Shown here piece by piece: positions 1 to 64,000 of a stretch of DNA of 64,000 nt. The DNA is from Aureococcus anophagefferens. Its lineage: Eukaryota; Sar; Pelagophyceae; Pelagomonadales; Pelagomonadaceae. Each line of letters begins with the position of its first letter. The stretch's first letter is position 1. The position numbers were made by a program, and so were the translations under genes. The DNA lies in the NCBI RefSeq assembly GCF_000186865.1, contig NW_008705564.1:212483-276482 (forward strand), in the 5' to 3' direction. The notes beneath the pieces are model-generated. The model was not told the DNA's origin. It saw only the letters and a program-made list of their open reading frames with translations, and did not search any database.

Positions 1-827
1 TGCGCGCACTCGGGACGGAGGCGGCGGTCACTCGCGCCACGCCTGGTACCACCGCCACGCCGAGAGCACGCCGGGACTGGCGCAAGGCAGTAGCATCCTG
101 AGTCGCCTCATTCAGACGACACTCAACGGACTCTCCGTGGACCGGGGGAGGTTGAGAACGAAGGCACCCGCACCCGACGGGCAGGACGTCCGGCTCGACT
201 AGGCCGATTCAACCTCAGGACCACAAGTGGCTAGCCGAGGGCACCGCCGAAGAGGACACCCGTAGTCAGCGGGACCGAAGAGAGCAAAGACGCCGACGAA
301 GAGAGCGAAGACGCCGACGTCGACGGAGCCGCACACAGCGCCACGCTACGAAGAGACGCTGCAGAATGCAGAGAAACGAATGGACACGGGCACATCGAAG
401 CCCGCACACCGAAGCCATCGAGGGCGCCGACCCCACCAGCTCCCCCCAAGACTCACGCCGAAGGCATCCGAACGAAGCGAGCGCGCGCGGCAGCCCCCCG
501 GGCCCGTGGGCGACGTCGCGCCGACGGCCAAGCACTGCAAGCTCTCGCGCTCGGCGCCCCGCCGCCCAATCGACGCGCGCAGCGGGGTGCTCCTCCCCGA
601 GCGCCCCCCGGAGCCGACGCGGCGAGCCCCACCACCGGCCGCTGCGCGAAACCACCCCCGCGCACTCTCCGAAAGCCGCCCCATAAGCTTCGGCGTTATC
701 ATTCATGTAAAGTTGATGATTGTTGAAGACACAAGTCGTTGCTGTCGTAAGCGGGGGACGATCTGGCGGCGGGCAAATTTGTCCATCGACGAATTGAGTT
801 GTGGCCAACACCACACCTCCCACCCAC
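1..827. other. Upstream stretch without a supportable gene
   Basis: Several overlapping frames are open on both strands, but all are Arg/Pro/Ala-rich shadows expected from GC-rich DNA and none resembles a known family. A two-copy 22-bp repeat (core gaagagagc-aagacgccgacg) lies at about 266-310. From about 690 to 830 the base composition drops towards AT, as expected for the promoter or 5'UTR of the gene starting at 828. The left edge could hold the end of a neighbouring gene, but I see no stop or domain to prove it. Confidence 0.4.
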
Positions 828-2105
828 ATGTGCCCGCCGAGCGGCTTCGCCGCGCTGGACGCGACGTTCCCGCCGGCGCCCGCCGACGGCGACGCGCAGG
901 CGTCGGCGACGCCCCGCGGCGAGGCGTCGTCGCTGCTGCGGTCGACGTCCGGCGCGCGGCTCTCGGAGAGCTTCCGGGCGACAAGCGAGGAGCGCGCCAA
1001 GATCAACTGGACGACGGACGGGAACGCGCGGCTGTCGCGCGCCGTCGCCGCGCGGCGCCGCGCGACGCGCGACGGCGGCGGCGAGGGCGGCGACGGCGAT
1101 TCGGCGCTCCGGGACCACGCGCGCGAGGCCTACGAGGAGCTCCGGCGGCGGGGCCAGCTCGTCGCCGTGACCTTCGAGGCGCCGAGCCTGGGCCTCTCCC
1201 TCGTGCTCAGCAAGTTCGCGCGGACGCCGAGCACCCGGACGCGCAAGCGGATGGACCCGCCGGGCGACCTCCGGCGGAGCTCGTCGTCCAACGACCTCGC
1301 GTCCAACGACCCCGAGGAGGCGTCCGACGAGGCGGGCGAGGGCCGGCGCCTCGTCGTCGTCGAGAACACCTTCGAGCACCGCGGCGGCGGCGTCGCGCGC
1401 CGGTTCCTCCGGCCGATGGACGAGCTCGTGGGCCTCGTCGCGCCGCCGCCGCCGCCGCCGCCGCCGGAGGCCTGGGCGCCCGTCCCCGCGGGCGCCTTCG
1501 AGGAGACGAAGGAGCCGCCGGCGGCGCCGCCGACGGTCATGGTGAACCTGCCGACGATCCCGGGGTCGCCGTCGCGGACGCCCGGCTCGACGTCGCGGCC
1601 GTCGGCGGTGCCCGACGCGGGCGCCGTCGAGCTCATCGTCGACCTGGACCCGGGCGCCTTCGACGCGCTGCTCGCGCGCCTCAAGGACGCGCCGCGGCCG
1701 CTGACGCTCGTCTTCTCGCGCGGCCGGTGCCTCGCGGCCGTGCGCCGCGTCCGCGCCGCGCGCCGCGCGACGGCGGCGGCGGCGCGCGGGGCCGCATCCG
1801 CCATCTCGCCCGCGCGGTCCCTGCCGACGCGCCGCCGCTACCGGTCCACGGACCGCCTCCTCGACGACGCCGCGCGCCGGCCGCCGCGACCCGACGCGCC
1901 GCGCCGCGGCGGCGCGCGCTCGCGGCTCGCGGCGCTGTTCGCGCTCGCCTCGTCGCTCCTCTCGGCGTTCGTCGTCTGCGTCCTCGGCTGCCTCGACGCG
2001 CCCATGCGCGGCCTCCGCCGCCGCCGCGAGGACAGGCAGATCAAGACGCACCGCCGCTCCTCCTCCGCGCCGCTGCCCTCCTTCGACCTCTCCGACGCCG
2101 TCTGA
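828..2105 (+). CDS. Unknown protein with PDZ-like segments and a C-terminal membrane segment
   Basis: The single-exon frame gives 425 aa from ATG 828; a GTG-initiated extension to 801 is possible but ATG is preferred. Seen: a stretch around residues 115-135 (VTFEAPSLGLSLVL) and another near 275-305 ending in PLTLVF, both reminiscent of the beta-strand ends of PDZ-like domains; a proline run; Ser-rich spacers; and one hydrophobic segment near residues 370-390 (SSLLSAFVVCVLG) followed by a basic tail. The reading frame has the strong third-position G/C of its neighbours. Function is unknown; a membrane-anchored scaffold is only a guess. The SUN-domain gene follows on the same strand about 145 bp downstream. 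Confidence 0.6.
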   Translation: MCPPSGFAALDATFPPAPADGDAQASATPRGEASSLLRSTSGARLSESFRATSEERAKINWTTDGNARLSRAVAARRRATRDGGGEGGDGDSALRDHAREAYEELRRRGQLVAVTFEAPSLGLSLVLSKFARTPSTRTRKRMDPPGDLRRSSSSNDLASNDPEEASDEAGEGRRLVVVENTFEHRGGGVARRFLRPMDELVGLVAPPPPPPPPEAWAPVPAGAFEETKEPPAAPPTVMVNLPTIPGSPSRTPGSTSRPSAVPDAGAVELIVDLDPGAFDALLARLKDAPRPLTLVFSRGRCLAAVRRVRAARRATAAAARGAASAISPARSLPTRRRYRSTDRLLDDAARRPPRPDAPRRGGARSRLAALFALASSLLSAFVVCVLGCLDAPMRGLRRRREDRQIKTHRRSSSAPLPSFDLSDAV

Positions 2106-2250
2106 CGAGGCGCGCCAAATTAAGAAGCTATGGACGAATACGTTCGAGAGGTCGCGCGCGCGCGCCTCGCGCGCGAGAAATCGAGAACGGCGCGCGCCGG
2201 CGGTCGCTCGCGCGCTTCAACGTCGCTGATTGAATCGAGTCCGCCCGCGC

Positions 2251-4596
2251 ATGGCGCCGCGCCCTGTGCCGCGCCCTGCGCGCCGCCTGGCCTGCCTGTT
2301 GCTGGCGGCGCTCGCGCTCGTCGCTGCCACAGAACCCGAGCAGCCGCCGCCCCTCGCGAGCGACGCGACGACGACGAGCGCTGCGCCGCGCGACGACGAG
2401 CCGCAGCCACCTCCTGGCGATGCCGCCGCCGCCGGCGACGCCGCGCCGCCCGACGCCGCGGCGCCGCCGCCGGAGGCGGACCCGGCCGCCGCCGAGGGCG
2501 CGGAATCCGTCGCCGCCGACGCCGCCGAGGGCGAGGCGCCGGCCGCGGAGGCCGCGCCCGCCGCGGACGCCGCGCCCGCCGCGCCGGCCGCGCCCGTCAT
2601 GGTGCCGGACCTCGAGGACGGCGAGGACGTCGTCGAGAAGAAGAAGAAGGCCAAGGTCATCAACTACGCGTCCATGGACGCCGGCGCCGTCGTCCTCGAG
2701 CAGAGCGAGCACAGCAAGGGCTTCCACAAGCTGCTCCTCGACGACAAGGACAAGTACGGCATCACGGAGTGCTCCGAGAAGAAGATGGTCGTCATCGGCC
2801 TCTCCGAGGACATCCAGATGCGCGAGCTCATCCTGTGCCAGTACGAGAAGTACAGCTCCGGCGTGCGCGACTTCGACGTGCTCGGGTCGCAGGCGTTCCC
2901 GACGAAGGAGTGGCTCCACCTCGGCAACTTCACCGCCAAGTACGGCGTCCGCGAGCAGAACTTCACCATGGCCGAGTTCAAGTACGTGCGCTACCTGAAG
3001 CTGCGCTTCCTCACGCACCACGGCGACGAGGCGTCCTGCACCGTGTCGCAGATCAAGGTCCACGGCGTCGCGGTCGGGGCGGGAAAAGCGTGATTCAAGT
3101 GCGCTTCAACATGAGTGGTCCGCGCGCGCGCGTTCCGGAAAAAAGCATCCTCGCGTCGAGAGCGCTCCGAGAGATGATCGCTCGTCCAAAAATGAGCCGA
3201 AACGAGTGGAAAACGACCGAGAGACGAGCCTCCAAAGTTGGGAATTTCGCACTCTTTTCCCGCCCAGGTGACGGTCATGGAGGGCTTCCAGGACGACCTC
3301 CAGCGGCACCACGACGAGCTCGAGCAGCAGCAGGCGCTCATCGAGACCGACGACCTCGTGCTCCCGGAGCCGGAGGAGGTGCTCATCGTGCCGCCGCCCC
3401 CGGCGGAGCCGGCCGACGGCGGCGCGGAGGACGACGGCGCGGCCGACGCCGCCGCGGCGCCCGCGGCCAACGGCACGGACGCGGCCGCGGCCGCGGCGCC
3501 GGACGACATCGTCGCCATCGAGCCCGTGCTCCCCGCGGCGCCGGAGCACGAGGCGCGGCCCGACGACGAGGCGCGGCCCGCGCCGCCGCCGGACGCGGAC
3601 GCGGACGGCGCGCCGGCGGCGCCCGGCGGCGACGACGACGCGCCGGCGGCGCCGGGCGACGCCGGCGACGACGGCGCGGTCGCGCCGGCCGACGCGGACA
3701 CGCGGACCATGGGCAAGAAGGCGTCGGAGCGCGTCGTCGCTGTGGCCGAAAAGGTCGCGAACGCGTTCCTCGGCGCGGCGCCCGAGGAGCCGCGGGCCGC
3801 GGTGCCCAAGTTCGACGTCGGCGGCCCGCCGCCGGACGACGACGCCGCCGCGGCGCCGCCGGTCGACGACGCCGCCGACGGCGACGGCGGCGACGCGGCC
3901 GCGGCCGCGGCCGCGCCGGAGCCCACCGCGCCGCCGACGCGGCGCCCGCGGCGCCGGCCGACCGCGGCGCCGGCGGCGACAGCGCCCGCGGCGCCGGCGG
4001 CCAACGCGACGACGACGACGGCTGCCGCGCCGCCGGCCCTGAACGCGACCGCGGCGCCGCCGGCGAACGCCACGGCCGACGCGGCGCCGCCGCCGCCGCC
4101 GCCGAACGCGACCGCGGCGACGACGACGGCGGCGGCCGCCGCGACACCGACGACGACGACGGCCGTCGCCGTCGCCGGCGACGCCGCGGCCGCGGAGAAC
4201 GCGACCGCGGCCGCGCCGAACGCGACCGCGCCGGCGCCGCGCAACGGCCCCAAGTGCCACGAGGCGCTCGACTTCAAGAAGTTCAAGGCGCAGATGAAGC
4301 TCAAGGTCCAGTCGAACACGACGCAGCTCGCCAAGGTCGCGAGCGGGTCCCAGTTCGAGAGCGTCTTCAAGACGCTCATGGACAAGATCAAGGCCTTCGA
4401 GATCAACCACGCGATCTACGAGCTCTACCTGGGCCACCTCCAGGCGTGCTACGCCGCCCAGGTCGACCGCCTCGAGCGCAAGGTCGACGACGGCCTCGCG
4501 GCGCTCCGCGCGGAGCTCGCGGACGTCCGCGCCGCGCCGCGGCGCGGCTTCCGCTTCCCCTGGCAGCGGCGGAGGACCGAGCCGCCGCGACGATAA
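2251..4596 (+). CDS. SUN-domain (SLP1/SUN-like) membrane protein
   Basis: Two exons, 2251-3066 and 3268-4596, give 714 aa; the intron between them is an introner (family B). The start at 2251 gives an N-terminal signal sequence (ARRLACLLLAALALVAA). Residues 145-275 form a SUN domain with the family hallmarks NYASMDAGA, KYGITECSEKK, SSGVRDFDVLGS, FPTKEWLHLGNF and the terminal SCTVSQIKVHG, which splices in frame to VTVMEGFQ. A long Ala/Asp/Pro-rich low-complexity region follows. The C-terminal block (FESVFKTLMDKIKAFEIN...ELYLGHLQ) matches the coiled region of SLP1-type SUN proteins, and a basic tail ends the protein. The family acts at the ER/nuclear envelope, bridging membranes or assisting folding of membrane proteins. 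Being a SUN protein is secure; the exact subgroup is inferred. Confidence 0.88.
3067..3267 (+). mobile_element. Introner B1 (intron of SUN-domain gene)
   Basis: 201-nt GT-AG phase-0 intron made of target copy gtcgcggt (3067-3074) plus a 193-nt element; the second target copy gtgacggt (6/8 identical) begins exon 2. Terminal inverted repeats read GGGCGGGAAAAG at the left and CTTTTCCCGCCCAG at the right. The internal core CGTCCAAAAATGAGCCGAA is shared with all A and B copies. The donor GT lies in the target copy; the acceptor AG is the last two bases of the element. Confidence 0.93.
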
Positions 4597-4623
4597 AAAT
4601 GAGCGAACCCAAAAGACCCCGGC

Positions 4624-6300
4624 TCACGCGGCCTCGAGGAGGTTCGACGACGAGTCGCTCGCCGGCATGGCGGCGGCGTCGCCCTCCTTGCCCTCGTCCG
4701 CGGCGCCGCGCGGGTCCTCGACGAGCTCCGCCGCGCCGTTGAAGTCGTCCTTCTTCGCGCCGTCCGGGTCGTCGGGCGCGAGCTCGATGAGCGGGTCCAG
4801 CGCGAGGAGCGTCGCCTCGTCGAAGTACTTGGGGAGGACCTTCAGGCGCACGTAGACGAGCGCGGCGATGAACAACGGGAACGTCATCGAGATGGGCGTC
4901 AGCGTCACGAAGTAGATGACGAAGGCGATGGCCAGCTGGAGCTTCGTGAAGGACTTGATCGTGGCAAAGTCCAGCGCCCGGAACCAGGCGTGGGGCGACT
5001 TGCGCAGCGCGGGCTCCGCGATTACCAAACAGAACCGCTCGTAGAGCTCGTTCCCCGGCAGCGAGCTCAGCGCCATGAAGAGGAAGAGCCCGTCGAGGCA
5101 GGCCTTGGGGATCTGGCCCAGCACGCCGATGAGCGGCCGGAAGCACACGACGCCCGTCAGCAGCGCCTGGGAGAAGTTCGTGTACCGCTGCTCGTACGTC
5201 CGCTCGACGACGTCGACGACGACGCCGTGCTGCTTCTCCTTGCGCACGACGCACAGGCTCTTCGTGTGGAGCGGCGCCTGGGGGATGAGCCCGTTGCAGG
5301 GCGGGATGCCCAAGATGCCCGTGAAGACGATGCAGATCCCCAGCACGAAGAAGTCGAGGTGGTACGCGGACCCCTTCTTCAGCTGGAACTCCTTCGACTG
5401 GGCCATGATCGACGACACGTTGTGGTCGAAGATGAACAGAATCAGGATGATGCTCGCCGGCACGAGGCTCAGCACGATGCCCCAGACGGGGAAGTCGAAG
5501 AGGTTCAGGAACCACGTCCGCCCGCCGATCGTCTGGAAGTTCCGCGGCACGTTCAGGCGCGTCAGGTCCGACCCCAGGTCGTCCGCGCGGCCGACGAGCG
5601 AGATGCCCGTCCAGATGACGATGGCCACCGTCGGCGCGTAGTCGGACACGAAGGTCCGGAACTTCTCGTTGCCGATGACCCAGTTCGACGCGTTGGCGAG
5701 ATAGAGCGACAAGAGCGTCGTCCCCAGCGCCAGAATCGTCTCCATGAGGCACGCGGCGAAGGACTGGCTCCGCGTGTAGTACTTGGCGATGCCCACGGCG
5801 CCCGTGACGGCGTAGATGACGGCGATGAGCATGCCGAAGGTGTGGCAGGAGAAGTTCGTGATGTACCTGATGTAGTCGCAGAGCCCCGCGGCCGCCGCGG
5901 CCATGTGCATCAGGCCGGCCCAGATCTGCGCCCAGGCGTAGAAGTGGAGGAAGCTGATGTCCAGCGCCTTGGCCATGCCGTAGATTGAGATGGTCAGGAT
6001 CGTCACGGGGCCCGTGACGCCCACGATGACGAGGGGCTGCCCCGCGAAGACGCTGAAGACCATCCCGGAGAGGCAGCTGCTCAGGCACACCTCGACGACG
6101 CCGATCTTCTCCGTCGTCGTCGCGAGCAGCTCCGCGAAGGTGATGGCCGGCGCGATGGACGTGAAGAACATGAAGAAGATGGACGCCGTGGTCTTGGCGT
6201 TGTGGCCCTCGGTCCAGTCGGAGACATACTTGGGCGCGCGCCGCTTCAGATCCTTGACGATGCCCCGGAAGCCGCTCGCCTCCTCCGGAAGCCAGCCCAT
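4624..6300 (-). CDS. SLC4/BOR1-like anion (bicarbonate/borate) transporter
   Basis: Single exon, 558 aa from the ATG ending at 6300 (MGWLPEEASGF); an upstream in-frame ATG at 6459 would add 53 residues without homology, so the shorter start is preferred. The family hallmarks appear in order: FRGIVKDLKRRAPKYVSDW, SIAPAITFAELL, VFAGQPLVIVGVTGP, then about a dozen hydrophobic spans including WGIVLSLVPASIILILFIFD, GIPPCNGLIPQAPLHT and IPKACLDGLFLFMALSSLPGNE. The C-terminal tail is acidic. The GQPLVIVGVTGP and IPPCNGLIPQAPLH motifs are diagnostic for the HCO3-/borate family. In algae such proteins move bicarbonate or borate at the plasma or plastid membrane; the substrate cannot be told here. It is transcribed divergently from the glucuronokinase fusion gene, whose ATG is at 6489. 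Confidence 0.9.
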   Translation of the reverse strand: MGWLPEEASGFRGIVKDLKRRAPKYVSDWTEGHNAKTTASIFFMFFTSIAPAITFAELLATTTEKIGVVEVCLSSCLSGMVFSVFAGQPLVIVGVTGPVTILTISIYGMAKALDISFLHFYAWAQIWAGLMHMAAAAAGLCDYIRYITNFSCHTFGMLIAVIYAVTGAVGIAKYYTRSQSFAACLMETILALGTTLLSLYLANASNWVIGNEKFRTFVSDYAPTVAIVIWTGISLVGRADDLGSDLTRLNVPRNFQTIGGRTWFLNLFDFPVWGIVLSLVPASIILILFIFDHNVSSIMAQSKEFQLKKGSAYHLDFFVLGICIVFTGILGIPPCNGLIPQAPLHTKSLCVVRKEKQHGVVVDVVERTYEQRYTNFSQALLTGVVCFRPLIGVLGQIPKACLDGLFLFMALSSLPGNELYERFCLVIAEPALRKSPHAWFRALDFATIKSFTKLQLAIAFVIYFVTLTPISMTFPLFIAALVYVRLKVLPKYFDEATLLALDPLIELAPDDPDGAKKDDFNGAAELVEDPRGAADEGKEGDAAAMPASDSSSNLLEAA

Positions 6301-6488
6301 TCTCTTTCCGCGGGCGCCCGCGGACTCGGACGCGACTTTGGCCAGCGCGAACTGCCGACTCGCGGGGCCTATCGCGCAGTGTGACGTTAGGCGGGGGGCA
6401 ACGACGGCATCTTCGCCACAGTGACCGCGAGTCGAGCTGGCGACGAGGTGAGAAGCCAAGCGGCGCCTCTCCGACGCAGCGAAGTAAG

Positions 6489-8609
6489 ATGACGGTCGCC
6501 GTGATCCTCGTGGCCAGCGTCGACACGTGCCTCGAGGGCGAGCTCCTCGACGCCGGCGCCGAGTACAGCCACCTCCACGGGTTGCCCAAGGCGCTGCTGC
6601 CCATCACGGGGGGCAAGCGCGTGCTGGACTACTGGTGGGGCGCCATCGAGGGCCAGCGGCAGATCAGCGACGTCTACCTCGTGACGAACGCGAAGCAGTT
6701 CAAGCACTTCGAGCGCTGGGCGACGTCGCGCGGCATCCCCGCGTCCAAGGTCATCAACGACGGGTCGACGATGCGGTGCACGTCGCTCGGCGCCGCGCGC
6801 GACCTGCTGCTCGCGCTGACGCGCGCGGGCTCCTTCGGCGACAAGGGCCTGGACCAGGACGTCATGGTCATCGCGGGCGATTCCCTCTTCCACCGCGACT
6901 TCGACCTCCACTCCGTCGTCACGGAGCGCCACGTGGAAGCGGGTCAATCTTTAGCGGTCACGTACCGCCTCGGCGCGGACGAGGATGCGTCGACGCGGGG
7001 CATCGCCGAGGTCGACGCGTCGACGCGCCAGGTGTTGCGCTTCGTCGAGAAGCCGTCGCCCGGCGCCACGGCGTCGCGCGACGCGTGCCCGCTCTTCTAC
7101 ATTCTGAAGCCCGACCTCGTCGCTTTGCTCCCGGCGTTCGTCGAGGAGCACGACCGCGACGCGAAGCCGAGCCTCGGCGGCTTCATGGCCTGGGCCATCA
7201 ACGACAAGGGGTCCAAGGTCTACTCCATGCGCATGCCCGGCGTCTTCCGGCTCATCGGCGACGCGGGCCTCCAGGAGTATTTGGATTTGGTCGAGCACTT
7301 CGAGCGAATCGACGCGCCGAGCTGGTCCACGGCGGGCGGCGGCAAGCACACGGTCAAGGCCCACGCGCGCGTCGGCCTCTTCGGGAACCCGAGCGACGGC
7401 TACCACGGGGCGACGATCGCGCTGACCATCGCGAACTTTTGGGCGTCGGCGACGATCGCGCCGTCCGAGCGTCTGTGCCTCGTGCCCCACCCCCTCTTCG
7501 ACCCCTGCGACTTCGGGTCCCTCGCGGACCTCCACTTCATCTCGCGGCGCGAGGGCTACCAGGGCGGCATGCGGCTCCTCCAGGCGGCCTGCAAGCGCTT
7601 CTTCGAGTACTGCGCCGCGCACGGCGTCGCGCTTCCGAAGCGCAACTTCACGCTGTCCTACGAGACGAACGTGCCGCGCCAGGTCGGCCTCGCGGGGTCG
7701 TCGGCCATCGTCACGGCGGCCATCAAGGCGATGATCGCCTTCTTCTCCCTCGACGAGTCGCACGTGCCCGCGCCCGTGCTGCCGAACCTCGTGCTGTCGA
7801 TCGAGGCGGAATTGGGCATCAACGCGGGCCTCCAGGACCGCGTCGTCCAGGCCTACGAGGGCCTCGTGGCCATGGACTTCGACAAGGCGCACTTCGACGC
7901 CCACGGCTTCGGCGTCTACGAGCGGCTGCCGCCGCACCAGCTCCACGCGGCGCCGCCCCGCGTGGACATCGACCGCCGGTCCGGGACGTCCCGACCAAAC
8001 TTTTGAAATGCTCTCGCTCGGTCACATCGAAGTCGATTCGGCGGATTTTTGGATGAATCGATGGCTCTCAGCGAGTTCTCGAAGCACGGCCGAAGAGTGA
8101 CCGTTCAATTACGTGCACATTGAAGTCGGGTTGAAGATTTGGGTTCCGCGCAGGCGCTGCCGCTACTGTGGCTCGCGTACTGCGGCGAACCGTCCGACTC
8201 GGGCGCGATCCACAGCGACGTGAAGCAGCGGTGGCACGCGGGCGACCCCGTCGCCGTCGCCGGCATGGAGAAGATCGCCGACGTCGCGAAGCGGGCCAAG
8301 GTGGCCATCGCGCTGGGCGACGCGACGGAGTGCAAGAAGCTCATGGCCGAGAACTTCTCGCTGCGGCGCGCGCTGTTCGGCGACGCGGTCCTGGGCCGCA
8401 CGAACCTGCAGCTCATCGACATCGCGGCGAAGCACGGCGGCGTCGCCAAGTTCCCGGGCTCGGGGGGCGCCGTCGTCGGGACCTGCGACGAGGGCCAGCT
8501 CGACGCGATCCGCAAGGCCTACGAGGCCGAGTCCTTCGTCTTCGTCGTGCTCAAGCCCCACTTCCCCGCGGCGTCCCCGGGCGCGGCCCTCGTCGAGGCG
8601 GCGAACTAA
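6489..8609 (+). CDS. Nucleotidyltransferase-glucuronokinase fusion
   Basis: Two exons, 6489-7949 and 8154-8609, give 638 aa; the intron is introner A1. Residues 1-280 are a sugar-phosphate nucleotidyltransferase domain (LHGLPKALLPITGGKRVLDYW, then VMVIAGDSLFHRDFD). Residues 300-638 are a GHMP kinase of the glucuronokinase type: GLFGNPSDGYHGATIAL, the ATP loop VGLAGSSAIVTAAIKAM, INAGLQDRVVQAYEGLV, and after splicing ALPLLWLAYCGEPSDSG and KFPGSGGAVVGT. Glucuronokinase phosphorylates glucuronate at C1, and the partner activity would convert a sugar-1-phosphate to a nucleotide sugar, so a two-step salvage enzyme towards UDP-glucuronate is a reasonable inference. Splicing at the GC donor 7950 rejoins the YERLPPHQLHA/ALPLLWLAY region exactly as the family requires. 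Confidence 0.88.
7950..8153 (-). mobile_element. Introner A1 (intron of nucleotidyltransferase-glucuronokinase gene)
   Basis: 204-nt GC-AG phase-0 intron: target copy gcgccgcc (7950-7957) plus element 7958-8153; exon 2 starts with the matching copy gcgctgcc (7/8). The core is present in reverse orientation (ttcggcggatttttgga). The left end (ccgcgtggacatcgacc) differs from intact copies largely by T-to-C and A-to-G type changes, so this looks like an older copy drifting towards the local GC content. Confidence 0.88.
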
Positions 8610-8638
8610 ACGTACCGGCCTGCGTCCCACAGGAGGGC

Positions 8639-9289
8639 CTAGGCGCGCGCGACGGCGGCGTCGCCCGGGAACTCGTCCCGAGCGCGGAAGCAGCAGCCCG
8701 CGGCCGCGACCTTGTGCAGCGCGCCGCAGACGCCCGGCGCGTGCTTGAGGAAGCCGTCGGCGTTCGTCGGGCGGCGCTGGACGCAGAGCGTTGCGCAGAG
8801 GGCGCCGAGCGCGACGGCCGCGGCGACGCACCGCTCGTTCGCGGGCGCGCCGGCGCCGGACGCGGCGACGAGCGGGCCGTCGTCGGCGCCCGCGTCCGGG
8901 GCCGGGGAAACGCGCGCGTCGAGGAGGATGCGGATCTGGCGCTTGAGGTCCTGGACCTCGCGCTTGAGGATCTCGACGTCGCCCTCGGCCGTCGAGTGCG
9001 GCCGCCGCATGTCCGGCGGCGACGGAGCGCCCAGCGCGACGAAGGAGTCGCCCGTGGCGACGGTCATGGAATTCGCGTCGACGTCCCGCAGGCTGTAGGG
9101 GTGCTCCACGGCGTGGAAGTCGTCGCGCGCCGACAGGGCGAGCTCGCTCTCCTCGATGAGCGTCCAGCTGCTCTGGGGCTCGGCGCGGCCGTGACCGTGG
9201 GAGAGCTGGAGCGCGCCCACGGCCGCGGGCACGGCGAGGGTCGCCGACCGCCGCAGGAAGACGCCCGACATGGTCGGCACCCGCGCCAC
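8639..9289 (-). CDS. Unknown protein with coiled coil and hydrophobic segment
   Basis: Single exon of 216 aa (210 if the second Met at 9271 is used). Seen: a short basic N-terminus with a weakly hydrophobic stretch, a predicted coiled coil around residues 100-125 (VEILKREVQDLKRQIRILLD), a hydrophobic Ala-rich segment near 155-168 (AAAVALGALCATLC) and a Cys-containing C-terminus. No family recognised. The 3' end faces that of the glucuronokinase fusion, 29 bp away. The frame has the codon bias of the surrounding genes, which is the main reason to accept it. Confidence 0.55.
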   Translation of the reverse strand: MARVPTMSGVFLRRSATLAVPAAVGALQLSHGHGRAEPQSSWTLIEESELALSARDDFHAVEHPYSLRDVDANSMTVATGDSFVALGAPSPPDMRRPHSTAEGDVEILKREVQDLKRQIRILLDARVSPAPDAGADDGPLVAASGAGAPANERCVAAAVALGALCATLCVQRRPTNADGFLKHAPGVCGALHKVAAAGCCFRARDEFPGDAAVARA

Positions 9290-9507
9290 GCGCCCCCCGC
9301 GGCCGTTTCGTGAGGGTCAGCGCGGGTATGGCTCCGTGTTCTTCGAGAGAGCTCGGCCGATGCAGCCCTGTGCATCCGAAACAGTCGTCGTTGCATTACA
9401 ACATCGAGCTGGTGTTGACCTCGTTGCCGAAGCTGCCGAAGCTCCAGGCAATAGACCAGCAGATCGAGCGCGCGGCCACCCGTCGACGTCGACACTCCGC
9501 GGCATCC

Positions 9508-10101
9508 ATGTCGGTCAAGAACTTCTTCTCGTCGCGCGCCGGCGCCCTGTGAAAACGAAACGCTGGACGGCCGCGGGGGATACACACCCGGCGCCCCGTG
9601 AACCGAAACGCTGGACGGCCGCCGGGGATATAGAAACGCGACGAAGGAACCCGAGAAAACGATTGTAGGCGGTTCGGCTTCGGCGGCGGCGCGCCGTCGG
9701 CCCTCGCGCCCGCGGCGGCGGCCGAGGCGGAGGAGGAGGAGGGCCCGCCCATGGAGCGCGACCTCACGAAGCCCGTCTTCTACGTCGTTCCGTTCGCGTG
9801 GCTCGACAACCTCATGCCCGCGCGCAAGGGCGAGGAGGCGATGCAGGCCATCGTCAAGGAGCACCAGGCGCGCATCGACGACAATAGCTACCCCGTCTTC
9901 TACGTCGTGCCCAAGCCGCTCATCACGAGCGTCTTCCCCAAGTACAAGGACGCGAATAGCCAGAGCAGCGCGCCGCCGGCGCTTTTCCGTGGTCGATGTG
10001 GTCGTGGTTGATGGCGTTTTCTTTGTGTAGGTCTCTTCAGCGACTGCCTCTCTTTTGTCGGCTCCATTTTCCTGGTCTGGGCCGCGATCCTCGTCGAGTA
10101 G
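9508..10101 (+). CDS. Small unknown protein with C-terminal membrane segment (three exons)
   Basis: Proposed exons 9508-9548, 9669-9988 and 10031-10101 add to 432 nt, giving 143 aa. The middle exon is the best supported (FGFGGGAPSALAP, an acidic Glu run, then MERDLTKPVFYVVPFAWLDN and SYPVFYVVPKPLITSVF). The last exon encodes one hydrophobic helix (LSFVGSIFLVWAAILVE). Introns are GT-AG: 9549-9668 (120 nt, containing a tandem repeat) and 9989-10030 (42 nt, at the small end for introns). The two FYVVP segments look like an internal repeat. No family recognised. The frame is maintained through both junctions, but no transcript confirms them. Confidence 0.5.
9557..9632 (+). repeat. Two-copy tandem repeat inside an intron
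   Basis: The string gaaacgctggacggccgc followed by ggggata occurs twice, about 47 bp apart, inside the first intron of the small gene at 9508-10101. No target-site duplication resembling the introner pattern was found around this intron. Confidence 0.7.
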
Positions 10102-10206
10102 GACGCCGCGGCGGCGGCGCGCCGGAGGCGGCGCGCCGCCCGACGTGCTGACACATGCCTGGAATGGAGCATAATAAACACCCGTACATAGCCAGTGGCG
10201 TGAGCA

Positions 10207-10549
10207 TCAGCAAACGCGCGCGCAAACGCGAAGTGAAGCGCGTGGCAAACGGGCCCCGCAGCGCGCGACGTAGACGCTGTCCGGGTCGCCGCAGTCGTCG
10301 TCGTCGCGGTTGAGGTAGTTGAGCACGAACATGGTCACGTTCACGCCCATGTAGAGCAGCGTGAGGAGCGCGAGGACGAAGTTGACGAAGCACAGGTCCT
10401 TGAGCTCCTGGACACGGAAATGCAAGATAATGTTGCTGCTCACGTTCAACCGGCCGTCGCGCGGGAACGCCGGCAGGGCCGGGAAAGTGCAGCGGCGTCG
10501 TCTCCTTCGGCGTCGAGGGCGCGACCCAGCCATTGCCCGGCAGCTCCAT
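10207..10549 (-). CDS. Small two-helix membrane protein, N-terminus uncertain
   Basis: The 3' part is convincing: DGRLNVSSNIILHFRVQE, then LKDLCFVNFVLALLTLLYMG and VNVTMFVLNYLNRDDDDCG, i.e. two hydrophobic segments followed by an acidic loop and a basic end at the stop. Upstream, an ATG at 10549 opens a plausible N-terminus (MELPGNGWVAPSTPKETTPL), but it is in a different frame, so a small intron or frameshift between about 10450 and 10500 is needed. No family recognised. It lies tail-to-tail with the small gene ending at 10101. Confidence 0.4.
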
Positions 10550-10708
10550 CGTGCGAATTGGAAGCTGCCCCGCCGACGTTGACGTGGAGAAACTTCAGTT
10601 AAAGAGCTGCCCGGGGTTGCAGCTCCCGGCCGCCGCCGCGCCGCGCGCCATCGGTGCGACTCCGCGCGGGTCGCGCTGTCGCGCTCGACCCATTGGGCAG
10701 CAGGCTCC

Positions 10709-11070
10709 AGACACGCGACACGGCCCGCCTGAACCTGACGCTCCCCGTGTCCAACACGGCGACGGGCGAGATGAACTACACCAAGTGCGTCACGACTTGC
10801 ATCCCCTGGTCCGCGTCCGCGGACGCGGTCAAGGACGCCATCGTCGGGTCGGGCTTCGCCTCGGAGACGCAGATCGCGGCCTCGCGGAGCGGCACGGGCG
10901 GCGCGTCGAGCGCGTACGGCTACGGGTGGTTCATCGAGTACATCGGCTTCGCCAGCGTCGTCGCGCCGCTCTCCGCGGAGCTCTGCGGCGCGTCCGTGTA
11001 CGGCCAGCCGTCGGACCTGATCTACTTTGACGGCAACTGGTACACGGCCGCCGACAGCTACGACCCGTAG
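10709..11070 (+). pseudogene. Gene fragment or orphan 3' exon (adhesin-like repeat)
   Basis: A plus-strand frame ending at TAG 11068-11070 encodes LNLTLPVSNTATGEMNYTKC, then CIPWSASADAVKDAIVG, then YGYGWFIEYIGFASVVAPL and a Tyr-rich end. The ASADAVKDAI...YGYGWFIEY layout resembles repeat modules of large extracellular proteins in stramenopiles. No convincing start codon or upstream exon is visible, and the preceding sequence is ambiguous. It may be the last exon of a gene whose 5' part is lost, or a fragment. Confidence in coding is moderate, in function low. Confidence 0.35.
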
Positions 11071-11212
11071 GACGAAGCTCGCGGCGCCCGCGCTCGGCGG
11101 CGGCGCCGCGACGGTCGCGGGCGCCGAGCGCGCGGCGGGGCCCCTGCTCGCCGCCCTCGGAGACGGCGGGCCCGGCGCGGTGGCGGTCCTCGTGCTCCTC
11201 GCCGCGGTGCTC

Positions 11213-12305
11213 GACGGGCCCGGCCCGCGACGCGCGCGCGGCCCGGCTCGGCGCCGAGCGCCGCGGCCGACGACGACTGCTTCGGCGCGAAGATCTGGGA
11301 CCACTCGAGCGCGTCGGCGCGGTCCTGCGCGTCGCGCTGCGCGGCGCGGACGACGTCGTGACCGTCGACGGGCCCGGCCCGCGACGCGCGCGCGGCCCGG
11401 CTCGGCGCCGAGCGCCGCGGCCGACGACGACTGCTTCGGCGCGAAGATCTGGGACCACTCGAGCGCGTCGGCGCGGTCCTGCGCGTCGCGCTGCGCGGCG
11501 CGGACGACGTCGTGACCGTCGACGGGCCCGGCCCGCGACGCGCGCGCGGCCCGGCTCGGCGCCGAGCGCGACCCCGACGACGACTCCTTCCGCGCGAAGA
11601 TCTGGGGCGACTCGAGCGCGTCGGCGGCGCGGTCCTGCGCGTCGCGCTGCTGCGCGGCGCGCACGACGTCGTGCCCGTCGACGGGCCCGGCCCGCGACGC
11701 GCGCGCGGCCCCGGCGCAGCGCCGCGCCGCGGCCGGGTTCGCCGCGGACGCGTCGCGTGGCTCCGACGCCGGGACCCGCCGGGACCGGCCGCCGTCGCCG
11801 CGCTCGCGCTCGCGCGCGCCGGCGGCGTCCTCGGCGCCGGGCTTCCGCGCGCCGCGCGCCGCCGCGCGCCGCTCGGCGCCGAGCGCGACCCCGACGACGA
11901 CTGCTTCGGCGCGAAGATGCTGGGGCGACTCGAGCGCGTCGGCGGCGCGGTCCTGCGCGTCGCGCTGCTGCGCGGCGCGCACGACGTCGTGCCCGTCGAC
12001 GGGCCCGGCCCGCGACGCGCGCGCGGCCCCGGCGCAGCGCCGCGCCGCGGCCGGGTTCGCCGCGGACGCGTCGCGTGGCTCCGACGCCGGGACCCGCCGG
12101 GACCGGCCGCCGTCGCCGCGCTCGCGCTCGCGCGCGCCGGCGGCGTCCTCGGCGCCGGGCTTCCGCGCGCCGCGCGCCGCCGCGCGCCGCTCGGCGCCGA
12201 GCGCGACCCCGACGACGACTGCTTCGGCGCGAAGATGCTGGGGCGACTCGAGCGCGTCGGCGCGGTCCTGCGCGTCGCGCTGCGCGGCGCGGACGACGTC
12301 GTCGA
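11213..12305. repeat. GC-rich tandem array with 154-, 159- and 318-bp periods
   Basis: The marker gacgggcccggcccgcgac recurs at about 11213, 11367, 11521, 11680 and 11998, i.e. spacings of 154, 154, 159 and 318 bp, with a second 318-bp-type unit ending near 12305. Each unit carries cgacgacgactgcttcggc and ctcgagcgcgtcggcg. The two 318-bp units are nearly identical over their length, so the last duplication was recent. All frames on both strands are open through much of the array, so coding potential cannot be judged by ORF length. The array and its flanks (11071-12441) hold no gene I can name. Confidence 0.85.
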
Positions 12306-12441
12306 CGGCTTCGCGCCGACGGAGCGCGTCGCGGCGTGCGACCGCGACCGCCGGCCGACCGCCACGCGGTCCGCGGCCTCACATGAGCCCTCCCGCGCGT
12401 TCTCCCCACATTCCCCTAATGCTTGCTTGTTTAACCCCTGC

Positions 12442-13035
12442 CTACATGCCCTCGTTCTGGATGCGCGTGACGGCGGCGATGATGCGGTGGAGGTTGTCGA
12501 AGGCGACCTGGCCGTAGGGCTTGTAGACGATGCGGGTCGCGCGCAGAAAGGTCGCGTAGGCGACGATCTCGTGGGCGGTCCAGTTGATGTACTCGTCCGT
12601 GATGCGGTTCCGGAGGTCGCTGTGCCAGGAGCCGTCGGCGCCCTTGACCTCGGACACGTCCATGAACGTGTCGAAGAAGGCGTGGCTCTCCTTGCGGCCG
12701 GTCTTCATCTCCACGAGGTCCGCGCGGTCCTTCATCGCGTCGAAGCAGGTCGAGGCGGAGAAGGGCTCGAAGCGGGGGCACTCGCCGAGGTGGACGTTCA
12801 TGGGCGTGTCGAGGGCGCCGCGGAGCAGGAACGACGGCTCGGAGCGGAAGAGAGCGTCGCGGCGGAGCGTGAAGGTGTTGTCCGAGAAGAAAACGAGCTC
12901 GCTTTCGTTGGGCACGAAGTTGGGCGTCGTCGAGACCGATTCGGTGTAGCGGCGGGTGCCGTCGGGCGAGACGCGCGCCTTGCGCGACCGGCCCTCGCCC
13001 GAGTCGATGCAGAGAATGTCTCCGTTGCGAACCAT
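12442..13035 (-). CDS. Unknown 197-aa protein
   Basis: Single exon from the ATG ending at 13035. The sequence is ordinary globular protein (NFVPNESELVFFSDNTFTL, GSWHSDLRNRITDEYINW, YKPYGQVAFDNLHRIIAAV), with no signal peptide, membrane segment or repeat. It contains several charged and aromatic clusters and no Cys pattern suggesting metal binding. I do not recognise a family. It is divergent from the gene starting at 13142, with 106 bp between the two ATGs, which probably share a promoter region. Confidence 0.65.
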   Translation of the reverse strand: MVRNGDILCIDSGEGRSRKARVSPDGTRRYTESVSTTPNFVPNESELVFFSDNTFTLRRDALFRSEPSFLLRGALDTPMNVHLGECPRFEPFSASTCFDAMKDRADLVEMKTGRKESHAFFDTFMDVSEVKGADGSWHSDLRNRITDEYINWTAHEIVAYATFLRATRIVYKPYGQVAFDNLHRIIAAVTRIQNEGM

Positions 13036-13141
13036 GTCGTCTTTGGCGAGAAATCGATAAAATCACGGGTCGTGGGCTTCCGAGGCGTAGCAAGCCAAGC
13101 ACGCCAGAAACGCAAACCTCATTGGATCGGACAACGGATCC

Positions 13142-14593
13142 ATGGCGCGCGCCGCCTCGGAAAAACAGCTCCCGATCGGCGTCACGGACCGCTCTCCAAA
13201 AGCCAAACACACCGCCATGGCCGAGATCCTCTCGCCGGCGGAGGGCCTCGCGCGTTTCCGGCTGCAGAAGGAGGCCCCGGGCACGTGGGACCTGCGGCAG
13301 CTCAAGCAGGACGCGCCGCAGGACGAGTCCCAGGTGCCGCCGCACCCGGCGCGCCGGTGCCCGAAGGTGTCCGCCGAGGACGAGAAGCGCGGCTTCGTCC
13401 AGCTCAAGAACAAGCGCGTCTGCATCAAGACCGGCAAGCTCAGCGCCGCCATCGCGGCGTCAACGGCCGCGATCCAGGACCTCATCGACGTCGGCTTCTC
13501 CCGCGCGGAGGCCGAGGACCACGTCTTCGCGAACTACGGCACCGTCGCCCAGGAGACCCTCGCCAACCACAAGGAGCGCTGCGCCAAGGGCGGGCGCGCG
13601 ACCGGCGTCCACGCGCGCGCGCCTCGTCGGCGCCTCGACGGCGCCTCGCCTCGAGAGCGCCGCGCGCGGGCCGCGAGCGCCGCACGCGCCGGTGTTCGAC
13701 GCGACGCGCGACGGGGACCGCCCGCGCAGGCGCAACTCGGCCGCGGAGGGCAAGGGCATCCACGCGCCGGGCATGCAGGCCAAGGGCGGGCGCAAGGGCG
13801 GGCGCGCGTCCGGCGCCTCGCTTCGACCGCGCGCGCGCGCGGGCCTCGAACGCCACGCCCCCGCAGGTCGCAGACCACGGCGGACCGCGCGGCCGCCGGC
13901 CAGGACGCCTACGGCGACGACGCGATCTCCGGATTCGCGAAGCGGTCCAAGGGCGGCAGCTCCAAGTCCGACGCGGTCCTGAAGTCGGCGGCGAACGCGC
14001 GCGACGCGTTCCGGCTCAAGCTGCCGCCGGGCCACGTGCCGACCGCGGGCAGCCAAAAATCGTGCGTCGACCCCGCGTCCCGTTTGCCCGCGCGCCCGAT
14101 CGTCCCCGGTAGGTCGGCGCTGCGCGTGAAGCGCGCCGAGGTCGCGACGGACCTGAGGAAATTCGAGACGCGCGCGAAGTACGAGCTCGACGGCGAGGAC
14201 CGCGGCGGCCCCGCCTACCGCCGGCTCTTCCAGTCCGTGCTCTACGACGACTGCCGCATCGCGGGCAAGAAGCTCAAGAAGCTCACGATCGGCGCGCTCG
14301 TGAAGAAGGCCGCCAACGCCCAGCCCCAGGACGAGAAAACGGTCGCGGGCTTCGAGGCGACCATCTGCGAGTTCGCGCTCGCCGTCGACGTCTACCGCCT
14401 CGCGCTCGACTCGGAGGCCAAGCCGGCGACGCCGGCCGCGGTCGACGTCTTCGTCTACGACGCGCTCCGCGGCCCCTGCGCCGGCCTCGTCTGCAAGGCC
14501 AAGGCCGCGCGCGCCAATTTCGCCGCCGCGAAGTGCCCGCAGCGCGCCAAGGGCAAATCCGGCACGACGGCCAAGAAGCCCAAGGCGAAGTAG
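13142..14593 (+). CDS. Unknown Lys-rich protein (three exons)
   Basis: Proposed exons 13142-13593, 13730-13807 and 13867-14593 give 418 aa. Intron 1 is GC-AG (136 nt) and intron 2 GT-AG (59 nt). Without splicing the middle of the frame becomes Arg-rich nonsense; with it the text reads smoothly through CAKGGRNSAAEGKGIHAPGM and KGGRASQTTADRAAAGQDAY. The N-terminus has a short motif-rich stretch (LQKEAPGTWDLRQLKQD); the C-terminal half is helical and ends in a Lys-rich tail (KGKSGTTAKKPKAK), suggesting a nucleic-acid-binding or nuclear protein. A further in-frame 51-nt GT...TAG segment at about 14060-14110 could be an additional intron. No family recognised; a second Met at 13217 is an alternative start. 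Confidence 0.55.
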   Translation: MARAASEKQLPIGVTDRSPKAKHTAMAEILSPAEGLARFRLQKEAPGTWDLRQLKQDAPQDESQVPPHPARRCPKVSAEDEKRGFVQLKNKRVCIKTGKLSAAIAASTAAIQDLIDVGFSRAEAEDHVFANYGTVAQETLANHKERCAKGGRATGVHARAPRRRLDGASPRERRARAASAARAGVRRDARRGPPAQAQLGRGGQGHPRAGHAGQGRAQGRARVRRLASTARARGPRTPRPRRSQTTADRAAAGQDAYGDDAISGFAKRSKGGSSKSDAVLKSAANARDAFRLKLPPGHVPTAGSQKSCVDPASRLPARPIVPGRSALRVKRAEVATDLRKFETRAKYELDGEDRGGPAYRRLFQSVLYDDCRIAGKKLKKLTIGALVKKAANAQPQDEKTVAGFEATICEFALAVDVYRLALDSEAKPATPAAVDVFVYDALRGPCAGLVCKAKAARANFAAAKCPQRAKGKSGTTAKKPKAK

Positions 14594-14761
14594 GCCGTGC
14601 GAACACCCGCGCGCGCGCGGACCATGCCGCGCGCCGCGCGATCGCGCGACCCTCCGCGCGGAAGACCTAAGCCTGTGTTGTGTTCCCCGGGAGGAGAGGC
14701 ATCCTGGAATATTGAAGTTCAAGATGATGTGGGAGAGCGCGATGGCCAGTGTGGTGAGACG

Positions 14762-16571
14762 ATGAGGACGGGCATCCGGATGCCGAGCAGCCCGAGCAGC
14801 CCGGGCCTGCGGCCCGACATCGCCGAGGTCTACGCCGGCAACGGCCAGGCGACCGACGTCGCCGACGTCGACGCCGGCGACGGCCAGGCGAGCGCGAACC
14901 CGCTGGCCGCGCCGAAGCTGGAACTCGACTGCGCGACCGCCGTGGGCCTGGCGCCCGCGCGGTCGCGGGCGCGGATGCTCCGCGACGCCTGGGCGGCGAC
15001 GAGCAGCAAGTCCATGGGCGAGAACCTGGACGAGTGGTTCAAGCTGCGGAGCCAGCGGTCGACGGCCGGCCGCGAGGTGCTCGCGGGCTGCGTCAACTAC
15101 CTCGTCACCGTCGCGCGCGGCGCGTTTCTCCGCGCGTCGCGGCGCGGACCCGCGCGTCGCAGGTCTACATCGTCCACGCGAACCCCTACTACCAGACGGG
15201 CCTGGCCTTCGGCTTCGACACGGGGCAGCCCGCGGGACCGCTCGCGACGGCGACGGCCGTCGCGACGGGCGCGAGCACGCTCGTCATGGGCGTCGTCGCG
15301 AACGCGCCCCTCGTCGTCGCGCCGGCCATGGCGACGAACGGCTACTTCGCGCTGAAGACGAACTCCTGGATGACGTGGCGGTCGCAGCTTTCGCTGTCGC
15401 TGCTGTCGAGCCTCGGCTACGTCGCGCTCGTCGCCTTCCTGGCGAAGCGCGGGAGCCTCGCGCGCCTGATCCGCGCGCTGCCCGTGTCCTACCTCGTCGG
15501 CGTGGGCTTCGGTTTGCTCATGTTTTTAGCGCACCTCGGCCTCCTCGACGAGAGCGGCATGGGCGTCGTCGGCTGCGGCGGCGCCGAGGCGAGCCCGACG
15601 CTGAGCTCGTCGAAGCGGCCGGACCTGATCCTGGCGGCGCTCGTGCTCGTCGCCGTCGTCGTCGGCGACGTGCGGCGGCCGGACAAGAAGCACGTCGTCG
15701 TCCTCGCGGCGACGGTGTGCGGCGCCCTCGCGGCGGCCGTCGCGCGCGCGGCGGCGGGCGACGCCGTCTTCGAGAGCAAGGACCGCCACGGCGGCGTCCG
15801 ACTCTACGGCATGCGCTTCCCGGGGACCTGGACGGGCGCGCAGTGGGCGGCGGCGCTCTGGACCGCGCTCGGCTACGTCACGGGGAAGATCTTCGACATC
15901 CTCGCGTCGGTCTTCCTCGTCGTCTTCGTGTTGCTGGGCTTCCACGAGGCGCCCAAGAGGACCGGCGCGGGCGCCGTCGACGCGCTCGGCCCGGAGAAGT
16001 TCCGCGACTACGTCGCGTCGACGCCGAAGCTCCAGAAGATCATCCTCGTCGACGGCGCCGCGTGGGCCTTCGGGTCCCTGCTCGGCTGCGCGCCGATGAC
16101 CTGCTTCGTCGAGTCGGCCGTCGGCATCGCCGCGGGCGCGGCGCCGGCGCGTTTCGAGATGTGTTTACGGGGACGAATCGACCCTTCGTAGGCGGGCGCA
16201 CGGGCCTCGCGTCCGTGGTGACGGGTCTGCTCTTCCTCGCGTCCGCGGCGTCGGGCCGCGAGACCGTCGAAATCGTGCCCACGGAGGTGTCCGGCGCGCT
16301 CCTCGTCTACACGGCGGCGTCGCTGTCGCCCATCCTCCGCCACGTCGACCACGCGAACCGCGAGGAGGCGCTGCCGGCCATGCTGGGCGTGCTGCTCATC
16401 CCGCTCCTCTACAGCGTCCACGGCGGCGCGGGGCTCGCGTTCGTCTTCTACGGCATCCTCGTCGTCGCGGGCGGCACGTTCACCTGGGCCGAGCACCACA
16501 CGCTGATCCCGCTCTTCGTCGCCGCGCTCCTGCTCGTCGCGGAGATCTTCTCCATGGACTTCGCGCGATAA
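14762..16571 (+). CDS. AzgA/NCS2-type purine (adenine/guanine) permease
   Basis: Exons 14762-15103, 15163-16135 and 16192-16571 give 564 aa. Intron 1 (59 nt) is GT-AG; intron 2 (56 nt) is GC-AG. Family features after splicing: CVNYL joined to VYIVHANPYY, then ATAVATGASTLVMGVVANAP, LVVAPAMATNGYFALKTN, and the signature VESAVGIAAGGRTGLASVV, which is only formed by the GC donor at 16136. About twelve hydrophobic spans follow the NCS2 pattern, ending HHTLIPLFVAALLLVAEIF. The family imports purine bases by proton symport, useful for an alga living on dissolved organic nitrogen. The ~100-residue N-terminal extension is low-complexity. Confidence 0.88.
16136..16191 (+). other. Short GC-AG intron of purine permease gene
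   Basis: This 56-nt intron begins GCGCGGCG and ends CTTCGTAG. The donor choice is fixed by protein homology (GIAAGGRTGL). It shares the string gtttcga-atg and the GTAG end with the intron at 44357-44411, but the flanking repeat (perfect gcgggcgc at 16132-16139 and 16192-16199) is out of register with the splice sites, so its origin from an introner is unproven. Confidence 0.6.
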
Positions 16572-16577
16572 GGGGAT

Positions 16578-18275
16578 TTAGAGGGGCGGCGGGCCGCGCG
16601 TGTAGTTCACGTCCTTGAGCCACCAGGCGGGGTAGCCGACGCCGTCGCCGAGCGTGGGCGTGTTCACCCAGCCGTCGGCGTACTTGAACATGAGCAGATC
16701 GAAGAGGTCGGCGACGGCGGCCAGGTTCAGCTTCGCGACGCGCGCGAGCGCCGCCGTCAGCGCCTCCGTCGAGCCGTCCTTCTCGAAGGCCGCGGCCGCG
16801 TCCTCCACGGCGAGACGCGCGGAGCCCTCGAGCGAACGCTGCGCCTCGCGGACGTCCTTGACCATGTAGGAAAACTTGAGGTCCATCAAATTCGCGACAT
16901 AACGCACTTTCCAGAGCATCGTGTCGCGGTCGAAGGACCCCTGGTGCCCGGAGCCGAGGAACTTGGGGATCTCCCGCTGGCCCGCGAGCACCGGCGTGTA
17001 GACCGTCGCGTGGGGCGCCATGGGCCCCCACCAGAGCACGCCCCCGACGGCGTCGGGAAGCCAGGACCGCGCCTGGACGACGAAGGAGTCGGACGTGCGA
17101 TACAGAGAAATGGCCCGCTCCCAGTTGCCGCGGACCTTCTCCTCGCCGGCGCCGGGCGAGTAGCGATTCGGCGTGCCGAACGGGCCAGCGGCCAGGCCCT
17201 TCGTCATGTCGTAGGCTGTGCCCTCGTAGTGGTCGCGGTGCGCGTCGAGCACCGCCTGGAGCGTCAAGCCCGCGGCCGGCAGCGACGTCGGGTACGGCAA
17301 AAACTGCGGCGTCGCCGACGCGTACTCCGGGTCCAGGACGGTGTCCGGCGCGAGCAGGCGGTACATGCCCCACAATCGGCGGCCGCTGTAGTACTTGTGC
17401 GCGTATTCGCCGTCGCCGAAGGTTTTCGTAAAATCGCAGCGCTCGTTCGACGGGCACGTCTTCGCGAGCGCCGGATACTTGGACGCGAGACCCGCGAGGT
17501 CGCTGCCGAGGAACGTCGACGCGTCGCTCAGGTTCGCCTCTCGGATGACGAACGCGTTGGGCACGACGGCCACGTGGTCGTCGGGGATGCGCTGCGCGGC
17601 CCAGGCCGCCGACGTCCCCGAGGGGTGCGGCAGGACGTGGAAGATCCACGCGTCGCGCGGGTCGACGACCATCAAAGACTCCGCGGAGCCCTCGAACGAG
17701 TCCGCGCCGTAGAAGCCGTGCTCGACGGCGAGGTGTCCCATGAGGGACACGGCCTCGCGCGCCGTCGACGCGCGCTCCATGGCGATGCGCGTCAGCTCGT
17801 CCACGGAGAGGAGCGCGCAGGGGCCGTCCGCGGACCCGCAAGGCTCGCTGTCGCGGCCGCCGAGCGCCGTCCAGTCGACGCACGAGCACGTCGACTCGCC
17901 CATGCCCACCTGCTTCTCGTTGAGCGCGCCGTAGGTCTCCTCGAAGTAGGCGTAGGTGGCATTGACCTCGGGCAGCGAGCCGATGGAGGCCATGGGCTCC
18001 TGGCCGCCGACGGGGTAGTACGCCTCGAGCCCGCGCTCGTAGCCGACGTAGCGCGGGTAGTCCTCCGGCGAGAAGAAGACGGGCCGCCGGGCCCCGGGCG
18101 CGTGGTCGCGGGCGGGGACGCGCACGAGGCGCGCGTCGGTGATCGCCTCGCCGTCGTTCGTGTGCGAGCACATGACGGACCCGTCGGCGCTCGCCTTGCG
18201 GCCCACCAGGATCGTCGTGCAGGCATCGACGGCGGTGAGGCTCGCGAGGAGCGCGGCGCTGCGCAGCACGGGCAT
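16578..18275 (-). CDS. Peptidase C69 family dipeptidase (secernin-like), secreted
   Basis: Single exon, 565 aa from the ATG ending at 18275 (MPVLRSAALLASLTAVDA), a signal peptide placed directly before CTTILVGRKASADGSVMCSH, where the Cys after Ala is the N-terminal nucleophile of the C69 Ntn-hydrolase fold. Further family landmarks: EVNATYAYFEETYGALNEKQ, GESTCSC, TAREAVSLMGHLAVEHGFYG, VDPRDAWIFHVLPHP and VPNAFVIREANLSD. A later block (LAAGPFGTPNRYSPG, WWGPMAPHATVYTPVL) matches the C69 C-terminal half. The family cleaves dipeptides. It lies tail-to-tail (6 bp) with the permease and head-to-head with the S10 carboxypeptidase, so two secreted peptidases share one promoter region. Confidence 0.9.
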   Translation of the reverse strand: MPVLRSAALLASLTAVDACTTILVGRKASADGSVMCSHTNDGEAITDARLVRVPARDHAPGARRPVFFSPEDYPRYVGYERGLEAYYPVGGQEPMASIGSLPEVNATYAYFEETYGALNEKQVGMGESTCSCVDWTALGGRDSEPCGSADGPCALLSVDELTRIAMERASTAREAVSLMGHLAVEHGFYGADSFEGSAESLMVVDPRDAWIFHVLPHPSGTSAAWAAQRIPDDHVAVVPNAFVIREANLSDASTFLGSDLAGLASKYPALAKTCPSNERCDFTKTFGDGEYAHKYYSGRRLWGMYRLLAPDTVLDPEYASATPQFLPYPTSLPAAGLTLQAVLDAHRDHYEGTAYDMTKGLAAGPFGTPNRYSPGAGEEKVRGNWERAISLYRTSDSFVVQARSWLPDAVGGVLWWGPMAPHATVYTPVLAGQREIPKFLGSGHQGSFDRDTMLWKVRYVANLMDLKFSYMVKDVREAQRSLEGSARLAVEDAAAAFEKDGSTEALTAALARVAKLNLAAVADLFDLLMFKYADGWVNTPTLGDGVGYPAWWLKDVNYTRGPPPL

Positions 18276-18286
18276 GGCGCCGGTCC

Positions 18287-18390
18287 TTTTTTCTTCACCG
18301 CTGGGGTCAACACGCGCCGCGCTGGCCGTCACCGCACGCTTTTTCTTCACCGGTGGGGTCAACACACACCGGCGCGGCCGTCACCGCACG
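18287..18390. repeat. Two-copy ~51-bp tandem repeat in a divergent promoter
   Basis: The segment ctttttcttcaccg-tggggt, caacac and ggccgtcaccgcacg occurs twice in tandem between the C69 dipeptidase start (18275) and the S10 carboxypeptidase start (18483). The copies differ by several substitutions. Being in the shared upstream region it may duplicate regulatory sites, but no known operator is recognisable. Confidence 0.75.
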
Positions 18391-18482
18391 CGCGGCCGAT
18401 TTCGACTGTCTACATGTAAGTAGTGGCAATTCATCAGCGATTGTTTACCTTAACCTTGAACCTTCCGGAAGCTCTCTCGACG

Positions 18483-20244
18483 ATGGCGACGACGGCAGCC
18501 CGCGCTGGCGTTGGCGTTGGCGCTCGCCGCTGGCTCGCGCTGGCGTTGGCGCTCACCGCCACGGGCGCCGTCGACACGAAAAGAAAGGTGGACACGCTGC
18601 CCGTGTACGGCGCGCCGCCGACGGCCCATTGGACGGGCTTCGTCCAGCGTCCTGTGGCCGTGACGATTTTCGAGAGATTTGGGGTGGGAAAACAATGAGA
18701 AATCGTCACCGTCATGCTTGGTAGGCTTCGTCGAGACCGATGCCGCCAGTGGCAGCCACCTCTTCTACTACTTGGTCGAATCCGCCGACGAGCCAGCCTC
18801 CGACCCCTTGGTCTGGTGGTTCAACGGGGGCCCCGGCGCGTCGAGCTTCGCGGGCCTCTTCTCCGAGAACGGGCCGCTGCTCCTGAACGACGCCGGTGTC
18901 CTCGTCGACAACCCGTACGCGTGGAACGCGCGCGCGAACGTGCTCTACGTCGAGTTCGCGCCCGGCGTCGGCTACAGCTACTGCGCCGCGTCGGCCAACG
19001 GGACCGCGACCTGCGCCCAGTCCTCGGGCCTGTGCTCGCCGTGCCCCGCGGACGACTCGTCCGTCGCCTCCCAGAACGTGAAGTTCCTCGCCGGGTTCCT
19101 CGACCTCTTCCCGGCGTTGAAAGGGCGGCCCCTGTTCCTGACGGGCGAATCCTACGCGGGCGTGTACGGCCCGCTGCTCGCGCGGGCCATCCTCGACGCG
19201 TTCGATGACGCGACGGTCGCGAATCTGCACGGCGCGTGGTTCACGGACCCCTGTATCGACAACAAGGAGCAGTTCGGCTGGCTCGATATCGGGCCGAGCT
19301 TCCTCTTCTCCGCGGGCCTGATCGACGCGCGGCTCTACGAAACGCTGACGTCCGACGCGTGCACGCTGTCGTTCACGGCGCTCGGCGATCGCGTCCGGAA
19401 CACGACCCAGCGGGCCTGCCGCGTCGCCTGGCGCGTCTACGACGTCGCCTTCGCGGGCATCGGCGACGCCGTCCAGCCCGCGCCCATCCCGGGCCTGCCC
19501 ATGTACGTCGACCCGCTCAACGCCCTGGGCCCGTCCGGCGGGCCGGACCTCGAGGCGTTCGTCGGTTCGCTGCGGGGCCACATCGGCGCGGGGCAGTCGC
19601 CGAACGCGGTCTACCACCTCGAGCTCGACAACAACGGCTACGCGGGCTACACGAGCCAGTACGCGGCGTGCAACGCGGCCCCCGCGGGGCCCCACGCGAA
19701 CGAGTCCATGATCGACGTCTACCGCGAGCTCGCCGCGTCGGCGAAGCCGTCGGCGAAGAACTTCGCGCGCGTCTTGATCTCCTCCGGCGACGTCGACACC
19801 GTCGTCGGCCTCAAGGGCACGGAGCGGGCCGTGCGCGCCATCGGCTTCAACGCGTCCGCGCGGCTGCCCTGGTTCTACAACGCGTCGGCGACGGACGATG
19901 CGACGGTGCTCAACAAGCCCGCGGCCTGGGGGTCCCTGCTCAAGGCCGTCGCCGTCGGGCCCCAGGTCGGCGGCTACCACACGTCCTACGCCTCCGGCTC
20001 CGACGTGGCCTTCGACTTCTTGACCTTCAAGGACAGCGGCCACATGGTGCCGGCCTACGCGCCGCAGCGCGCGCTCCACGTCCTCACGAAGCTCCTCCGC
20101 GGGAAGCCCATCACGCCGACGCTCCCGCTGGGCTGGGAGGACGCGGACGACGCCGCGTTCTACTCGCGGGAGGGGCGGTTCACGGGCATCTTCGCGAACT
20201 GGGTCGCCGAGGCCACGTCCGCGGCCTTCGTCGACGACGTTTAA
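18483..20244 (+). CDS. Serine carboxypeptidase, peptidase family S10
   Basis: Exons 18483-18636 and 18725-20244 give 557 aa; the 88-nt intron is a family C element. The start at 18483 gives a hydrophobic leader (RRWLALALALTATGA). Substrate-binding motif PLVWWFNGGPGASSFAG; catalytic Ser in LTGESYAGVYGPLLA; catalytic Asp in SSGDVDTVVG; catalytic His in FKDSGHMVPAYAPQRAL. Several Cys residues (CAQSSGLCSPCPADD) and Asn-X-Ser/Thr sites fit a secreted or vacuolar glycoprotein. The family removes C-terminal residues from peptides at acidic pH. Splicing at GC 18637 joins HWTGF to VETDAASGSHLFYYLVES, as expected for S10 enzymes. It ends 2 bp from the opposing gene. Confidence 0.94.
18637..18724 (+). 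mobile_element. Introner C1 (intron of S10 carboxypeptidase gene)
   Basis: 88-nt GC-AG phase-1 intron: target copy gcttcgtc (18637-18644), an 80-nt element, then an identical gcttcgtc at exon 2 (8/8). Element start cagcgtcctgtggcc, internal gacgattttcgagag, end gcttggtag. The ends carry a partial inverted repeat, gtgacgattt at the left and aaatcgtcac at the right. The perfect target duplication marks a young insertion. Confidence 0.88.
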
Positions 20245-20246
20245 AC

Positions 20247-22241
20247 TTAGAGTAAGTCGCCGTCCTCGAGCGCGACCGCGCGCGCGCCGGGCCGCGGAGG
20301 CCGCTTCGCGTCCGCGAGCGCGGCGGCCGCGGCCGCGAAGGCCAGCGCCTGGGCCGTCGACGCGGCGAGGACGGCGGCGCGCGCGGGCCACAACAGCCAC
20401 CAGGCGAGGCCCGCGGGGAAGCTCGCGACCCAGGCCGCGTCGCGCGCGTAGTCTCGCGCGAGACCCACGGGCGGTTTCAGGAGATGCCACGCGACCCAGG
20501 CCTCGACGGGGCTCAGCAGAACCACCCACACCACCACGTCGGAGTGGACCCGGAGCGCCACGGGCGCGGCCTCGCAGGCCATGAGCCACCGGCTCGCCGC
20601 GCGAAACGCCGCCTTGAACGCCCGGAGGCTCCGGGGCTTCGCGACGTCGCGCCAATAGGCGTAGCTCCGGAGCGCCGTCGGCTCGAAGAGGCGCCAGACG
20701 AGGAAGAGGCATCGCACGCCGACGGCCTGGAGCTCGCCGCCGATCTGGCGCGCCTGGTTGAGCGGCGGGAAGACGACGGCGTCGTAGAGCTGCTCGACGG
20801 TGACGTTCCGTCGCTCGTAGAGCGTCGCGTTCGCGTCGCGCGTCGCGTTGAAGAGGCACAGGCCGACGTAGGACCCGACGCCCGTGCGCTTGAGCCAGTT
20901 CCAGTCCCGGACGATTTGGCCCCGGCGCTTCTCGGCGTAGCGCGGCACGTGCTTGACGGGGTCGTCCCAGACGTCGGAGAAGAAGCGCTCCCAGCCGCTC
21001 CGCTTCCACTGGACCTTGCAGTGGCCCAGGAGCACGGTGAAGAGCGCCGTGTGGTTCAAGTCGCCGTCCGCCGTGTAGGCCGGGTGGCCGTCGAGCTGGG
21101 TCTTGATGGTCTTCTTCCGGTCCTTGGCCCACTGCTCCCGGTCTTTGGGGACGCGCTCCTTCGAGTTGTTCAGGTCCTTGGCCTTGCGGTCGCGCTCCGC
21201 CTCGAGGATGGCCTTCTCCGTGTCGTTGACGAGTGCCAGGTCCTCGAGCGTCTGGGCGAGGAGCGCCGCGCTCTTGGCGCGGCTCTTGATGGCCTTGACG
21301 ATGGGCTCGCCGAGGTGCTCGTACGCGGCGAACCCTAACTGGTCCTCGAGGCCCGCGATCTCGCCCGCGATGGCGCGGTGCGTCTCCAGCACCATGGCCA
21401 GCGCCGCCCGCTCAGCGTCGAGCTGGGCGTCGAGGCGCCGGTGCTCCCGGCGCTGGTAGTCGATCTTCTTGTTGACGAAGTCCATCTGCTTGTGCGCGAC
21501 GTCGACCTGCTTGTGGAGCTCCTTCGCGGCTCGAACCCGCTCGACGACGGTGGCGTTGGAGCCGTTGGCGACCTTGAACTGCGGGAAGTCGAAGGTCCAG
21601 GGCTTCTCGCCCGTCATCTCCTCGACGATCGCCGTCATGGTCTCGTTCCGGATCCTCCGGTACTCGGCCTCGGCGTCCTCGTAGAAGTCGCCGATGGCGT
21701 GGCGGCACGCGAAGAGCAGGAAGAGCAGGAAGGGCAGGGCGTAGCGCCGCCGGGGCCGCGGGACCCGGGCGGCGACGGCGAGGCCGTAGCCCAGGCACTT
21801 GCCGACGGCCCAGAGCACCGCGAAGAACGCGGCGACGTGGCGGTAGCCGCACTCGATGAGGAGCCAGGGCAGGATCTTTTCGGCGAAGATCTGGAAGTCG
21901 CTCTTCGGCGCCTCGGGCTCCTCCTCGGGGATGACGTTGCCGAAGGCGTCGTAGCGCGCGGCCTTGCGCGTCGCGTTCGTCGTCGCGTTCGTCGTCGCGT
22001 TCGCGTCGTCGTCGAGGGCTCCCGCGTGCGCGAGGTACTCGGGCGTCAATTCGCGCGAGTAGGTGCCGTCGGCGTTCTTCTGGAGGCCGGGACCGGGCGT
22101 GAAGGTCACCTCCGTCGCCAGCGCCGGCAGCAGCAAGAGCACGGCGACGCGGGCTGCTGGCGTGAAAATCACCTCCGTCGCCAGCGCCGGCAGCAGCAAG
22201 AGCGCGGCGACGCGGGCTGCCCCCATGCCGCTGCTTGCCAA
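20247..22241 (-). CDS. Multi-pass membrane protein with coiled coil and duplicated signal sequence
   Basis: Single exon, 664 aa from the ATG ending at 22241 (a second Met at 22226). The N-terminus is unusual: ARVAALLLLPALATEVIFTP is followed 21 residues later by a near copy, a duplicated signal peptide. Then come an Asn-Ala-Thr glycosylation cluster, hydrophobic spans around residues 120-170, a long coiled coil (about 230-375, e.g. KQVDVAHKQMDFVNKKIDYQ) and two or three C-terminal hydrophobic spans (VVVWVVLLSPVEAWVAWHLL). Several glycosylation sites in the central part suggest a secretory-pathway membrane. No family recognised. It ends 2 bp from the S10 stop and starts 73 bp from the kinesin start. 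Confidence 0.72.
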   Translation of the reverse strand: MASSGMGAARVAALLLLPALATEVIFTPAARVAVLLLLPALATEVTFTPGPGLQKNADGTYSRELTPEYLAHAGALDDDANATTNATTNATRKAARYDAFGNVIPEEEPEAPKSDFQIFAEKILPWLLIECGYRHVAAFFAVLWAVGKCLGYGLAVAARVPRPRRRYALPFLLFLLFACRHAIGDFYEDAEAEYRRIRNETMTAIVEEMTGEKPWTFDFPQFKVANGSNATVVERVRAAKELHKQVDVAHKQMDFVNKKIDYQRREHRRLDAQLDAERAALAMVLETHRAIAGEIAGLEDQLGFAAYEHLGEPIVKAIKSRAKSAALLAQTLEDLALVNDTEKAILEAERDRKAKDLNNSKERVPKDREQWAKDRKKTIKTQLDGHPAYTADGDLNHTALFTVLLGHCKVQWKRSGWERFFSDVWDDPVKHVPRYAEKRRGQIVRDWNWLKRTGVGSYVGLCLFNATRDANATLYERRNVTVEQLYDAVVFPPLNQARQIGGELQAVGVRCLFLVWRLFEPTALRSYAYWRDVAKPRSLRAFKAAFRAASRWLMACEAAPVALRVHSDVVVWVVLLSPVEAWVAWHLLKPPVGLARDYARDAAWVASFPAGLAWWLLWPARAAVLAASTAQALAFAAAAAALADAKRPPRPGARAVALEDGDLL
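22097..22222. repeat. 63-bp in-frame tandem duplication (signal peptide)
   Basis: Two tandem copies with period 63 bp (21 codons), beginning gcgtgaaggtcacctccgtc and gcgtgaaaatcacctccgtc, differ at only a few positions. They encode the repeated hydrophobic leader of the gene at 20247-22241. The first encoded copy supplies the cleavable hydrophobic core; the second follows the likely cleavage site. Confidence 0.9.
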
Positions 22242-22314
22242 TTCAAGATGGCGGCAATTCCGGCACCTTGAACCTATACAAAAACGCTGCCCCGACGCGG
22301 TTGGCCTCGAGACG

Positions 22315-24769
22315 ATGGAGACCGTGTCCGTCTTCGCGCGCGTGCGGCCGCTCAGCGCGCGGGAGGCGCGCGAGGGCGAGGGCCGCGCCGTCTACGCGCA
22401 GGCGGCGCACGGCGCCGTGTCCGTGGCGTCGGCCTACGGCGGCGACGGCGACCGCGCCTTCCGCTTCGAGCGCGTCTTCGACGAGGACGCGAGCCAGGGC
22501 GACGTCTTCGCGGCGTGCTGCGCGCCCCTCGTCGCCTGCGCCCTCGAGGGCACGAACGCGAGCATCCTGACCTACGGCCAGACGGGCACGGGCAAGACGC
22601 ACACCATGCTCGGCCACGACGTCTGGCGGCTCGCGGCCGAGTGCGCGCGCGCGGCCGCGGACCGGACGAGCGACGGCGAGCGCGGGCTCATCCCGCGCGC
22701 CATGGCCTGCCTCTTCGGCGCGCTGAAGCGGTCGCGGGCGCGCGCCTGCGTCAAGGTGTCCTACGTCGAGATCCACAACGAGCGCGTCGTCGACCTGCTG
22801 CGGCCGCCGGACGGCGACGGCGAGCCCGCGGCGCTGGACATCCGCGACGACGCCGAGCGCGGCATGATCGCGCTGGGCGCCGAGGAGGTCGAGGTCGGCG
22901 CCGAGGACCAGGTGCTCGACGTGCTCTGGTTCGGCGCGGAGAACCGCGCCATGTGCGCGACGGACCTCAACGAGCGGAGCTCGCGGTCGCACACGATCTT
23001 CGCCGTGGCCATCGAGCGCCTCGACCGCGACGGCCGCCTGCTCCGGTCGAAGCTGAACCTCGTGGACCTCGCCGGGTCCGAGAAGTGGCGGTCCTACGAG
23101 CTCAAGGCCTTCTCGGCCGCGCGCTGTGTGCAAATCAACCACTGGTTTGGGACGTCCCGACCAAACTTTGAAATTCTCTAGCTCGGTCAAATCGAAGTCG
23201 ATTCGGCTGATTTTTGGACGGATCGATTGCTCTCGTCGAGTTCTCGAAGCACGGCGGAAGTTCTTGCGTCAAAGAATTCGAATACGCTCACATTGAAGTC
23301 GAGTTGAAGATTTGATTGCACACAGGCCGCGCGCATCAAGGAGCTCACGTCCATCAACCAGAGCCTCTCCGCGCTCGCGAACGTCGTCGGCGCGCTCATC
23401 GCGGGCAAGGCCCACGTGCCCTACCGCGCGTCCAAGCTCACGCGCTTACTGCAGGACTCGCTCGGCGGCACGTGCAAGGCCGCGTTCGTCGCGACGATGT
23501 CGCCGTGCGCGTCCGCCGCCGGGCGGGAAACACAAATCTTCAACCCGACTTCAATGTGAGAGTATTCGATAGTTTCGACGCGAGTTATTCTGTCGTGCTT
23601 CGAGAACTCGACGAGCGCCATCGATTCGTCCAAGAATGAGCCAAAACGACGTCGATGTGACCGAGCTCGAGAATTTCAAAGTTTGGCCCCGACGTCCCAA
23701 ACCACCGGTTGATGTCCGGCGCAGGTCCGCCGTCGAGGAGACGCTGTCGACGCTCCACTTCGCGCGGCGGGCCATGAAGGTGCGCGTCTTCGCCGCGCCG
23801 AACGTCGAGGCGGCGGACACGGGCGGCGGCGGCGGCGGCGGCGCGCGCGAGCTGCGGAACGCGCTCGCCGTCGCGCGCCAGGAGATCGCGCGGCTCGAGA
23901 AGGTCGTCCGGCAGCAGCGCCGCGGCGTCGCCGCGCCCGACGCGCCGTCCGACGCCCCGGCGACGGCGCGCGCCCGGGACCTCGCGGAGCGGCGCGCGGC
24001 GCTCGCGAAGGAGTGGGCCGCGCGCGGCGCGTCCGCCGCGTCCGCCGTGGACCGCCGCGACTGGCTCGAGCGCTACCACGCGTGGCTCCGGGACCTGCCG
24101 CCGCTGGCCCCGGCGGACATGGCCGGCGCGTCCGTGGACCTGCGGGAGCGCGTCGCGCTCATGGAGGCCTCCGTGCTCGTCCAGAGCGAGGAGCTGGCCA
24201 CCGCGACCGCGTCCTTCGACGCGGAGCGGAAGGCTTTGGCGAGGGAGCGCGACGACGCGCGCGCGGCCCTGCGGCGCGCGCGCGACGGGGCGCTCGTCGC
24301 CGAGGAGCCCAAGGCGACGACGGCGACGCGGCGGCCGTCGGCGGCGGCGAAGACCGCCGCGAAGGTGCCCTCCGCGAAGGCCGCCGCGAAGCCCGCGGCG
24401 GCGGCGCGGCGCGCGTCCGCGGCCGCGAACCGCAAGGCCGCGCCCGCGCCCGCGCCCGCCGCGAAGCCCCGGGCCGTCATCGACGAGGACGCCCTCGCCG
24501 TGCTCCGGTCCGTCGGCGTCGACGCGTCGACGCTCGACAAGCTCGTCCGCGGCGCCGCCGCGAACGGCGCGAACGGCGCCGCCGACCCGCCGCCGCCGCC
24601 GCCCGAGGAGAACCGGGCGGCGAACGCGGCGCCGGCGAAGAAGAAGAAGCGGCCCGTCGTCGCGCGGCACCTCGACGCGGCGACGGGCGTCTACTACTAC
24701 TACGACCGCAAGACCAAGGAGACGACGTGGGAGCCGCCGCCGAACTGGGACCCGGCGAACGGGACGTAA
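22315..24769 (+). CDS. Kinesin motor protein with C-terminal WW-like domain
   Basis: Exons 22315-23115, 23326-23510 and 23725-24769 give 676 aa; both introns are introners (A2 and A6). The motor is N-terminal: [16 protein letters not shown]-loop [17 protein letters not shown], switch [12 protein letters not shown], switch [10 protein letters not shown], then across splice junctions [53 protein letters not shown] and [10 protein letters not shown] coiled-coil segment follows (residues about 370-520), then an Ala/Lys-rich linker. The last ~35 residues ([27 protein letters not shown]) are a WW-like domain in which the first Trp appears replaced. Microtubule motor; cargo unknown. Motor assignment is secure; the WW call is good but atypical. 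Confidence 0.93.
23116..23325 (-). mobile_element. Introner A2 (kinesin intron 1)
   Basis: 210-nt GC-AG phase-0 intron: target copy gccgcgcg (23116-23123), element 23124-23325, identical target copy gccgcgcg opening exon 2 (8/8). Terminal inverted repeats ctgtgtgcaa and ttgcacacag are perfect over 10 bp. The core is in reverse orientation (ttcggctgatttttggacg). Only the GC donor at the target copy restores the kinesin motif [11 protein letters not shown]. Confidence 0.95.
23511..23724 (+). mobile_element. Introner A6 (kinesin intron 2)
   Basis: 214-nt GT-AG phase-2 intron: target copy gtccgccg (23511-23518), element 23519-23724, identical copy gtccgccg at exon 3 (8/8). Forward-orientation core cgtccaagaatgagccaaa; internal string caaatcttcaacccgacttc as in other A copies. 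The outer ends (ccgggcgggaaacac; tccggcgcag) are diverged from the consensus. It lies 185 nt downstream of A2, so the exon between them is 185 nt. Confidence 0.92.
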
Positions 24770-24774
24770 GACGG

Positions 24775-26190
24775 CTAAGGCGGCTTGAGCGCGCGCCAGG
24801 AGGAGGACCCGCGCGACCGCAGCTTCGCGGCCGGCGGCGGCGGCGGCGTCGNNNNNNNNNNNNNNNNNNNNNNNNNNNNNNNNNNNNNNNNNNNNNNNNN
24901 NCCGTCCCCGCCGACCTCGCCGGCCGGCGCCTCCACCGCCACCGCCTCGTCCGGCGCCGCGGCGCGCGCCGCCGGCGCGCAGGCTTCGCACCTGCAGTCG
25001 AAGAGGCGGTGCTTCCAGAGCCAGGCGCGGCGCACGTCCGCGCCCCACGTCGGCAGGCCCCGCGGGCCGTAGTTGACCGTGACGGCCTCGCCCCGCCGCA
25101 GGTCGCGCGCGGCGACGCAGCGGAGGGTCTCGCCGTCGCGCTCGAGCGTCGCCGTCGGCGCGCAGGCGTGGTCCAGCGCGCCCGCGCGCGCGTAGACGGC
25201 GACGCGGTCGCCCGCGAGCGGCGGCAGCCACGCGCCGCAGGCGTCGAAGCGCGCGTCGCAGTCCGCGACCTTCCGGACCATGTCGTCCTTGATGGCCGCC
25301 GTCGCCGGCGACCGGAAGGAGTGCTTGAGGTCCTCGTCGACGAGGCGCAGCGCGTCGAGCCAGCGCCGCGACCGCGGGTGGAGCCGGTCCGGCGCGGCGC
25401 CGCACGTCTCGCGGTGGCCCGCGCGCCAGGCGGCCTTGAAGCATTTTGCCCCGCAGAACGTCGCCGTCTTGCAGCGGCCGCACTTGAGGAGCCTGGCCCG
25501 CTCCCGCCCGCAGAGGCCGCAGAACGCGCCGGGCTGCAGCGAGGCGACGCCCGTCGCCAAAGCCTCGAAGGACGCGAGCGCGGTCTCGAATTCCGGCGTC
25601 TTTTGTTTTTTCACGCGCGCCCAGCGCTTGAGCTCCTGGAGCGCCAGCCAGCGCGCGCGCGTCGCGTCGTCGGGCCGCGACGTCGCGACGAGCAGCGGCG
25701 GTTCCGCGAAGAGCTCTTCGCCTTTGCGAAACCCCCGCGCCGCGACGAGCGCGCGCGCGTTGGTCCCGCGCGGCGCCTCCATCAACCCGCGCGGGGCCGC
25801 GGTCGCCTCGGGGTGCCGCGGCACGCGGTACAGGAACCGCAGCTCCTCCCAGGGGCAGTCGAGCGGCACGTGCGCGAGCTTCGAGTTCAGCAGCTTCACC
25901 TGCCACTTCCGCGCCGCGTCGTCGAAGGACTGGACGCGGCCGAGCTCGCCGTCGAAGCTGTCGCTCGTGTTCAGGACGACGACGGCGCCCTCGACGAAGA
26001 CGCCGAGCTCGTCGCTGCGCAGGTAGGCGCTGCTGCCCAGGTCCCGCGGCTCGACGCACGGGTTGCGGAAGTCCTGCCGCGCCGCCCAGGCCTTGGCCTG
26101 CTCGACGTCGATGTTCTCGAAGTCCTGCTGCGCCGCCCAGGCCTTGGCCTGCTCGACGTCGATGTTCTCGAACTTCGAGTAGTCCACCAT
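24775..26190 (-). CDS. SET/MYND (SMYD-like) protein lysine methyltransferase
   Basis: Roughly 470 aa from the ATG ending at 26190, interrupted by a 50-N gap near the C-terminus, so length and the last residues are uncertain. Order of parts: a 17-residue tandem repeat (FENIDVEQAKAWAAQQD twice), a segment typical of S-SET (APRGTNARALVAARGFRKGE), the MYND zinc finger CGLCGRERARLLKCGRCKTA through HRETC, and the SET core (LDHACAPTATLERDG, AARDLRRGEAVTVNYG, then the post-SET CRCEAC). These are the SMYD hallmarks; such enzymes methylate lysines on histones or other proteins. It is convergent with the kinesin (5 bp between stops) and divergent from the methyltransferase at 26322. Confidence 0.88.
   Translation of the reverse strand: MVDYSKFENIDVEQAKAWAAQQDFENIDVEQAKAWAARQDFRNPCVEPRDLGSSAYLRSDELGVFVEGAVVVLNTSDSFDGELGRVQSFDDAARKWQVKLLNSKLAHVPLDCPWEELRFLYRVPRHPEATAAPRGLMEAPRGTNARALVAARGFRKGEELFAEPPLLVATSRPDDATRARWLALQELKRWARVKKQKTPEFETALASFEALATGVASLQPGAFCGLCGRERARLLKCGRCKTATFCGAKCFKAAWRAGHRETCGAAPDRLHPRSRRWLDALRLVDEDLKHSFRSPATAAIKDDMVRKVADCDARFDACGAWLPPLAGDRVAVYARAGALDHACAPTATLERDGETLRCVAARDLRRGEAVTVNYGPRGLPTWGADVRRAWLWKHRLFDCRCEACAPAARAAAPDEAVAVEAPAGEVGGDXXXXXXXXXXXXXXXXXXTPPPPPAAKLRSRGSSSWRALKPP
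24852..24901. other. Assembly gap (50 N)
   Basis: Fifty consecutive undetermined bases inside the 3' part of the SET/MYND gene. The round number suggests a placeholder rather than a measured size, so frame continuity across it cannot be assumed. Confidence 0.99.
26071..26172. repeat. 51-bp in-frame tandem duplication
   Basis: Two adjacent 51-bp copies (gatgttctcgaagtcctgct in one, gatgttctcgaacttcgagt at the far end) encode the repeated 17-residue unit at the N-terminus of the SET/MYND protein. The copies are almost identical, so the duplication is recent. Confidence 0.9.
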
Positions 26191-26321
26191 CGCGGTGTCG
26201 ACGCGCGCGCGACGACGGCGGCCGCTGCGCCGGGCGCCGGGGCTGCTTCGATGCTGCTTGGCGCGACTTGTTGAACAATCAATCTACTTCATCTCTGACC
26301 TGCAACAAGGCGATCGCAAGC

Positions 26322-27377
26322 ATGGCCGCGCAGATGATCCACGGTCTGACCGCGGGGGAGAGCGCTCGCCAACGGGCGCACATAGCGGATGTCATCGATG
26401 CAGCGATTGGCAACGCTGCAACACCCAACGACGACGCCAGCGCCGCGTCGGCGACGACGGAGGAGGAGGAGGGCGACTTCCAGGACCCGGGCTACTGGGA
26501 CGACTTCTACGACGACGGCGAGCAGTACGACTGGTACAGCGCCGCCGGCGCGGTCTTCGCCGCGGCGCGCCGGGAGATGCGGCGCGTCGAGCGCGCGACG
26601 GGCCGGCCCGCGCGGGTCCTGGACGTGGGATGCGGCACGGCGACGCATCTCGCGGAGCTCGGCGCGTTCGGCGCCGTGACGGGGGTCGACTTCTCGCCGC
26701 GCGTCGTCGAGGCGTGCCGCGCGAGCGACCCGGAGGGGCGGGCGACCTACGTGTGCGCCGACGCCCTGGACCTGCCCTTCGAGGCCGGGAGCTTCGACGT
26801 CGTGCTCGACAAGGGGTGCCTCGACTGCTTCGTGTCCAGCGAGACCGCGCGCTACGCGCCGCGCGACCGCTACCTGTGCGAGGTCGCGCGCGTGCTCGGG
26901 GACGGCGGCGTCTTCGTCGTGACGTCGGTCTGCGGCGCGGACGTCGTGTCGCTGCTGTCCGACGGCGTCGCGAATCGCTGCGCGGAGGCGACCGCGGGCG
27001 CGACGCGGCCGCCGGCCGACGCCTGGGAGGTCGCGCGGTCGCCGGGCGGCGGTGGCGCCATCGGCGGTTCCGACGCGGGCGACCAGCGCTTCGACGTGCT
27101 CCAGATCGTCGCGACGCGCCAGAAGCACGTCTTCCGCTGCGCGCCGCGCGGCGCCGCGGCGCCCGCGGGCGACGACGGCGCGGCGCGCGTCGACGACGAG
27201 GGCGACGCCGACTTCGACGACGCGACGTCGGCGCGCCTCACGCTCGCCGACGGCCTCTTCTGCGGCGCCTGCGCGCGCCGCGTCTCCGACCTGCTCCCCA
27301 TCCCGGACGGCGGCCGCGCGGTGCCCAAGGCCTGCCCCGGCTGCGGCGCGGGCGTGCGGCGCTTCGCCATGTCGTAA
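26322..27377 (+). CDS. Class I SAM-dependent methyltransferase (EEF1AKMT4/METTL13-like)
   Basis: Single exon, 351 aa from ATG 26322. An acidic N-terminal region leads to YWDDFYDDGEQYDWYSAAGA, a layout typical of the translation-factor lysine methyltransferase group. Motif I is VLDVGCGTATHLAELG, then TGVDFSPRVVEAC, the motif II/III region ADALDLPFEAGSFDVVLDKG (with DKG as in METTL13-like enzymes) and VARVLGDGGVFVVTS. The last ~60 residues hold two CxxC pairs (CGACARRV, CPGCGAG) that could bind zinc. Substrate is inferred only from family resemblance. Divergent from the SET/MYND gene. Confidence 0.82.
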   Translation: MAAQMIHGLTAGESARQRAHIADVIDAAIGNAATPNDDASAASATTEEEEGDFQDPGYWDDFYDDGEQYDWYSAAGAVFAAARREMRRVERATGRPARVLDVGCGTATHLAELGAFGAVTGVDFSPRVVEACRASDPEGRATYVCADALDLPFEAGSFDVVLDKGCLDCFVSSETARYAPRDRYLCEVARVLGDGGVFVVTSVCGADVVSLLSDGVANRCAEATAGATRPPADAWEVARSPGGGGAIGGSDAGDQRFDVLQIVATRQKHVFRCAPRGAAAPAGDDGAARVDDEGDADFDDATSARLTLADGLFCGACARRVSDLLPIPDGGRAVPKACPGCGAGVRRFAMS

Positions 27378-27500
27378 CGAACAACAGCAGCCTGGTCTTT
27401 TCATGTCAATTCGACGCGCCGCGACCCCTCCTTGAAGCTCATGTTGCACTAGCATTTTGGGATGGCTCATGCTCTCCCGACAGCGAGGCGCTCTACCGCA

Positions 27501-28070
27501 ATGAAGCTCGTGCTTTTCTGCGCCGCGAGCGCCGCGGCGCTCTCCCCGAATGGCAAGCTGCCGGCCATGAAGATCGTCGTCGAGGGCAGTCCGCCCTTCG
27601 ACGCCGTCGCCCACTTCGAGGGGCTCGCCGCGGACAGCGACGTCGCCGTGGCCGCGGGCGCGGGCGAGGACGGCGCCGGCCCGGGCGCGCGCGTGCTCAT
27701 CGACGGCGACGCGGCGCTCTTCGGCGCGGGCGACATGGGCGAGGACGAGCGGCGCCGCAAGGCCTTCGACCTGCGGACGGCGTCCGACGCGGACCGGGCC
27801 TGGGGCGCGGCGACGCGGCTCCGCGAGCGCCTCGGGGGCCTCGCCGCGGCCGCGCCGGCCGCGACGGCGGTCCTCGGCGGCGAGGCCGCCGCGCCGGCGA
27901 CGAGCGCGGGCTTCTACGGCGAGGACGAGCTGCGAAACCTCCTCGCGATGCACGAGACGCTCAAGGACGACGCCGGCCTCGACGAGGCCGCCGAGGCCGG
28001 CGTCCCCGGCGGCTTCGACCTCCACGACATCGTGCGCTCCATGGTGGAAGAGGACGGAGACGACGCGTAA
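27501..28070 (+). CDS. Small signal-peptide-bearing protein of unknown function
   Basis: 189 aa from ATG 27501 (MKLVLFCAASAAALSPNGKL), a clear hydrophobic leader; an upstream in-frame ATG at 27462 would add 13 residues before it. The mature part is acidic and Ala-rich, with a Gly-Asp motif block (VLIDGDAALFGAGDMGEDE) and an acidic C-terminus (HDIVRSMVEEDGDDA). No family recognised. A 14-bp string ttgaagctcatgtt occurs just upstream (about 27433) and again downstream (about 28092), framing the gene. Confidence 0.6.
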   Translation: MKLVLFCAASAAALSPNGKLPAMKIVVEGSPPFDAVAHFEGLAADSDVAVAAGAGEDGAGPGARVLIDGDAALFGAGDMGEDERRRKAFDLRTASDADRAWGAATRLRERLGGLAAAAPAATAVLGGEAAAPATSAGFYGEDELRNLLAMHETLKDDAGLDEAAEAGVPGGFDLHDIVRSMVEEDGDDA

Positions 28071-28251
28071 TAAATGGCTGCATGGGATATGTTGAAGCTC
28101 ATGTTAGCCTCCTGTTGAACGTTCGAACACCTGAGCATGGATAGCATGGAGCTGTCCTGCGGCCTCTGCCAGAGGCTCTGGCGCCGCTTGCTTGCGCCAG
28201 GACTCCTCAGCGGAAGATAGTCTAGACAAAGTGCAGACCTCGCCACGAACG

Positions 28252-28956
28252 ATGAGCGGCTACGCCTGCCCCGGCTGCGACTTCGCCCACGGGAAGTGGA
28301 GCGCGCTCCTGGACCACCTCAGGGCCACGGACCACGACGGCGGCGGCACGCGCCGGGCGGCGTCGTTCCGCGTCGCGGCCGACGCCAAGGCGGCGTCGAC
28401 GGCGCGGAGCTGCCGCCTCGCCGAGCGCGCGGGCGACGCGGCGGAGCTCGACGCGCTCGTGGCGGCGGTCGGCGCCGTCGCGCCGCCGGCGCCCGCGAAG
28501 CCCGCGAAGCGGCGGCGGAAGCGCGGCGACGACGACGAGGCGATCAGCGGCAACAATCGCAACGAGACCGCCGGCGGCAACAGCAACGACCGCGTCTACG
28601 GGCGCGGCGCGGCGCTGTTGCGGCGCATGGGCTGGAGGGACGGAGAGGGCGCCGGCCGCGGGAAGCGCGGCCTCGACGCCGAGACGATCGTCGCCGCCTG
28701 CGTGCCCGCCGTGTCGCGCGGCCTGCGCGCCCCGATCGGCATCGGCGCGCCGGCGCCGCCGAAGCCGAAGCGCGCCGGCGCCGCGGAGAAACGGGCGAAG
28801 AAGCGGGTCAAGGCCGCGCGAGCCGCGGCGCCGCTCGACCGCGCGCCGGCGCCGCCGGTCGTGGCGCCGTTCGACGATACGCCGCGGACGCTCGGCCGCG
28901 GCCGCGGGCGGCTCACGCCGGCGTGGATGAGCGAGCCGCGGTTCCGGCCGCCATAA
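28252..28956 (+). CDS. C2H2-type zinc finger and G-patch-like protein
   Basis: 234 aa from ATG 28252. N-terminal CPGCDFAHGKWSALLDHLRA then TDHDG fits a single C2H2-like finger. A basic patch (AKRRRKRGDDDE) precedes RGAALLRRMGWRDGEGAGRG and KRGL, which matches the G-patch consensus (Gly-rich, aromatic and MGW-x-EG core). The tail is Lys/Arg-rich. G-patch proteins recruit DEAH RNA helicases in splicing and ribosome biogenesis, so an RNA-processing role is likely by family. No introns. The 3' end faces the TPR gene 21 bp away. Confidence 0.7.
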   Translation: MSGYACPGCDFAHGKWSALLDHLRATDHDGGGTRRAASFRVAADAKAASTARSCRLAERAGDAAELDALVAAVGAVAPPAPAKPAKRRRKRGDDDEAISGNNRNETAGGNSNDRVYGRGAALLRRMGWRDGEGAGRGKRGLDAETIVAACVPAVSRGLRAPIGIGAPAPPKPKRAGAAEKRAKKRVKAARAAAPLDRAPAPPVVAPFDDTPRTLGRGRGRLTPAWMSEPRFRPP

Positions 28957-28977
28957 AGGAGACACAGGGAGGGTTAT

Positions 28978-29997
28978 TCACGCCCGCGCGCTCACGGGCG
29001 TGGGGGCCGCGAGGAACGGCGGCGGCGGCGCGGCCTCGCCGTCGTCGTCCGCGGCCTGCTTCGAGAGCGCCGCGACGTACGCGTCCCAGGACCGTTCGAC
29101 GTCGCCGGGGACGACGAGCGGCGCCGGCGGCGCGCGGCGCGGCGGCGCGGGCGGCGCGGGCGGCGCCGAGGTCGCCGGCGCGGGCGGCGCCGAGATCACC
29201 GCCGCGTTCGCCGCCGCGTTCGCCGGCGCGTTCGCCGCCGCGTCGGCGGGCCCGTCCGCGAGCGCTTTTCTCTGGGCCGTCGCGCACTCGACCTCGAGCG
29301 CGCGGAGGGCGCCGTGGTCCGGGTCCAGGGCCAGGCCCCGGAGGCAGGCCTCGAGCGCGACGTCGACGGACCCCTCCGCGTCGGCCGCCGTCGCGAGGCG
29401 GTGCCAGCACTCGACGCGGTCGGGCGCTTCCGCGAGCGCCGACGCGGCGTCGCGCGCCGCGGACTGGAAGAAGCCCGTGTGGATCGCCGCCTCGGACCGC
29501 GACGCGTAGAGCGCCGCGAGGACCTCGGAGACCGGCCCCGCGGAGGGCTCGTGCTTGACGGCGTCGACGCCTTCCGTGTATCGCCAGAACGCGCCGCGCG
29601 CGTCGCCGAGCGCGAAGGCCGTCTGCCCCGCGGCGAGGGCCTTCTCGGCGGCGGCGAGGGCCGCGGCGCCCGTCGGCGCGCCGGGCTTGCGGCGGCCCAG
29701 GGGCTTCTTCCTGGGCTCGCCGTCGAGGACCGAGCGCACGAACGCGGCGTGCGGGCCGGGCGCGCGACCGGCGCCCGCGCCGGCGCGCCGGCCCCGCTTC
29801 GCCGCCTCCGCGAGGTTCGCCGCCGCGCGCGCCTCGCGCGCGGTCTTCTGCTGCTTCTTCCGGTCGAGCTCGGCGACGGCGGCGCGCAGGACGTCGCGGT
29901 CGACGAAGCTCTCCTCCGAAGCCCGGACCTGCCGCTCCTCCTCGGCTTCCTCGTCGCCGACCGCGTTCCAAGAGGAGAAGTCGAAGGTGCCGCTCAT
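28978..29997 (-). CDS. Tetratricopeptide-repeat protein
   Basis: 339 aa from the ATG ending at 29997 (MSGTFDFSSWNAVGDEEAEE). The N-terminal ~100 residues are charged and basic (ELDRKKQQKTAREARAAANL). From about residue 115 three TPR-like helical pairs follow: AAEKALAAGQTAFALGDARG, ALYASRSEAAIHTGFFQSAA, and WHRLATAADAEGSVDVALEA ending LALDPDHGALRALE. The C-terminus is Ala/Pro-rich. TPR arrays bind chaperones or other proteins; it resembles the small HSP-cochaperone class but lacks further domains. Divergent from the sulfotransferase at 30188. Confidence 0.75.
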   Translation of the reverse strand: MSGTFDFSSWNAVGDEEAEEERQVRASEESFVDRDVLRAAVAELDRKKQQKTAREARAAANLAEAAKRGRRAGAGAGRAPGPHAAFVRSVLDGEPRKKPLGRRKPGAPTGAAALAAAEKALAAGQTAFALGDARGAFWRYTEGVDAVKHEPSAGPVSEVLAALYASRSEAAIHTGFFQSAARDAASALAEAPDRVECWHRLATAADAEGSVDVALEACLRGLALDPDHGALRALEVECATAQRKALADGPADAAANAPANAAANAAVISAPPAPATSAPPAPPAPPRRAPPAPLVVPGDVERSWDAYVAALSKQAADDDGEAAPPPPFLAAPTPVSARA

Positions 29998-30187
29998 CGT
30001 CGCGCGCAGGGGGCGAGGGGCTTCAGCGCGGTCGGTGAAGGCACCGCGATTTTCGAGCTGGCACACGCCGCCGAGCGGCAATGCTGCCGCAGCATCGGCG
30101 AGCAGTGGCAAAGATCGGCTCTTGGCAAAATAGCTCGGCCGCCCGCGCCGTCTGGAGGCCGCGCGACGCCCGCATTCCACCGTCGCC

Positions 30188-32080
30188 ATGATGCCCGAGG
30201 GCTGCCTGCCCGTGTCCGCGAGCGGCCGCAGCGCGTCCGGCGACCACGGCATGATGAGCCGCCTCGCCTGCGGCATGGAGCTCCTCTTCTTCGGCGAGCC
30301 GCTCGACGACCTGCCGGCCAACGCCAACGAGACGTGGAGCTGGGAGATCGCGACGGAGCCCGTGGCGCTCCAGAAGCCGCCCGTGAAGCACACCAAGGGC
30401 CTGGCCCAGTTCCGGCGCCTGACCTGCCGGAGCGACGACGTCTTCGTCTGTAGTTACCCGCGCTGCGGCCTCAGCTGGGCGCACGCGCTCGCGTTCCACC
30501 TCTGCCGGTCCGACGAGGACGGGTCGCTGCCCTACGACGCGACGCGCGTCGTCGGCGGCCGGGGCCCCGTGCTCCCGGACACGCCGCCGACGCGCTGGAG
30601 TTTGGGCGACGTCGAGCGGCAGGACAGTCCGCGCGTCTTCAGTAGCCACTCGGCCGTCGCGGACCTCCCGGCGTCCTTCGCGGCCTCGGGGGCGCGCCTC
30701 ATCGTCGTGGACCGGGACCCGCGGGACGCCCTCGTGTCCGCCTTCTTCCGGCTCAAGCGCCTCGGCGCGAAGTTCAGAGCGTTGGAATGCCACGACGGCC
30801 GGCTCGGTCTCGCCGCGACGGCGTGCGAGGGCCTGACCCTGGAGAAGGTCTTCGACGACTTCAACGACGACGGCGCGGGCAAGGCGTCGCTGGCGCTCGA
30901 CTTCGACGCCGCGCGCGCGCACTCGGACCCGCCGGAGCCGCGGCCGCGGTCGAGTACGTACGGCGACGCCGTCGACCGGTCGGGCACCGTGTGGAATTCA
31001 AATCTTCAACCCGACTTCAATGTGCGCATATGCGACAGTTTCGACGCAAGCTCTTCGGCTGTGCTTCGAGAACTCGACGAGAGCAATCGATTCGTCCAAA
31101 AATCAGCCGAATCGACTTCGATTTGACCGAGCTAGAGAATTCTCAAGTTTGGTCAGGACCACCCAAACCGGTGGTCGAATTCCACACAGGTCGGGCGTCG
31201 ACGGCGCGGCCGCGCTCGTCAACGCGGCCTTCTCCGGCGACGACGTGGGCGACGGCGGCTCGGCGCGCGTCGGGTTGTCCCCGGGGGACTACGGCGACTA
31301 CTACAGCTGGCACGCGGCGCACTCGCGGCGCGCCGTCGACCTCGGCGAGGACCGGGTGCTCCACGTGCACTACGAGCGGCTCCAGGCAGGGCAGCAAAAG
31401 GGTGATTCAACGTCGCTTCAACGTGAGTGTTCCGCGCGCGCGCATTCCGGAAAAAACGTCCACGCTTCGAGACCGTCCCGAGAGATGATCGCTCGTCCAA
31501 AAATCAGCCGAAACGAGCGGAAACCGACTGAGATAGGAGCCTTTGAAGTTGGGAATTTCGCACCCTTTTGCTGCCCAGGCTCCAGGACGAGCCCGAGGCC
31601 GTCGCCCGCGACATCTACGCCTTCCTCTACCCGACGGAGTCGTCGCCGTCCCGCGAAAAGGTCGACGAGGCCGTCCACTTCGCGTCCTTCGCGGTGACGG
31701 CCGCGCGCGGCGACGACGCGCTCCGCAAGGGCGTCACGGGCGACCACAAGATCTACCTCTCCAAGGAGCACTGGGACGCCCTGGCCGTCAAGTGCGCGAA
31801 GCGCCTCGCCCTCGAGGACCGCTGCGCCTACCAGGTCGCGCGGCTCACGCAGGACTGCCCCGCGGCGCTCCGCGCGGTGCCCGGGCCGCGGCGCGCCGCG
31901 ATCATCCAGGCGCAGAACGACGCGCCCGCGGACAACGTCGTCGTCGGCCGCGACTGGGCGCTGAGCGAGAAGGACGTCCTCTTCGACGGCGCCGGGTCGC
32001 CCAAGGAGGGCAAGCGCAAGGGCAGCCGCGTGTCCAAGGCGCTCGCGTCCGTGCGCCGGTCCATGACGCCGGGCAAGTAG
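30188..32080 (+). CDS. Sulfotransferase (PAPS-dependent)
   Basis: Exons 30188-30978, 31190-31378 and 31579-32080 give 493 aa; the introns are introners A3 and B2. PAPS-binding motifs: 5'-phosphosulfate loop CSYPRCGLSWAHALAFHLC and 3'-phosphate motif LIVVDRDPRDALVSAFFRLK. The family context continues with SPGDYGDYYSWHAAHSRRA and VLHVHYERLQDEPEAVARDI, the latter spelled across the second intron. The C-terminal ~150 residues are an extension with no recognised domain and a basic end. The family transfers sulfate to sugars, lipids or other acceptors, usually in the Golgi or cytosol; I see no clear signal anchor. Both junctions are fixed by the protein alignment. Confidence 0.9.
30979..31189 (+). 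mobile_element. Introner A3 (sulfotransferase intron 1)
   Basis: 211-nt GT-AG phase-2 intron: target copy gtcgggca (30979-30986), element 30987-31189, second copy gtcgggcg (7/8). Terminal repeats ccgtgtggaattcaa and ttccacacag. The core is forward: cgtccaaaaatcagccgaat. This copy is close to the family A consensus. Confidence 0.95.
31379..31578 (+). mobile_element. Introner B2 (sulfotransferase intron 2)
   Basis: 200-nt GC-AG phase-2 intron: target copy gctccagg (31379-31386), element 31387-31578, identical copy gctccagg opening exon 3 (8/8). Ends cagggcagcaaaagg and ccttttgctgcccag are inverted repeats. Forward core cgtccaaaaatcagccgaa. It lies 189 nt after A3, leaving a 189-nt exon between two different introner families. 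Confidence 0.95.
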
Positions 32081-32183
32081 CCGGGGCTCGCGCGCGCCCC
32101 TCGGTGGGGTGATTCCCCCCCCCCCGTAAGAGCGCCCCCGTCGAGACGGCGAGCAAGGGGCGACGTTACACAGCGTACCCGTC

Positions 32184-32924
32184 CTACATGAGCGAACACA
32201 ACGTCGACTCGGCGCCCGCCGCGGTCTGGCGCTTCAGGAGCGTCGTCCACGCCGCGAGCGACGCGAGGACCTCCTCCTTGTCGAGCGTGCCGTTCTTGTC
32301 GAGGTCCGCCTCGGCCATGACGAAGTCGACGTCGTCGTCCGTCACCTCCATGATCGACGGCGCCGCGCCCGGCTCCGTGCCCGTGACCTTGTTCACCTTG
32401 TCGCGGTACGTCGTCTTGTCCAAACGGCCCGACGCGTGCGCGGCCTCCAAGGTCTCGAGCTTGTAGGCGCGGCCCTTGGAGTGCACGACCAGCGACGCGC
32501 CGTCCTTGAGGATGGTCTCGAGCATGGCCTTGATCTCGACCTTGTCGAGCGCGCCGGACCCGTCCTTGTCGAACTTGCGCATGACCTGATCCAAATACTC
32601 GTGGTGCGCCAGGTACTCCTTGTAGCGCATGACCGCTTCTTTGATCTGCTCCTTGTTGACCTTGTCCACGTTCTTGCCGCCCTGCGCCTTGGCGAAGAGC
32701 TTGTCGATGGCCTCCTGGTCCACGTCCTCCGTTTCGTCCAAACCCTTGACGAGTTCGGCGAACTCGTCTTTGTCCAGGCCGCCGTCCTGGTCCCGGTCGT
32801 ACTTCTCGAGCCATTGCTGGAGCTTCTGCTCCTCGAGGCCCGCCTGGTAGGCCTTGGCCTCCTCGAGCTGCTGGCGCCGCGACTTCTTCTTATTCCGCGC
32901 CATGTGGCGCGCCGCGAGGGCCAT
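32184..32924 (-). CDS. EF-hand calcium-binding protein
   Basis: 246 aa from the ATG ending at 32924, or 239 from the next Met (MARNKKKSRRQQLEEAKAYQ). Three canonical EF loops are visible: DRDQDGGLDKDEF (residues about 50), DKDGSGALDKVEI (about 125) and DLDKNGTLDKEEV (about 210). A degenerate fourth region lies between loops one and two. The N-terminus is basic. Spacing between the second and third loops is long (RAYKLETLEAAHASG), so this is not a calmodulin. Likely a cytosolic calcium sensor. A poly-C run sits just past its 3' end, around 32110-32125. Confidence 0.85.
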   Translation of the reverse strand: MALAARHMARNKKKSRRQQLEEAKAYQAGLEEQKLQQWLEKYDRDQDGGLDKDEFAELVKGLDETEDVDQEAIDKLFAKAQGGKNVDKVNKEQIKEAVMRYKEYLAHHEYLDQVMRKFDKDGSGALDKVEIKAMLETILKDGASLVVHSKGRAYKLETLEAAHASGRLDKTTYRDKVNKVTGTEPGAAPSIMEVTDDDVDFVMAEADLDKNGTLDKEEVLASLAAWTTLLKRQTAAGAESTLCSLM

Positions 32925-33189
32925 GGCGCACTCAAGGGCGCGGGGCGGCGCCGCGGTGAGTTGCCGCCGGCGCCGAACGCCTCGCTGCGTGCGCCCAGGG
33001 GTTCGCCGGCCGGCGATTCCGACCGCGCGTCGCCGAGTCGTACACCGCGGGCAGGTACGGCGACCAGGGATGCCACAGCACCCGGCGGCCGCGAGGGTGA
33101 GCGGCGCTGGAGGGCAGCGTTCACGGGCCGCGTGATACGTCGCATTCTTGACGCCACGGAGAAGTCGTGGTTGCACTGGCTCGAGAGTG

Positions 33190-34308
33190 ATGGCTTGGCG
33201 CGTCGCGTGCATGCTGCTTGCCGCGCGCGCCTTCCGGAGCCCGCCGCGGCGGCGCTTCGCCGCGCACACGCTGCGACGAGCCGTCGACGGCGCGATCGAC
33301 GACGTCGACGTTTGCATCCTGCCGCCGAGCGAGGAGGAGGTGGCCGACAGCGCGAAGGACCTGCTCGCGTCGACGCGCAACTTCGATCTCTCGCTGCAGT
33401 CGCTGCCCGTCGTCGCGCCGGTGCTGGCCTTCGCGTCCTACCAGCAGGTCGCGGGCTTTGCGCGCCTCGCGTTCGACGCCCTGTCGAAGGCGCGGAACTA
33501 CGAGTCGGTGGACGGCGGCGCGTACGAGATCGCCATCCTCACGCCGACGATCAACGGCGTCGTCATGCCCGCGCTGTCCATCGCCTTCGGTACGCTGACG
33601 GCGACGACGATCAACACGCTGCGGCAGCGGCAGCTCGACGCGCGGACGCAGCTGAACCGGGAGCTCAGCGACCTCCAGATGCTGCGCGTGATCCTCGAGA
33701 TCGTCTTCCGCGAGGACCGCGGCGGCGACGACGAGCTGCGCGCGTCGCTCCTCGCGCGCGACTACGTGAGCCGCATCATCGCCGAGAGCGCGAGCAGCCG
33801 CGCCCTGGAGACGCGGAGCGTCGGCAACAACGAGCTCGTGAGCCTGTCGGCGCTGCTGCTCGTCGCCGCGCCGGACGCGGGCCTCGCCTACACGAACCAG
33901 GCGCACGCCGTCGTCGCGTCGCTGTCCGCGTCGCGCGCGAGCCGCCTCGCGGTGCTGTCCACGGCCTACCCGCCGATCCACTTCGTCGTCCTGGGCGCGC
34001 TCGCGTCGTCCATCGTCGTCGCGTTCTTGCTGGAGAGCGACCAGGAGGTCCTGCGCTTCCTCGACGCGCTCCAGCTGCGGCTGCTGTTCACGATCCTCGT
34101 CGGCGTCTTCTCCGCGCTCGCGGCGCTCGTCGTCGACCTCGCGGACCCGTTCCGCGGCGCGTACCGCATCACGCCGACGGTCGCGCAGCTCTTCCCGCTC
34201 CGCGAGGCGTTCGTCGCCGACGTCTGCGCGCAGCAGGGCGCGGCGGACGCGGACCGCGCGGACCGCGCGGACCAGGCCGCGCGGCGGCCCGGGACCCAGT
34301 TGTACTAA
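33190..34308 (+). CDS. DUF4239 (bestrophin-like) membrane protein, probably plastid
   Basis: 372 aa from ATG 33190. The N-terminus (MAWRVACMLLAARAFRSPPR) fits a targeting peptide with an ARAF motif; an Ala-Phe cleavage motif is typical of plastid import in secondary red-lineage algae. Family landmarks: AILTPTINGVVMPALSIAFG, RQRQLDARTQLNRELSDLQM, RSVGNNELVSLSALLLVA, STAYPPIHFVVLGALASSIV and LDALQLRLLFTILVGVFSAL followed by DPFRGAYRI. These place it in the DUF4239 group, proposed relatives of bestrophin channels. Its TAA stop overlaps the TAG stop of the opposing F-box gene. Confidence 0.8.
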   Translation: MAWRVACMLLAARAFRSPPRRRFAAHTLRRAVDGAIDDVDVCILPPSEEEVADSAKDLLASTRNFDLSLQSLPVVAPVLAFASYQQVAGFARLAFDALSKARNYESVDGGAYEIAILTPTINGVVMPALSIAFGTLTATTINTLRQRQLDARTQLNRELSDLQMLRVILEIVFREDRGGDDELRASLLARDYVSRIIAESASSRALETRSVGNNELVSLSALLLVAAPDAGLAYTNQAHAVVASLSASRASRLAVLSTAYPPIHFVVLGALASSIVVAFLLESDQEVLRFLDALQLRLLFTILVGVFSALAALVVDLADPFRGAYRITPTVAQLFPLREAFVADVCAQQGAADADRADRADQAARRPGTQLY

Positions 34309-35598
34309 TACTCGTCGAGAAGCACGGCGGCGACCCAGGACGCGCGGGCCACGGTCGCGATGGCGCCCGAGTCGAAGACGACGGCGAAGTCCGGCCCCCG
34401 CCCGTCGTCGTCGAGCACGAGGGCCTCGCAGTCCGCGCCGTCGCGGCGGCCGCGGACCGTGCACTTGGCCGGCAGGCGCACGTTGTCGGGCTTGATCCAC
34501 GCCGCCACGCCGGTCCGCAGGATGCGCCCCCGCGCGTCGATGGTCGGCGGCGCGCCGCGGCGCTCGTCGAAGCGCGCGGCGTAGCGCCGCCGCTCGGCGT
34601 CGTAGGCCTCGAGCACGCAGGCGACGCCGTTCAACTCCCGGCGCCCCTCGAGGCGCACGGCCGCGGCGCCGCCGACGCGCGGCTTGCGCCAGCGCGCGGC
34701 CGACACCGTGACGACCTGGTTCGCGATGGCGTAGCCGCCGTCGGGCCGCCGCGAGATCGCGTGGCCCTGGCCGACGCTGATCTCGACGACGGACCCGCGG
34801 AGCCCCCAGTGGCAGGGCGACTCGTAGCGGTGGAAATACACGGAATCCTCGTAGCAGCCGTCGTCGTGGAAGTGGCAGGGGAAGACGCGGGGCCCGCCCG
34901 CGCGGCCGCGGAAGCGGCCGCGGAACTCGATGCGCCACTCGCAGCCCGTGAGCTCGAGGTCGCTCAGCGCCGTGCGGCCGAGGTCCGCGAGCGACGCCGC
35001 GTAGGACTCGCGCCAGCTCAGCGCCCGGAGCGCCTCGGCGCGGCGGAGGTACCGCGCGACGTCCGGCGCGGGCCGCGTCTCGAAGACGACGCCGTCGTCG
35101 TCGTCGTCGAGGGGCCGCGCGGGGCACAGACAGGTCCACCAGCGCCGCCGCCTACCGAAGTTTCATCGTTTCCCCGGTCAAACGCTCTCGAAAATCGTCA
35201 TGGCCAGAGGACGCTGGTCGCCGCCCGAGCGCCGGGTCCCACTTGTCGCGCCAGAAGTCGCGCACGTGGAATCGCCACAGGTTCTCGTCGGCCGCGGCGT
35301 CGCGGAGGGTTCGCGACGCGCGGCCGCAGGCGGCGAGCGACGCCGCGGGCACGAGCGACAGGACGTGCGTCGCGAGCTCCGGCGGCAGGCGCGCCCACGG
35401 CGCGAAGGTGCGCGTGTCGACCGGCGGCTCCGGCTCCACCTCTATTTCTTCTGGCGGCGCGTCGTCCGCTGCTGCTGGCGCCGCGCGCCGGAGCAGGCGG
35501 CTCATGCGTCTCCACATGGGCGACCACAGCGCGCGCGGCGGCTCGCGGACCAATTCCTGCGGCTGGTCCGGCGCCTCACCCTCGTCGAAGCCGTCCAT
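34305..35598 (-). CDS. F-box protein
   Basis: Exons 35598-35225 and 35151-34305 (minus strand) give 406 aa; the 73-nt intron is a family C element. Residues about 65-115 are an F-box: WARLPPELATHVLSLVPAAS, ACGRASRTLRDAAADENLW and RFHVRDFWRDKWDPALG. After splicing comes an acidic run (DDDDDDG) and a C-terminal beta-rich part (VFPCHFHDDGCYEDSVYFHR, RLEGRRELNGVACVLEAYDA, FAVVFDSGAIATVARASW). F-box proteins are substrate adaptors of SCF ubiquitin ligases; the C-terminal module is of unknown type. The start at 35598 is the first ATG; a GTG eight codons upstream was not used. Confidence 0.78.
35152..35224 (-). mobile_element. Introner C3 (F-box gene intron)
   Basis: On the minus strand: target copy gcggcgac (35224-35217), 65-nt element, target copy gcggcggc at the next exon (7/8). 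73-nt GC-AG phase-2 intron. Element start cagcgtcctctggccatgac, then gattttcgagag, end cttcggtag, matching C1 closely over its first 30 bases. Confidence 0.88.
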
Positions 35599-35745
35599 AT
35601 CACCTCCGAAGCGAAACTTCACTTTGAATGCAACATGTACTTGAGAGGCCGCCGCAGCGCCGTAAGCAGCGCCTGCGGTGCGCGTGTTTCCGTGTGCACT
35701 CGGCGAGTCCGAGTACGGCGACGCGACGTTAGCACCCCCCTCCCC

Positions 35746-36798
35746 CTAGGCGATCTCGCCGAGGTAGACGGTCTTGTCGGAGGATGCCGAGCCGAGGATG
35801 GGCTCCTTCGGGTGGAAGTCGACCTCGTTGACGGAGCCCTTGTGGCCCGGGAGGTAGTAGAGCTCCTCGGCCGTGGCGACGTCCCAGACGTGGACGACCT
35901 GGTCGCTGGAGCCGCACGCGACCTTCTCGCCGTCGCTGGACCAGCTGCAGCGCAGGAGGTTCTTGTGGAAGTCGTGCTGGTGGCCCACGAAGGTCGTCAG
36001 CAGCCGGTCCTCGCCCGCGGCGGGCTGGACGTCCCAGCAGTGGAGCTTCGCGTCCATCGCGTTGCTCAACAGCTTCGTGCCGTCCGGCGACAGCGACAGG
36101 CCCGTGATCGTGTCCGCGTGGCCCCGCAGCTCGTAGACGACGTCGTCCATGCGCAGGTCCCAGCACTTGACCGACTCCTCGAGGCCGCCGGCGAAGACGC
36201 GGGACGCGTCCTCGTCGAAGCAGACCGCCGTGACCGCGTAGTCTCCGGCGAGCGTCTTGACGGACCGGCGCTCGCGCGCGTCCCAGAGCACGCAGCAGCC
36301 GTCGTCGCCGCCGCTCACGAGCGTGTCCTCGGACCGCGCGGCCCGCACGGCGTTGACGACGCCGCCGTGGCCCGCGTACTTTTTTTTCCGCTTGCCCGCG
36401 TGGCAGTCCCAGAGCGCGACGGACTCGTCCGCGGACGCGCTCGCGAGCGTGCGGCCGTCGCGGAGCCAGGAGAGCTCTAAAACCGCGTTCTTGTGGCCCC
36501 GGAGCACGTTGTAGTTCGCGCAGTCCCCGTAGACCTCCCAGAGGTAGATCGCGCGCTCCGCGCCGCCCGACGCCGCGAACTCGCCGGTGGGGCCGAAGCT
36601 GAACGCGTAGACCGCCGCCTCCTGGCCCGTGAGCAGCATGATCGGCGCCTGGAGCCCGGACGTCCGCGGCTCCTCCTCGTCGTCGTCGTCGTCGTAGAGG
36701 CTCAGCTGCGCGTTGCCCGCCGTGACGGACGTCGCCGGGATGATGAGCTCCGTGCGCGGCCGCTTCGCGACGTGTTCGACCAAGTCCGTGGACGACAT
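35746..36798 (-). CDS. SNRNP40: U5 snRNP 40-kDa WD40 protein (SNRNP40/Prp8-binding)
   Basis: Single exon, 350 aa from the ATG ending at 36798. N-terminal KRPRTELIIPA and SGLQAPIMLLTGQEAAVYAF are diagnostic of this family rather than of generic WD40 proteins. Seven WD repeats follow (e.g. RAIYLWEVYGDCANYNVLRG, GHKNAVLELSWLRDGRTLAS, HADTITGLSLSPDGTKLLSN, SMDS-type NAMDAKLHCWDVQPAAGEDR). Length equals the animal and plant proteins (about 350 aa). It is a component of the U5 snRNP, hence of the spliceosome that must process the unusual introns in this window. It contains no introner itself. Confidence 0.94.
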   Translation of the reverse strand: MSSTDLVEHVAKRPRTELIIPATSVTAGNAQLSLYDDDDDEEEPRTSGLQAPIMLLTGQEAAVYAFSFGPTGEFAASGGAERAIYLWEVYGDCANYNVLRGHKNAVLELSWLRDGRTLASASADESVALWDCHAGKRKKKYAGHGGVVNAVRAARSEDTLVSGGDDGCCVLWDARERRSVKTLAGDYAVTAVCFDEDASRVFAGGLEESVKCWDLRMDDVVYELRGHADTITGLSLSPDGTKLLSNAMDAKLHCWDVQPAAGEDRLLTTFVGHQHDFHKNLLRCSWSSDGEKVACGSSDQVVHVWDVATAEELYYLPGHKGSVNEVDFHPKEPILGSASSDKTVYLGEIA

Positions 36799-36986
36799 GG
36801 TGGGAGTCGTGGGTCCTTCGGGCGGGCGGCGGGCGGCGATGCGCGCGGCCTTGGAGTCCGGCGAGGCGGCGCGGCTCGGTGGTGCTCCTCGGCGAGCCGC
36901 GCGGCTGTGGCGGTGCCTATCCAGGGGGGTCGTGGGGTACAATTTTACCTTGGCCGCCGAGCCAGGTGGCGGCCGGAGGCCGCCCC

Positions 36987-37232
36987 CTAACCGTCGCGGC
37001 GGAGGTCGGTCGTGAGGGTGGCGAGGGCGGCGCGGTCCGCGAGGCGGCGCGCGTCGTCTTCGAGTCGGTGGGAGAGGGCGCGGGCCTTGGACTTCCAGGT
37101 GCCGTCGGCGAACTTGAGGCCGGACTCCGAGATCAGGTAGCGCGCGCGGTACTTCGCGGCGGTGGTGCCCCACTCGCGGTGGAGCTCGTTGCTGAGCAGG
37201 GCTTTTGCCTGGTCGGGGCACGCGCAGCCCAT
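36987..37232 (-). CDS. Possible small unknown protein
   Basis: 81-aa frame from the ATG ending at 37232 to a stop at 36987 with an unremarkable soluble composition (ARYLISESGLKFADGTWKSK, ARALSHRLEDDARRLADRAA). It has the codon preference of real genes here, unlike the competing frames. No family recognised and no neighbour gives context. It could also be the last exon of a longer minus-strand gene. Confidence 0.4.
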   Translation of the reverse strand: MGCACPDQAKALLSNELHREWGTTAAKYRARYLISESGLKFADGTWKSKARALSHRLEDDARRLADRAALATLTTDLRRDG

Positions 37233-37251
37233 GGGGATCCAGCTAGGGACG

Positions 37252-37347
37252 GGTGATGCTCAGGTGTGATGCCCAGGTGTGTTGGTGTGATGCCCAGTGT
37301 GACCCTCGGTCCGCGTGTTTTCGGGCCCCGGGTGTGATGCTCGGTGT
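37252..37347 (+). repeat. Array of gtgtgatgcccag units (left copy)
   Basis: Five or so degenerate units of gtgtgatgc(c/t)cag(g)tgt occur close together. A similar array in the same orientation lies at 38002-38083, about 650 bp away. Confidence 0.75.
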
Positions 37348-38001
37348 TTTGGCCTGGGCCGAGCGGCGAAATTAAAGTGCAACCCGGAGTCAAACAAACG
37401 CGCAGGCTTGTTTCTGGCCACCCGATCGGACGTTGCTATTACTGCACCGATTTCCGATGCTATGGCCCGGCCCAGAGGCTGCGCCGGACGGCGTGCCGGC
37501 TTCCGGTCGCGCTCGTCGCGGCCCTGGCGTGGCGCCCGCGGCGTGCGGTGCGCGCTGGGCAGCCCTCGTCGGGCCGTGGGCGGCGGCGGCGGCGCGGGTC
37601 GGGCTGCCACGCGGTAGGCGTCTGGTCGAGGACTGGCGCCACTGCGGCGACGCGCGGTTGTTCCGACACGTTCTCCGGCGTCTATGCCGGCGGGGTTCTC
37701 GCGCGCAGGGGCGCGGGGCGGCCCAATGGCGATGACTTCTTTTTTTGAGAGTTTTAACGAATGCTCGCACCTGCTCATCGCGGTCGTCGCGCCGAGGTCC
37801 GATTTGAAGAACGATCGCCGCAGCTGCGACGCCTCGCGCGCCGCGTGCGGGGTGGCGTCCCCTGGCGGAAGGACTACCAGGTCGTCGCCACCGTCATCGT
37901 GACCGCCGCGCCGCGCGCCTCCCTGCCGCGGCAGTTGGAAATCCACTGGGACGTCGCCTACCGATGATGTAGTAGCCATCTAGTACAGACTACCTCGGGC
38001 G
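37348..38001. other. Segment between two tgatgcccag arrays; no defensible gene
   Basis: A long minus-strand frame (37979-37260) and a short plus-strand tail (KDYQVVATVIVTAAPRASLP, ending at 37967) are open, but neither resembles a family and the codon signal is mixed. The segment is bracketed by direct repeat arrays in the same orientation, so it could be a unit inserted or duplicated together with them. Confidence 0.4.
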
Positions 38002-38083
38002 AGTGTGATGCCCAGTTCTGGTGTGATGCCCAGGTGTGAGTGTGATGCTCAGGTGTGTGATGCCCAGTGTGGTGATGCCCACG
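38002..38083 (+). repeat. Array of gtgtgatgcccag units (right copy)
   Basis: Five units of gtgtgatgc(c/t)cag in the same orientation as the left array, directly before the 3' end of the exostosin-like gene. One more isolated tgatgccctgg lies at about 38212 inside that gene. Confidence 0.75.
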
Positions 38084-38088
38084 CTTCA

Positions 38089-39214
38089 CTAGAAGTGAGA
38101 CCGAGTCGGCGTGTCTCCTGGTGGTTCGAGGCAGAAATCAGCGGTGGCCGTGGTGCAATCGTCACTCGCGTTCACGCTACTTCGACCCCCACAAGTCTTG
38201 GTTCCCGAATGGTGATGCCCTGGACGCCTGAGATAAGCGGCTAGATCTGTACGGATCTTGAGCCGATTGCCCTTCGCCACGTGGAACGACCCCATGTACC
38301 GCCATGGCCTCAAGGATGTCGAGACGGGGCGCACCTTACCAACGGTGGTGTAAGGTACGATGACGTTCATCGAAGGCGCCATTTGCACGTGGTCAGACAG
38401 GGGCTCGTATGAAAATATTGTGAGGTGGTTTTGCAAGCAGACCTTATACTTCAATGGGCTCATAGCACGACGTGGGCCTGTGGTTCCACATACGAACGTT
38501 ACAAACATGACCAGATGTCGGGATGGTGCGTTTGAGCGACATTCATCTTCCAAATTATCCCAGTAATTCTGCAATGTACGCCCATCAATTTTCGTTACCA
38601 TGGGCCAACAGTTCATGCAACATTCGTCGACCTCGCACGCATCATTCTTATGCCTCCAGCGTTCGCATTTGTTGTCCTTCCACATGCACGAATTTGTTGT
38701 CCTTCCACATGCACGAGCCAGCACAATGTCGATACTTGGCGACCATACAACGCGAGCCTTGTCGAAATGGCGAGGATACTAGACGCCACGAGGTGGGCAT
38801 GCGAGACTGTTGGGCGAAAGCGTACTCCTCAAGACCATACTGGTTGAATAATAGGTTTCGGTTAATTGAGCCCACGGGTAAACGCTCGGGCTTTGCGATG
38901 ACGCCATGTTTGGTGTTTTGCGTACTACCGTGCTGAGTCCTCGAAGAATCTTTGCCCACAACGCGATGGTTTTTGAGCATTGCGCTGATTCGGTTTTGCG
39001 GAGTAGTTTTGACCGTCTTGCTCTTTGTAGTTTTGATCGTCTTGCCCTCGCCCGGCTGGAGCGCGCGGCGCCGCGCGGCCGGTTGGAGGAGGTCCTCAAA
39101 GACCGGGTCGCCCTTCCCGGCGTCGAACTTCTCGATCGGTGACTTGGCCGTAACGGACTCCGTGGCCGCGGCGACGATCAGGGGGAAGACGAGGAGCGCA
39201 GGGGAGATCTTCAT
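38089..39214 (-). pseudogene. Exostosin-like (GT47-type) secreted glycosyltransferase, frame broken by a 25-bp duplication
   Basis: From the ATG ending at 39214 a signal peptide is clear (MKISPALLVFPLIVAAATES), followed by a basic linker and a Cys-rich part (CAGSCMWKDNK). There the frame is broken by a 25-bp tandem duplication at 38668-38717; without one copy the frame would continue into CERWRHKNDACEVDECCMNC and on to the stop at 38089, for about 366 aa in all. The distal part (APSMNVIVPYTTVGKVRP, RYMGSFHVAKGNRLKIRTDL) resembles the donor-side motifs of exostosin-like glycosyltransferases. GC content is clearly lower than in neighbours. As it stands the protein is truncated at about 190 aa. 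It may be a true pseudogene, a polymorphic allele or an assembly error; the family call is tentative. Confidence 0.5.
38668..38717. repeat. 25-bp frameshifting tandem duplication
   Basis: tttgttgtccttccacatgc plus acga(a/g) occurs twice back to back; the copies differ only at the last base. The period of 25 is not a multiple of three and joins two otherwise compatible reading frames of the gene at 38089-39214. Confidence 0.93.
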
Positions 39215-39870
39215 GGTTGAACTCGCGATGCCTGCGGGCGGCTGCGGGGTCGGGAACGCGTTCCGCGGCGACGATCGACGGACGCGCGCGTGTGTCGGCG
39301 ATGGTCTCCGCGCCAGGCGAGGCGTGCGCAACGCGCCGCGGCGCGCGGCGACGCCGGGGTCTCTCTCTCGCGCGCGCGACCTCGTCGTCGAGCGGAAAGA
39401 CCGGTCGGGCGTCGGACGGCGTCGGACCGGCTGCGCGGCACGCGCCGCCGGCCGCCCAGGCCGGCGGTGGCCGGGGTCTGCCCGTCCCCCCGACGGGGGG
39501 CGCGGGCGGGCTACGGCGCGCCGCGAGGCCATACGAGCGCACGGCGGAGCCGTTTGATTCGCTCGTCGCCCGGGCGCCAGGTCGAACCGTCGAGCGAGGG
39601 AGAAGGTGTTGGTCACCATGTCGGGACGCGGGGCGGCACTATAAGGATGAAGCGGGCGGGGCGGCTCGCGTCTTCGAGGCGCACGGCAAATTTACCCGCT
39701 TGAGGAAAACCCCTCGCCGCTGCCTCCGCGCGAGCTGTGGCTCTCTCTCTCTAGCGCATTAGGCGACGCACCCCGAGGCCTACCCCGCCTACGCGCCTGC
39801 CTTGGCTCTCTGCTGGCACCAGGGGTGGCGAGGAGTGGCGAGGCCCGCTCATGGGCCGCCTCGCATGAGG
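39215..39870. other. Upstream region without a gene
   Basis: GC-rich and Arg/Pro-rich in every frame. A ctctctctct tract lies at about 39742-39752 and a TATA-like actataagga at about 39638-39648 on the plus strand. Probably promoter/5'UTR for the exostosin-like gene on one side and for a poorly defined plus-strand fragment on the other. Confidence 0.4.
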
Positions 39871-40035
39871 CGTGCGTGCTGGACGCCGCGACCTGCGCCG
39901 CGGGCGGCTTCGCGCGGGAGACGCGGGACGCGTGGCGCGCCATCGCGGACGCGACGCGCGCGCCCTTCCTCGACCGCATGAACGGCGCGCTCGCGGCCGA
40001 CGCGGACGGCAGCGATCGCTTCGTAGATCTAGGTA
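39871..40035 (+). CDS. Coding fragment, gene limits unknown
   Basis: The plus-strand frame reads ASHEACVLDAATCAAGGFAR, ETRDAWRAIADATRAPFLDR, MNGALAADADGSDRFVDLG with the codon usage of real genes, so it is probably an exon. No credible start or partner exon was found; a possible donor follows the GLY codon near 40032. Function unknown. Confidence 0.3.
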
Positions 40036-40197
40036 CCTCTCCCGAGAGCTCGGCGCCACCCGACCTCCTGCAGGCCTTCCCGCAGCCTAAGGTCCCGCGC
40101 GGCCGGCGGCGACGACGACCGGGCGAGCCCGGCGCGGTCCCCGCTCATGGGCCCCGGTCCGCGACGGACCCGCGCCACGTGGCTCGCGCGGGCCCGC

Positions 40198-40400
40198 TTA
40201 AAGTTCTTCGATGTAGGGCAGGAGCGCGTCGTAGGTCGCGTCGAAGACGCGCGCCGCGTCGGCCTTGAAGCCGTCGGGGAGCGGCGGCGCGCGGCCGCAG
40301 AGGTCCGGCGACGGCGCCTGGCAGCCCGCCCCGGGCGAGAGCGCGCCCGCGGCGAGCGAGAAGCGCGCGCCGGAGACGCGCGTCAGGTCCGCGCGGACGT
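40198..40400 (-). CDS. Coding fragment (3' exon), gene limits unknown
   Basis: The minus-strand frame DLTRVSGARFSLAAGALSPG, CQAPSPDLCGRAPPLPDGFK, ARVFDATYDALLPYIEEL ends at a TAA (40198-40200) and has genuine-looking codon usage. An upstream N-terminus would have to start very near or across the TBCE start and probably needs an intron. No family recognised. Confidence 0.35.
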
Positions 40401-40529
40401 CGCGAGGTGCGCGACCCCCCGGCGCTGCAGGCGAGCGGCAAAGCCCGCGGCGCACCACCACAGCGGCGGTTCGCGCGCTCGAGCTCGCGCGCGACCACCA
40501 GCTCGAACGCGACCGACGCGCGCACAAAC

Positions 40530-42146
40530 ATGGCCGCCGTCGTCGCGTCGCAGCCCTTCGAGGTCGGGCAGCGCGTCAAGGACGGCGTCGAGTTCCGCGG
40601 CACGGTGCGCTACGTGGGCCCCGTGGTCACGTCGAAGAAGGATCCCGGTGCGATCTGGGTCGGCGTCGAGTGGGACGACGGCACGCGCGGGAAGCACGAC
40701 GGCTCCGTCGTCGACGACGCGACGGGCGAGCGCGTGCGCTACTTCCGCTGCGGCGCGACGGCGGGGTCGTTCGTCAAGCCGTCGAAGGTCGACGGCGGCG
40801 GCGGCCTCGTCGCGGCGCTCCGGGCCAAGTACGTCGGCATGGACGCGCCCGTCGAGGCGCCCGGGGGCCACTTCGAGCACAAGGCCTACACGAAGCGGGG
40901 CAACACGAAGGCCATCGAGTTCTGCGGCGAACTGAAGGTGCGCGCGGAGCAGCAGCTCGACGAGGGCCGGGTCGACGCGGCCATGCTCCGCTGCCGCGGC
41001 GTCCGGGGCCTGGGCGACGTCGGTCCGGGCGACTTTGCGCAGCTCGCGACGCTCGTCGCGCTGGACCTGCAGTGCAACCTGCTGCGGCGCTGGGCGGACG
41101 TCGCGGAGATCGTCGACGCGTGCCCGTCGCTGAGGATGTTGGACGTGTCGGGCAACGCGCTGGGCTGGGACGGCGCGGGCGACCTGGGCGCGCTGGCCAA
41201 GCTCGAGAGCCTCGCGGCGAACGGCGTCGGCCTCCGGGGCTGGGCCGACGTCGCGCGCCTGGGCGAGGCGTGCGGCGGCCTCCGGGTGCTCCACGTCGCG
41301 AACAACGACGTCTGCGCGGACGGCGTCGGCGCCGCGCCCTTCCCGCGGCTGGAGCTCCTGGATTTGGCCGCGACGGGGCTCGCGGACGCGGCGCCGCTGG
41401 CCGCGCTGCCGAGGCTCGCGGAGCTGCACGCGTCCGAGAACCCGGAGCTCGCGGGCCTCGGAACGTCCGTCTTCGCGGGCCTCGAGGCTTTGGCGTTGTC
41501 GGGCTGCGGCGTCGAGCGCTGGGCCGACGTCGACGCGCTCGTGGCGTCGTGCCCGAAGCTCGGCAAGCTGCGCTTCGGCCGCGACAACGCCGTCACGGCG
41601 TCCCTCGGCGCGTCCGAGGCGCGCGCGCTCCTCGTCGCGCGCCTGCCGACGGTGCGCCACCTCAACGGCGCCGACGTGAGCCGCAAGGAGCGCGTCGAGG
41701 CGGAGAAGCGCTACGTGCGCATCGCGACGGCCCAGGTCGCCGGCGGCGCGCCGGCGTCCGACCACCCGCGGCTCGCGGCGCTCGTCGCGAAGCACGGCGA
41801 CCCGAACGACGCGCCCAAGGACGCGGCCGCGGGCGCCGGCGGCCTCGCGGCGAACCTCGTGCAGGTCACGCTCCGCTGCGTCGCCGCCGAGGCCTGCCAC
41901 CTCGAGCCCGTCACGAAAAAGCTCCCGGGGTCCGCGAAGGTCGCGCTCGTGAAGCGCCTCGCGAAGAAGCTCTTCAAGCTCGGCGACGCGGACGTCGTCC
42001 TCTACTTCAAGCCCGAGGCCGACGCCTGGCCCGTGACCCTCGACGACGACGCCATGACCCTGGCCTACTTCGGCGTGCCCGACGGCGCGACGATCGACGT
42101 CGCGGACAAGCTCGACGAGGGCAAGGAGAACGCGGGCGACCAGTAG
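40530..42146 (+). CDS. TBCE: Tubulin-folding cofactor E
   Basis: Single exon, 538 aa from ATG 40530. Residues about 8-75 are a CAP-Gly domain (GQRVKDGVEFRGTVRYVGPV, IWVGVEWDDGTRGKHDGSV). Leucine-rich repeats occupy about 150-390 (LATLVALDLQCNLLRRWADV, LRMLDVSGNALGW, LRVLHVANNDVCADGVG, LPTVRHLNGADVSRKERVEAE). A ubiquitin-like domain ends the protein (LVQVTLRCVAAEACHLEPVT, VLYFKPEADAWPVTLDDDAM). The three-domain order and length are those of TBCE, which binds alpha-tubulin and drives tubulin heterodimer assembly and disassembly with cofactors C and D. The 3' end faces the SDR gene 10 bp away. Confidence 0.95.
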   Translation: MAAVVASQPFEVGQRVKDGVEFRGTVRYVGPVVTSKKDPGAIWVGVEWDDGTRGKHDGSVVDDATGERVRYFRCGATAGSFVKPSKVDGGGGLVAALRAKYVGMDAPVEAPGGHFEHKAYTKRGNTKAIEFCGELKVRAEQQLDEGRVDAAMLRCRGVRGLGDVGPGDFAQLATLVALDLQCNLLRRWADVAEIVDACPSLRMLDVSGNALGWDGAGDLGALAKLESLAANGVGLRGWADVARLGEACGGLRVLHVANNDVCADGVGAAPFPRLELLDLAATGLADAAPLAALPRLAELHASENPELAGLGTSVFAGLEALALSGCGVERWADVDALVASCPKLGKLRFGRDNAVTASLGASEARALLVARLPTVRHLNGADVSRKERVEAEKRYVRIATAQVAGGAPASDHPRLAALVAKHGDPNDAPKDAAAGAGGLAANLVQVTLRCVAAEACHLEPVTKKLPGSAKVALVKRLAKKLFKLGDADVVLYFKPEADAWPVTLDDDAMTLAYFGVPDGATIDVADKLDEGKENAGDQ

Positions 42147-42156
42147 GGGGGCGGTT

Positions 42157-43080
42157 TTAAGGGAGCCGGACGATCCCGGCCGCCCCGGGCCGCGCGACGA
42201 CCTCGACCGTCCGCCGGCCGGCGTCGCGGTCCGCCAGCGCGGCGACGCACGCGTCCGCGAGCTGGCCCCGCGTGACGCCGCAGGCGGCGCCGGAGGACGC
42301 GAAGAACGGCGACTTGCAGGACACGCGGCTCAGGCCCCGGGCGTCGTCGGCCTCGCCGAGGAACCGGTCCTCGCCGGCGAAGACCAGACCGCCCTGCGCG
42401 TCGTCGACGAAGACGCCGGGGCGGAGGATCACGAAGTCGAGGGCGGACGCTCGAAGCCGATCTTCGGCGGCGCGCTTCGCCTCCACGACGTTGCCGAGCT
42501 TGTTGAGCATGCGGTAGCTGAGGTTCGCGCGCCGCGCCGCTTCCGCGCCGGTCAGCAGCGACGACACGAGCACGAAGCGGCCCGGGAGCCTTGCTTTTTC
42601 TGCCGCATCGACGAGCGCGACGACGCCGTCGCGGTCGACGGCCAAGGCGGCGCGCCGGTCCGCGTCGGCGTCAAAGGTCGGCACGAAGCCCACGTCGCAG
42701 ACGACGTCGTCGACGTTTCGGAGCGCCGGCGCGAGCGACGCGGCGTCGGTGAGGTCCGCTTCGACGACTCTGAACGACGCCGCGCCGGCGACGTCGCGCC
42801 AGCGGCTCGCGTTGCGCACGAGGGGCACGACCTCGTAGCCCGCGGCGGCCAAAGATCTCACGACCTCGCGACCGCTGCGACCCGACGCGCCGGCGACGAG
42901 CACGCGGCGCGGCGGCGCGGCCGCGGCGCGAGTGCCTAGTGCCGCGCTCACCGCCGCGCAGCCCGCCGCGAGCGCCTTCCTGCGCTCGACGCGCAACGCT
43001 GATGGCTCGATGCGCAATGTTGTATCGATGCGCAATGCAAATAGGGCCGAGCATTGCAGCGCAAAAATGAGATGGCGCAT
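42157..43080 (-). CDS. Atypical SDR / NAD(P)-binding epimerase-like protein, plastid-targeted
   Basis: 307 aa from the ATG ending at 43080. The N-terminus has a hydrophobic leader (MRHLIFALQCSALFALRID) then a twin-Arg plus hydrophobic stretch (RRKALAAGCAAVSAALG) ending in Ala-rich sequence, which could be bipartite plastid and lumen targeting. The nucleotide-binding motif is VLVAGASGRSGREVVRSLAA. Next come LTDAASLAPALRNVDDVVCD, FVLVSSLLTG and the distal LSYRMLNKLGNVVEAKRAAE plus FVILRPGVFVDD. This pattern fits atypical SDR5-like proteins (NmrA/Tic62-type) in plastids. Substrate unknown. Divergent from the acyl-CoA dehydrogenase gene, 70 bp between starts. Confidence 0.82.
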   Translation of the reverse strand: MRHLIFALQCSALFALRIDTTLRIEPSALRVERRKALAAGCAAVSAALGTRAAAAPPRRVLVAGASGRSGREVVRSLAAAGYEVVPLVRNASRWRDVAGAASFRVVEADLTDAASLAPALRNVDDVVCDVGFVPTFDADADRRAALAVDRDGVVALVDAAEKARLPGRFVLVSSLLTGAEAARRANLSYRMLNKLGNVVEAKRAAEDRLRASALDFVILRPGVFVDDAQGGLVFAGEDRFLGEADDARGLSRVSCKSPFFASSGAACGVTRGQLADACVAALADRDAGRRTVEVVARPGAAGIVRLP

Positions 43081-43150
43081 GCTTGCTTTTACTCTGCTTC
43101 AGATCAACTTGACGTACAAGAAAGCTCGTTGCCGCGCTTTCTCAATCACG

Positions 43151-44603
43151 ATGCTTCTCTCAACACGGAGCCTCCGGAGCCTCCGAGCCCCTGTCCGGCG
43201 CCTGCTCTCGAGCGCAGCCGCCCTGGACTCGGAAGGCGCGACGACGAACATGTACAACCCGACGGAAGAGCACGGGGCCCTGCGCCAGATGGTGCGCCAG
43301 TTCGCGGAGCAGGAGGTGGACCCGCAGCGCGCCGAGTACAACGAAAAGGAGCACTTCAACCGCGCGCTCTTCGCGCGCTGCGGCGAGCTGGGCCTCCTGG
43401 GCGTCACCGCCGACGAGTCCTGCGGCGGGAGCGGCATGGACGCCGTCGCGGCGTGCGTCGTCAGCGAGGAGCTCTCGGCCGCGGACCCGGCCTTCGCGCT
43501 GAGCTACCTCGCGCACGCCATGCTCTACGTGAACAACGTGAACGTGAACGCGTCCGAGGCCCAGAAGCGGCGCTGGCTCCCCGGCGCCTGCGACGGGTCC
43601 AAGGTCTGCGCGATGGTTACGTCCGGCGTCCCGCGGCCGCGACGACTTTCGAGAGACTTTGGCCGGGAAAAGGACGCCATCATGCACCTTCGAGAGACTT
43701 TGGCCGGGAAAAGGACAAAAACTCGTGAACGTCGTGCACCGTAGGCCATGTCCGAGCCCGGCGCGGGCACGGACGTGCTCGGCATGCGCACGGCCGCCGT
43801 CGACGCGGGGGACCACTACGTGCTCGACGGGTCCAAGATGTGGATCACCAACGGCTGCGTCGACTCCGAGACGCTCGGCGACGGCGCGCTGGTCTACGCG
43901 CGGACGGGGCCGGGCAAGGCGGACGTGAGCCTCTTCCACGTGGGGCCGGAGACCCCGGGCTTCTCGCTCGGCCAGCGCATCACGGGCAAGCTCGGCATGC
44001 GCGCGTCGCCGACGGCCGAGCTCGTCTTCGAGGGCTGCGTCGTGCCCAAGGAGGATCTCGTCTCCGAGTGGAACGGCGCGGCGCTCTGCATGATGCGCAA
44101 CCTCGAGCTCGAGCGCGTCATCCTCGCGGCCATGGCCGTGGGCATCGCGAAGCGCTGCGTCGACCGCATGGGCAAGTACGCGGCCGAGCGCGCCGCCTTC
44201 GGCCGACCCATCGCCGAGTTCGGCCAGATGCAGCGCCACGTCGCCGAGAGCTACGCGAAGCTCATGGCCGCGCGCGCCTACCTCTACGCTACGGCGGGGA
44301 ACCTCGACCTCCGCACCGCGGGCAACCGCCTCGACACCGACGGCGTCAAGCTCTTCGCGACCACCAGAGTCGCTAGTTTCGAAATGATGAACACGACATC
44401 GTGTCTTGTAGGCGACGACCGTCGCCAAGGAGGTCGCCGACGCCGCGATCCAGGTCCACGGCGGCTACGGCTACGTCGCGGAGTACCAGGTCGAGCAGCT
44501 CTGGCGCGACGCGAAGCTCCTCGAAATCGGCGGCGGCACGCTCGAGAGCCACCACAAGAACATGATCCGCGACCTGGCGGACGGGCTGCCCGCGGGCGTC
44601 TAG
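43151..44603 (+). CDS. IVD: Isovaleryl-CoA dehydrogenase-like acyl-CoA dehydrogenase
   Basis: Exons 43151-43609, 43745-44356 and 44412-44603 give 420 aa. A mitochondrial presequence (MLLSTRSLRSLRAPVRRLLS) precedes the dehydrogenase. Family motifs: LGLLGVTADESCGGSGMDAV, then across intron 1 KVCAMSEPGAGTDVLGMRTA, DGSKMWITNGCVDSETL, LGMRASPTAELVFEGCVVPK, GIAKRCVDRMGKYAAERAAF, and across intron 2 VKLFATTVAKEVADAAIQVH followed by GGYGYVAEYQVEQLWRDAKL and EIGGGTLESHHKNMIRDL. It uses FAD in leucine catabolism in mitochondria. The assignment to IVD over other short-chain enzymes rests on overall pattern. Both introns are short and end in GTAG. Confidence 0.88.
43610..43744 (+). mobile_element. Introner C2 with internal tandem duplication (IVD intron 1)
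   Basis: 135-nt GC-AG phase-0 intron starting gcgatggt; exon 2 begins gccatgtc (target match only 5/8). The element carries cttcgagagactttggccgg plus gaaaaggac twice in tandem, so it is a C element with a ~40-bp internal duplication. Start tccggcgtcccgcggccgcg and the end caccgtag resemble C1 and C3. Protein homology (CAMSEPGAGTD) fixes the splice sites. Confidence 0.78.
44357..44411 (+). mobile_element. Very short introner-like intron (IVD intron 2)
   Basis: 55-nt GC-AG phase-0 intron: target copy gcgaccac (44357-44364), 47-nt element beginning cagagtcgctag and ending gtcttgtag, second copy gcgacgac (7/8). The cag start and GTAG end match family C, but the interior lacks the C core, so it may be a deletion derivative or a separate minimal family. 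Confidence 0.65.
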
Positions 44604-44613
44604 CGTAGGCAAC

Positions 44614-45615
44614 TTACCGCCGCGGGGCGAGGCGCGCGAGGAGCTCCGGCGGCGGCGCGTCGTCGCCCCACGGCGGCGGCGCGTCGTCGCCCCACGGCGG
44701 CGGCGCGTCGTCGGCCGGCGCGTCGGCGAAGAAGGCGGCCTCGTCGGCCTTGCGCGTCCGCTCGAAGAGCTGGAGCGCGGCGCGCTCCGCGGCGTCGAGG
44801 TCCGGATGAAAAAAATCGAAGTACAGAATCACCCGCGCCTCGTCGGAGTCGTTGACCGCCGCGTGCGTGAACGACGTCTGGAGCAAGGGCGCGAGCGCGC
44901 CGGCTTCCCAGGCCACGGGCGGCGCGCCGCCCATGAAGAAGAGGGAGCAGCCGCCGGGCACGATCAATCCCAGGTGCGCCGTCAGCAGGTAGTTGCACAA
45001 ATCGCTGTGCGGCGCGACGTTCGACCGCGGGCCTTGCCGCGCGAAGAACGCGAGGCGCGTGCCCCCGATGTGCATGGCGCCGTCGAAGCCCTCGCCCTCG
45101 GCGCTGAGCACCGTCGCCAGCGCCGCGACGGTCCCGGGAAAAGCTTCCGCGGCGCCCGCCGCGAGCGCGCCGCCGGCCGCGAGGGGCACGCCGTCGTACT
45201 GCTCGCCGTAGTCGCCGCCAAAAAAAGGCTCGTGGCCGCCGCGCAATGCGGCCGCCTCGTACTCGGCCCGGATCGCCGGCGCCGCCGCCTCGAGGCCGCC
45301 GGCCCACGCCGGCCGCTCGTCGCGCCGCGCGGCCTCGCCGAGGCCCGGGTAGTCGCCGCGCGCGCGCAGCGTCTGCCCGCGGGCCTCGTAGAGCTCGTCG
45401 TCGTCGGCGCCGACCCACCGCTCCACGAAGGTGCGAAAGCGGGCCGGCGTCGTCGCCGCGGTCTGCCGGAGCACGGCCTCCGCCGTCTGTTGCTTCTGCA
45501 GCTGCCAGTTGCGGCTCGCGAGGCTCGAGAAGCGAGTTCTACGGCTCGCGAGACATTTGTGCGTGTTCTGGAGCCGCCGCTCGCAGCGTGCGAGGCGCGA
45601 CAAGCTCGAGCTCAT
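44614..45615 (-). CDS. Aspartyl/asparaginyl beta-hydroxylase-like 2OG oxygenase
   Basis: 333 aa from the ATG ending at 45615; an upstream in-frame ATG at 45684 is possible. The catalytic half reads SNVAPHSDLCNYLLTAHLGL, IVPGGCSLFFMGGAPPVAWE, LLQTSFTHAAVNDSDEARVI and LYFDFFHPDLDAAERAAL, matching the AspH family layout: iron-binding HxD-like His, then TFTHAAVNDS-type His and the final Arg-Val/Ile strand. No membrane anchor is visible in front of it. The C-terminus carries three copies of an 8-residue unit (APPPWGDD). The family hydroxylates Asp/Asn in EGF-like domains or related substrates. Convergent with IVD, 10 bp apart. Confidence 0.82.
   Translation of the reverse strand: MSSSLSRLARCERRLQNTHKCLASRRTRFSSLASRNWQLQKQQTAEAVLRQTAATTPARFRTFVERWVGADDDELYEARGQTLRARGDYPGLGEAARRDERPAWAGGLEAAAPAIRAEYEAAALRGGHEPFFGGDYGEQYDGVPLAAGGALAAGAAEAFPGTVAALATVLSAEGEGFDGAMHIGGTRLAFFARQGPRSNVAPHSDLCNYLLTAHLGLIVPGGCSLFFMGGAPPVAWEAGALAPLLQTSFTHAAVNDSDEARVILYFDFFHPDLDAAERAALQLFERTRKADEAAFFADAPADDAPPPWGDDAPPPWGDDAPPPELLARLAPRR
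44647..44718. repeat. 24-bp in-frame tandem repeat (three copies)
   Basis: ggcggcggcgcgtcgtcgcc plus ccac is repeated in tandem, the third copy imperfect. It encodes the DDAPPPWG repeats near the C-terminus of the AspH-like protein. Confidence 0.85.
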
Positions 45616-45740
45616 CGTGCGACACTTGCACCGCCAGTGGCAAAAAAACGACAGTGCCCCATCGTCGACCTTCGACGCAAGCAAAAAAGCTCCGCCACGC
45701 TGCGCCGGCCCGCGCCGCCCGCGCCCCCCGCCTCCGGACC

Positions 45741-46253
45741 ATGAAGGCGAACCTCACGCTCGTCACCCCCGAGCGGCAGGCCGAGATCAAGGAGGCGTGG
45801 AACCTGATCGCGGAGAAGAAGCCGAGCCTGCGAAAAAAGGAAGTGTTCAAGGTCATGCGCGCCCTGGGCATGGCGCCGACGGAGCACGAGTGGAAGGAGA
45901 TGTGGACGAAGATGGAGCCCGTCCACGGCAAGGTCGAGTTCCACGGCTTCTCGCACGCGCGCGCGCCGCGTCCGGGGATCGGCGCGCCGGCGGTCGGGGG
46001 ACGCGCGCGCCCGCCGCAGGTCATGGAGGAGCAGCTCGAGGCGGCCTTCAACATGGAGAAGATCCAGGAGGCCTTCGAGCTCTTCGACAGCGAGCGGAAG
46101 CAGTACTTCGACGCGAACGACCTCGACCGCGTCATGCGGAGCCTCAACGAGCACCTGACCATGGACCAGATCAAGGACATGATCCTCGAGGTCGACTGCC
46201 AGGGCGACTACAGGATCAACCGCGACGAGTTCCTCGACATGATGGCGACATAG
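45741..46253 (+). CDS. Centrin/calmodulin-like EF-hand protein with degenerate loops
   Basis: Exons 45741-45956 and 46020-46253 give 149 aa, the usual length for calmodulin-like proteins. Helical EF pattern: TPERQAEIKEAWNLIAEKKP, KKEVFKVMRALGMAPTEHEW, then EEQLEAAFNMEKIQEAFELF and DLDRVMRSLNEHLTMDQIKD, ILEVDCQGDYRINRDEFLDM. The loops DSERKQYFDAND and DCQGDYRINRDE have lost several calcium ligands, so binding is probably weak or absent. It resembles centrin in arrangement. The 63-nt intron (45957-46019) has a GC donor and a GCAG acceptor, and its length is a multiple of three, so unspliced RNA stays in frame with a 21-residue insert. Confidence 0.75.
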   Translation: MKANLTLVTPERQAEIKEAWNLIAEKKPSLRKKEVFKVMRALGMAPTEHEWKEMWTKMEPVHGKVEFHGFSHARAPRPGIGAPAVGGRARPPQVMEEQLEAAFNMEKIQEAFELFDSERKQYFDANDLDRVMRSLNEHLTMDQIKDMILEVDCQGDYRINRDEFLDMMAT

Positions 46254-46517
46254 CGGCCGCTCTGTAAATACGTGAAGTGTGCGCGTCGGCGGCGGACGCG
46301 GGGATTCGACACCCCCGGCCAAAGCACGAAAAAGGCCTCGAACAACGACAGCCCCAAGCCGAGCCTGCCGCTTCACCTTCGGCGAGCGTCCGGTGCTGTG
46401 GCTTCGCGCCGCGGCCGGCTCAGTGGCGAGGCGAAGCGAGCCAACATCAGCTTGGGTCTGGAAAACGATGATGTTGATGCACCTCGGTTTGAACAAACTT
46501 GAAAAAAGCGACGGAGT

Positions 46518-47495
46518 ATGAACACGAAAGCGGCGCGCGGCAAGGCGCCGGCGCAGCCCCCGGGGCTCGCGAGCCCCGCGGCGCGCGACGAGGCCTGGGC
46601 GGCGGGCTCGCAGCCGCAGAGCAACCTCTACGAGCGGCTGCCCCGGGCGGCCGTGGCGTCGACGTTCGTCTGCGTGGTGCTCTTCGCGTCGACGAACCCC
46701 CGCGGGGGCCCCTGGGGCTTCGGCACGCTGCCCTGGCTCGGGGCGCCCCGCGGCGGTCGGCCCGACGCGCGGGGCCCGCGCTTCGTGCCGCCGAGCCAGC
46801 GGAAGCGCGCCGAGGTCGAGCTCCGGCGGCGCCTCGAGGCCGGCGGCGCGGGCCCGGCCGCGCCGGCCGCGCCGGCGCCCGCCGGGGAGCGCGGGGCCTG
46901 GATCGACGCCTCGGGCCCGCGCCTCGGCGACGGCGACGGCGGCGCCGCGCCGCGGTCGCCGGAGGCCGCCGCGGAGGCCGCGGGCGAGTACGTCGGCTGC
47001 TTCAGCAGCGAGACGTGGTTCACGGGGCGGCGCTACCTCGGCGGGTCGCGGGGCGCCTACTACCGCCTCGCCGCCGCCGACGCCCTCCGGGGCCGCAAGC
47101 CCTACTTCGCCTGCGCGCGCCACGGCGGCGACGGCCACGGCTTCGTCTTCGACGCGCTCGCGGAGGACGCGCGGCTCGCGTTCCCCGAGGGCGACCTCGT
47201 CGCCGGCGGCTGCGAGCACGCCTGCGCCGACGACGCGTCCAAGCTCTGCGGCTGCACGGACGACGGCTGCACGGGCGCGCAGACCGCGGGCCAGGAGCAC
47301 CACCGCCGCTGGGCCGTCTACCGGCTCCCCGAGGCCGCGGCGGCGCCGCCGCCGCCGCCGGAGCCGCGCGCGGCCGACGGCGGCGGCGACGGCGACGCCT
47401 GGACCCTGCGCCGCGAGCGCGCCGCGGAGGCGCGGCTCTTCGAGGCCGCGGCGGCGACGGCCTTCGGCCACCTCGGCTTCCCGGACCCGCAATAA
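46518..47495 (+). CDS. Type II membrane protein with WSC domain
   Basis: 325 aa from ATG 46518. A short cytoplasmic part is followed by one hydrophobic segment near residues 43-58 (AAVASTFVCVVLFAS), a Pro/Ala-rich stem, and at 155-260 a WSC-type Cys-rich module (GEYVGCFSSETWFTGRRYLG, YFACARHGGDGHGFVFD, GGCEHACADDASKLCGCTDD). WSC domains bind carbohydrate in cell-surface sensors and some xylosyl/other glycosyltransferases; no catalytic domain is visible here. The C-terminus is short and Ala-rich. Convergent with the next gene. Confidence 0.75.
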   Translation: MNTKAARGKAPAQPPGLASPAARDEAWAAGSQPQSNLYERLPRAAVASTFVCVVLFASTNPRGGPWGFGTLPWLGAPRGGRPDARGPRFVPPSQRKRAEVELRRRLEAGGAGPAAPAAPAPAGERGAWIDASGPRLGDGDGGAAPRSPEAAAEAAGEYVGCFSSETWFTGRRYLGGSRGAYYRLAAADALRGRKPYFACARHGGDGHGFVFDALAEDARLAFPEGDLVAGGCEHACADDASKLCGCTDDGCTGAQTAGQEHHRRWAVYRLPEAAAAPPPPPEPRAADGGGDGDAWTLRRERAAEARLFEAAAATAFGHLGFPDPQ

Positions 47496-47578
47496 GAATC
47501 AAAAGGCGAGCGGAGGTCTGTAGGGAGCGCGCCGGGGCGGGAGCGGCGGCCGGGAGGGAAGGGGGGGGGCGCCGGGGC

Positions 47579-49063
47579 CTACGCCTCGGTCTCGCTGCTG
47601 CTCGTCGTCGTCGCGGCGACGGTGAGGTCGTCCGTCTTCGTCGGGTCGTCGTCGCCCGGCTCCAGGTGCGACACGGGCGCCGACTTCGTGATGCACTTGC
47701 CCTCGCTGCAGAGGTGGAAGAGCACGTTCGACGTGTTGTAGCAGCCGTAGGTCATCATCGTCGACGTGCCCGCGTCCGTGAGGTAGCCGTCGAGCTGGAT
47801 CGCGTCGCCCGTGGGCTCGACGGCGTAGACGTCGAGGGCGCCGAAGCCGACGCGGCTGCAGTGCCACTTGTTGCCCGCCGTCGTGAGGAGGTCCGTGTAC
47901 GTGTCCACGGGCACCTCGTACTGCGTGAGGTCGAAGTGGTTGTCGTAGTACTGGTCGAAGCCGCACGACGGCGACGTGTACGAGGCCTCGTGGGCCTCGT
48001 TCTTCGCGTTCTCGAGGTCCTTGACGCCGAAGGTCGACGCGTAGCTCGACGTGTCCGTGCGCTGGATGAAGCGGATGGGCATCGCGGCCTCCGGGAGCCG
48101 GAACGTCTTCATCGTGAGCCCCTCGGTCTCGTCGCTGTAGAGGTAGTCGAAGTCGGCCTGGAGGATCTGCGTGTAGTACGTCGAGATGGTCTCGATGTCC
48201 GACGTCCCCTTGGAGATGGCCACGGGGATGAGGTAGTCCTCGCCCGGCGGGCTCGCGCCCGCGGACGAGATCGTGCTGTGCGGGAGGCGGACCATGTCGT
48301 CCTCGAAGATGGGGCGCTGGGCCTTGGCCTCCGGCGCGACGGCGGACACGATCTCGAAGTTGATCTGCGAGTCCGGAATGTGGACGATGAGCGAGAAGAA
48401 GGTCCGGCCCGTCGTGCCGCCGTCCGTCGTGTGGACGTCGCTGTTGTCCTTCCAGCGGAGCAGCATGTAGGCGACGCCGTCGCGCTCGAAGTCGTTGATG
48501 TAGGAGTCGAGCGAGTTCGCGACGAATACCGTCGCGAAGTCCATGAAGGCGTCGTACTCGCCCATGGTCCCGAGGCGCGCGTTGAAGTGCGCCTCGACCG
48601 TCGCGACGTCCGTGTCGCCCGCGGGCCGCTTCGCCGCGTTCACCATGTGGATGCCGAAGCACGGCGTCGCCTCGCCCTCGTTCGTCCCGTTGAGGGCCAG
48701 GCGCACGTAGCTGCCGCAGCCGCCCATGCTGTGCTCGCAGAGCGAGTAGTCCGTGAAGCCGCCGTCGGACTCGCACTCGACGGGGAAGTAGCTGCGGAGC
48801 CACTTGCCCGTCGTCGCGGGCTCGGAGACGGAGAACGTCTGCTTCGAGATGGTCAAGTTGCAGTACGCCGATTTCAGCGACCCGAGCTCCGTCGCCGTCG
48901 CCTCGACGGGCCGGCGCGTGAACGCGGCCGCGACGCCGCCCGCGAGCAGCCCCAGTCCGACGAGGCCCGCGGCGAGTTTCCGCGACGGCCGGTTCGTCAC
49001 GACGATCGGTTCCTGTTCGACCTTGGCCGGGGCCGACGAGGCGAGGAGCGTCTCCTCCTCCAT
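47579..49063 (-). CDS. Type II membrane protein of unknown function
   Basis: 494 aa from the ATG ending at 49063. The cytoplasmic N-terminus is followed by one hydrophobic span (LAAGLVGLGLLAGGVAAAF, residues 30-49). The large extracytoplasmic part has Cys pairs (CESDGGFTDYSLCEHSMGGC), Asn glycosylation sites and an even, globular composition (FDYLYSDETEGLTMKTFRLP, WHCSRVGFGALDVYAVEPTG). The C-terminal tail is Ser/Thr-rich. No domain recognised; probably a secretory-pathway or surface protein. Its ATG is 170 bp from that of the divergent ASNSD1-like gene. Confidence 0.75.
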   Translation of the reverse strand: MEEETLLASSAPAKVEQEPIVVTNRPSRKLAAGLVGLGLLAGGVAAAFTRRPVEATATELGSLKSAYCNLTISKQTFSVSEPATTGKWLRSYFPVECESDGGFTDYSLCEHSMGGCGSYVRLALNGTNEGEATPCFGIHMVNAAKRPAGDTDVATVEAHFNARLGTMGEYDAFMDFATVFVANSLDSYINDFERDGVAYMLLRWKDNSDVHTTDGGTTGRTFFSLIVHIPDSQINFEIVSAVAPEAKAQRPIFEDDMVRLPHSTISSAGASPPGEDYLIPVAISKGTSDIETISTYYTQILQADFDYLYSDETEGLTMKTFRLPEAAMPIRFIQRTDTSSYASTFGVKDLENAKNEAHEASYTSPSCGFDQYYDNHFDLTQYEVPVDTYTDLLTTAGNKWHCSRVGFGALDVYAVEPTGDAIQLDGYLTDAGTSTMMTYGCYNTSNVLFHLCSEGKCITKSAPVSHLEPGDDDPTKTDDLTVAATTTSSSETEA

Positions 49064-49232
49064 GGTCGCGCGCGGGCAGCAGCCGACGACGACGATGGGC
49101 AGCCCAAGTGCGCCCCTGAATCCACGAGCGCCAGTGCAGCTTTGTCCTACGAATCATTTTGCGATTGTTGAGGCAATTCCTCGAGGCCCCTGGGAGGCGA
49201 TATGGCATCGCGCCGCCTCCCAGGCTAGCACC

Positions 49233-51311
49233 ATGTGCGGCATCGCCGCGTTGGTCTACGGCGACGACGCCGCCGCGCCGGCGGATGCGACGCGCGCCGT
49301 CCTCGAGTTCGCCACGCGCTGCGGCCTCGAGCGCCGCGGGCCCGACGGCCTCGACGCCGCCGTGCCGGCGCCGCGCGTGGCGCTCGCGGCGTCGGTGCTG
49401 CGCATGCGCCGCACGGACGACTGGCGCCAGCCCGTCGTCGACGGCCGCGGCAACGCGCTCGCGTGGAACGGCGAGTGGTTCGACGGCGACGGCGCGCCGC
49501 CGGCCGGCGCGGGCGACACCGCGGCGGTCGCAAAAATGCTCGGCGCGGCCGTCGCGGGCCTCGCGGACGCGGCGGACGCGGCGGCGGCCATGGCGGCGGT
49601 CCTCGCGGGCCGCGTCCGCGGGCCCTACGCGGTCGCGTTCTACGCCGCGGACGCCGGCGCGCTGCTGTTCTGCCGGGACCCGCTGGGCCGCCGGTCGCTC
49701 GCGTTCGGCCCCGCCGAGCGCGCCTTCGGCGTCGCGTCCGCCGTGCCGCGCGGCGCCGCGGGCTGGGCCGAGGTGCCGACGGACGGCGTGCGGTCGCGGC
49801 GGGGTTTGGAGGCGCCGTGGCCGCGCGCGGGCTTCTACGACGCCGTCGCGTGGCCTCCCGCGAACATCGCGTTCGACCCGCCGCCGCGCGCGGCCGCCGC
49901 GGCGCGGCTCCGGGCCGCGCTCTCCGGCGCCGTGGCGCGGCGCGTCGCCGGCCACGACGACGTCGCCGTGCTCTTCAGCGGCGGCCTGGATTCGGCGGTG
50001 CTCGCGCGGCTCCAGGGCAGCACAAGAGAGCGAAATTCCCAACTTCAAAGGCTCCGATCTCGGCCATTTTCCACTCGTTTCGGCTGATTTTTGGACGAGC
50101 GATCATCTCTCGGAACGCTCTCGAAGCGTGGATGTGTTTTTTGTAACGCGCGCGCGCGGAACACTCACGTTGAAGCGACGTTGAATCACTCTTGTCCTGC
50201 CCAGGCGCGGCTCGCGCACGACCACGTCGACGCGCGCGCGCGCATCGACCTCGTCAACGTCGCCTTCGGCGAGACGGGCCGCGCCGAGGCCGACGCGGCG
50301 CCGGACCGCGCCGCGGGCCGCGCGACGGCGCGCGAGCTGCGCGCGGCCTGCCCCGGCCGCGAGTTCCGGCTCGTCGAGGTTTCCGTGTCGGCGGCGGATC
50401 TCGCGCGCGACGCGCGGACGATCGCGGCGCTCGCGGCGCCCTGCGGCGACCACATGTCCTTCAACCTCGCCGCGGCGCTCTTCTTCGGCGCCGCGGGCGC
50501 CGGCGTGCGGCGCGACGAGGACGCCGGCGGCGACGGCGGCGGCGGCGGCGGCCTCCGCTACGGCGCGCGGCCGCCGCCGCCGGCCGCGCCGGCGCCGCCC
50601 GCCGCCGCGCGGCCGTGCGCCGCGCCGGGCTGCGCCTACGAGGCCCACGCGCGCTGCGCCGCGGCCCAGTGCGGCGTCTGCTGCCGCCGCCGGTGCCGGG
50701 CCGACGGCGCGGCGTGCCGCGCGCACCCGCCGCGGAGGACCCGGGAGGAGAGGGCCGCGGCGGCCCGGCCCCCGGCGCCGCCGCCGCGCGCGCCGTCGCC
50801 GCCCCGGGGCCCGGCGGCGACGTCGCGCGCGCGGTGCCTCCTGCTCGGCATGGGCGCGGACGAGCTCCTCGCGGGCTACGCGCGGCACCGGACGGCCTAC
50901 GCGCGCGGCGGCGCGCCGGCGCTCGCCGCGGAGCTCGACGGCGACCTCGTGCGCCTCGCGTCGCGGAACCTGGGCCGCGACGACCGCGTCGTGTCGCACC
51001 ACGGCCGCGAGGCGCGGTTCCCGTACCTCGACGAGGCCGTGCTCGCCGTCGTCCGCGGGGAGCTCGGGCCCGCCGTCGCGGACCTCGACGAGCCGCCGGG
51101 CGTCGGCGCGAAGCGGGTGCTGCGGGACGTCGCGGCGGACCTCGGGCTGCCGCGCGTCGCGACGCTCGTGAAGCGCGCGTTGCAGTTCGGCACGCGCATC
51201 GCGCCCTTCTCCAACCGGCTCTGCTTCGGCTCGAACCGGAAGGGCGACGGCACGGCGGCCTTCGACGTCGATCTGCTGCTGGCGCGCATCGAGGGTGTAG
51301 GTGTCAGCTAG
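49233..51311 (+). CDS. ASNSD1: Asparagine synthetase domain-containing protein (ASNSD1-like)
   Basis: Exons 49233-50003 and 50205-51311 give 625 aa; the intron is introner B3. N-terminal class II glutaminase domain: MCGIAALVYG with Cys2 as nucleophile, LERRGPDGLDAAV, ALAWNGEWFDG, RGPYAVAFYAADAGALLFCR and DPLGRRSLAF. The synthetase half has the ATP PP-loop VLFSGGLDSAVLARLAHDHV spelled across the splice junction, CGDHMSFNLAAALFFGAAG, LLLGMGADELLAGYARHR and HHGREARFPYLDEAVLAVV. Between the last blocks lies a Cys-rich insert (PCAAPGCAYEAHARC, QCGVCCRRRC, CRAHPP) that may bind zinc. The architecture is that of ASNSD1; biochemical activity in the family is not well established. Confidence 0.9.
50004..50204 (-). 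mobile_element. Introner B3 (ASNSD1-like gene intron)
   Basis: 201-nt GC-AG phase-0 intron: target copy gcgcggct (50004-50011), element 50012-50204, identical copy gcgcggct at exon 2 (8/8). The B element is inverted relative to the gene (ggacgagcgatcatctctcg on the plus strand). Ends ccagggcagcacaagag and cttgtcctgcccag. It sits just after the PP-loop SGGLDSAVL, a position where imprecise splicing would destroy the enzyme. Confidence 0.95.
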
Positions 51312-52040
51312 GGGTCGCGTAGGCGGGCGCGGCGGCGGGGCGCGTGGTGCTCGGGCCACGCGATCGTCATCGAGGAGTCGGGCAGCTTAAAAATTGATCG
51401 TCCCCCCCTCGTTGAACACGTGAAGTGCAATTCTCGGCCTCGCCATTCGCGATCACCTCCCGGCACACGGAGGTCTCGAGGAAGAGCGGCGAGGACAGCA
51501 AGCCAACGCTGTGGCAACAGCATCGCGATCAAGGACTACTTGGAGATCGTGTACATCTGCATGGACATGGACGGCCCCTGGACCGACGACGAGCTCTGCA
51601 AGATCGAGGACCACTGGACGACCCAACCCAAACTCTCCCTCGGCCGCCTCGTAGCGAGGCGCCAGGCCGGCTCCGGCTGAGCCTGAGGTCGAGCTCGAGT
51701 CCCCAAACCTCCGACTCCCGCGGTTCCTCCCGGGCCCCCTACGTTTAGAGACGCGTCAAGGCAACAGCATCGGCGAGCGGAGCGCTCCAGCTTGTGGTCC
51801 CGGCGTCCCGGGGCCGTGCTGCTCGCACAGTCGTGAGCTCATGAGTATTAGACGACCGCGAGCCGCGCCTACGGAGATTCATTGACGCAAGCACGCGCCC
51901 GCGTCTCGAAATTTCTCGCCCGCTCCCCCGCGCCTCCCCCCTCCGCGCTCATCTTGCTCCCGCCTCCCGTCGGTCTCGACTTCAAACTACGTCGCCCTGC
52001 CTCCTCGCGATTTATTCAAAACCTCCCAGGTTCACACGCG
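51312..52040. other. Lower-GC stretch with only weak ORFs
   Basis: A plus-strand frame ending at 51680 (IAIKDYLEIVYICMDMDGPW, DDELCKIEDHWTTQPKLSLG) has an ordinary protein composition but no start context or family. A minus-strand frame (51532-51308, ending SSMTIAWPEHHAPRRR) shares stop bases with the ASNSD1-like gene. Neither is strong enough to call. GC content falls relative to the flanking genes. Confidence 0.4.
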
Positions 52041-52790
52041 ATGCTACTCCACATGCTCACCGCTGTCGCCCTCCTCTCCGCCGCCCACCAGGTCCAGGGC
52101 ATCAAGGTCACGGCCTCGGCGTCGAACCTTGGCGCGCCGGCGTCGGACGCCGAGGCCGCGGCCTCGCTCAAGGACCTCCTCCGCTCGTCGACACAGGACA
52201 TCCTCGCGTCGCGCCGTCTCTCAGACCACGACGGCCAAGACCACGGCGACCAGACGAGGTCCGGCGGCGGTGACACCAGCGGCGGCAGCAGCACCAGGAG
52301 TTTTCAGACGTTTCCGCGTAACATATGGATCTTCTGGAAGCAAGGTTTGATTGAGAATGAGGCCGCGGTACGCTGTATTCAAAGTTGGAGAACACGCAAT
52401 CCAAATTGGAATCAGATACGACGCTACCGACTTTTATTGCAGGAAAGGACGCCACCTTGATCCAATCAATTAAAAGCAAGCAATCATCGTCCGATCTGGC
52501 ACGAGTAGCGTTGTTGGAGAGACTTGGGGGAGCGTACGCCGACGTGGACGTATACAACGTTCTCTCGCTGGACGACTGGCTTCCACAGTACGTCGAACCG
52601 ACCGGTACATTACTCATTTTCACCAATGTAAAAGATCCACATTACATGAATGTACTTTTGGAATCTATTCGAAAAATCCGCCCTGTGAATTCCACCGCAG
52701 ATTCTACCAATCCATGTAGATCCGATCATTCAACGAATCATGCACCAAGCGCAGCGTGACTTACGATACCGTCAGACGACTACTACAACT
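52041..52790 (+). pseudogene. Broken GT32-like (DXD) sugar transferase
   Basis: ATG 52041 opens a signal peptide (MLLHMLTAVALLSAAHQVQG). After a low-complexity linker comes FPRNIWIFWKQGLIENEAAV, RCIQSWRTRNPNWN, the conserved entry of the glycosyltransferase sugar-binding DXD family. The frame then ends within 20 codons, but the family resumes in another frame as KSKQSSSDLARVALLERLGG, AYADVDVYNVLSLDDWL, with the DXD inside YADVDV. A shift near 52410-52420 therefore interrupts it; no clear intron explains the shift. Beyond about 52680 the remaining similarity is split between frames with stops. AT-richer than its surroundings. A decayed gene is likely; an assembly error or unusual intron cannot be excluded. 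Confidence 0.6.
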
Positions 52791-53110
52791 TCGATGTTGG
52801 ACAACAAATTCAGAAAAAAGGTCTCCTACGACTAGAGTTGAGAAGGTCGTCAAGATGCGGTATCACCTTTCACCATCAGACTCGAATCTCAACACTTTCA
52901 CACTGCGCTGGTCGTGAAGAAGTGGCCCCCGCCGCCGCCGAAGCCGCCGCCGCCCGGACGCGCCGCCCGCCTAGCCGGGCGCAACTCAATAAAGAGACCA
53001 AGCCTCTTCAACCTTGGGCACGGCGACGAAGTTTCATGGTGGTAACACATGGCCGCGGCGACCTATCTCGGCTCTCGTCCCTGAACACGGGGCTGGAGGC
53101 GCTCGGAAGG
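52791..53110. other. Non-coding stretch, nothing recognised
   Basis: No frame on either strand shows family resemblance or the local codon preference. It lies between the broken sugar transferase and the stop of the Sec39/NBAS-like gene and may contain that gene's 3'UTR. Confidence 0.4.
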
Positions 53111-56100
53111 TTAGCCCGCGGGGTCCGCGTAGGCGGCGAGCGCGGCGGCGGCGGCGTCGCGGAGCTCGGGCCACGCGTCCCAGCCCCGCGCCCCGGCGCG
53201 GCCGTCGTCGAGGAGCCGCGCGGCGAGCGCGAGGCCCGCGCGCGTCGTCGCGAGGTGCGGCGGCGTGCCCGCGAACGCGTGGGCCGCGCGCGCGACCGCG
53301 AGGAAGTCGCCGTGGTGGCGCCGCGCGGCGGCGGCGAGGACGACGCACGCGACCTTGAAGGGGCGGCTCTCGACGAGCGGCGCGCCGGCCGCCGCCGCGG
53401 GCGCCGCGGCGAGCGCCGCGTACACGCGGCCGTCGCCGCCGGCGTCCATGGCCGCGAGCGCCGCGCCGCTCCGCAGCAGGTCGTCGCCGAGGTCGCCGCC
53501 GGCGCCCGGCGCCGCGGCCCAGGCCGCGGCGAGGTCGCGCGCCGCGGCCCAGCGCACGGACGCGTGCGCCGCGCGCAGGCCCGCTTTGAAGCGCGCGGCG
53601 CCGGGAGGCAGCGCCGCGTAGAGCCGCGCCTCGCCGACGCGGTCGGGCCGCCCGCCCCGCGGCGGCCCGCGCGTCGCCGCGTCGCCGAGCGTCGCGCCGT
53701 CGCCCCGGAGCGCGTGGAGCAGCTGGAGCCAGCAGAGCCCGAGGGGCTCGCCGTCGACGTCGACGTTGACGCCTGTGCCGAAACCAACCACTGGTTTGGG
53801 TGGTCCTGACCAAACTTGAGAACTCTCTAGCTCGGTCACATCGACGTCGATTCGGCTGATTTTTGGACGGATCGATGGCTCTCGTCGAGTTCTCGAAGCA
53901 CAGCAGAAAGCCTTGCGTCGAAACGGTCGCATACGCGCACATTGAAGTCGGGTTGAAGATTTGATTCCCACACAGGTCGACGCCCCGGAGCGCCGCGACG
54001 GCCTCCGCGGCCGACGACGCGCCCCGGCGGTCCGCCCGGCGCCGCTCGTCCTCGTCGCCCGGCGGCTCGCGCGCGTGCGCCAGGTCCAGCAGGGACCAGA
54101 GCAGGCGCGCCTTCTTCCGCAGGTCTCCCGGCGGGCCGGCGAGCGCGGCCGCGAGCAGGTCCGCGAAGAGCGCCTTGACGCCTGGGCGGGAACCTCGCGA
54201 TTCAACGTCGCTTCAACGCGGGTGTGCCGCGCGCGCGCGTTCCGAACACATCGTCCACGCGTCGAGAGCGCTTCGAGAGATGATCGCTCGTCCAAGAATC
54301 AGCCAAAACGAGCGGAAAACGACCGAGAGAAGAGCCTTTGAAGTCGGGGAACGTCGCGCCCTTTTCCCGCCCCGTTTCACGCCCTCGACCGTCGCGAGGT
54401 CGCCGGCGGCCACGTGTCGCGCGCGCTCCGCGCCCCAGCCCCGGGCGACGAGCTCGCTCACGGCGAAGAAGCAGGGGTGGGCCGGGGCCTCCGCGGGCGG
54501 AGGCGTCGCGGCGGCGTCGTCGGCGACCGCGGGCGCCGCCGCCGCGCCTCCCGCGCCGCGCGCGCGCGCGAGCCCGTCGAGGACGCCCAGCGCGCGCAGC
54601 CGCTCCGCCGACGAGTCCTCGTCGTCGCCGTCGCGGACGAGCTCCCCGCGCCGCGCGAGGGCGCCGGCGAGCGCGCCCGCGAAGCCCGCGGCGCCCTCCG
54701 GGTCGCCGTCGGCGCGGTCGCCGAGCGCCGCCGCGGCCGCGAGCGCGGCGTCCGCGGCGTCGCGGCTCAGCGAGCGGTCGCCGTCCTCCCCGTCCCCGAA
54801 GAGGGGCCCGAGCACGAGCGCCGCCGCCGCGTTGGCGAAGGCCTCGCGCGTCGCGGCCTCGGCGGCGCCGCGCGCCTCGTCGGAGCCGCCCGCGGCGCCG
54901 ACGTCCGTGAGCAGCAGGAACGCCTGGAGCACGACGTCGGCGCGCGCCCCGCCGGCGGCGAGCGCGTCCGCCGCCGCGCGCGCGGCGTCGACGAGCGCCG
55001 GGTCGCCGCCCGCGGTGACCGCCATCCTCGCCGCGTCGCGCGTCGCCTTCGCCGCGTCGGTCCCGAACCCCGCCGCGAGGCCCAGCGCCTCGAGCGACGA
55101 CCGGATGGACCGCAGCCGCGGCTCGAGGGGCGCGCCGACGCGGCCCGCGAGCCCCGCGGCGAGGCGCCCGAGGGGCTCGAGGCTCTCGCCCCCAAAGTTC
55201 TCGAAGAACGCGGCCGCGAGCGCGTCGACGGCCGCGCGCTCGTCCGTCGTCGCCGCGCGCGCGAAGAGCGGCGCCGCCCGCTCCGCGGCGGCGCGCTCGA
55301 GGTCGCCCGCGTCGCCCTCGAGGGCGTGGAAGGCCTCGCGCCGCGCCGCGCAGGCGTAGACCTCCGCGGGGGAGACGGCGCCGGCGAACTTCGCGGCGAT
55401 CCGCGCGAGGAGCGGCGCCGTGTCCTTCGTCGCGATGGCGCGCAGGCTCGCCAGCGCCGCGTCGCGCCGCTTCTCCTCCTGCGTCGGCCGCCGCGCCCCC
55501 CGGGCGCGGTCGTCCTCGGGCGTCGCCGCCTCGTCCTCGCCGTCGTCGACGCGCCGCGGCGCGCCGGCGACGATTCCGCCGCAGAGCGGCTTCGCGTCGA
55601 CGGACCGCCCGAGCGCCTTCGTCGCGCGCGCGAAGCGCCGCAGCAGCAAGCCGTGCTCCTGGGCGACGCGGCAGAAGGTCGCGTCGGCCTGGCCGCAGTG
55701 GGCGACGACGAGGCGGCAGAGCAGGTCGAGCGGCCGCGCGTCCGATTCCTTCCGGTAGCGGCCCTTGAGATACTTCAGGAGCACGGCGCCCGGCGGCGGC
55801 GGCAGCCAGGCGCCCCCCGCCTCCGGGCGATCGTCGTCGCCGTCGTCGTCGCTCTCCTTGAGGACGAGCAGCGCCGCGTAGGCCGACGTCGCGGGCGGGT
55901 CGCCGCCGGCGGGCGCGCACGCGACCGCGTCCTCCGCGGCGGGCGCCCGCGCGGGCAGCAGCAGGGACGCGAGCGCGTCGACGTTTCCGCCGGCGCGCGG
56001 CGCGTCGAAGAAGTGGTCGAGGTGGCGCCGCGCGAGGCTCGCGGGGCTCGCCTTCCGGAGCCGCGCGTCGGACGCGCCTGTGTGGAATTCAAATCTTCAA

Positions 56101-59100
56101 CCCGACTTCAATGTGAGCGTATGCGACAGTTTCGACGCAATTGCTTCGGCTGCGCTTCGAGAACTCGACGAGAGCAATCGATTCGTCCAAAAATCAGCCG
56201 AATCGACTTCGATGTGATCGAGCGAGAGAATTCTGAAGTTTGGTCAGGACCACCCAAACCAGTGGTTGAATTCCACACAGCGTCGCGCCGTCGTCGTAGC
56301 GCCGGCTCGCGGCGACGGCGGCCTCGAAGGCGGCGCCGTTGCCGCTCGCCGCCGCGCGCACGAGGGCCTCGCTCCGGTAGACGGGCTCGGCCTCGAAGCG
56401 CGCGACGTCGACGTCGAGCGCCGGGTCCCGCGCGGGCGCGCGCGGCGGCGGCGGCGGCGGCGGCGGCTGCTCGGGGGCGACGAGCCGCGACAGCGCGCCC
56501 TCGAAGGCCGACGCCGGCGCGGGCTCGTCGCCGCCGAAGAGGCGCGCGAGGGCCTCCTTGGGCTGGGGCGGCGCCGCGGGCTCCGGCGCCGCGGGCGCCG
56601 CGGCGCCGAGCAGCGCCGCCCGCAGCTTCGACGCGGCGTCGAGCTCGCCGGCCTTGCGCTCGAGGTCCGCGAGCTGGGCCGCGCAGCGCGCCGCGAGGGC
56701 CGGGTCGCCCGTCGTCGCGCGCACGCGGCCGTAGTACGCCGCCGCGACGCGTCCCGCGACGGCGCGGCGGTCGCCCGCGTCGTCGGGCGGCGGCGCCGGC
56801 GCCGGCGCCGGCGGCGCGGCAAAGTCGGCGTCGCCCGCGTGGCCCACGCACCAGGCCAGGGCCGTGTCGAGGTCCGCGTTCGCCGTCGCGCGGCACGCGC
56901 GCCGCGCGCCGTGCTCGACGAAGCCGAGCGCGACGAGCTCCGCGACGAGCGCCTCGTCGGGCGCGACGACGACCGCGGCCGCCGCCGCGGGCGCGAACCT
57001 CGTCGCGAGGGCCGTCGCCGCGTCGTCGAACATGGCGCCGCAGCGCCCGACGAACGCCGCGTCCGCGCGCTCGACGACGAGGTACGCGAGCGCCGCGCCG
57101 GCCCGCGCGCGCCGCTCGAGCGCGTCGGGCGCGTCCGCCGCGCGAAAGATCTCGTCGCGCGCGCGGTCCGCGGCGTCGCCCGCGGGGCGCGGCGCCCCGA
57201 GGAACGCGCCCGCGGCGTCGAACAACGCCATGGCCTTGGCGCCCGCCGGGAGCTGCGCCGCCGCGACGGCCAGGGCCTCGCCCCCGAAGCCCGCGCCCAG
57301 CGCCTCCGTCGCCGCGTCCAGGGCGAGGTCGCACACCACGTCGCGGCACCGCACCGCCGCGGCGTCGCCCGCGCCGTCGCCGCGGCAGCCCGCGTCGAGC
57401 CGACCGGCCGCGCGCGCGAGCCGCGTCGCGTGCCTCGCCGCGCCGGCGCCGTCGCCGTCGGCCGCGGCGCGGCGGAAGAGCGCGAGCCGCGCGGCCGCGG
57501 CGGCGGCGACGGCGCCCGAGCCCGTCGTCGTCTCCGCCGCGAGGCGCGCCGCGCGGACGACCAACGCGTCGCCGCCGACGTCGCCGTCGCCCGCGCCCGC
57601 GTCGCCGAAGATCTCCAGGTCCTCGAGAAAGTCCGCGTCCTCGTCGTCGACGAGGGCCGCGAGGAAGCGCCCGGTGTCGTCGTCGCCGAGGTCGGCGACG
57701 GACGGCGCCGCGAGGATCTTCGCCGCGACCGCGCCGGCGACGCGCGCCGCGCGCGCCTCCTCGTCGCCCGCGCCGCCGTCGGCCGCCGCGGCGGCGAAGT
57801 CCGCGGCGTCGTCCGCGCCCGCGGCCGCCGCCGCGAGGGCGAGGCCGCGCGCCGCGCGCCGCGCGCCGCGCGCCGTCGCCGCGGCCGCGGCCCAGGCCGC
57901 GGCGGCCGCGGGGTCGTCGNNNNNNNNNNNNNNNNNNNNNNNNNNNNNNNNNNNNNNNNNNNNNNNNNNGCGGCGCGGCGCGCGCGCGAGCCGCCGCGCC
58001 AAAGGCGGCGAGGGCCGCGTCGGCGGCGGCCGCGGCGTCCGCGAGGGGCCCGCGGCGGAGCCGCTCCCGCGCGGCCGCGGCGCACGCCGCCGCGAGGCGG
58101 CCCGCGGCGCGGTCCTCCGCGCCGGCGACGGCGGCCGCGACGGCGCCGCCGTCGCCGCCGCGGAGCGCGAGCTTCGCGACGTAGGCGCAGCGGCCCGCGT
58201 CCAGGGCGGCGGACGCGTCGCGCGCGCGCCACAGCCCCGCGGCGCCCAGGCGCTCGACGGCGTCGAGCGCGGCGCGGCCGTCGACGCGCGCCTTGAGCAC
58301 GGCCAGCGCCGCGAAGCGCTCCGCGGGCCCGTCGACGTCCACCACGCCCAGGTCGTCGCTCGGCGCCGCCAGCGCGTCGAGGTCCGCGTCGTCGAGCCGC
58401 GGCGCGGCGTCCCGGAGCTTTCGCAGCGGCAGGAACAGCTTGAGGTCGCCGCGGAGCGCGCGGCAGACGTCGACCTTGGCCCGCAGGTCGTCGACGAGCG
58501 CCCAGACGCCGGGGCCCCGGGCCTCCGCGAAGGCCGCGTCGTCGTCCGCGAGGCGCTCGTGGTCGTCAAAAGTCAGGCACGCGAGCAGGTCGCCGCACAA
58601 ATTGACGTCGTTGCCGCCGTCGAAGGCCTTCGCCGCGACGTCCAACACGAAGACCGCGAGGCGCGTCTGCGACGGCGCGAGGCGCTCGGGCACGGGGATC
58701 GTGTGCGCCGACGCGCGGCAGGCCGCGAGCGCGACGCCGAAGTCGCCGCGGTCGTCGACGGCCTTGAGAGCGAGATCCGCGACGGCCGCGAGCAGCGAGT
58801 CGTCGCCGCCCTCGTCGTCTTCGGGCGGCAGGGCGAACTTGCCGCTCACGAAGGGCCCGAGCAGGCTCCGGAGCGCCGCGGCCTCGGACGCGTGGCGGCC
58901 GCCCCCCGAGCGCTCGACGAACCGCGCGGCCTCCTCGAGCTTGCTCCGCCGTGATCGCGCCTCCCACGCCGCGAGGCTCTCGAGTTCGTCGCGGAGCGCG
59001 CCCTCGTGGAGCAGCCGCGCGAGGTGCCAGGCGTCGCGGTGGAGCGGGCGCAGCGCGAGGGCGGCGGCGCCGAGCGCGTCGCGCGCGATCGCGCAGACGT

Positions 59101-59893
59101 GCTCCGCGTGCGCCGCCGCGCCCGCCTCCGCGTCCATGGCCCGCGCGCGCGCGCCGTACCAGGCCGCGACCGCGTCGTCGTCGACCGCGTCGTCGGCGAC
59201 GAGCTCCGGCGCGCGGGCTACATGCCGGTCCGCGACGGCGCGGTCCCGGACGGACGCCAGCTCGTCGGGGACGTCGAGGTCGTCGAGGCCGTCGTCGACG
59301 GCCGGGCCCGCCGCGCCGCCGTCGAGCGTCGGGAAGAGCCACGCGTACGTCTTCGGCGGCACGGTCTCCGGCACGGCGTCGAGCGCCGCGAGCCGGACCG
59401 ACGACCGCGGGCCGACGCCCTCGAGCGCCGCGCCGAGCGCGCGCACGAGGCCCGCGCGCGCGAGCGCTTCCAGCAACTCCGCCAAGGATTCAAAAGCGAG
59501 GAACGCGCCGAGCGCGAGCGGGCTCGCGGACCGCGCCGTCGCGGCCCGCAGCGCGCCCGCGAGCGGGCCGCGCGCGGGACACGCCCGGGCCCTCGCCGCG
59601 TAGGGCGCGCGCTCCGCGAACGCGCACCGGTCGTAGAGCTCGTGGCGCCGGAGCGCTCCGCGCAGCGCGGCGCGGCGCGGCGCGGCGTCGCCGTCGGCGG
59701 GCAGCGCGTCGAGCGCCAGGCCCGCGGCGGCGTAGGCGAGGCGCGTGACGACGCCGGAGGCGCCGGAGGCGCCGAGCGCCGCGTCGACGACCCAGCGCCG
59801 CGAGTCGTCGTCCTCGCAGTTCGAGAGCACGGCGACGTCGCCGGGCCGAGCGACGGAGCCGGTCCACGCGCGCTTCCGCGCCGCGAGATCCAT
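53111..59893 (-). CDS. Large Sec39/NBAS-like helical-repeat protein with a UBA domain
   Basis: Four exons on the minus strand: 59893-56289 (with a 50-N gap), 56077-54383, 54181-53984 and 53772-53111, more than 1,900 aa. The N-terminal third has the Sec39 pattern (AVAAWYGARARAMDAEAGAA, LHEGALRDELESLAAWEARS, FVLDVAAKAFDGGNDVNLCG, DLLACLTFDDHERLADDDAA, VCRALRGDLKLFLPLRKLRD). Near the end of exon 1 comes a UBA-like module (EALVAELVALGFVEHGARRA, CRATANADLDTALAWCVGHA), then Ala-rich helical repeats to the C-terminus. Sec39/NBAS proteins tether Golgi-to-ER vesicles with Dsl1/NRZ components. The reading frame differs on the two sides of the N gap, consistent with an unmeasured gap length. The Sec39 assignment is moderate; all three splice junctions (A5, B5, A4) keep phase 1. 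Confidence 0.6.
53773..53983 (-). mobile_element. Introner A4 (intron 3 of Sec39/NBAS-like gene)
   Basis: On the gene strand: target copy gcgtcgac (53983-53976), 203-nt element (53975-53773), second copy gcgtcaac (7/8). 211-nt GC-AG phase-1 intron. Gene-strand ends ctgtgtgggaatc and ggcacag. The element core is forward relative to the gene. Removing it joins AVAALRG to VNVDVDGEPLGL. Confidence 0.92.
54182..54382 (+). mobile_element. Introner B5 (intron 2 of Sec39/NBAS-like gene)
   Basis: On the gene strand: target copy gcgtgaaa (54382-54375), 193-nt element, second copy gcgtcaag (6/8). 201-nt GC-AG phase-1 intron. The plus strand shows the B core forward (cgtccaagaatcagccaaaa), hence reversed relative to the gene. 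It is separated from A4 by a 198-nt exon. Confidence 0.92.
56078..56288 (+). mobile_element. Introner A5 (intron 1 of Sec39/NBAS-like gene)
   Basis: On the gene strand: target copy gcgcgacg (56288-56281), 203-nt element (56280-56078), second copy gcgcgtcc (6/8). 211-nt GC-AG phase-1 intron. Terminal repeats ctgtgtggaattcaa and ttgaattccacacag are perfect over 15 bp, although the target copies have diverged. The plus strand carries the forward A core, so the element is reversed relative to the gene. Confidence 0.92.
57920..57969. other. Assembly gap (50 N)
   Basis: Fifty undetermined bases inside exon 1 of the Sec39/NBAS-like gene. The coding frame on either side is different, so the true missing length is not 50 or the flanks contain an error. 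Confidence 0.99.
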
Positions 59894-60105
59894 GTTGTTT
59901 CGACGCCGCGCGGCGGCCGCGGCGCGTCGACCGCTTCGGCGCGCGCGACGACGATTTACGCGCGCGCGATATCGACGCGCATCGGTGCGGCGAGAAAGCT
60001 CCGGTTGTTCTTGAAGGCGTATTGAAGGCGTCTCACTTATGGATGAGCCCTTAGGGCAGCCCTCAGTGCGGCTATTCCCCCGGCGATGCGCGGTTCGGTA
60101 GGTGA

Positions 60106-61748
60106 ATGAGGCGTTCCTGGGTCGCGCTGGCCGCCGCCGCCGGCGCGTGCACGCCGGAGCCGCTGGGCGGCGGCGCCGTGCGCCTGAAAGGCGACGTCGA
60201 CGTCGCCTGCCTCGAGGCCGCCGCAGCGACCGGCGCGACGTCGCTGGCGTGGTCCGTGCCGCGGCGCGGCGGCGTCGACGCCTGGCGCCGGACCGGCGAG
60301 CGCGTCGTCGACGCGTTCCTCGCGCCGCGGCCCTGGTGGCGCGTCGCCGAGGAGCCCTTCGAGGGCCTCGCGGGCGCCGAGACCGGCGCCTTCGCGCTCG
60401 AGCTCCTCGGCGACGCGAAGCAGGTCGCGTTCCTGCGCGCCGTCGCGGCGCTCCAGTTCCCGGAGCGCTGCGGCCGCTGGCACCCGCGCCACGTCGTCCG
60501 GCTCAACCGCGCGCGCAAGTTCGCCTCCATGTTCGGAGAGATCGCGCTCGGCGGGGCAGGAAAACAGTGCTTCAAGGTCGCTTCAACATGAGTGTTCCCG
60601 CGCGCGCGCGTGCCGGAAAAAGCATCCACGCGTCGAGAGCGCTCCGAGAGATGATCGCTCGTCCAAAAATGAGCCGAAACGAGTGGAAAACGACCGAGAG
60701 AGGAGCCTCCACAAAGTTGGGAATTTCGCACCCTTTTCCTGCCCAGGCGCTGGGTCTCCTCCGCGCGTTCCACGGCGCCAGGGCCTTCGTGCTCGTCAAC
60801 GAGGACTGGCGCCTCGCGGACCCGGCGCTGTGCGCGGGAGCCGCGACGAACTTCGAGTGCGCGTTCCTTCCCCTCTCCTCGTGCCGGCCGCGCCGCGAGG
60901 GGCCGGGGCCCGAGCGCCGCGAGGACGCGCCCGGCGACGGCAACCTCACGCGCCGCGCCGCGGGGGCGCTCTACCCCTGGCTCTGGTCCGGGACGCCGCG
61001 CGCGGCCTACGCGCAGGACCGCGGCGCGCTGGAGGCGGCCGCGGAAGCGCCGGGCACGACGGGCCACGGCGCCGACGGCGATGAGACGGACCCGTTCCAG
61101 CTCTGGCGGCCCTGCGCGGACGACCCGGCCTGCCGCGCGCGCATGGGCGCGGACTGCTTCGTCGAGGCGGGCCTCCTCGCCTTCGCCCTGCGGCCGCGGC
61201 GCCGCGTGCGAGCGCGGCTCGCGGCCCGCGGCGCGGCGCCGGTCCCGGACTGGCGCGGCGACTGCGCGACGGTGCACGTGCGCCACGGCGACGTCATGCT
61301 GGACGGCTGGCTCGAGTGGCGGCCGTCGGCGGACCGCGGCGTCGAGGGCTTCCTGGGCGCCGCGGCCGCGCTGCTGGGCACGCCGACGCCGCGCGCGTTC
61401 CTCATGTCCGACGACGCGGACATGGTCGCCGACGCGGCGCGCGCCGCGGCGGGGCCGCTGGCCTACGCCAACGTCTCCCGGGGCAGCCACCGCGCGGGGC
61501 TCGGCCCGGAGGACTGGTCCGCGCTGAGCTCGGGATCCGCCGCGCTCCTCGACGTGCTCCACGAGCTCGAGCTGGCGACGCGCTGCCGCGCCTTCGTGGG
61601 CAACTGCTTCTCCCTCTTCTCCCGGTCCGTCTTCCGGACCATGTGCGTCCACCGGGGCGACTGCCCGCCCCACTACAGCGCGCGGTCGGACCTGCGCTGC
61701 TGCGGCACGTCGCACCTCCTCCAGCAGTCCCGCGCGAAGCCGCCATAA
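60106..61748 (+). CDS. Fucosyltransferase-like glycosyltransferase
   Basis: Exons 60106-60543 and 60747-61748 give 479 aa; the intron is introner B4. The start at 60106 gives a short hydrophobic leader (MRRSWVALAAAAGACTPEPL). After FPERCGRWHPRHVVRLNRAR, the splice joins KFASMFGEI to ALGLLRAFHGARAFVLVN. Conserved-looking blocks: CATVHVRHGDVMLDGWLEWR (the HVRRGD-like donor motif of alpha-1,6- and O-fucosyltransferases), RAFLMSDDADMVADAARAAA and ATRCRAFVGNCFSLFSRSVF. Paired Cys residues late in the protein (CVHRGDCPP, LRCCGTSH) fit a secretory-pathway enzyme. Substrate unknown; the fold family is likely, the exact class is not. Divergent from the Sec39/NBAS-like gene. Confidence 0.68.
60544..60746 (+). 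mobile_element. Introner B4 (fucosyltransferase-like gene intron)
   Basis: 203-nt GC-AG phase-0 intron: target copy gcgctcgg (60544-60551), element 60552-60746, second copy gcgctggg (7/8). Ends cggggcaggaaaac and ccttttcctgcccag. Forward core cgtccaaaaatgagccgaa. Close to the B consensus throughout. Confidence 0.94.
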
Positions 61749-62237
61749 TTTTTGGATGTTTACACCGGGGTCGAGTTTCCTTGACTCGAGGCGCCGGCTC
61801 CGTCCGGGAAGAACGGGCGGCGCGCTTGGGCTTCGTCGGGGAGGCTGGTAGATGCGGCGTCGGGCGTGCGATCGGGCCGCGTCAGCCGACGCGACGTCGA
61901 CGACGAGCCGTCGCGGACGACGCGCCATCGCCGCGGCGCCGCGGACAACGCGAGATCAGTGCGGCAAAGGCTGGGCCAGGCTCGCGACGAAGTTCTTGGC
62001 CTCCAAAGCGATCGACGCGACCGTGGCGGGCGCCGCGACCTCCCGGCCCTGCAGCTTCCAGGAAGAGATGCCGAAGCCGGCGTCCGTCGGAGCGCACTCG
62101 GTGTCGTGGACACCGCATAACGGCGTGTGGAAGTTCCAGCCCATGTTGGCAGCAGGGCCCCCGACTAAGCAGTTGCACGACATCTCTGGTGGCGACGACG
62201 AGGACAAGAGAAGGACTGTGGACACGTATTAGTCACC
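61749..62237. other. Lower-GC interval with two competing small ORFs
   Basis: On the plus strand a frame ends at 62232 (WARLATKFLASKAIDATVAG, KPASVGAHSVSWTPHNGVWK). On the minus strand one starts at the ATG ending 62225 and stops at 61956 (ANMGWNFHTPLCGVHDTECA, FGISSWKLQGREVAAPATVA). Both have acceptable codon usage and neither has a recognised family, so I cannot say which strand is coding. The minus-strand version is complete (ATG to stop, 89 aa). Confidence 0.4.
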
Positions 62238-63143
62238 TCAGGCGGCCGCACACCCCAGCACCAGGGAGATGCGCTCCTTCCCGGCCGCGTCCGGGTGGGG
62301 CATCGCGCGGTGGACCCAGTCCCACCGCGCGGGCCCCGAGAGCAAAACGAGCGTGCCGGGGCGCACCACCACCCTCGTTGGCCGGTCCGCCGCGCTCAGG
62401 TCCGCGTGCGGCGCGAAATCCAATATTGCGGGCGCGAGCAGCGTCGAGATGCACGTGATCTCGCCGTTCGCCGCGAGGTCCGTATGCCACGGAAACAAAG
62501 CGCCGCCGGCCTCCGCGAGCGCGCCGTCGTCGGCGCCGCGCGCCTTGTAGTCGTTCAAAGTGAGCTTCCAGGTCAATTCATCGCCCAGCGCCTTGACCAC
62601 GTCGAGGTCCTCGAGCGCGGCGACGACGGGCGCGCAGGCCGCGGGGATGTTGTCGGTGCCCCGGAAATACGTCAAAGCGTGGTGCCGGCTGCCGTACTCG
62701 GCGAAGTGCTCGCAGCGCAGGGTCTTGTCGCCCGCCGGGTCGGCGACGCGCAGGGCGTGGAACGCGCGCTCCTCGGCGAGGTTGTGCGCGCGCGAGACGC
62801 GACCTTTTTCGGGCTGCGGGATGCCCGCGACGCGCGGGTCCGCGTCGTCGCCGAGAGCCCGCGCGGCCGCGTCCACGGCCGCGATCAATTCGCGCGCGCC
62901 CAACACCACTTTGCTGGCCACCTCTTGTGTTGGCGTGCCGAAGTTCTCGAAGACGTGCAGCCCTGGAGGCCAGCCGGCGGTGCCGGTCGTAGAGTCCGTG
63001 GGCGCCGCAGCGACGGCTGCGGTAGCTACGGCGCGAGAACCAGCGGATGCAAGGGCTCCGGCGCGAGAACCAGCAGCTCCGGCGCGGGCCGCATGGGCTG
63101 CATGGGCTGCCCCGATCAGCATCATCGTTCCCAGCGTGTGCAT
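62238..63143 (-). CDS. 2-oxoglutarate/Fe(II)-dependent dioxygenase (AlkB-like fold)
   Basis: 301 aa from the ATG ending at 63143. An Ala-rich N-terminus with two imperfect internal repeats (AGAAGSRAG, ASAGSRAVA) looks like a targeting peptide. The catalytic part reads YGSRHHALTYFRGTDNIPAA, TLNDYKARG, then LFPWHTDLAANGEITCISTL with the iron-binding His-x-Asp, RVVVRPGTLVLLSGPARWDW, VHRAMPHPDAAGKERISLVL with the distal His and the 2-oxoglutarate-binding Arg. The ordering is typical of AlkB-like proteins, which demethylate nucleic acids or hydroxylate proteins. Substrate not determinable. Convergent orientation to the interval on its left; divergent from nothing called on its right. Confidence 0.8.
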   Translation of the reverse strand: MHTLGTMMLIGAAHAAHAARAGAAGSRAGALASAGSRAVATAAVAAAPTDSTTGTAGWPPGLHVFENFGTPTQEVASKVVLGARELIAAVDAAARALGDDADPRVAGIPQPEKGRVSRAHNLAEERAFHALRVADPAGDKTLRCEHFAEYGSRHHALTYFRGTDNIPAACAPVVAALEDLDVVKALGDELTWKLTLNDYKARGADDGALAEAGGALFPWHTDLAANGEITCISTLLAPAILDFAPHADLSAADRPTRVVVRPGTLVLLSGPARWDWVHRAMPHPDAAGKERISLVLGCAAA

Positions 63144-63228
63144 CCGAGTCCAGAACTCGACCGTTGCGGCGTCCGTTGGCCCCGGACCGGCCGCGCCTAC
63201 GTATACACTGTGACTTGCGCCTCCCGCC

Positions 63229-64000
63229 TTAGTCCCCGCCCTCCTCGCGCTCGTCCTCGTCGGAATCGGCCCGGGGCCGGGGCAGGGACCGGCACGTGTG
63301 CGTGAGCGCGGCCCTGTTCCGCTCGATGGACGCGGCCACCGCGGGCGGCACGTCGACCTCCGCGAGCCCCCAGAGCGCCTGGGACGCGCAGTTCTGGCCG
63401 TGGCTCACGTGGACGAAGAGGCCGCGGTCGTCGTCGAGCTCGTGGCACTTGAACCAGCGCACGAAGGCGCCCTCCTCGCCGACGTTGAGCTTCGGGTACT
63501 TGGCGCGCGCCCCGTAGCGCGGCTCGAGGCGCCTCGGGTGGAGGTGGACCATGGTCTCGCCCCGGCTGTTGCCCCGGTTCCCCTCGATGCGGAAGACCTT
63601 CTGCGAGATGGCGTGGAGCTCGAGCCAGCCCTTGAGCGCCACGAGGCCCGCGCCGGAGTCGAACAGGTGGCGCACCATCGTCGTCACGTAGTTCGGGTGG
63701 TAGATGTTGTCGTCGTCCATGAGCACGCAGACGTCGCCCGTGCACCTGTCCGTGACGACCTGGCGCTTCTCGCCGAGGCTCAGCACGCAGTCCGCCGCGT
63801 AGGTGTAGTCGCAGCCCGACGCCTCCAGCACCTCGCTCGGGCCGCCCGGGCCCGTGTCGTACACCACCAGCTCCACCTCGCCGTCGTAGTCCTGGACGCG
63901 CCAGTTGTCCACGAGCAGCCCGTGGAACTTGCGCCGCTTCGGCGTCGTCGGGCAGAGGATGGACACCTTCCACTTGGGCGGGTCGCGCGTCCGCGGGTCC
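63229..64000 (-). CDS. GT2-type glycosyltransferase (partial, runs off the window)
   Basis: The open frame extends from the stop at 63229 past the window edge at 64000, so the N-terminus is missing. The visible GT-A fold start is KWKVSILCPTTPKRRKFHGL, LVDNWRVQDYDGEVELVVYD. Then CVLSLGEKRQVVTDRCTGDV leads to VLMDDDNIYHPNYVTTMVRH, where DDDN is the metal/nucleotide-sugar-binding DXD. The acceptor side includes GLVALKGWLELHAISQKVFR and GLFVHVSHGQNCASQALWG. The C-terminus is acidic (DSDEDEREEGGD). It fits family 2 glycosyltransferases acting on surface or secreted glycans. Substrate unknown. Confidence 0.8.
   Translation of the reverse strand, partial: DPRTRDPPKWKVSILCPTTPKRRKFHGLLVDNWRVQDYDGEVELVVYDTGPGGPSEVLEASGCDYTYAADCVLSLGEKRQVVTDRCTGDVCVLMDDDNIYHPNYVTTMVRHLFDSGAGLVALKGWLELHAISQKVFRIEGNRGNSRGETMVHLHPRRLEPRYGARAKYPKLNVGEEGAFVRWFKCHELDDDRGLFVHVSHGQNCASQALWGLAEVDVPPAVAASIERNRAALTHTCRSLPRPRADSDEDEREEGGD

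Follow-up and report, generated by a model that had tools for sequence, protein, structure and literature searches.

The stretch analysed here, hereafter the window, comprises 64,000 nucleotides of the Aureococcus anophagefferens genome (C4:212483-276482; assembly of 49.05 Mb in 86 contigs) and has a G+C content of 72%. It carries a SUN-domain gene, a nucleotidyl transferase and GHMP kinase gene, a kinesin gene (22063-24769), a sulfotransferase gene and a gene with an asparagine synthase stretch. A further gene, at 53111-58572, contains three junctions and a run of N; the part of it that was searched has no Pfam match. Searches of the window for tRNAs and for Rfam families (gathering score) found none. 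Positions 11182-12341 hold tandem duplications nested in one another, whose repeat units measure 154 and 318 bp and of which some are 100% identical. Two adjoining 63-bp direct repeats, 86% identical, lie at 22083-22208, just upstream of the kinesin motor domain. Two islands of low G+C, at 37921-39090 and 52241-52950 (down to 0.45 and 0.40), are free of introners.

The initial annotation placed eleven introns of 200-214 nt, belonging to two families of transposon-like elements, in the window. A search with a profile built from the window's own elements recovers them as five copies of family A and six of family B. The predicted introner introns are the following:

3067-3267, plus strand: family A, GT-AG; target copies at 3067-3074 and 3268-3275, with the element (3075-3267) between them; host a SUN-domain (Sad1_UNC) gene, whose Pfam match has the junction at its border
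7950-8153, plus strand: family B, GC-AG; element 7958-8153; host a nucleotidyl transferase and GHMP kinase gene, whose Pfam matches do not include the junction
23116-23325, plus strand: family B, GC-AG; element 23124-23325; target copies 8/8 identical; within the kinesin motor domain
23511-23724, plus strand: family B, GT-AG; element 23519-23724; target copies 8/8 identical; in the same kinesin motor domain as the 23116 intron
30979-31189, plus strand: family B, GT-AG; element 30987-31189; sulfotransferase gene
31379-31578, plus strand: family A, GC-AG; element 31387-31578; target copies 8/8 identical; same sulfotransferase gene as the 30979 intron, junction inside the Sulfotransfer_3 stretch
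50004-50204, plus strand: family A, GC-AG; element in the orientation opposite to that at 3067; end placed by hand, after which the target copies are 8/8 identical; junction within the Asn_synthase match, where it separates SGGLDSAVL from ARL
53773-53983, minus strand: family B, GC-AG; element 53773-53975; putative host frame
54182-54382, minus strand: family A, GC-AG; element 54182-54374, which diverges more than any other A copy in the window; putative host frame
56078-56288, minus strand: family B, GC-AG; element 56078-56280, CTG/CAG at both ends; putative host frame
60544-60746, plus strand: family A, GC-AG; element 60552-60746; host gene 60106-61748, without Pfam match

The eleven elements are 192-206 bp long, have inverted ends and are flanked by 8-bp target copies that are 6/8 to 8/8 identical, as had been proposed. 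The description of the copies as near-identical proved too strong: pairwise identity within the window is 81-93% in family A, 77-94% in family B and about 50% between the two, and the best other copy of the 3067 element, among 40 copies scored, is 94% identical. The claim of terminal inverted repeats reading CTG...CAG holds as far as the inversion is concerned, but CTG/CAG is present at both ends of only three elements (23116, 53773 and 56078), the other eight deviating from CTG at the intron's 5' side. A large part of the end motif (CTGGGCAGGAAA, CTGTGTGGAAAT) is common to families A and B, as is the core CGTCCAAAAATNAGCC. In certain B copies (L005, 23519) one of the ends is A-like, which suggests that a single mobilising enzyme serves both families.

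A scan of the whole genome gave 1854 + 1815 = 3,669 matches to the introner core (at most one mismatch), against 1 + 1 = 2 for the reversed control. Seventeen profile matches, one of them a fragment, were found in 20 evenly spaced 10-kb tiles of contig C1. As is typical of introners, similar introns thus form families whose members are scattered over numerous genes, in unrelated positions. Runs of one strand among the core matches listed are an artefact of the listing, as minus-strand copies share that part of C1.

A sample of copies was assembled by likeness to the 3067 element (L001-L008), by core (L009-L016) and by even spacing along C1 (L021-L040), to which the window elements were added. 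It comprised 50 profile matches, of which 47 were usable after removal of a duplicate of 3067 and two fragments. The element ends were set by a score rewarding target match, end likeness and CTG; GY was not scored. Target copies are at least 6/8 identical in 44 of the 47 elements, against a mean of 3.2 for shuffled pairs. Since the ends were chosen partly by target match, a fair control is to swap the 3' flanks and repeat the search: 40 such swaps gave a mean of 15.3 and a maximum of 23 out of 46, compared to 44 of 46 observed. The proposed duplications hence exceed chance, and terminal inverted repeats are combined with an 8-bp target duplication, as in introners. As to the claim that the elements were recently mobile, the evidence is divided: perfect target duplications in 29 of the 47 copies favor it, whereas the interiors of the 25 sampled A copies have an average pairwise identity of 90%, with a maximum of 97%, which speaks against it.

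If each intron consists of one target copy and one element, as the initial annotation had it, the predicted introns read G[CT]...AG in all eleven cases (GC-AG in eight and GT-AG in three), in agreement with that anatomy. Removal of target copy and element leaves all eleven junctions crossed without a stop in the chosen frames, and in these frames retention of the intron would introduce an in-frame stop in nine cases and a frame shift in the other two. The longest open frame proved wrong for several genes, and other frames were used for the junction analysis. As other frames are also open in such G+C-rich sequence, an open frame by itself is weak support for a junction. Stronger support exists for four junctions, which fall inside a Pfam-matched stretch (two in the kinesin, one in the sulfotransferase and one in the asparagine synthase); the other seven rest on open frames. 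The spliced kinesin matches the motor domain with a Pfam E-value of 2e-94, the profile being covered from first to last position, and PDB entry 7lxr_A at 1e-64 over query residues 3-349. The asparagine synthase match reaches 2.7e-16 when spliced, against 0.0017 and 2.3e-8 for the single exons, with the junction located directly after the SGGLDS motif.

Taken together, the eleven introns are almost certainly introners, short non-autonomous cut-and-paste DNA transposons of MITE-like type that form two related families. The sequences show that insertion doubles 8 bp of the target and that the 3' splice site is supplied by whichever element end has CAG on the strand of the gene. They place the predicted 5' splice site at the GC or GT that starts the upstream target copy; splicing out one target copy together with the element would then restore the old frame. 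The element serves as an intron in either orientation, and in nearly all A copies one end only has the CAG motif. Old shared introns, kept alike through gene conversion, would also produce likeness across unrelated genes, but they would account neither for the target duplications nor for the occurrence of both orientations in unrelated genes, and we give this explanation practically no weight.

A CTG at one end only, found in 37 of the 47 elements (nine of the ten left out have it at both ends and the ends of one are unsettled), sets the intron strand independently of the target sequence. In the window, the strand so deduced is the gene strand for all eight one-sided elements. On that strand the target copy starts with G[CT] in 37 of 37 elements (22 GC, 15 GT), while GY occurs at the far end of the target in only 10 of the 37. 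When GY is required in the search pattern, 51 of 54 family-A places recur among the C1 matches listed. The GY-required pattern has 872 matches and a shorter core than the corresponding 903-match pattern without GY, so that the two totals are not an exact numerator and denominator, the C1 listings being the comparable ones. By sequence, one splice site resides in the element and the other comes from the duplicated target, with the frame restored. A transposase that prefers targets starting with GY, splicing having no part in the choice, would also yield GY on one strand in all 37 elements. With near-identical inverted ends, however, such a preference predicts GY at both ends of the target, contrary to the 37/37 and 10/37 seen; the unequal base at position 2 of the ends leaves it a narrow way out, and it is very improbable. 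Near-identical inverted ends give an enzyme no evident means of distinguishing one side of the target from the other, which makes splicing the likely filter: it probably decides which insertion sites are kept, and the one-sided bias suggests that insertions at non-GY targets would mostly be lost. To note, 35 of 45 introns (L022, among the 45, has unsettled ends) contain a branch-site-like TTGA within their final 50 nt, against a shuffled mean of 7.1. This TTGA was not retained as a branch site, being equally possible as a transposase site and present in just 4 of 11 sense A introns.

This kind of system is already known in A. anophagefferens. Huff, Zilberman and Roy are said to have described in 2016 the introners of this species and of Micromonas pusilla as short non-autonomous DNA transposons, which reportedly carry one splice site, borrow the other from the duplicated target and insert between nucleosomes. 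By sequence, the window elements have the same anatomy (inverted ends, 8-bp duplications, a carried 3' and a borrowed 5' splice site) and show no difference from it, which supports the earlier assignment of the window to such a lineage. The characteristic introner length in A. anophagefferens (56 Mb, G+C 67.4%) is about 210 bp, and Pelagomonas (32.4 Mb, G+C 63.6%) also has introns near 210 bp (PMC9481584). The introners of Aureococcus sp. TARA_AOS_82_MAG_00129 resemble those of the window by their 8-bp target duplications, but the example given there contains the two splice sites itself and lengthens the transcript by 12 bp, whereas the window elements would add none, judging by their sequence (Gozashti 2022, PMC9860276). 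The inverted-repeat introners of Amoebophrya likewise have inverted ends able to form a hairpin and differ by direct repeats of 3-5 nt and very diverse splice sites (PMC7789003).

The distances between neighbouring elements were collected by hand below 600 bp, a small and non-random set of 12 based on sequence positions only: 59 bp, 173-206 bp (four), 332-375 bp (five) and 514-536 bp (two). Their best period is 161 (simulated p 0.0003), or 167 (p 0.0002) without the 59-bp pair. Three of the 12 (193, 197 and 206 bp) come from the window. The exons between its three introner pairs, 23326-23510 (185 bp), 31190-31378 (189 bp) and 53984-54181 (198 bp), are about the length of one nucleosome.

A mobilising transposon with introner-like ends was not found in searches of the genome for the hAT, KDZ, MULE and P-like families. 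The hAT search returned four matches of 22-24 bits, all barely above the cut-off (loci C1, C6, C8 and C13). At C1 and C6, the two loci where ends were examined, no introner-like end pair spans the match: the inverted-end pairs that do so (8 and 26, judged on at most the best 12 listed) are chance-like and unlike introner ends. Two short end-motif matches in the C1 hAT stretch, 586 bp apart and also found in C13, were discarded, with a target duplication of 1/8 and an end likeness of 9/14. A 5.4-kb stretch with a hAT dimerisation match (L018/L019) is 99.2% identical on C1 and C13, and adjoins a frame of proline-threonine repeats. MULE gave no genome match, its control being positive in 4 of 14 genomes, and KDZ none either, its control itself also giving none. 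The single P-element-like RNase H match, C25:178372-178818 (L046; E 1.4e-9, three TAG inside; 1.2 kb read), can be considered as a mobiliser as a lead only.

A consistent mismatch between the two ends of family A is the new detail here. A pattern requiring CTG at the left end and allowing any base at position 2 of the right end has 903 matches and its mirror 435, counts that include a few doubled places. Both ends match at position 2 in at most 16 of about 1,322 copies, seven of them of regular length. Of the 903 matches, 682 have an A as this base on the 5' side of the intron. With the ends paired, the mismatch would face the 3' splice-site A. Folding was done on 44 of the 47 sampled elements. 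In the 25 folded A introns, the end stem has a mean probability of 0.83, and the 3' splice-site A is unpaired with a probability of 0.92 as found, against 0.08 with T.

It is possible, though doubtful, that selection maintains this mismatch, in addition to the introner reading. If position 2 on the 5' side of the intron were T, the ends would pair and the 3' splice-site AG would be buried, while any other base would leave the A unpaired. The rarity of copies with T at both ends and the folding values argue for this idea, as do the presence of the mismatch in A copies whichever way they lie in the gene (14 and 11) and the fact that the mismatched base does not follow kinship, nearest neighbours agreeing in 5 of 25 cases against a shuffled mean of 8.5. 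Conversely, family B tolerates T in 7 of its 19 folded introns, with the A paired in five of those seven, one in the kinesin gene, and in two A introns that lack T the A is nevertheless mostly paired (unpaired 0.15 in L038 and 0.30 in 54182). Polarity, moreover, partly tracks relatedness (20/25, shuffled mean 12.2, p 0.002), so that source elements with unequal ends fit as well, and the A/G alternation (C/T in B) could reflect one CpG site before and after decay. A further proposal, to which we grant a little less likelihood still, is that splicing shaped the transposon ends: the mismatch would face the 3' splice-site A, the hairpin would join the splice sites without burying the AG, and the CTG-retaining end would fix the intron-capable strand. 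No report of the family-A end mismatch was found in the literature searched, which excluded the text of the main 2016 introner paper, and no priority is claimed.

That new introns arise from introners is well documented, and the one-sided GY counts tie the borrowed 5' splice site of introners to splicing. GC-AG introns amount to 39.6% of those of A. anophagefferens (G+C 69.5%) and their origin is called an enigma (PMC3033335). The GC targets described here, which make up 8 of the 11 in the window and 22 of the 37 in the sample, could explain this proportion, an explanation that later work may already have given. Were the family-A end mismatch under selection, it would be a case of splicing shaping the ends of a transposon.
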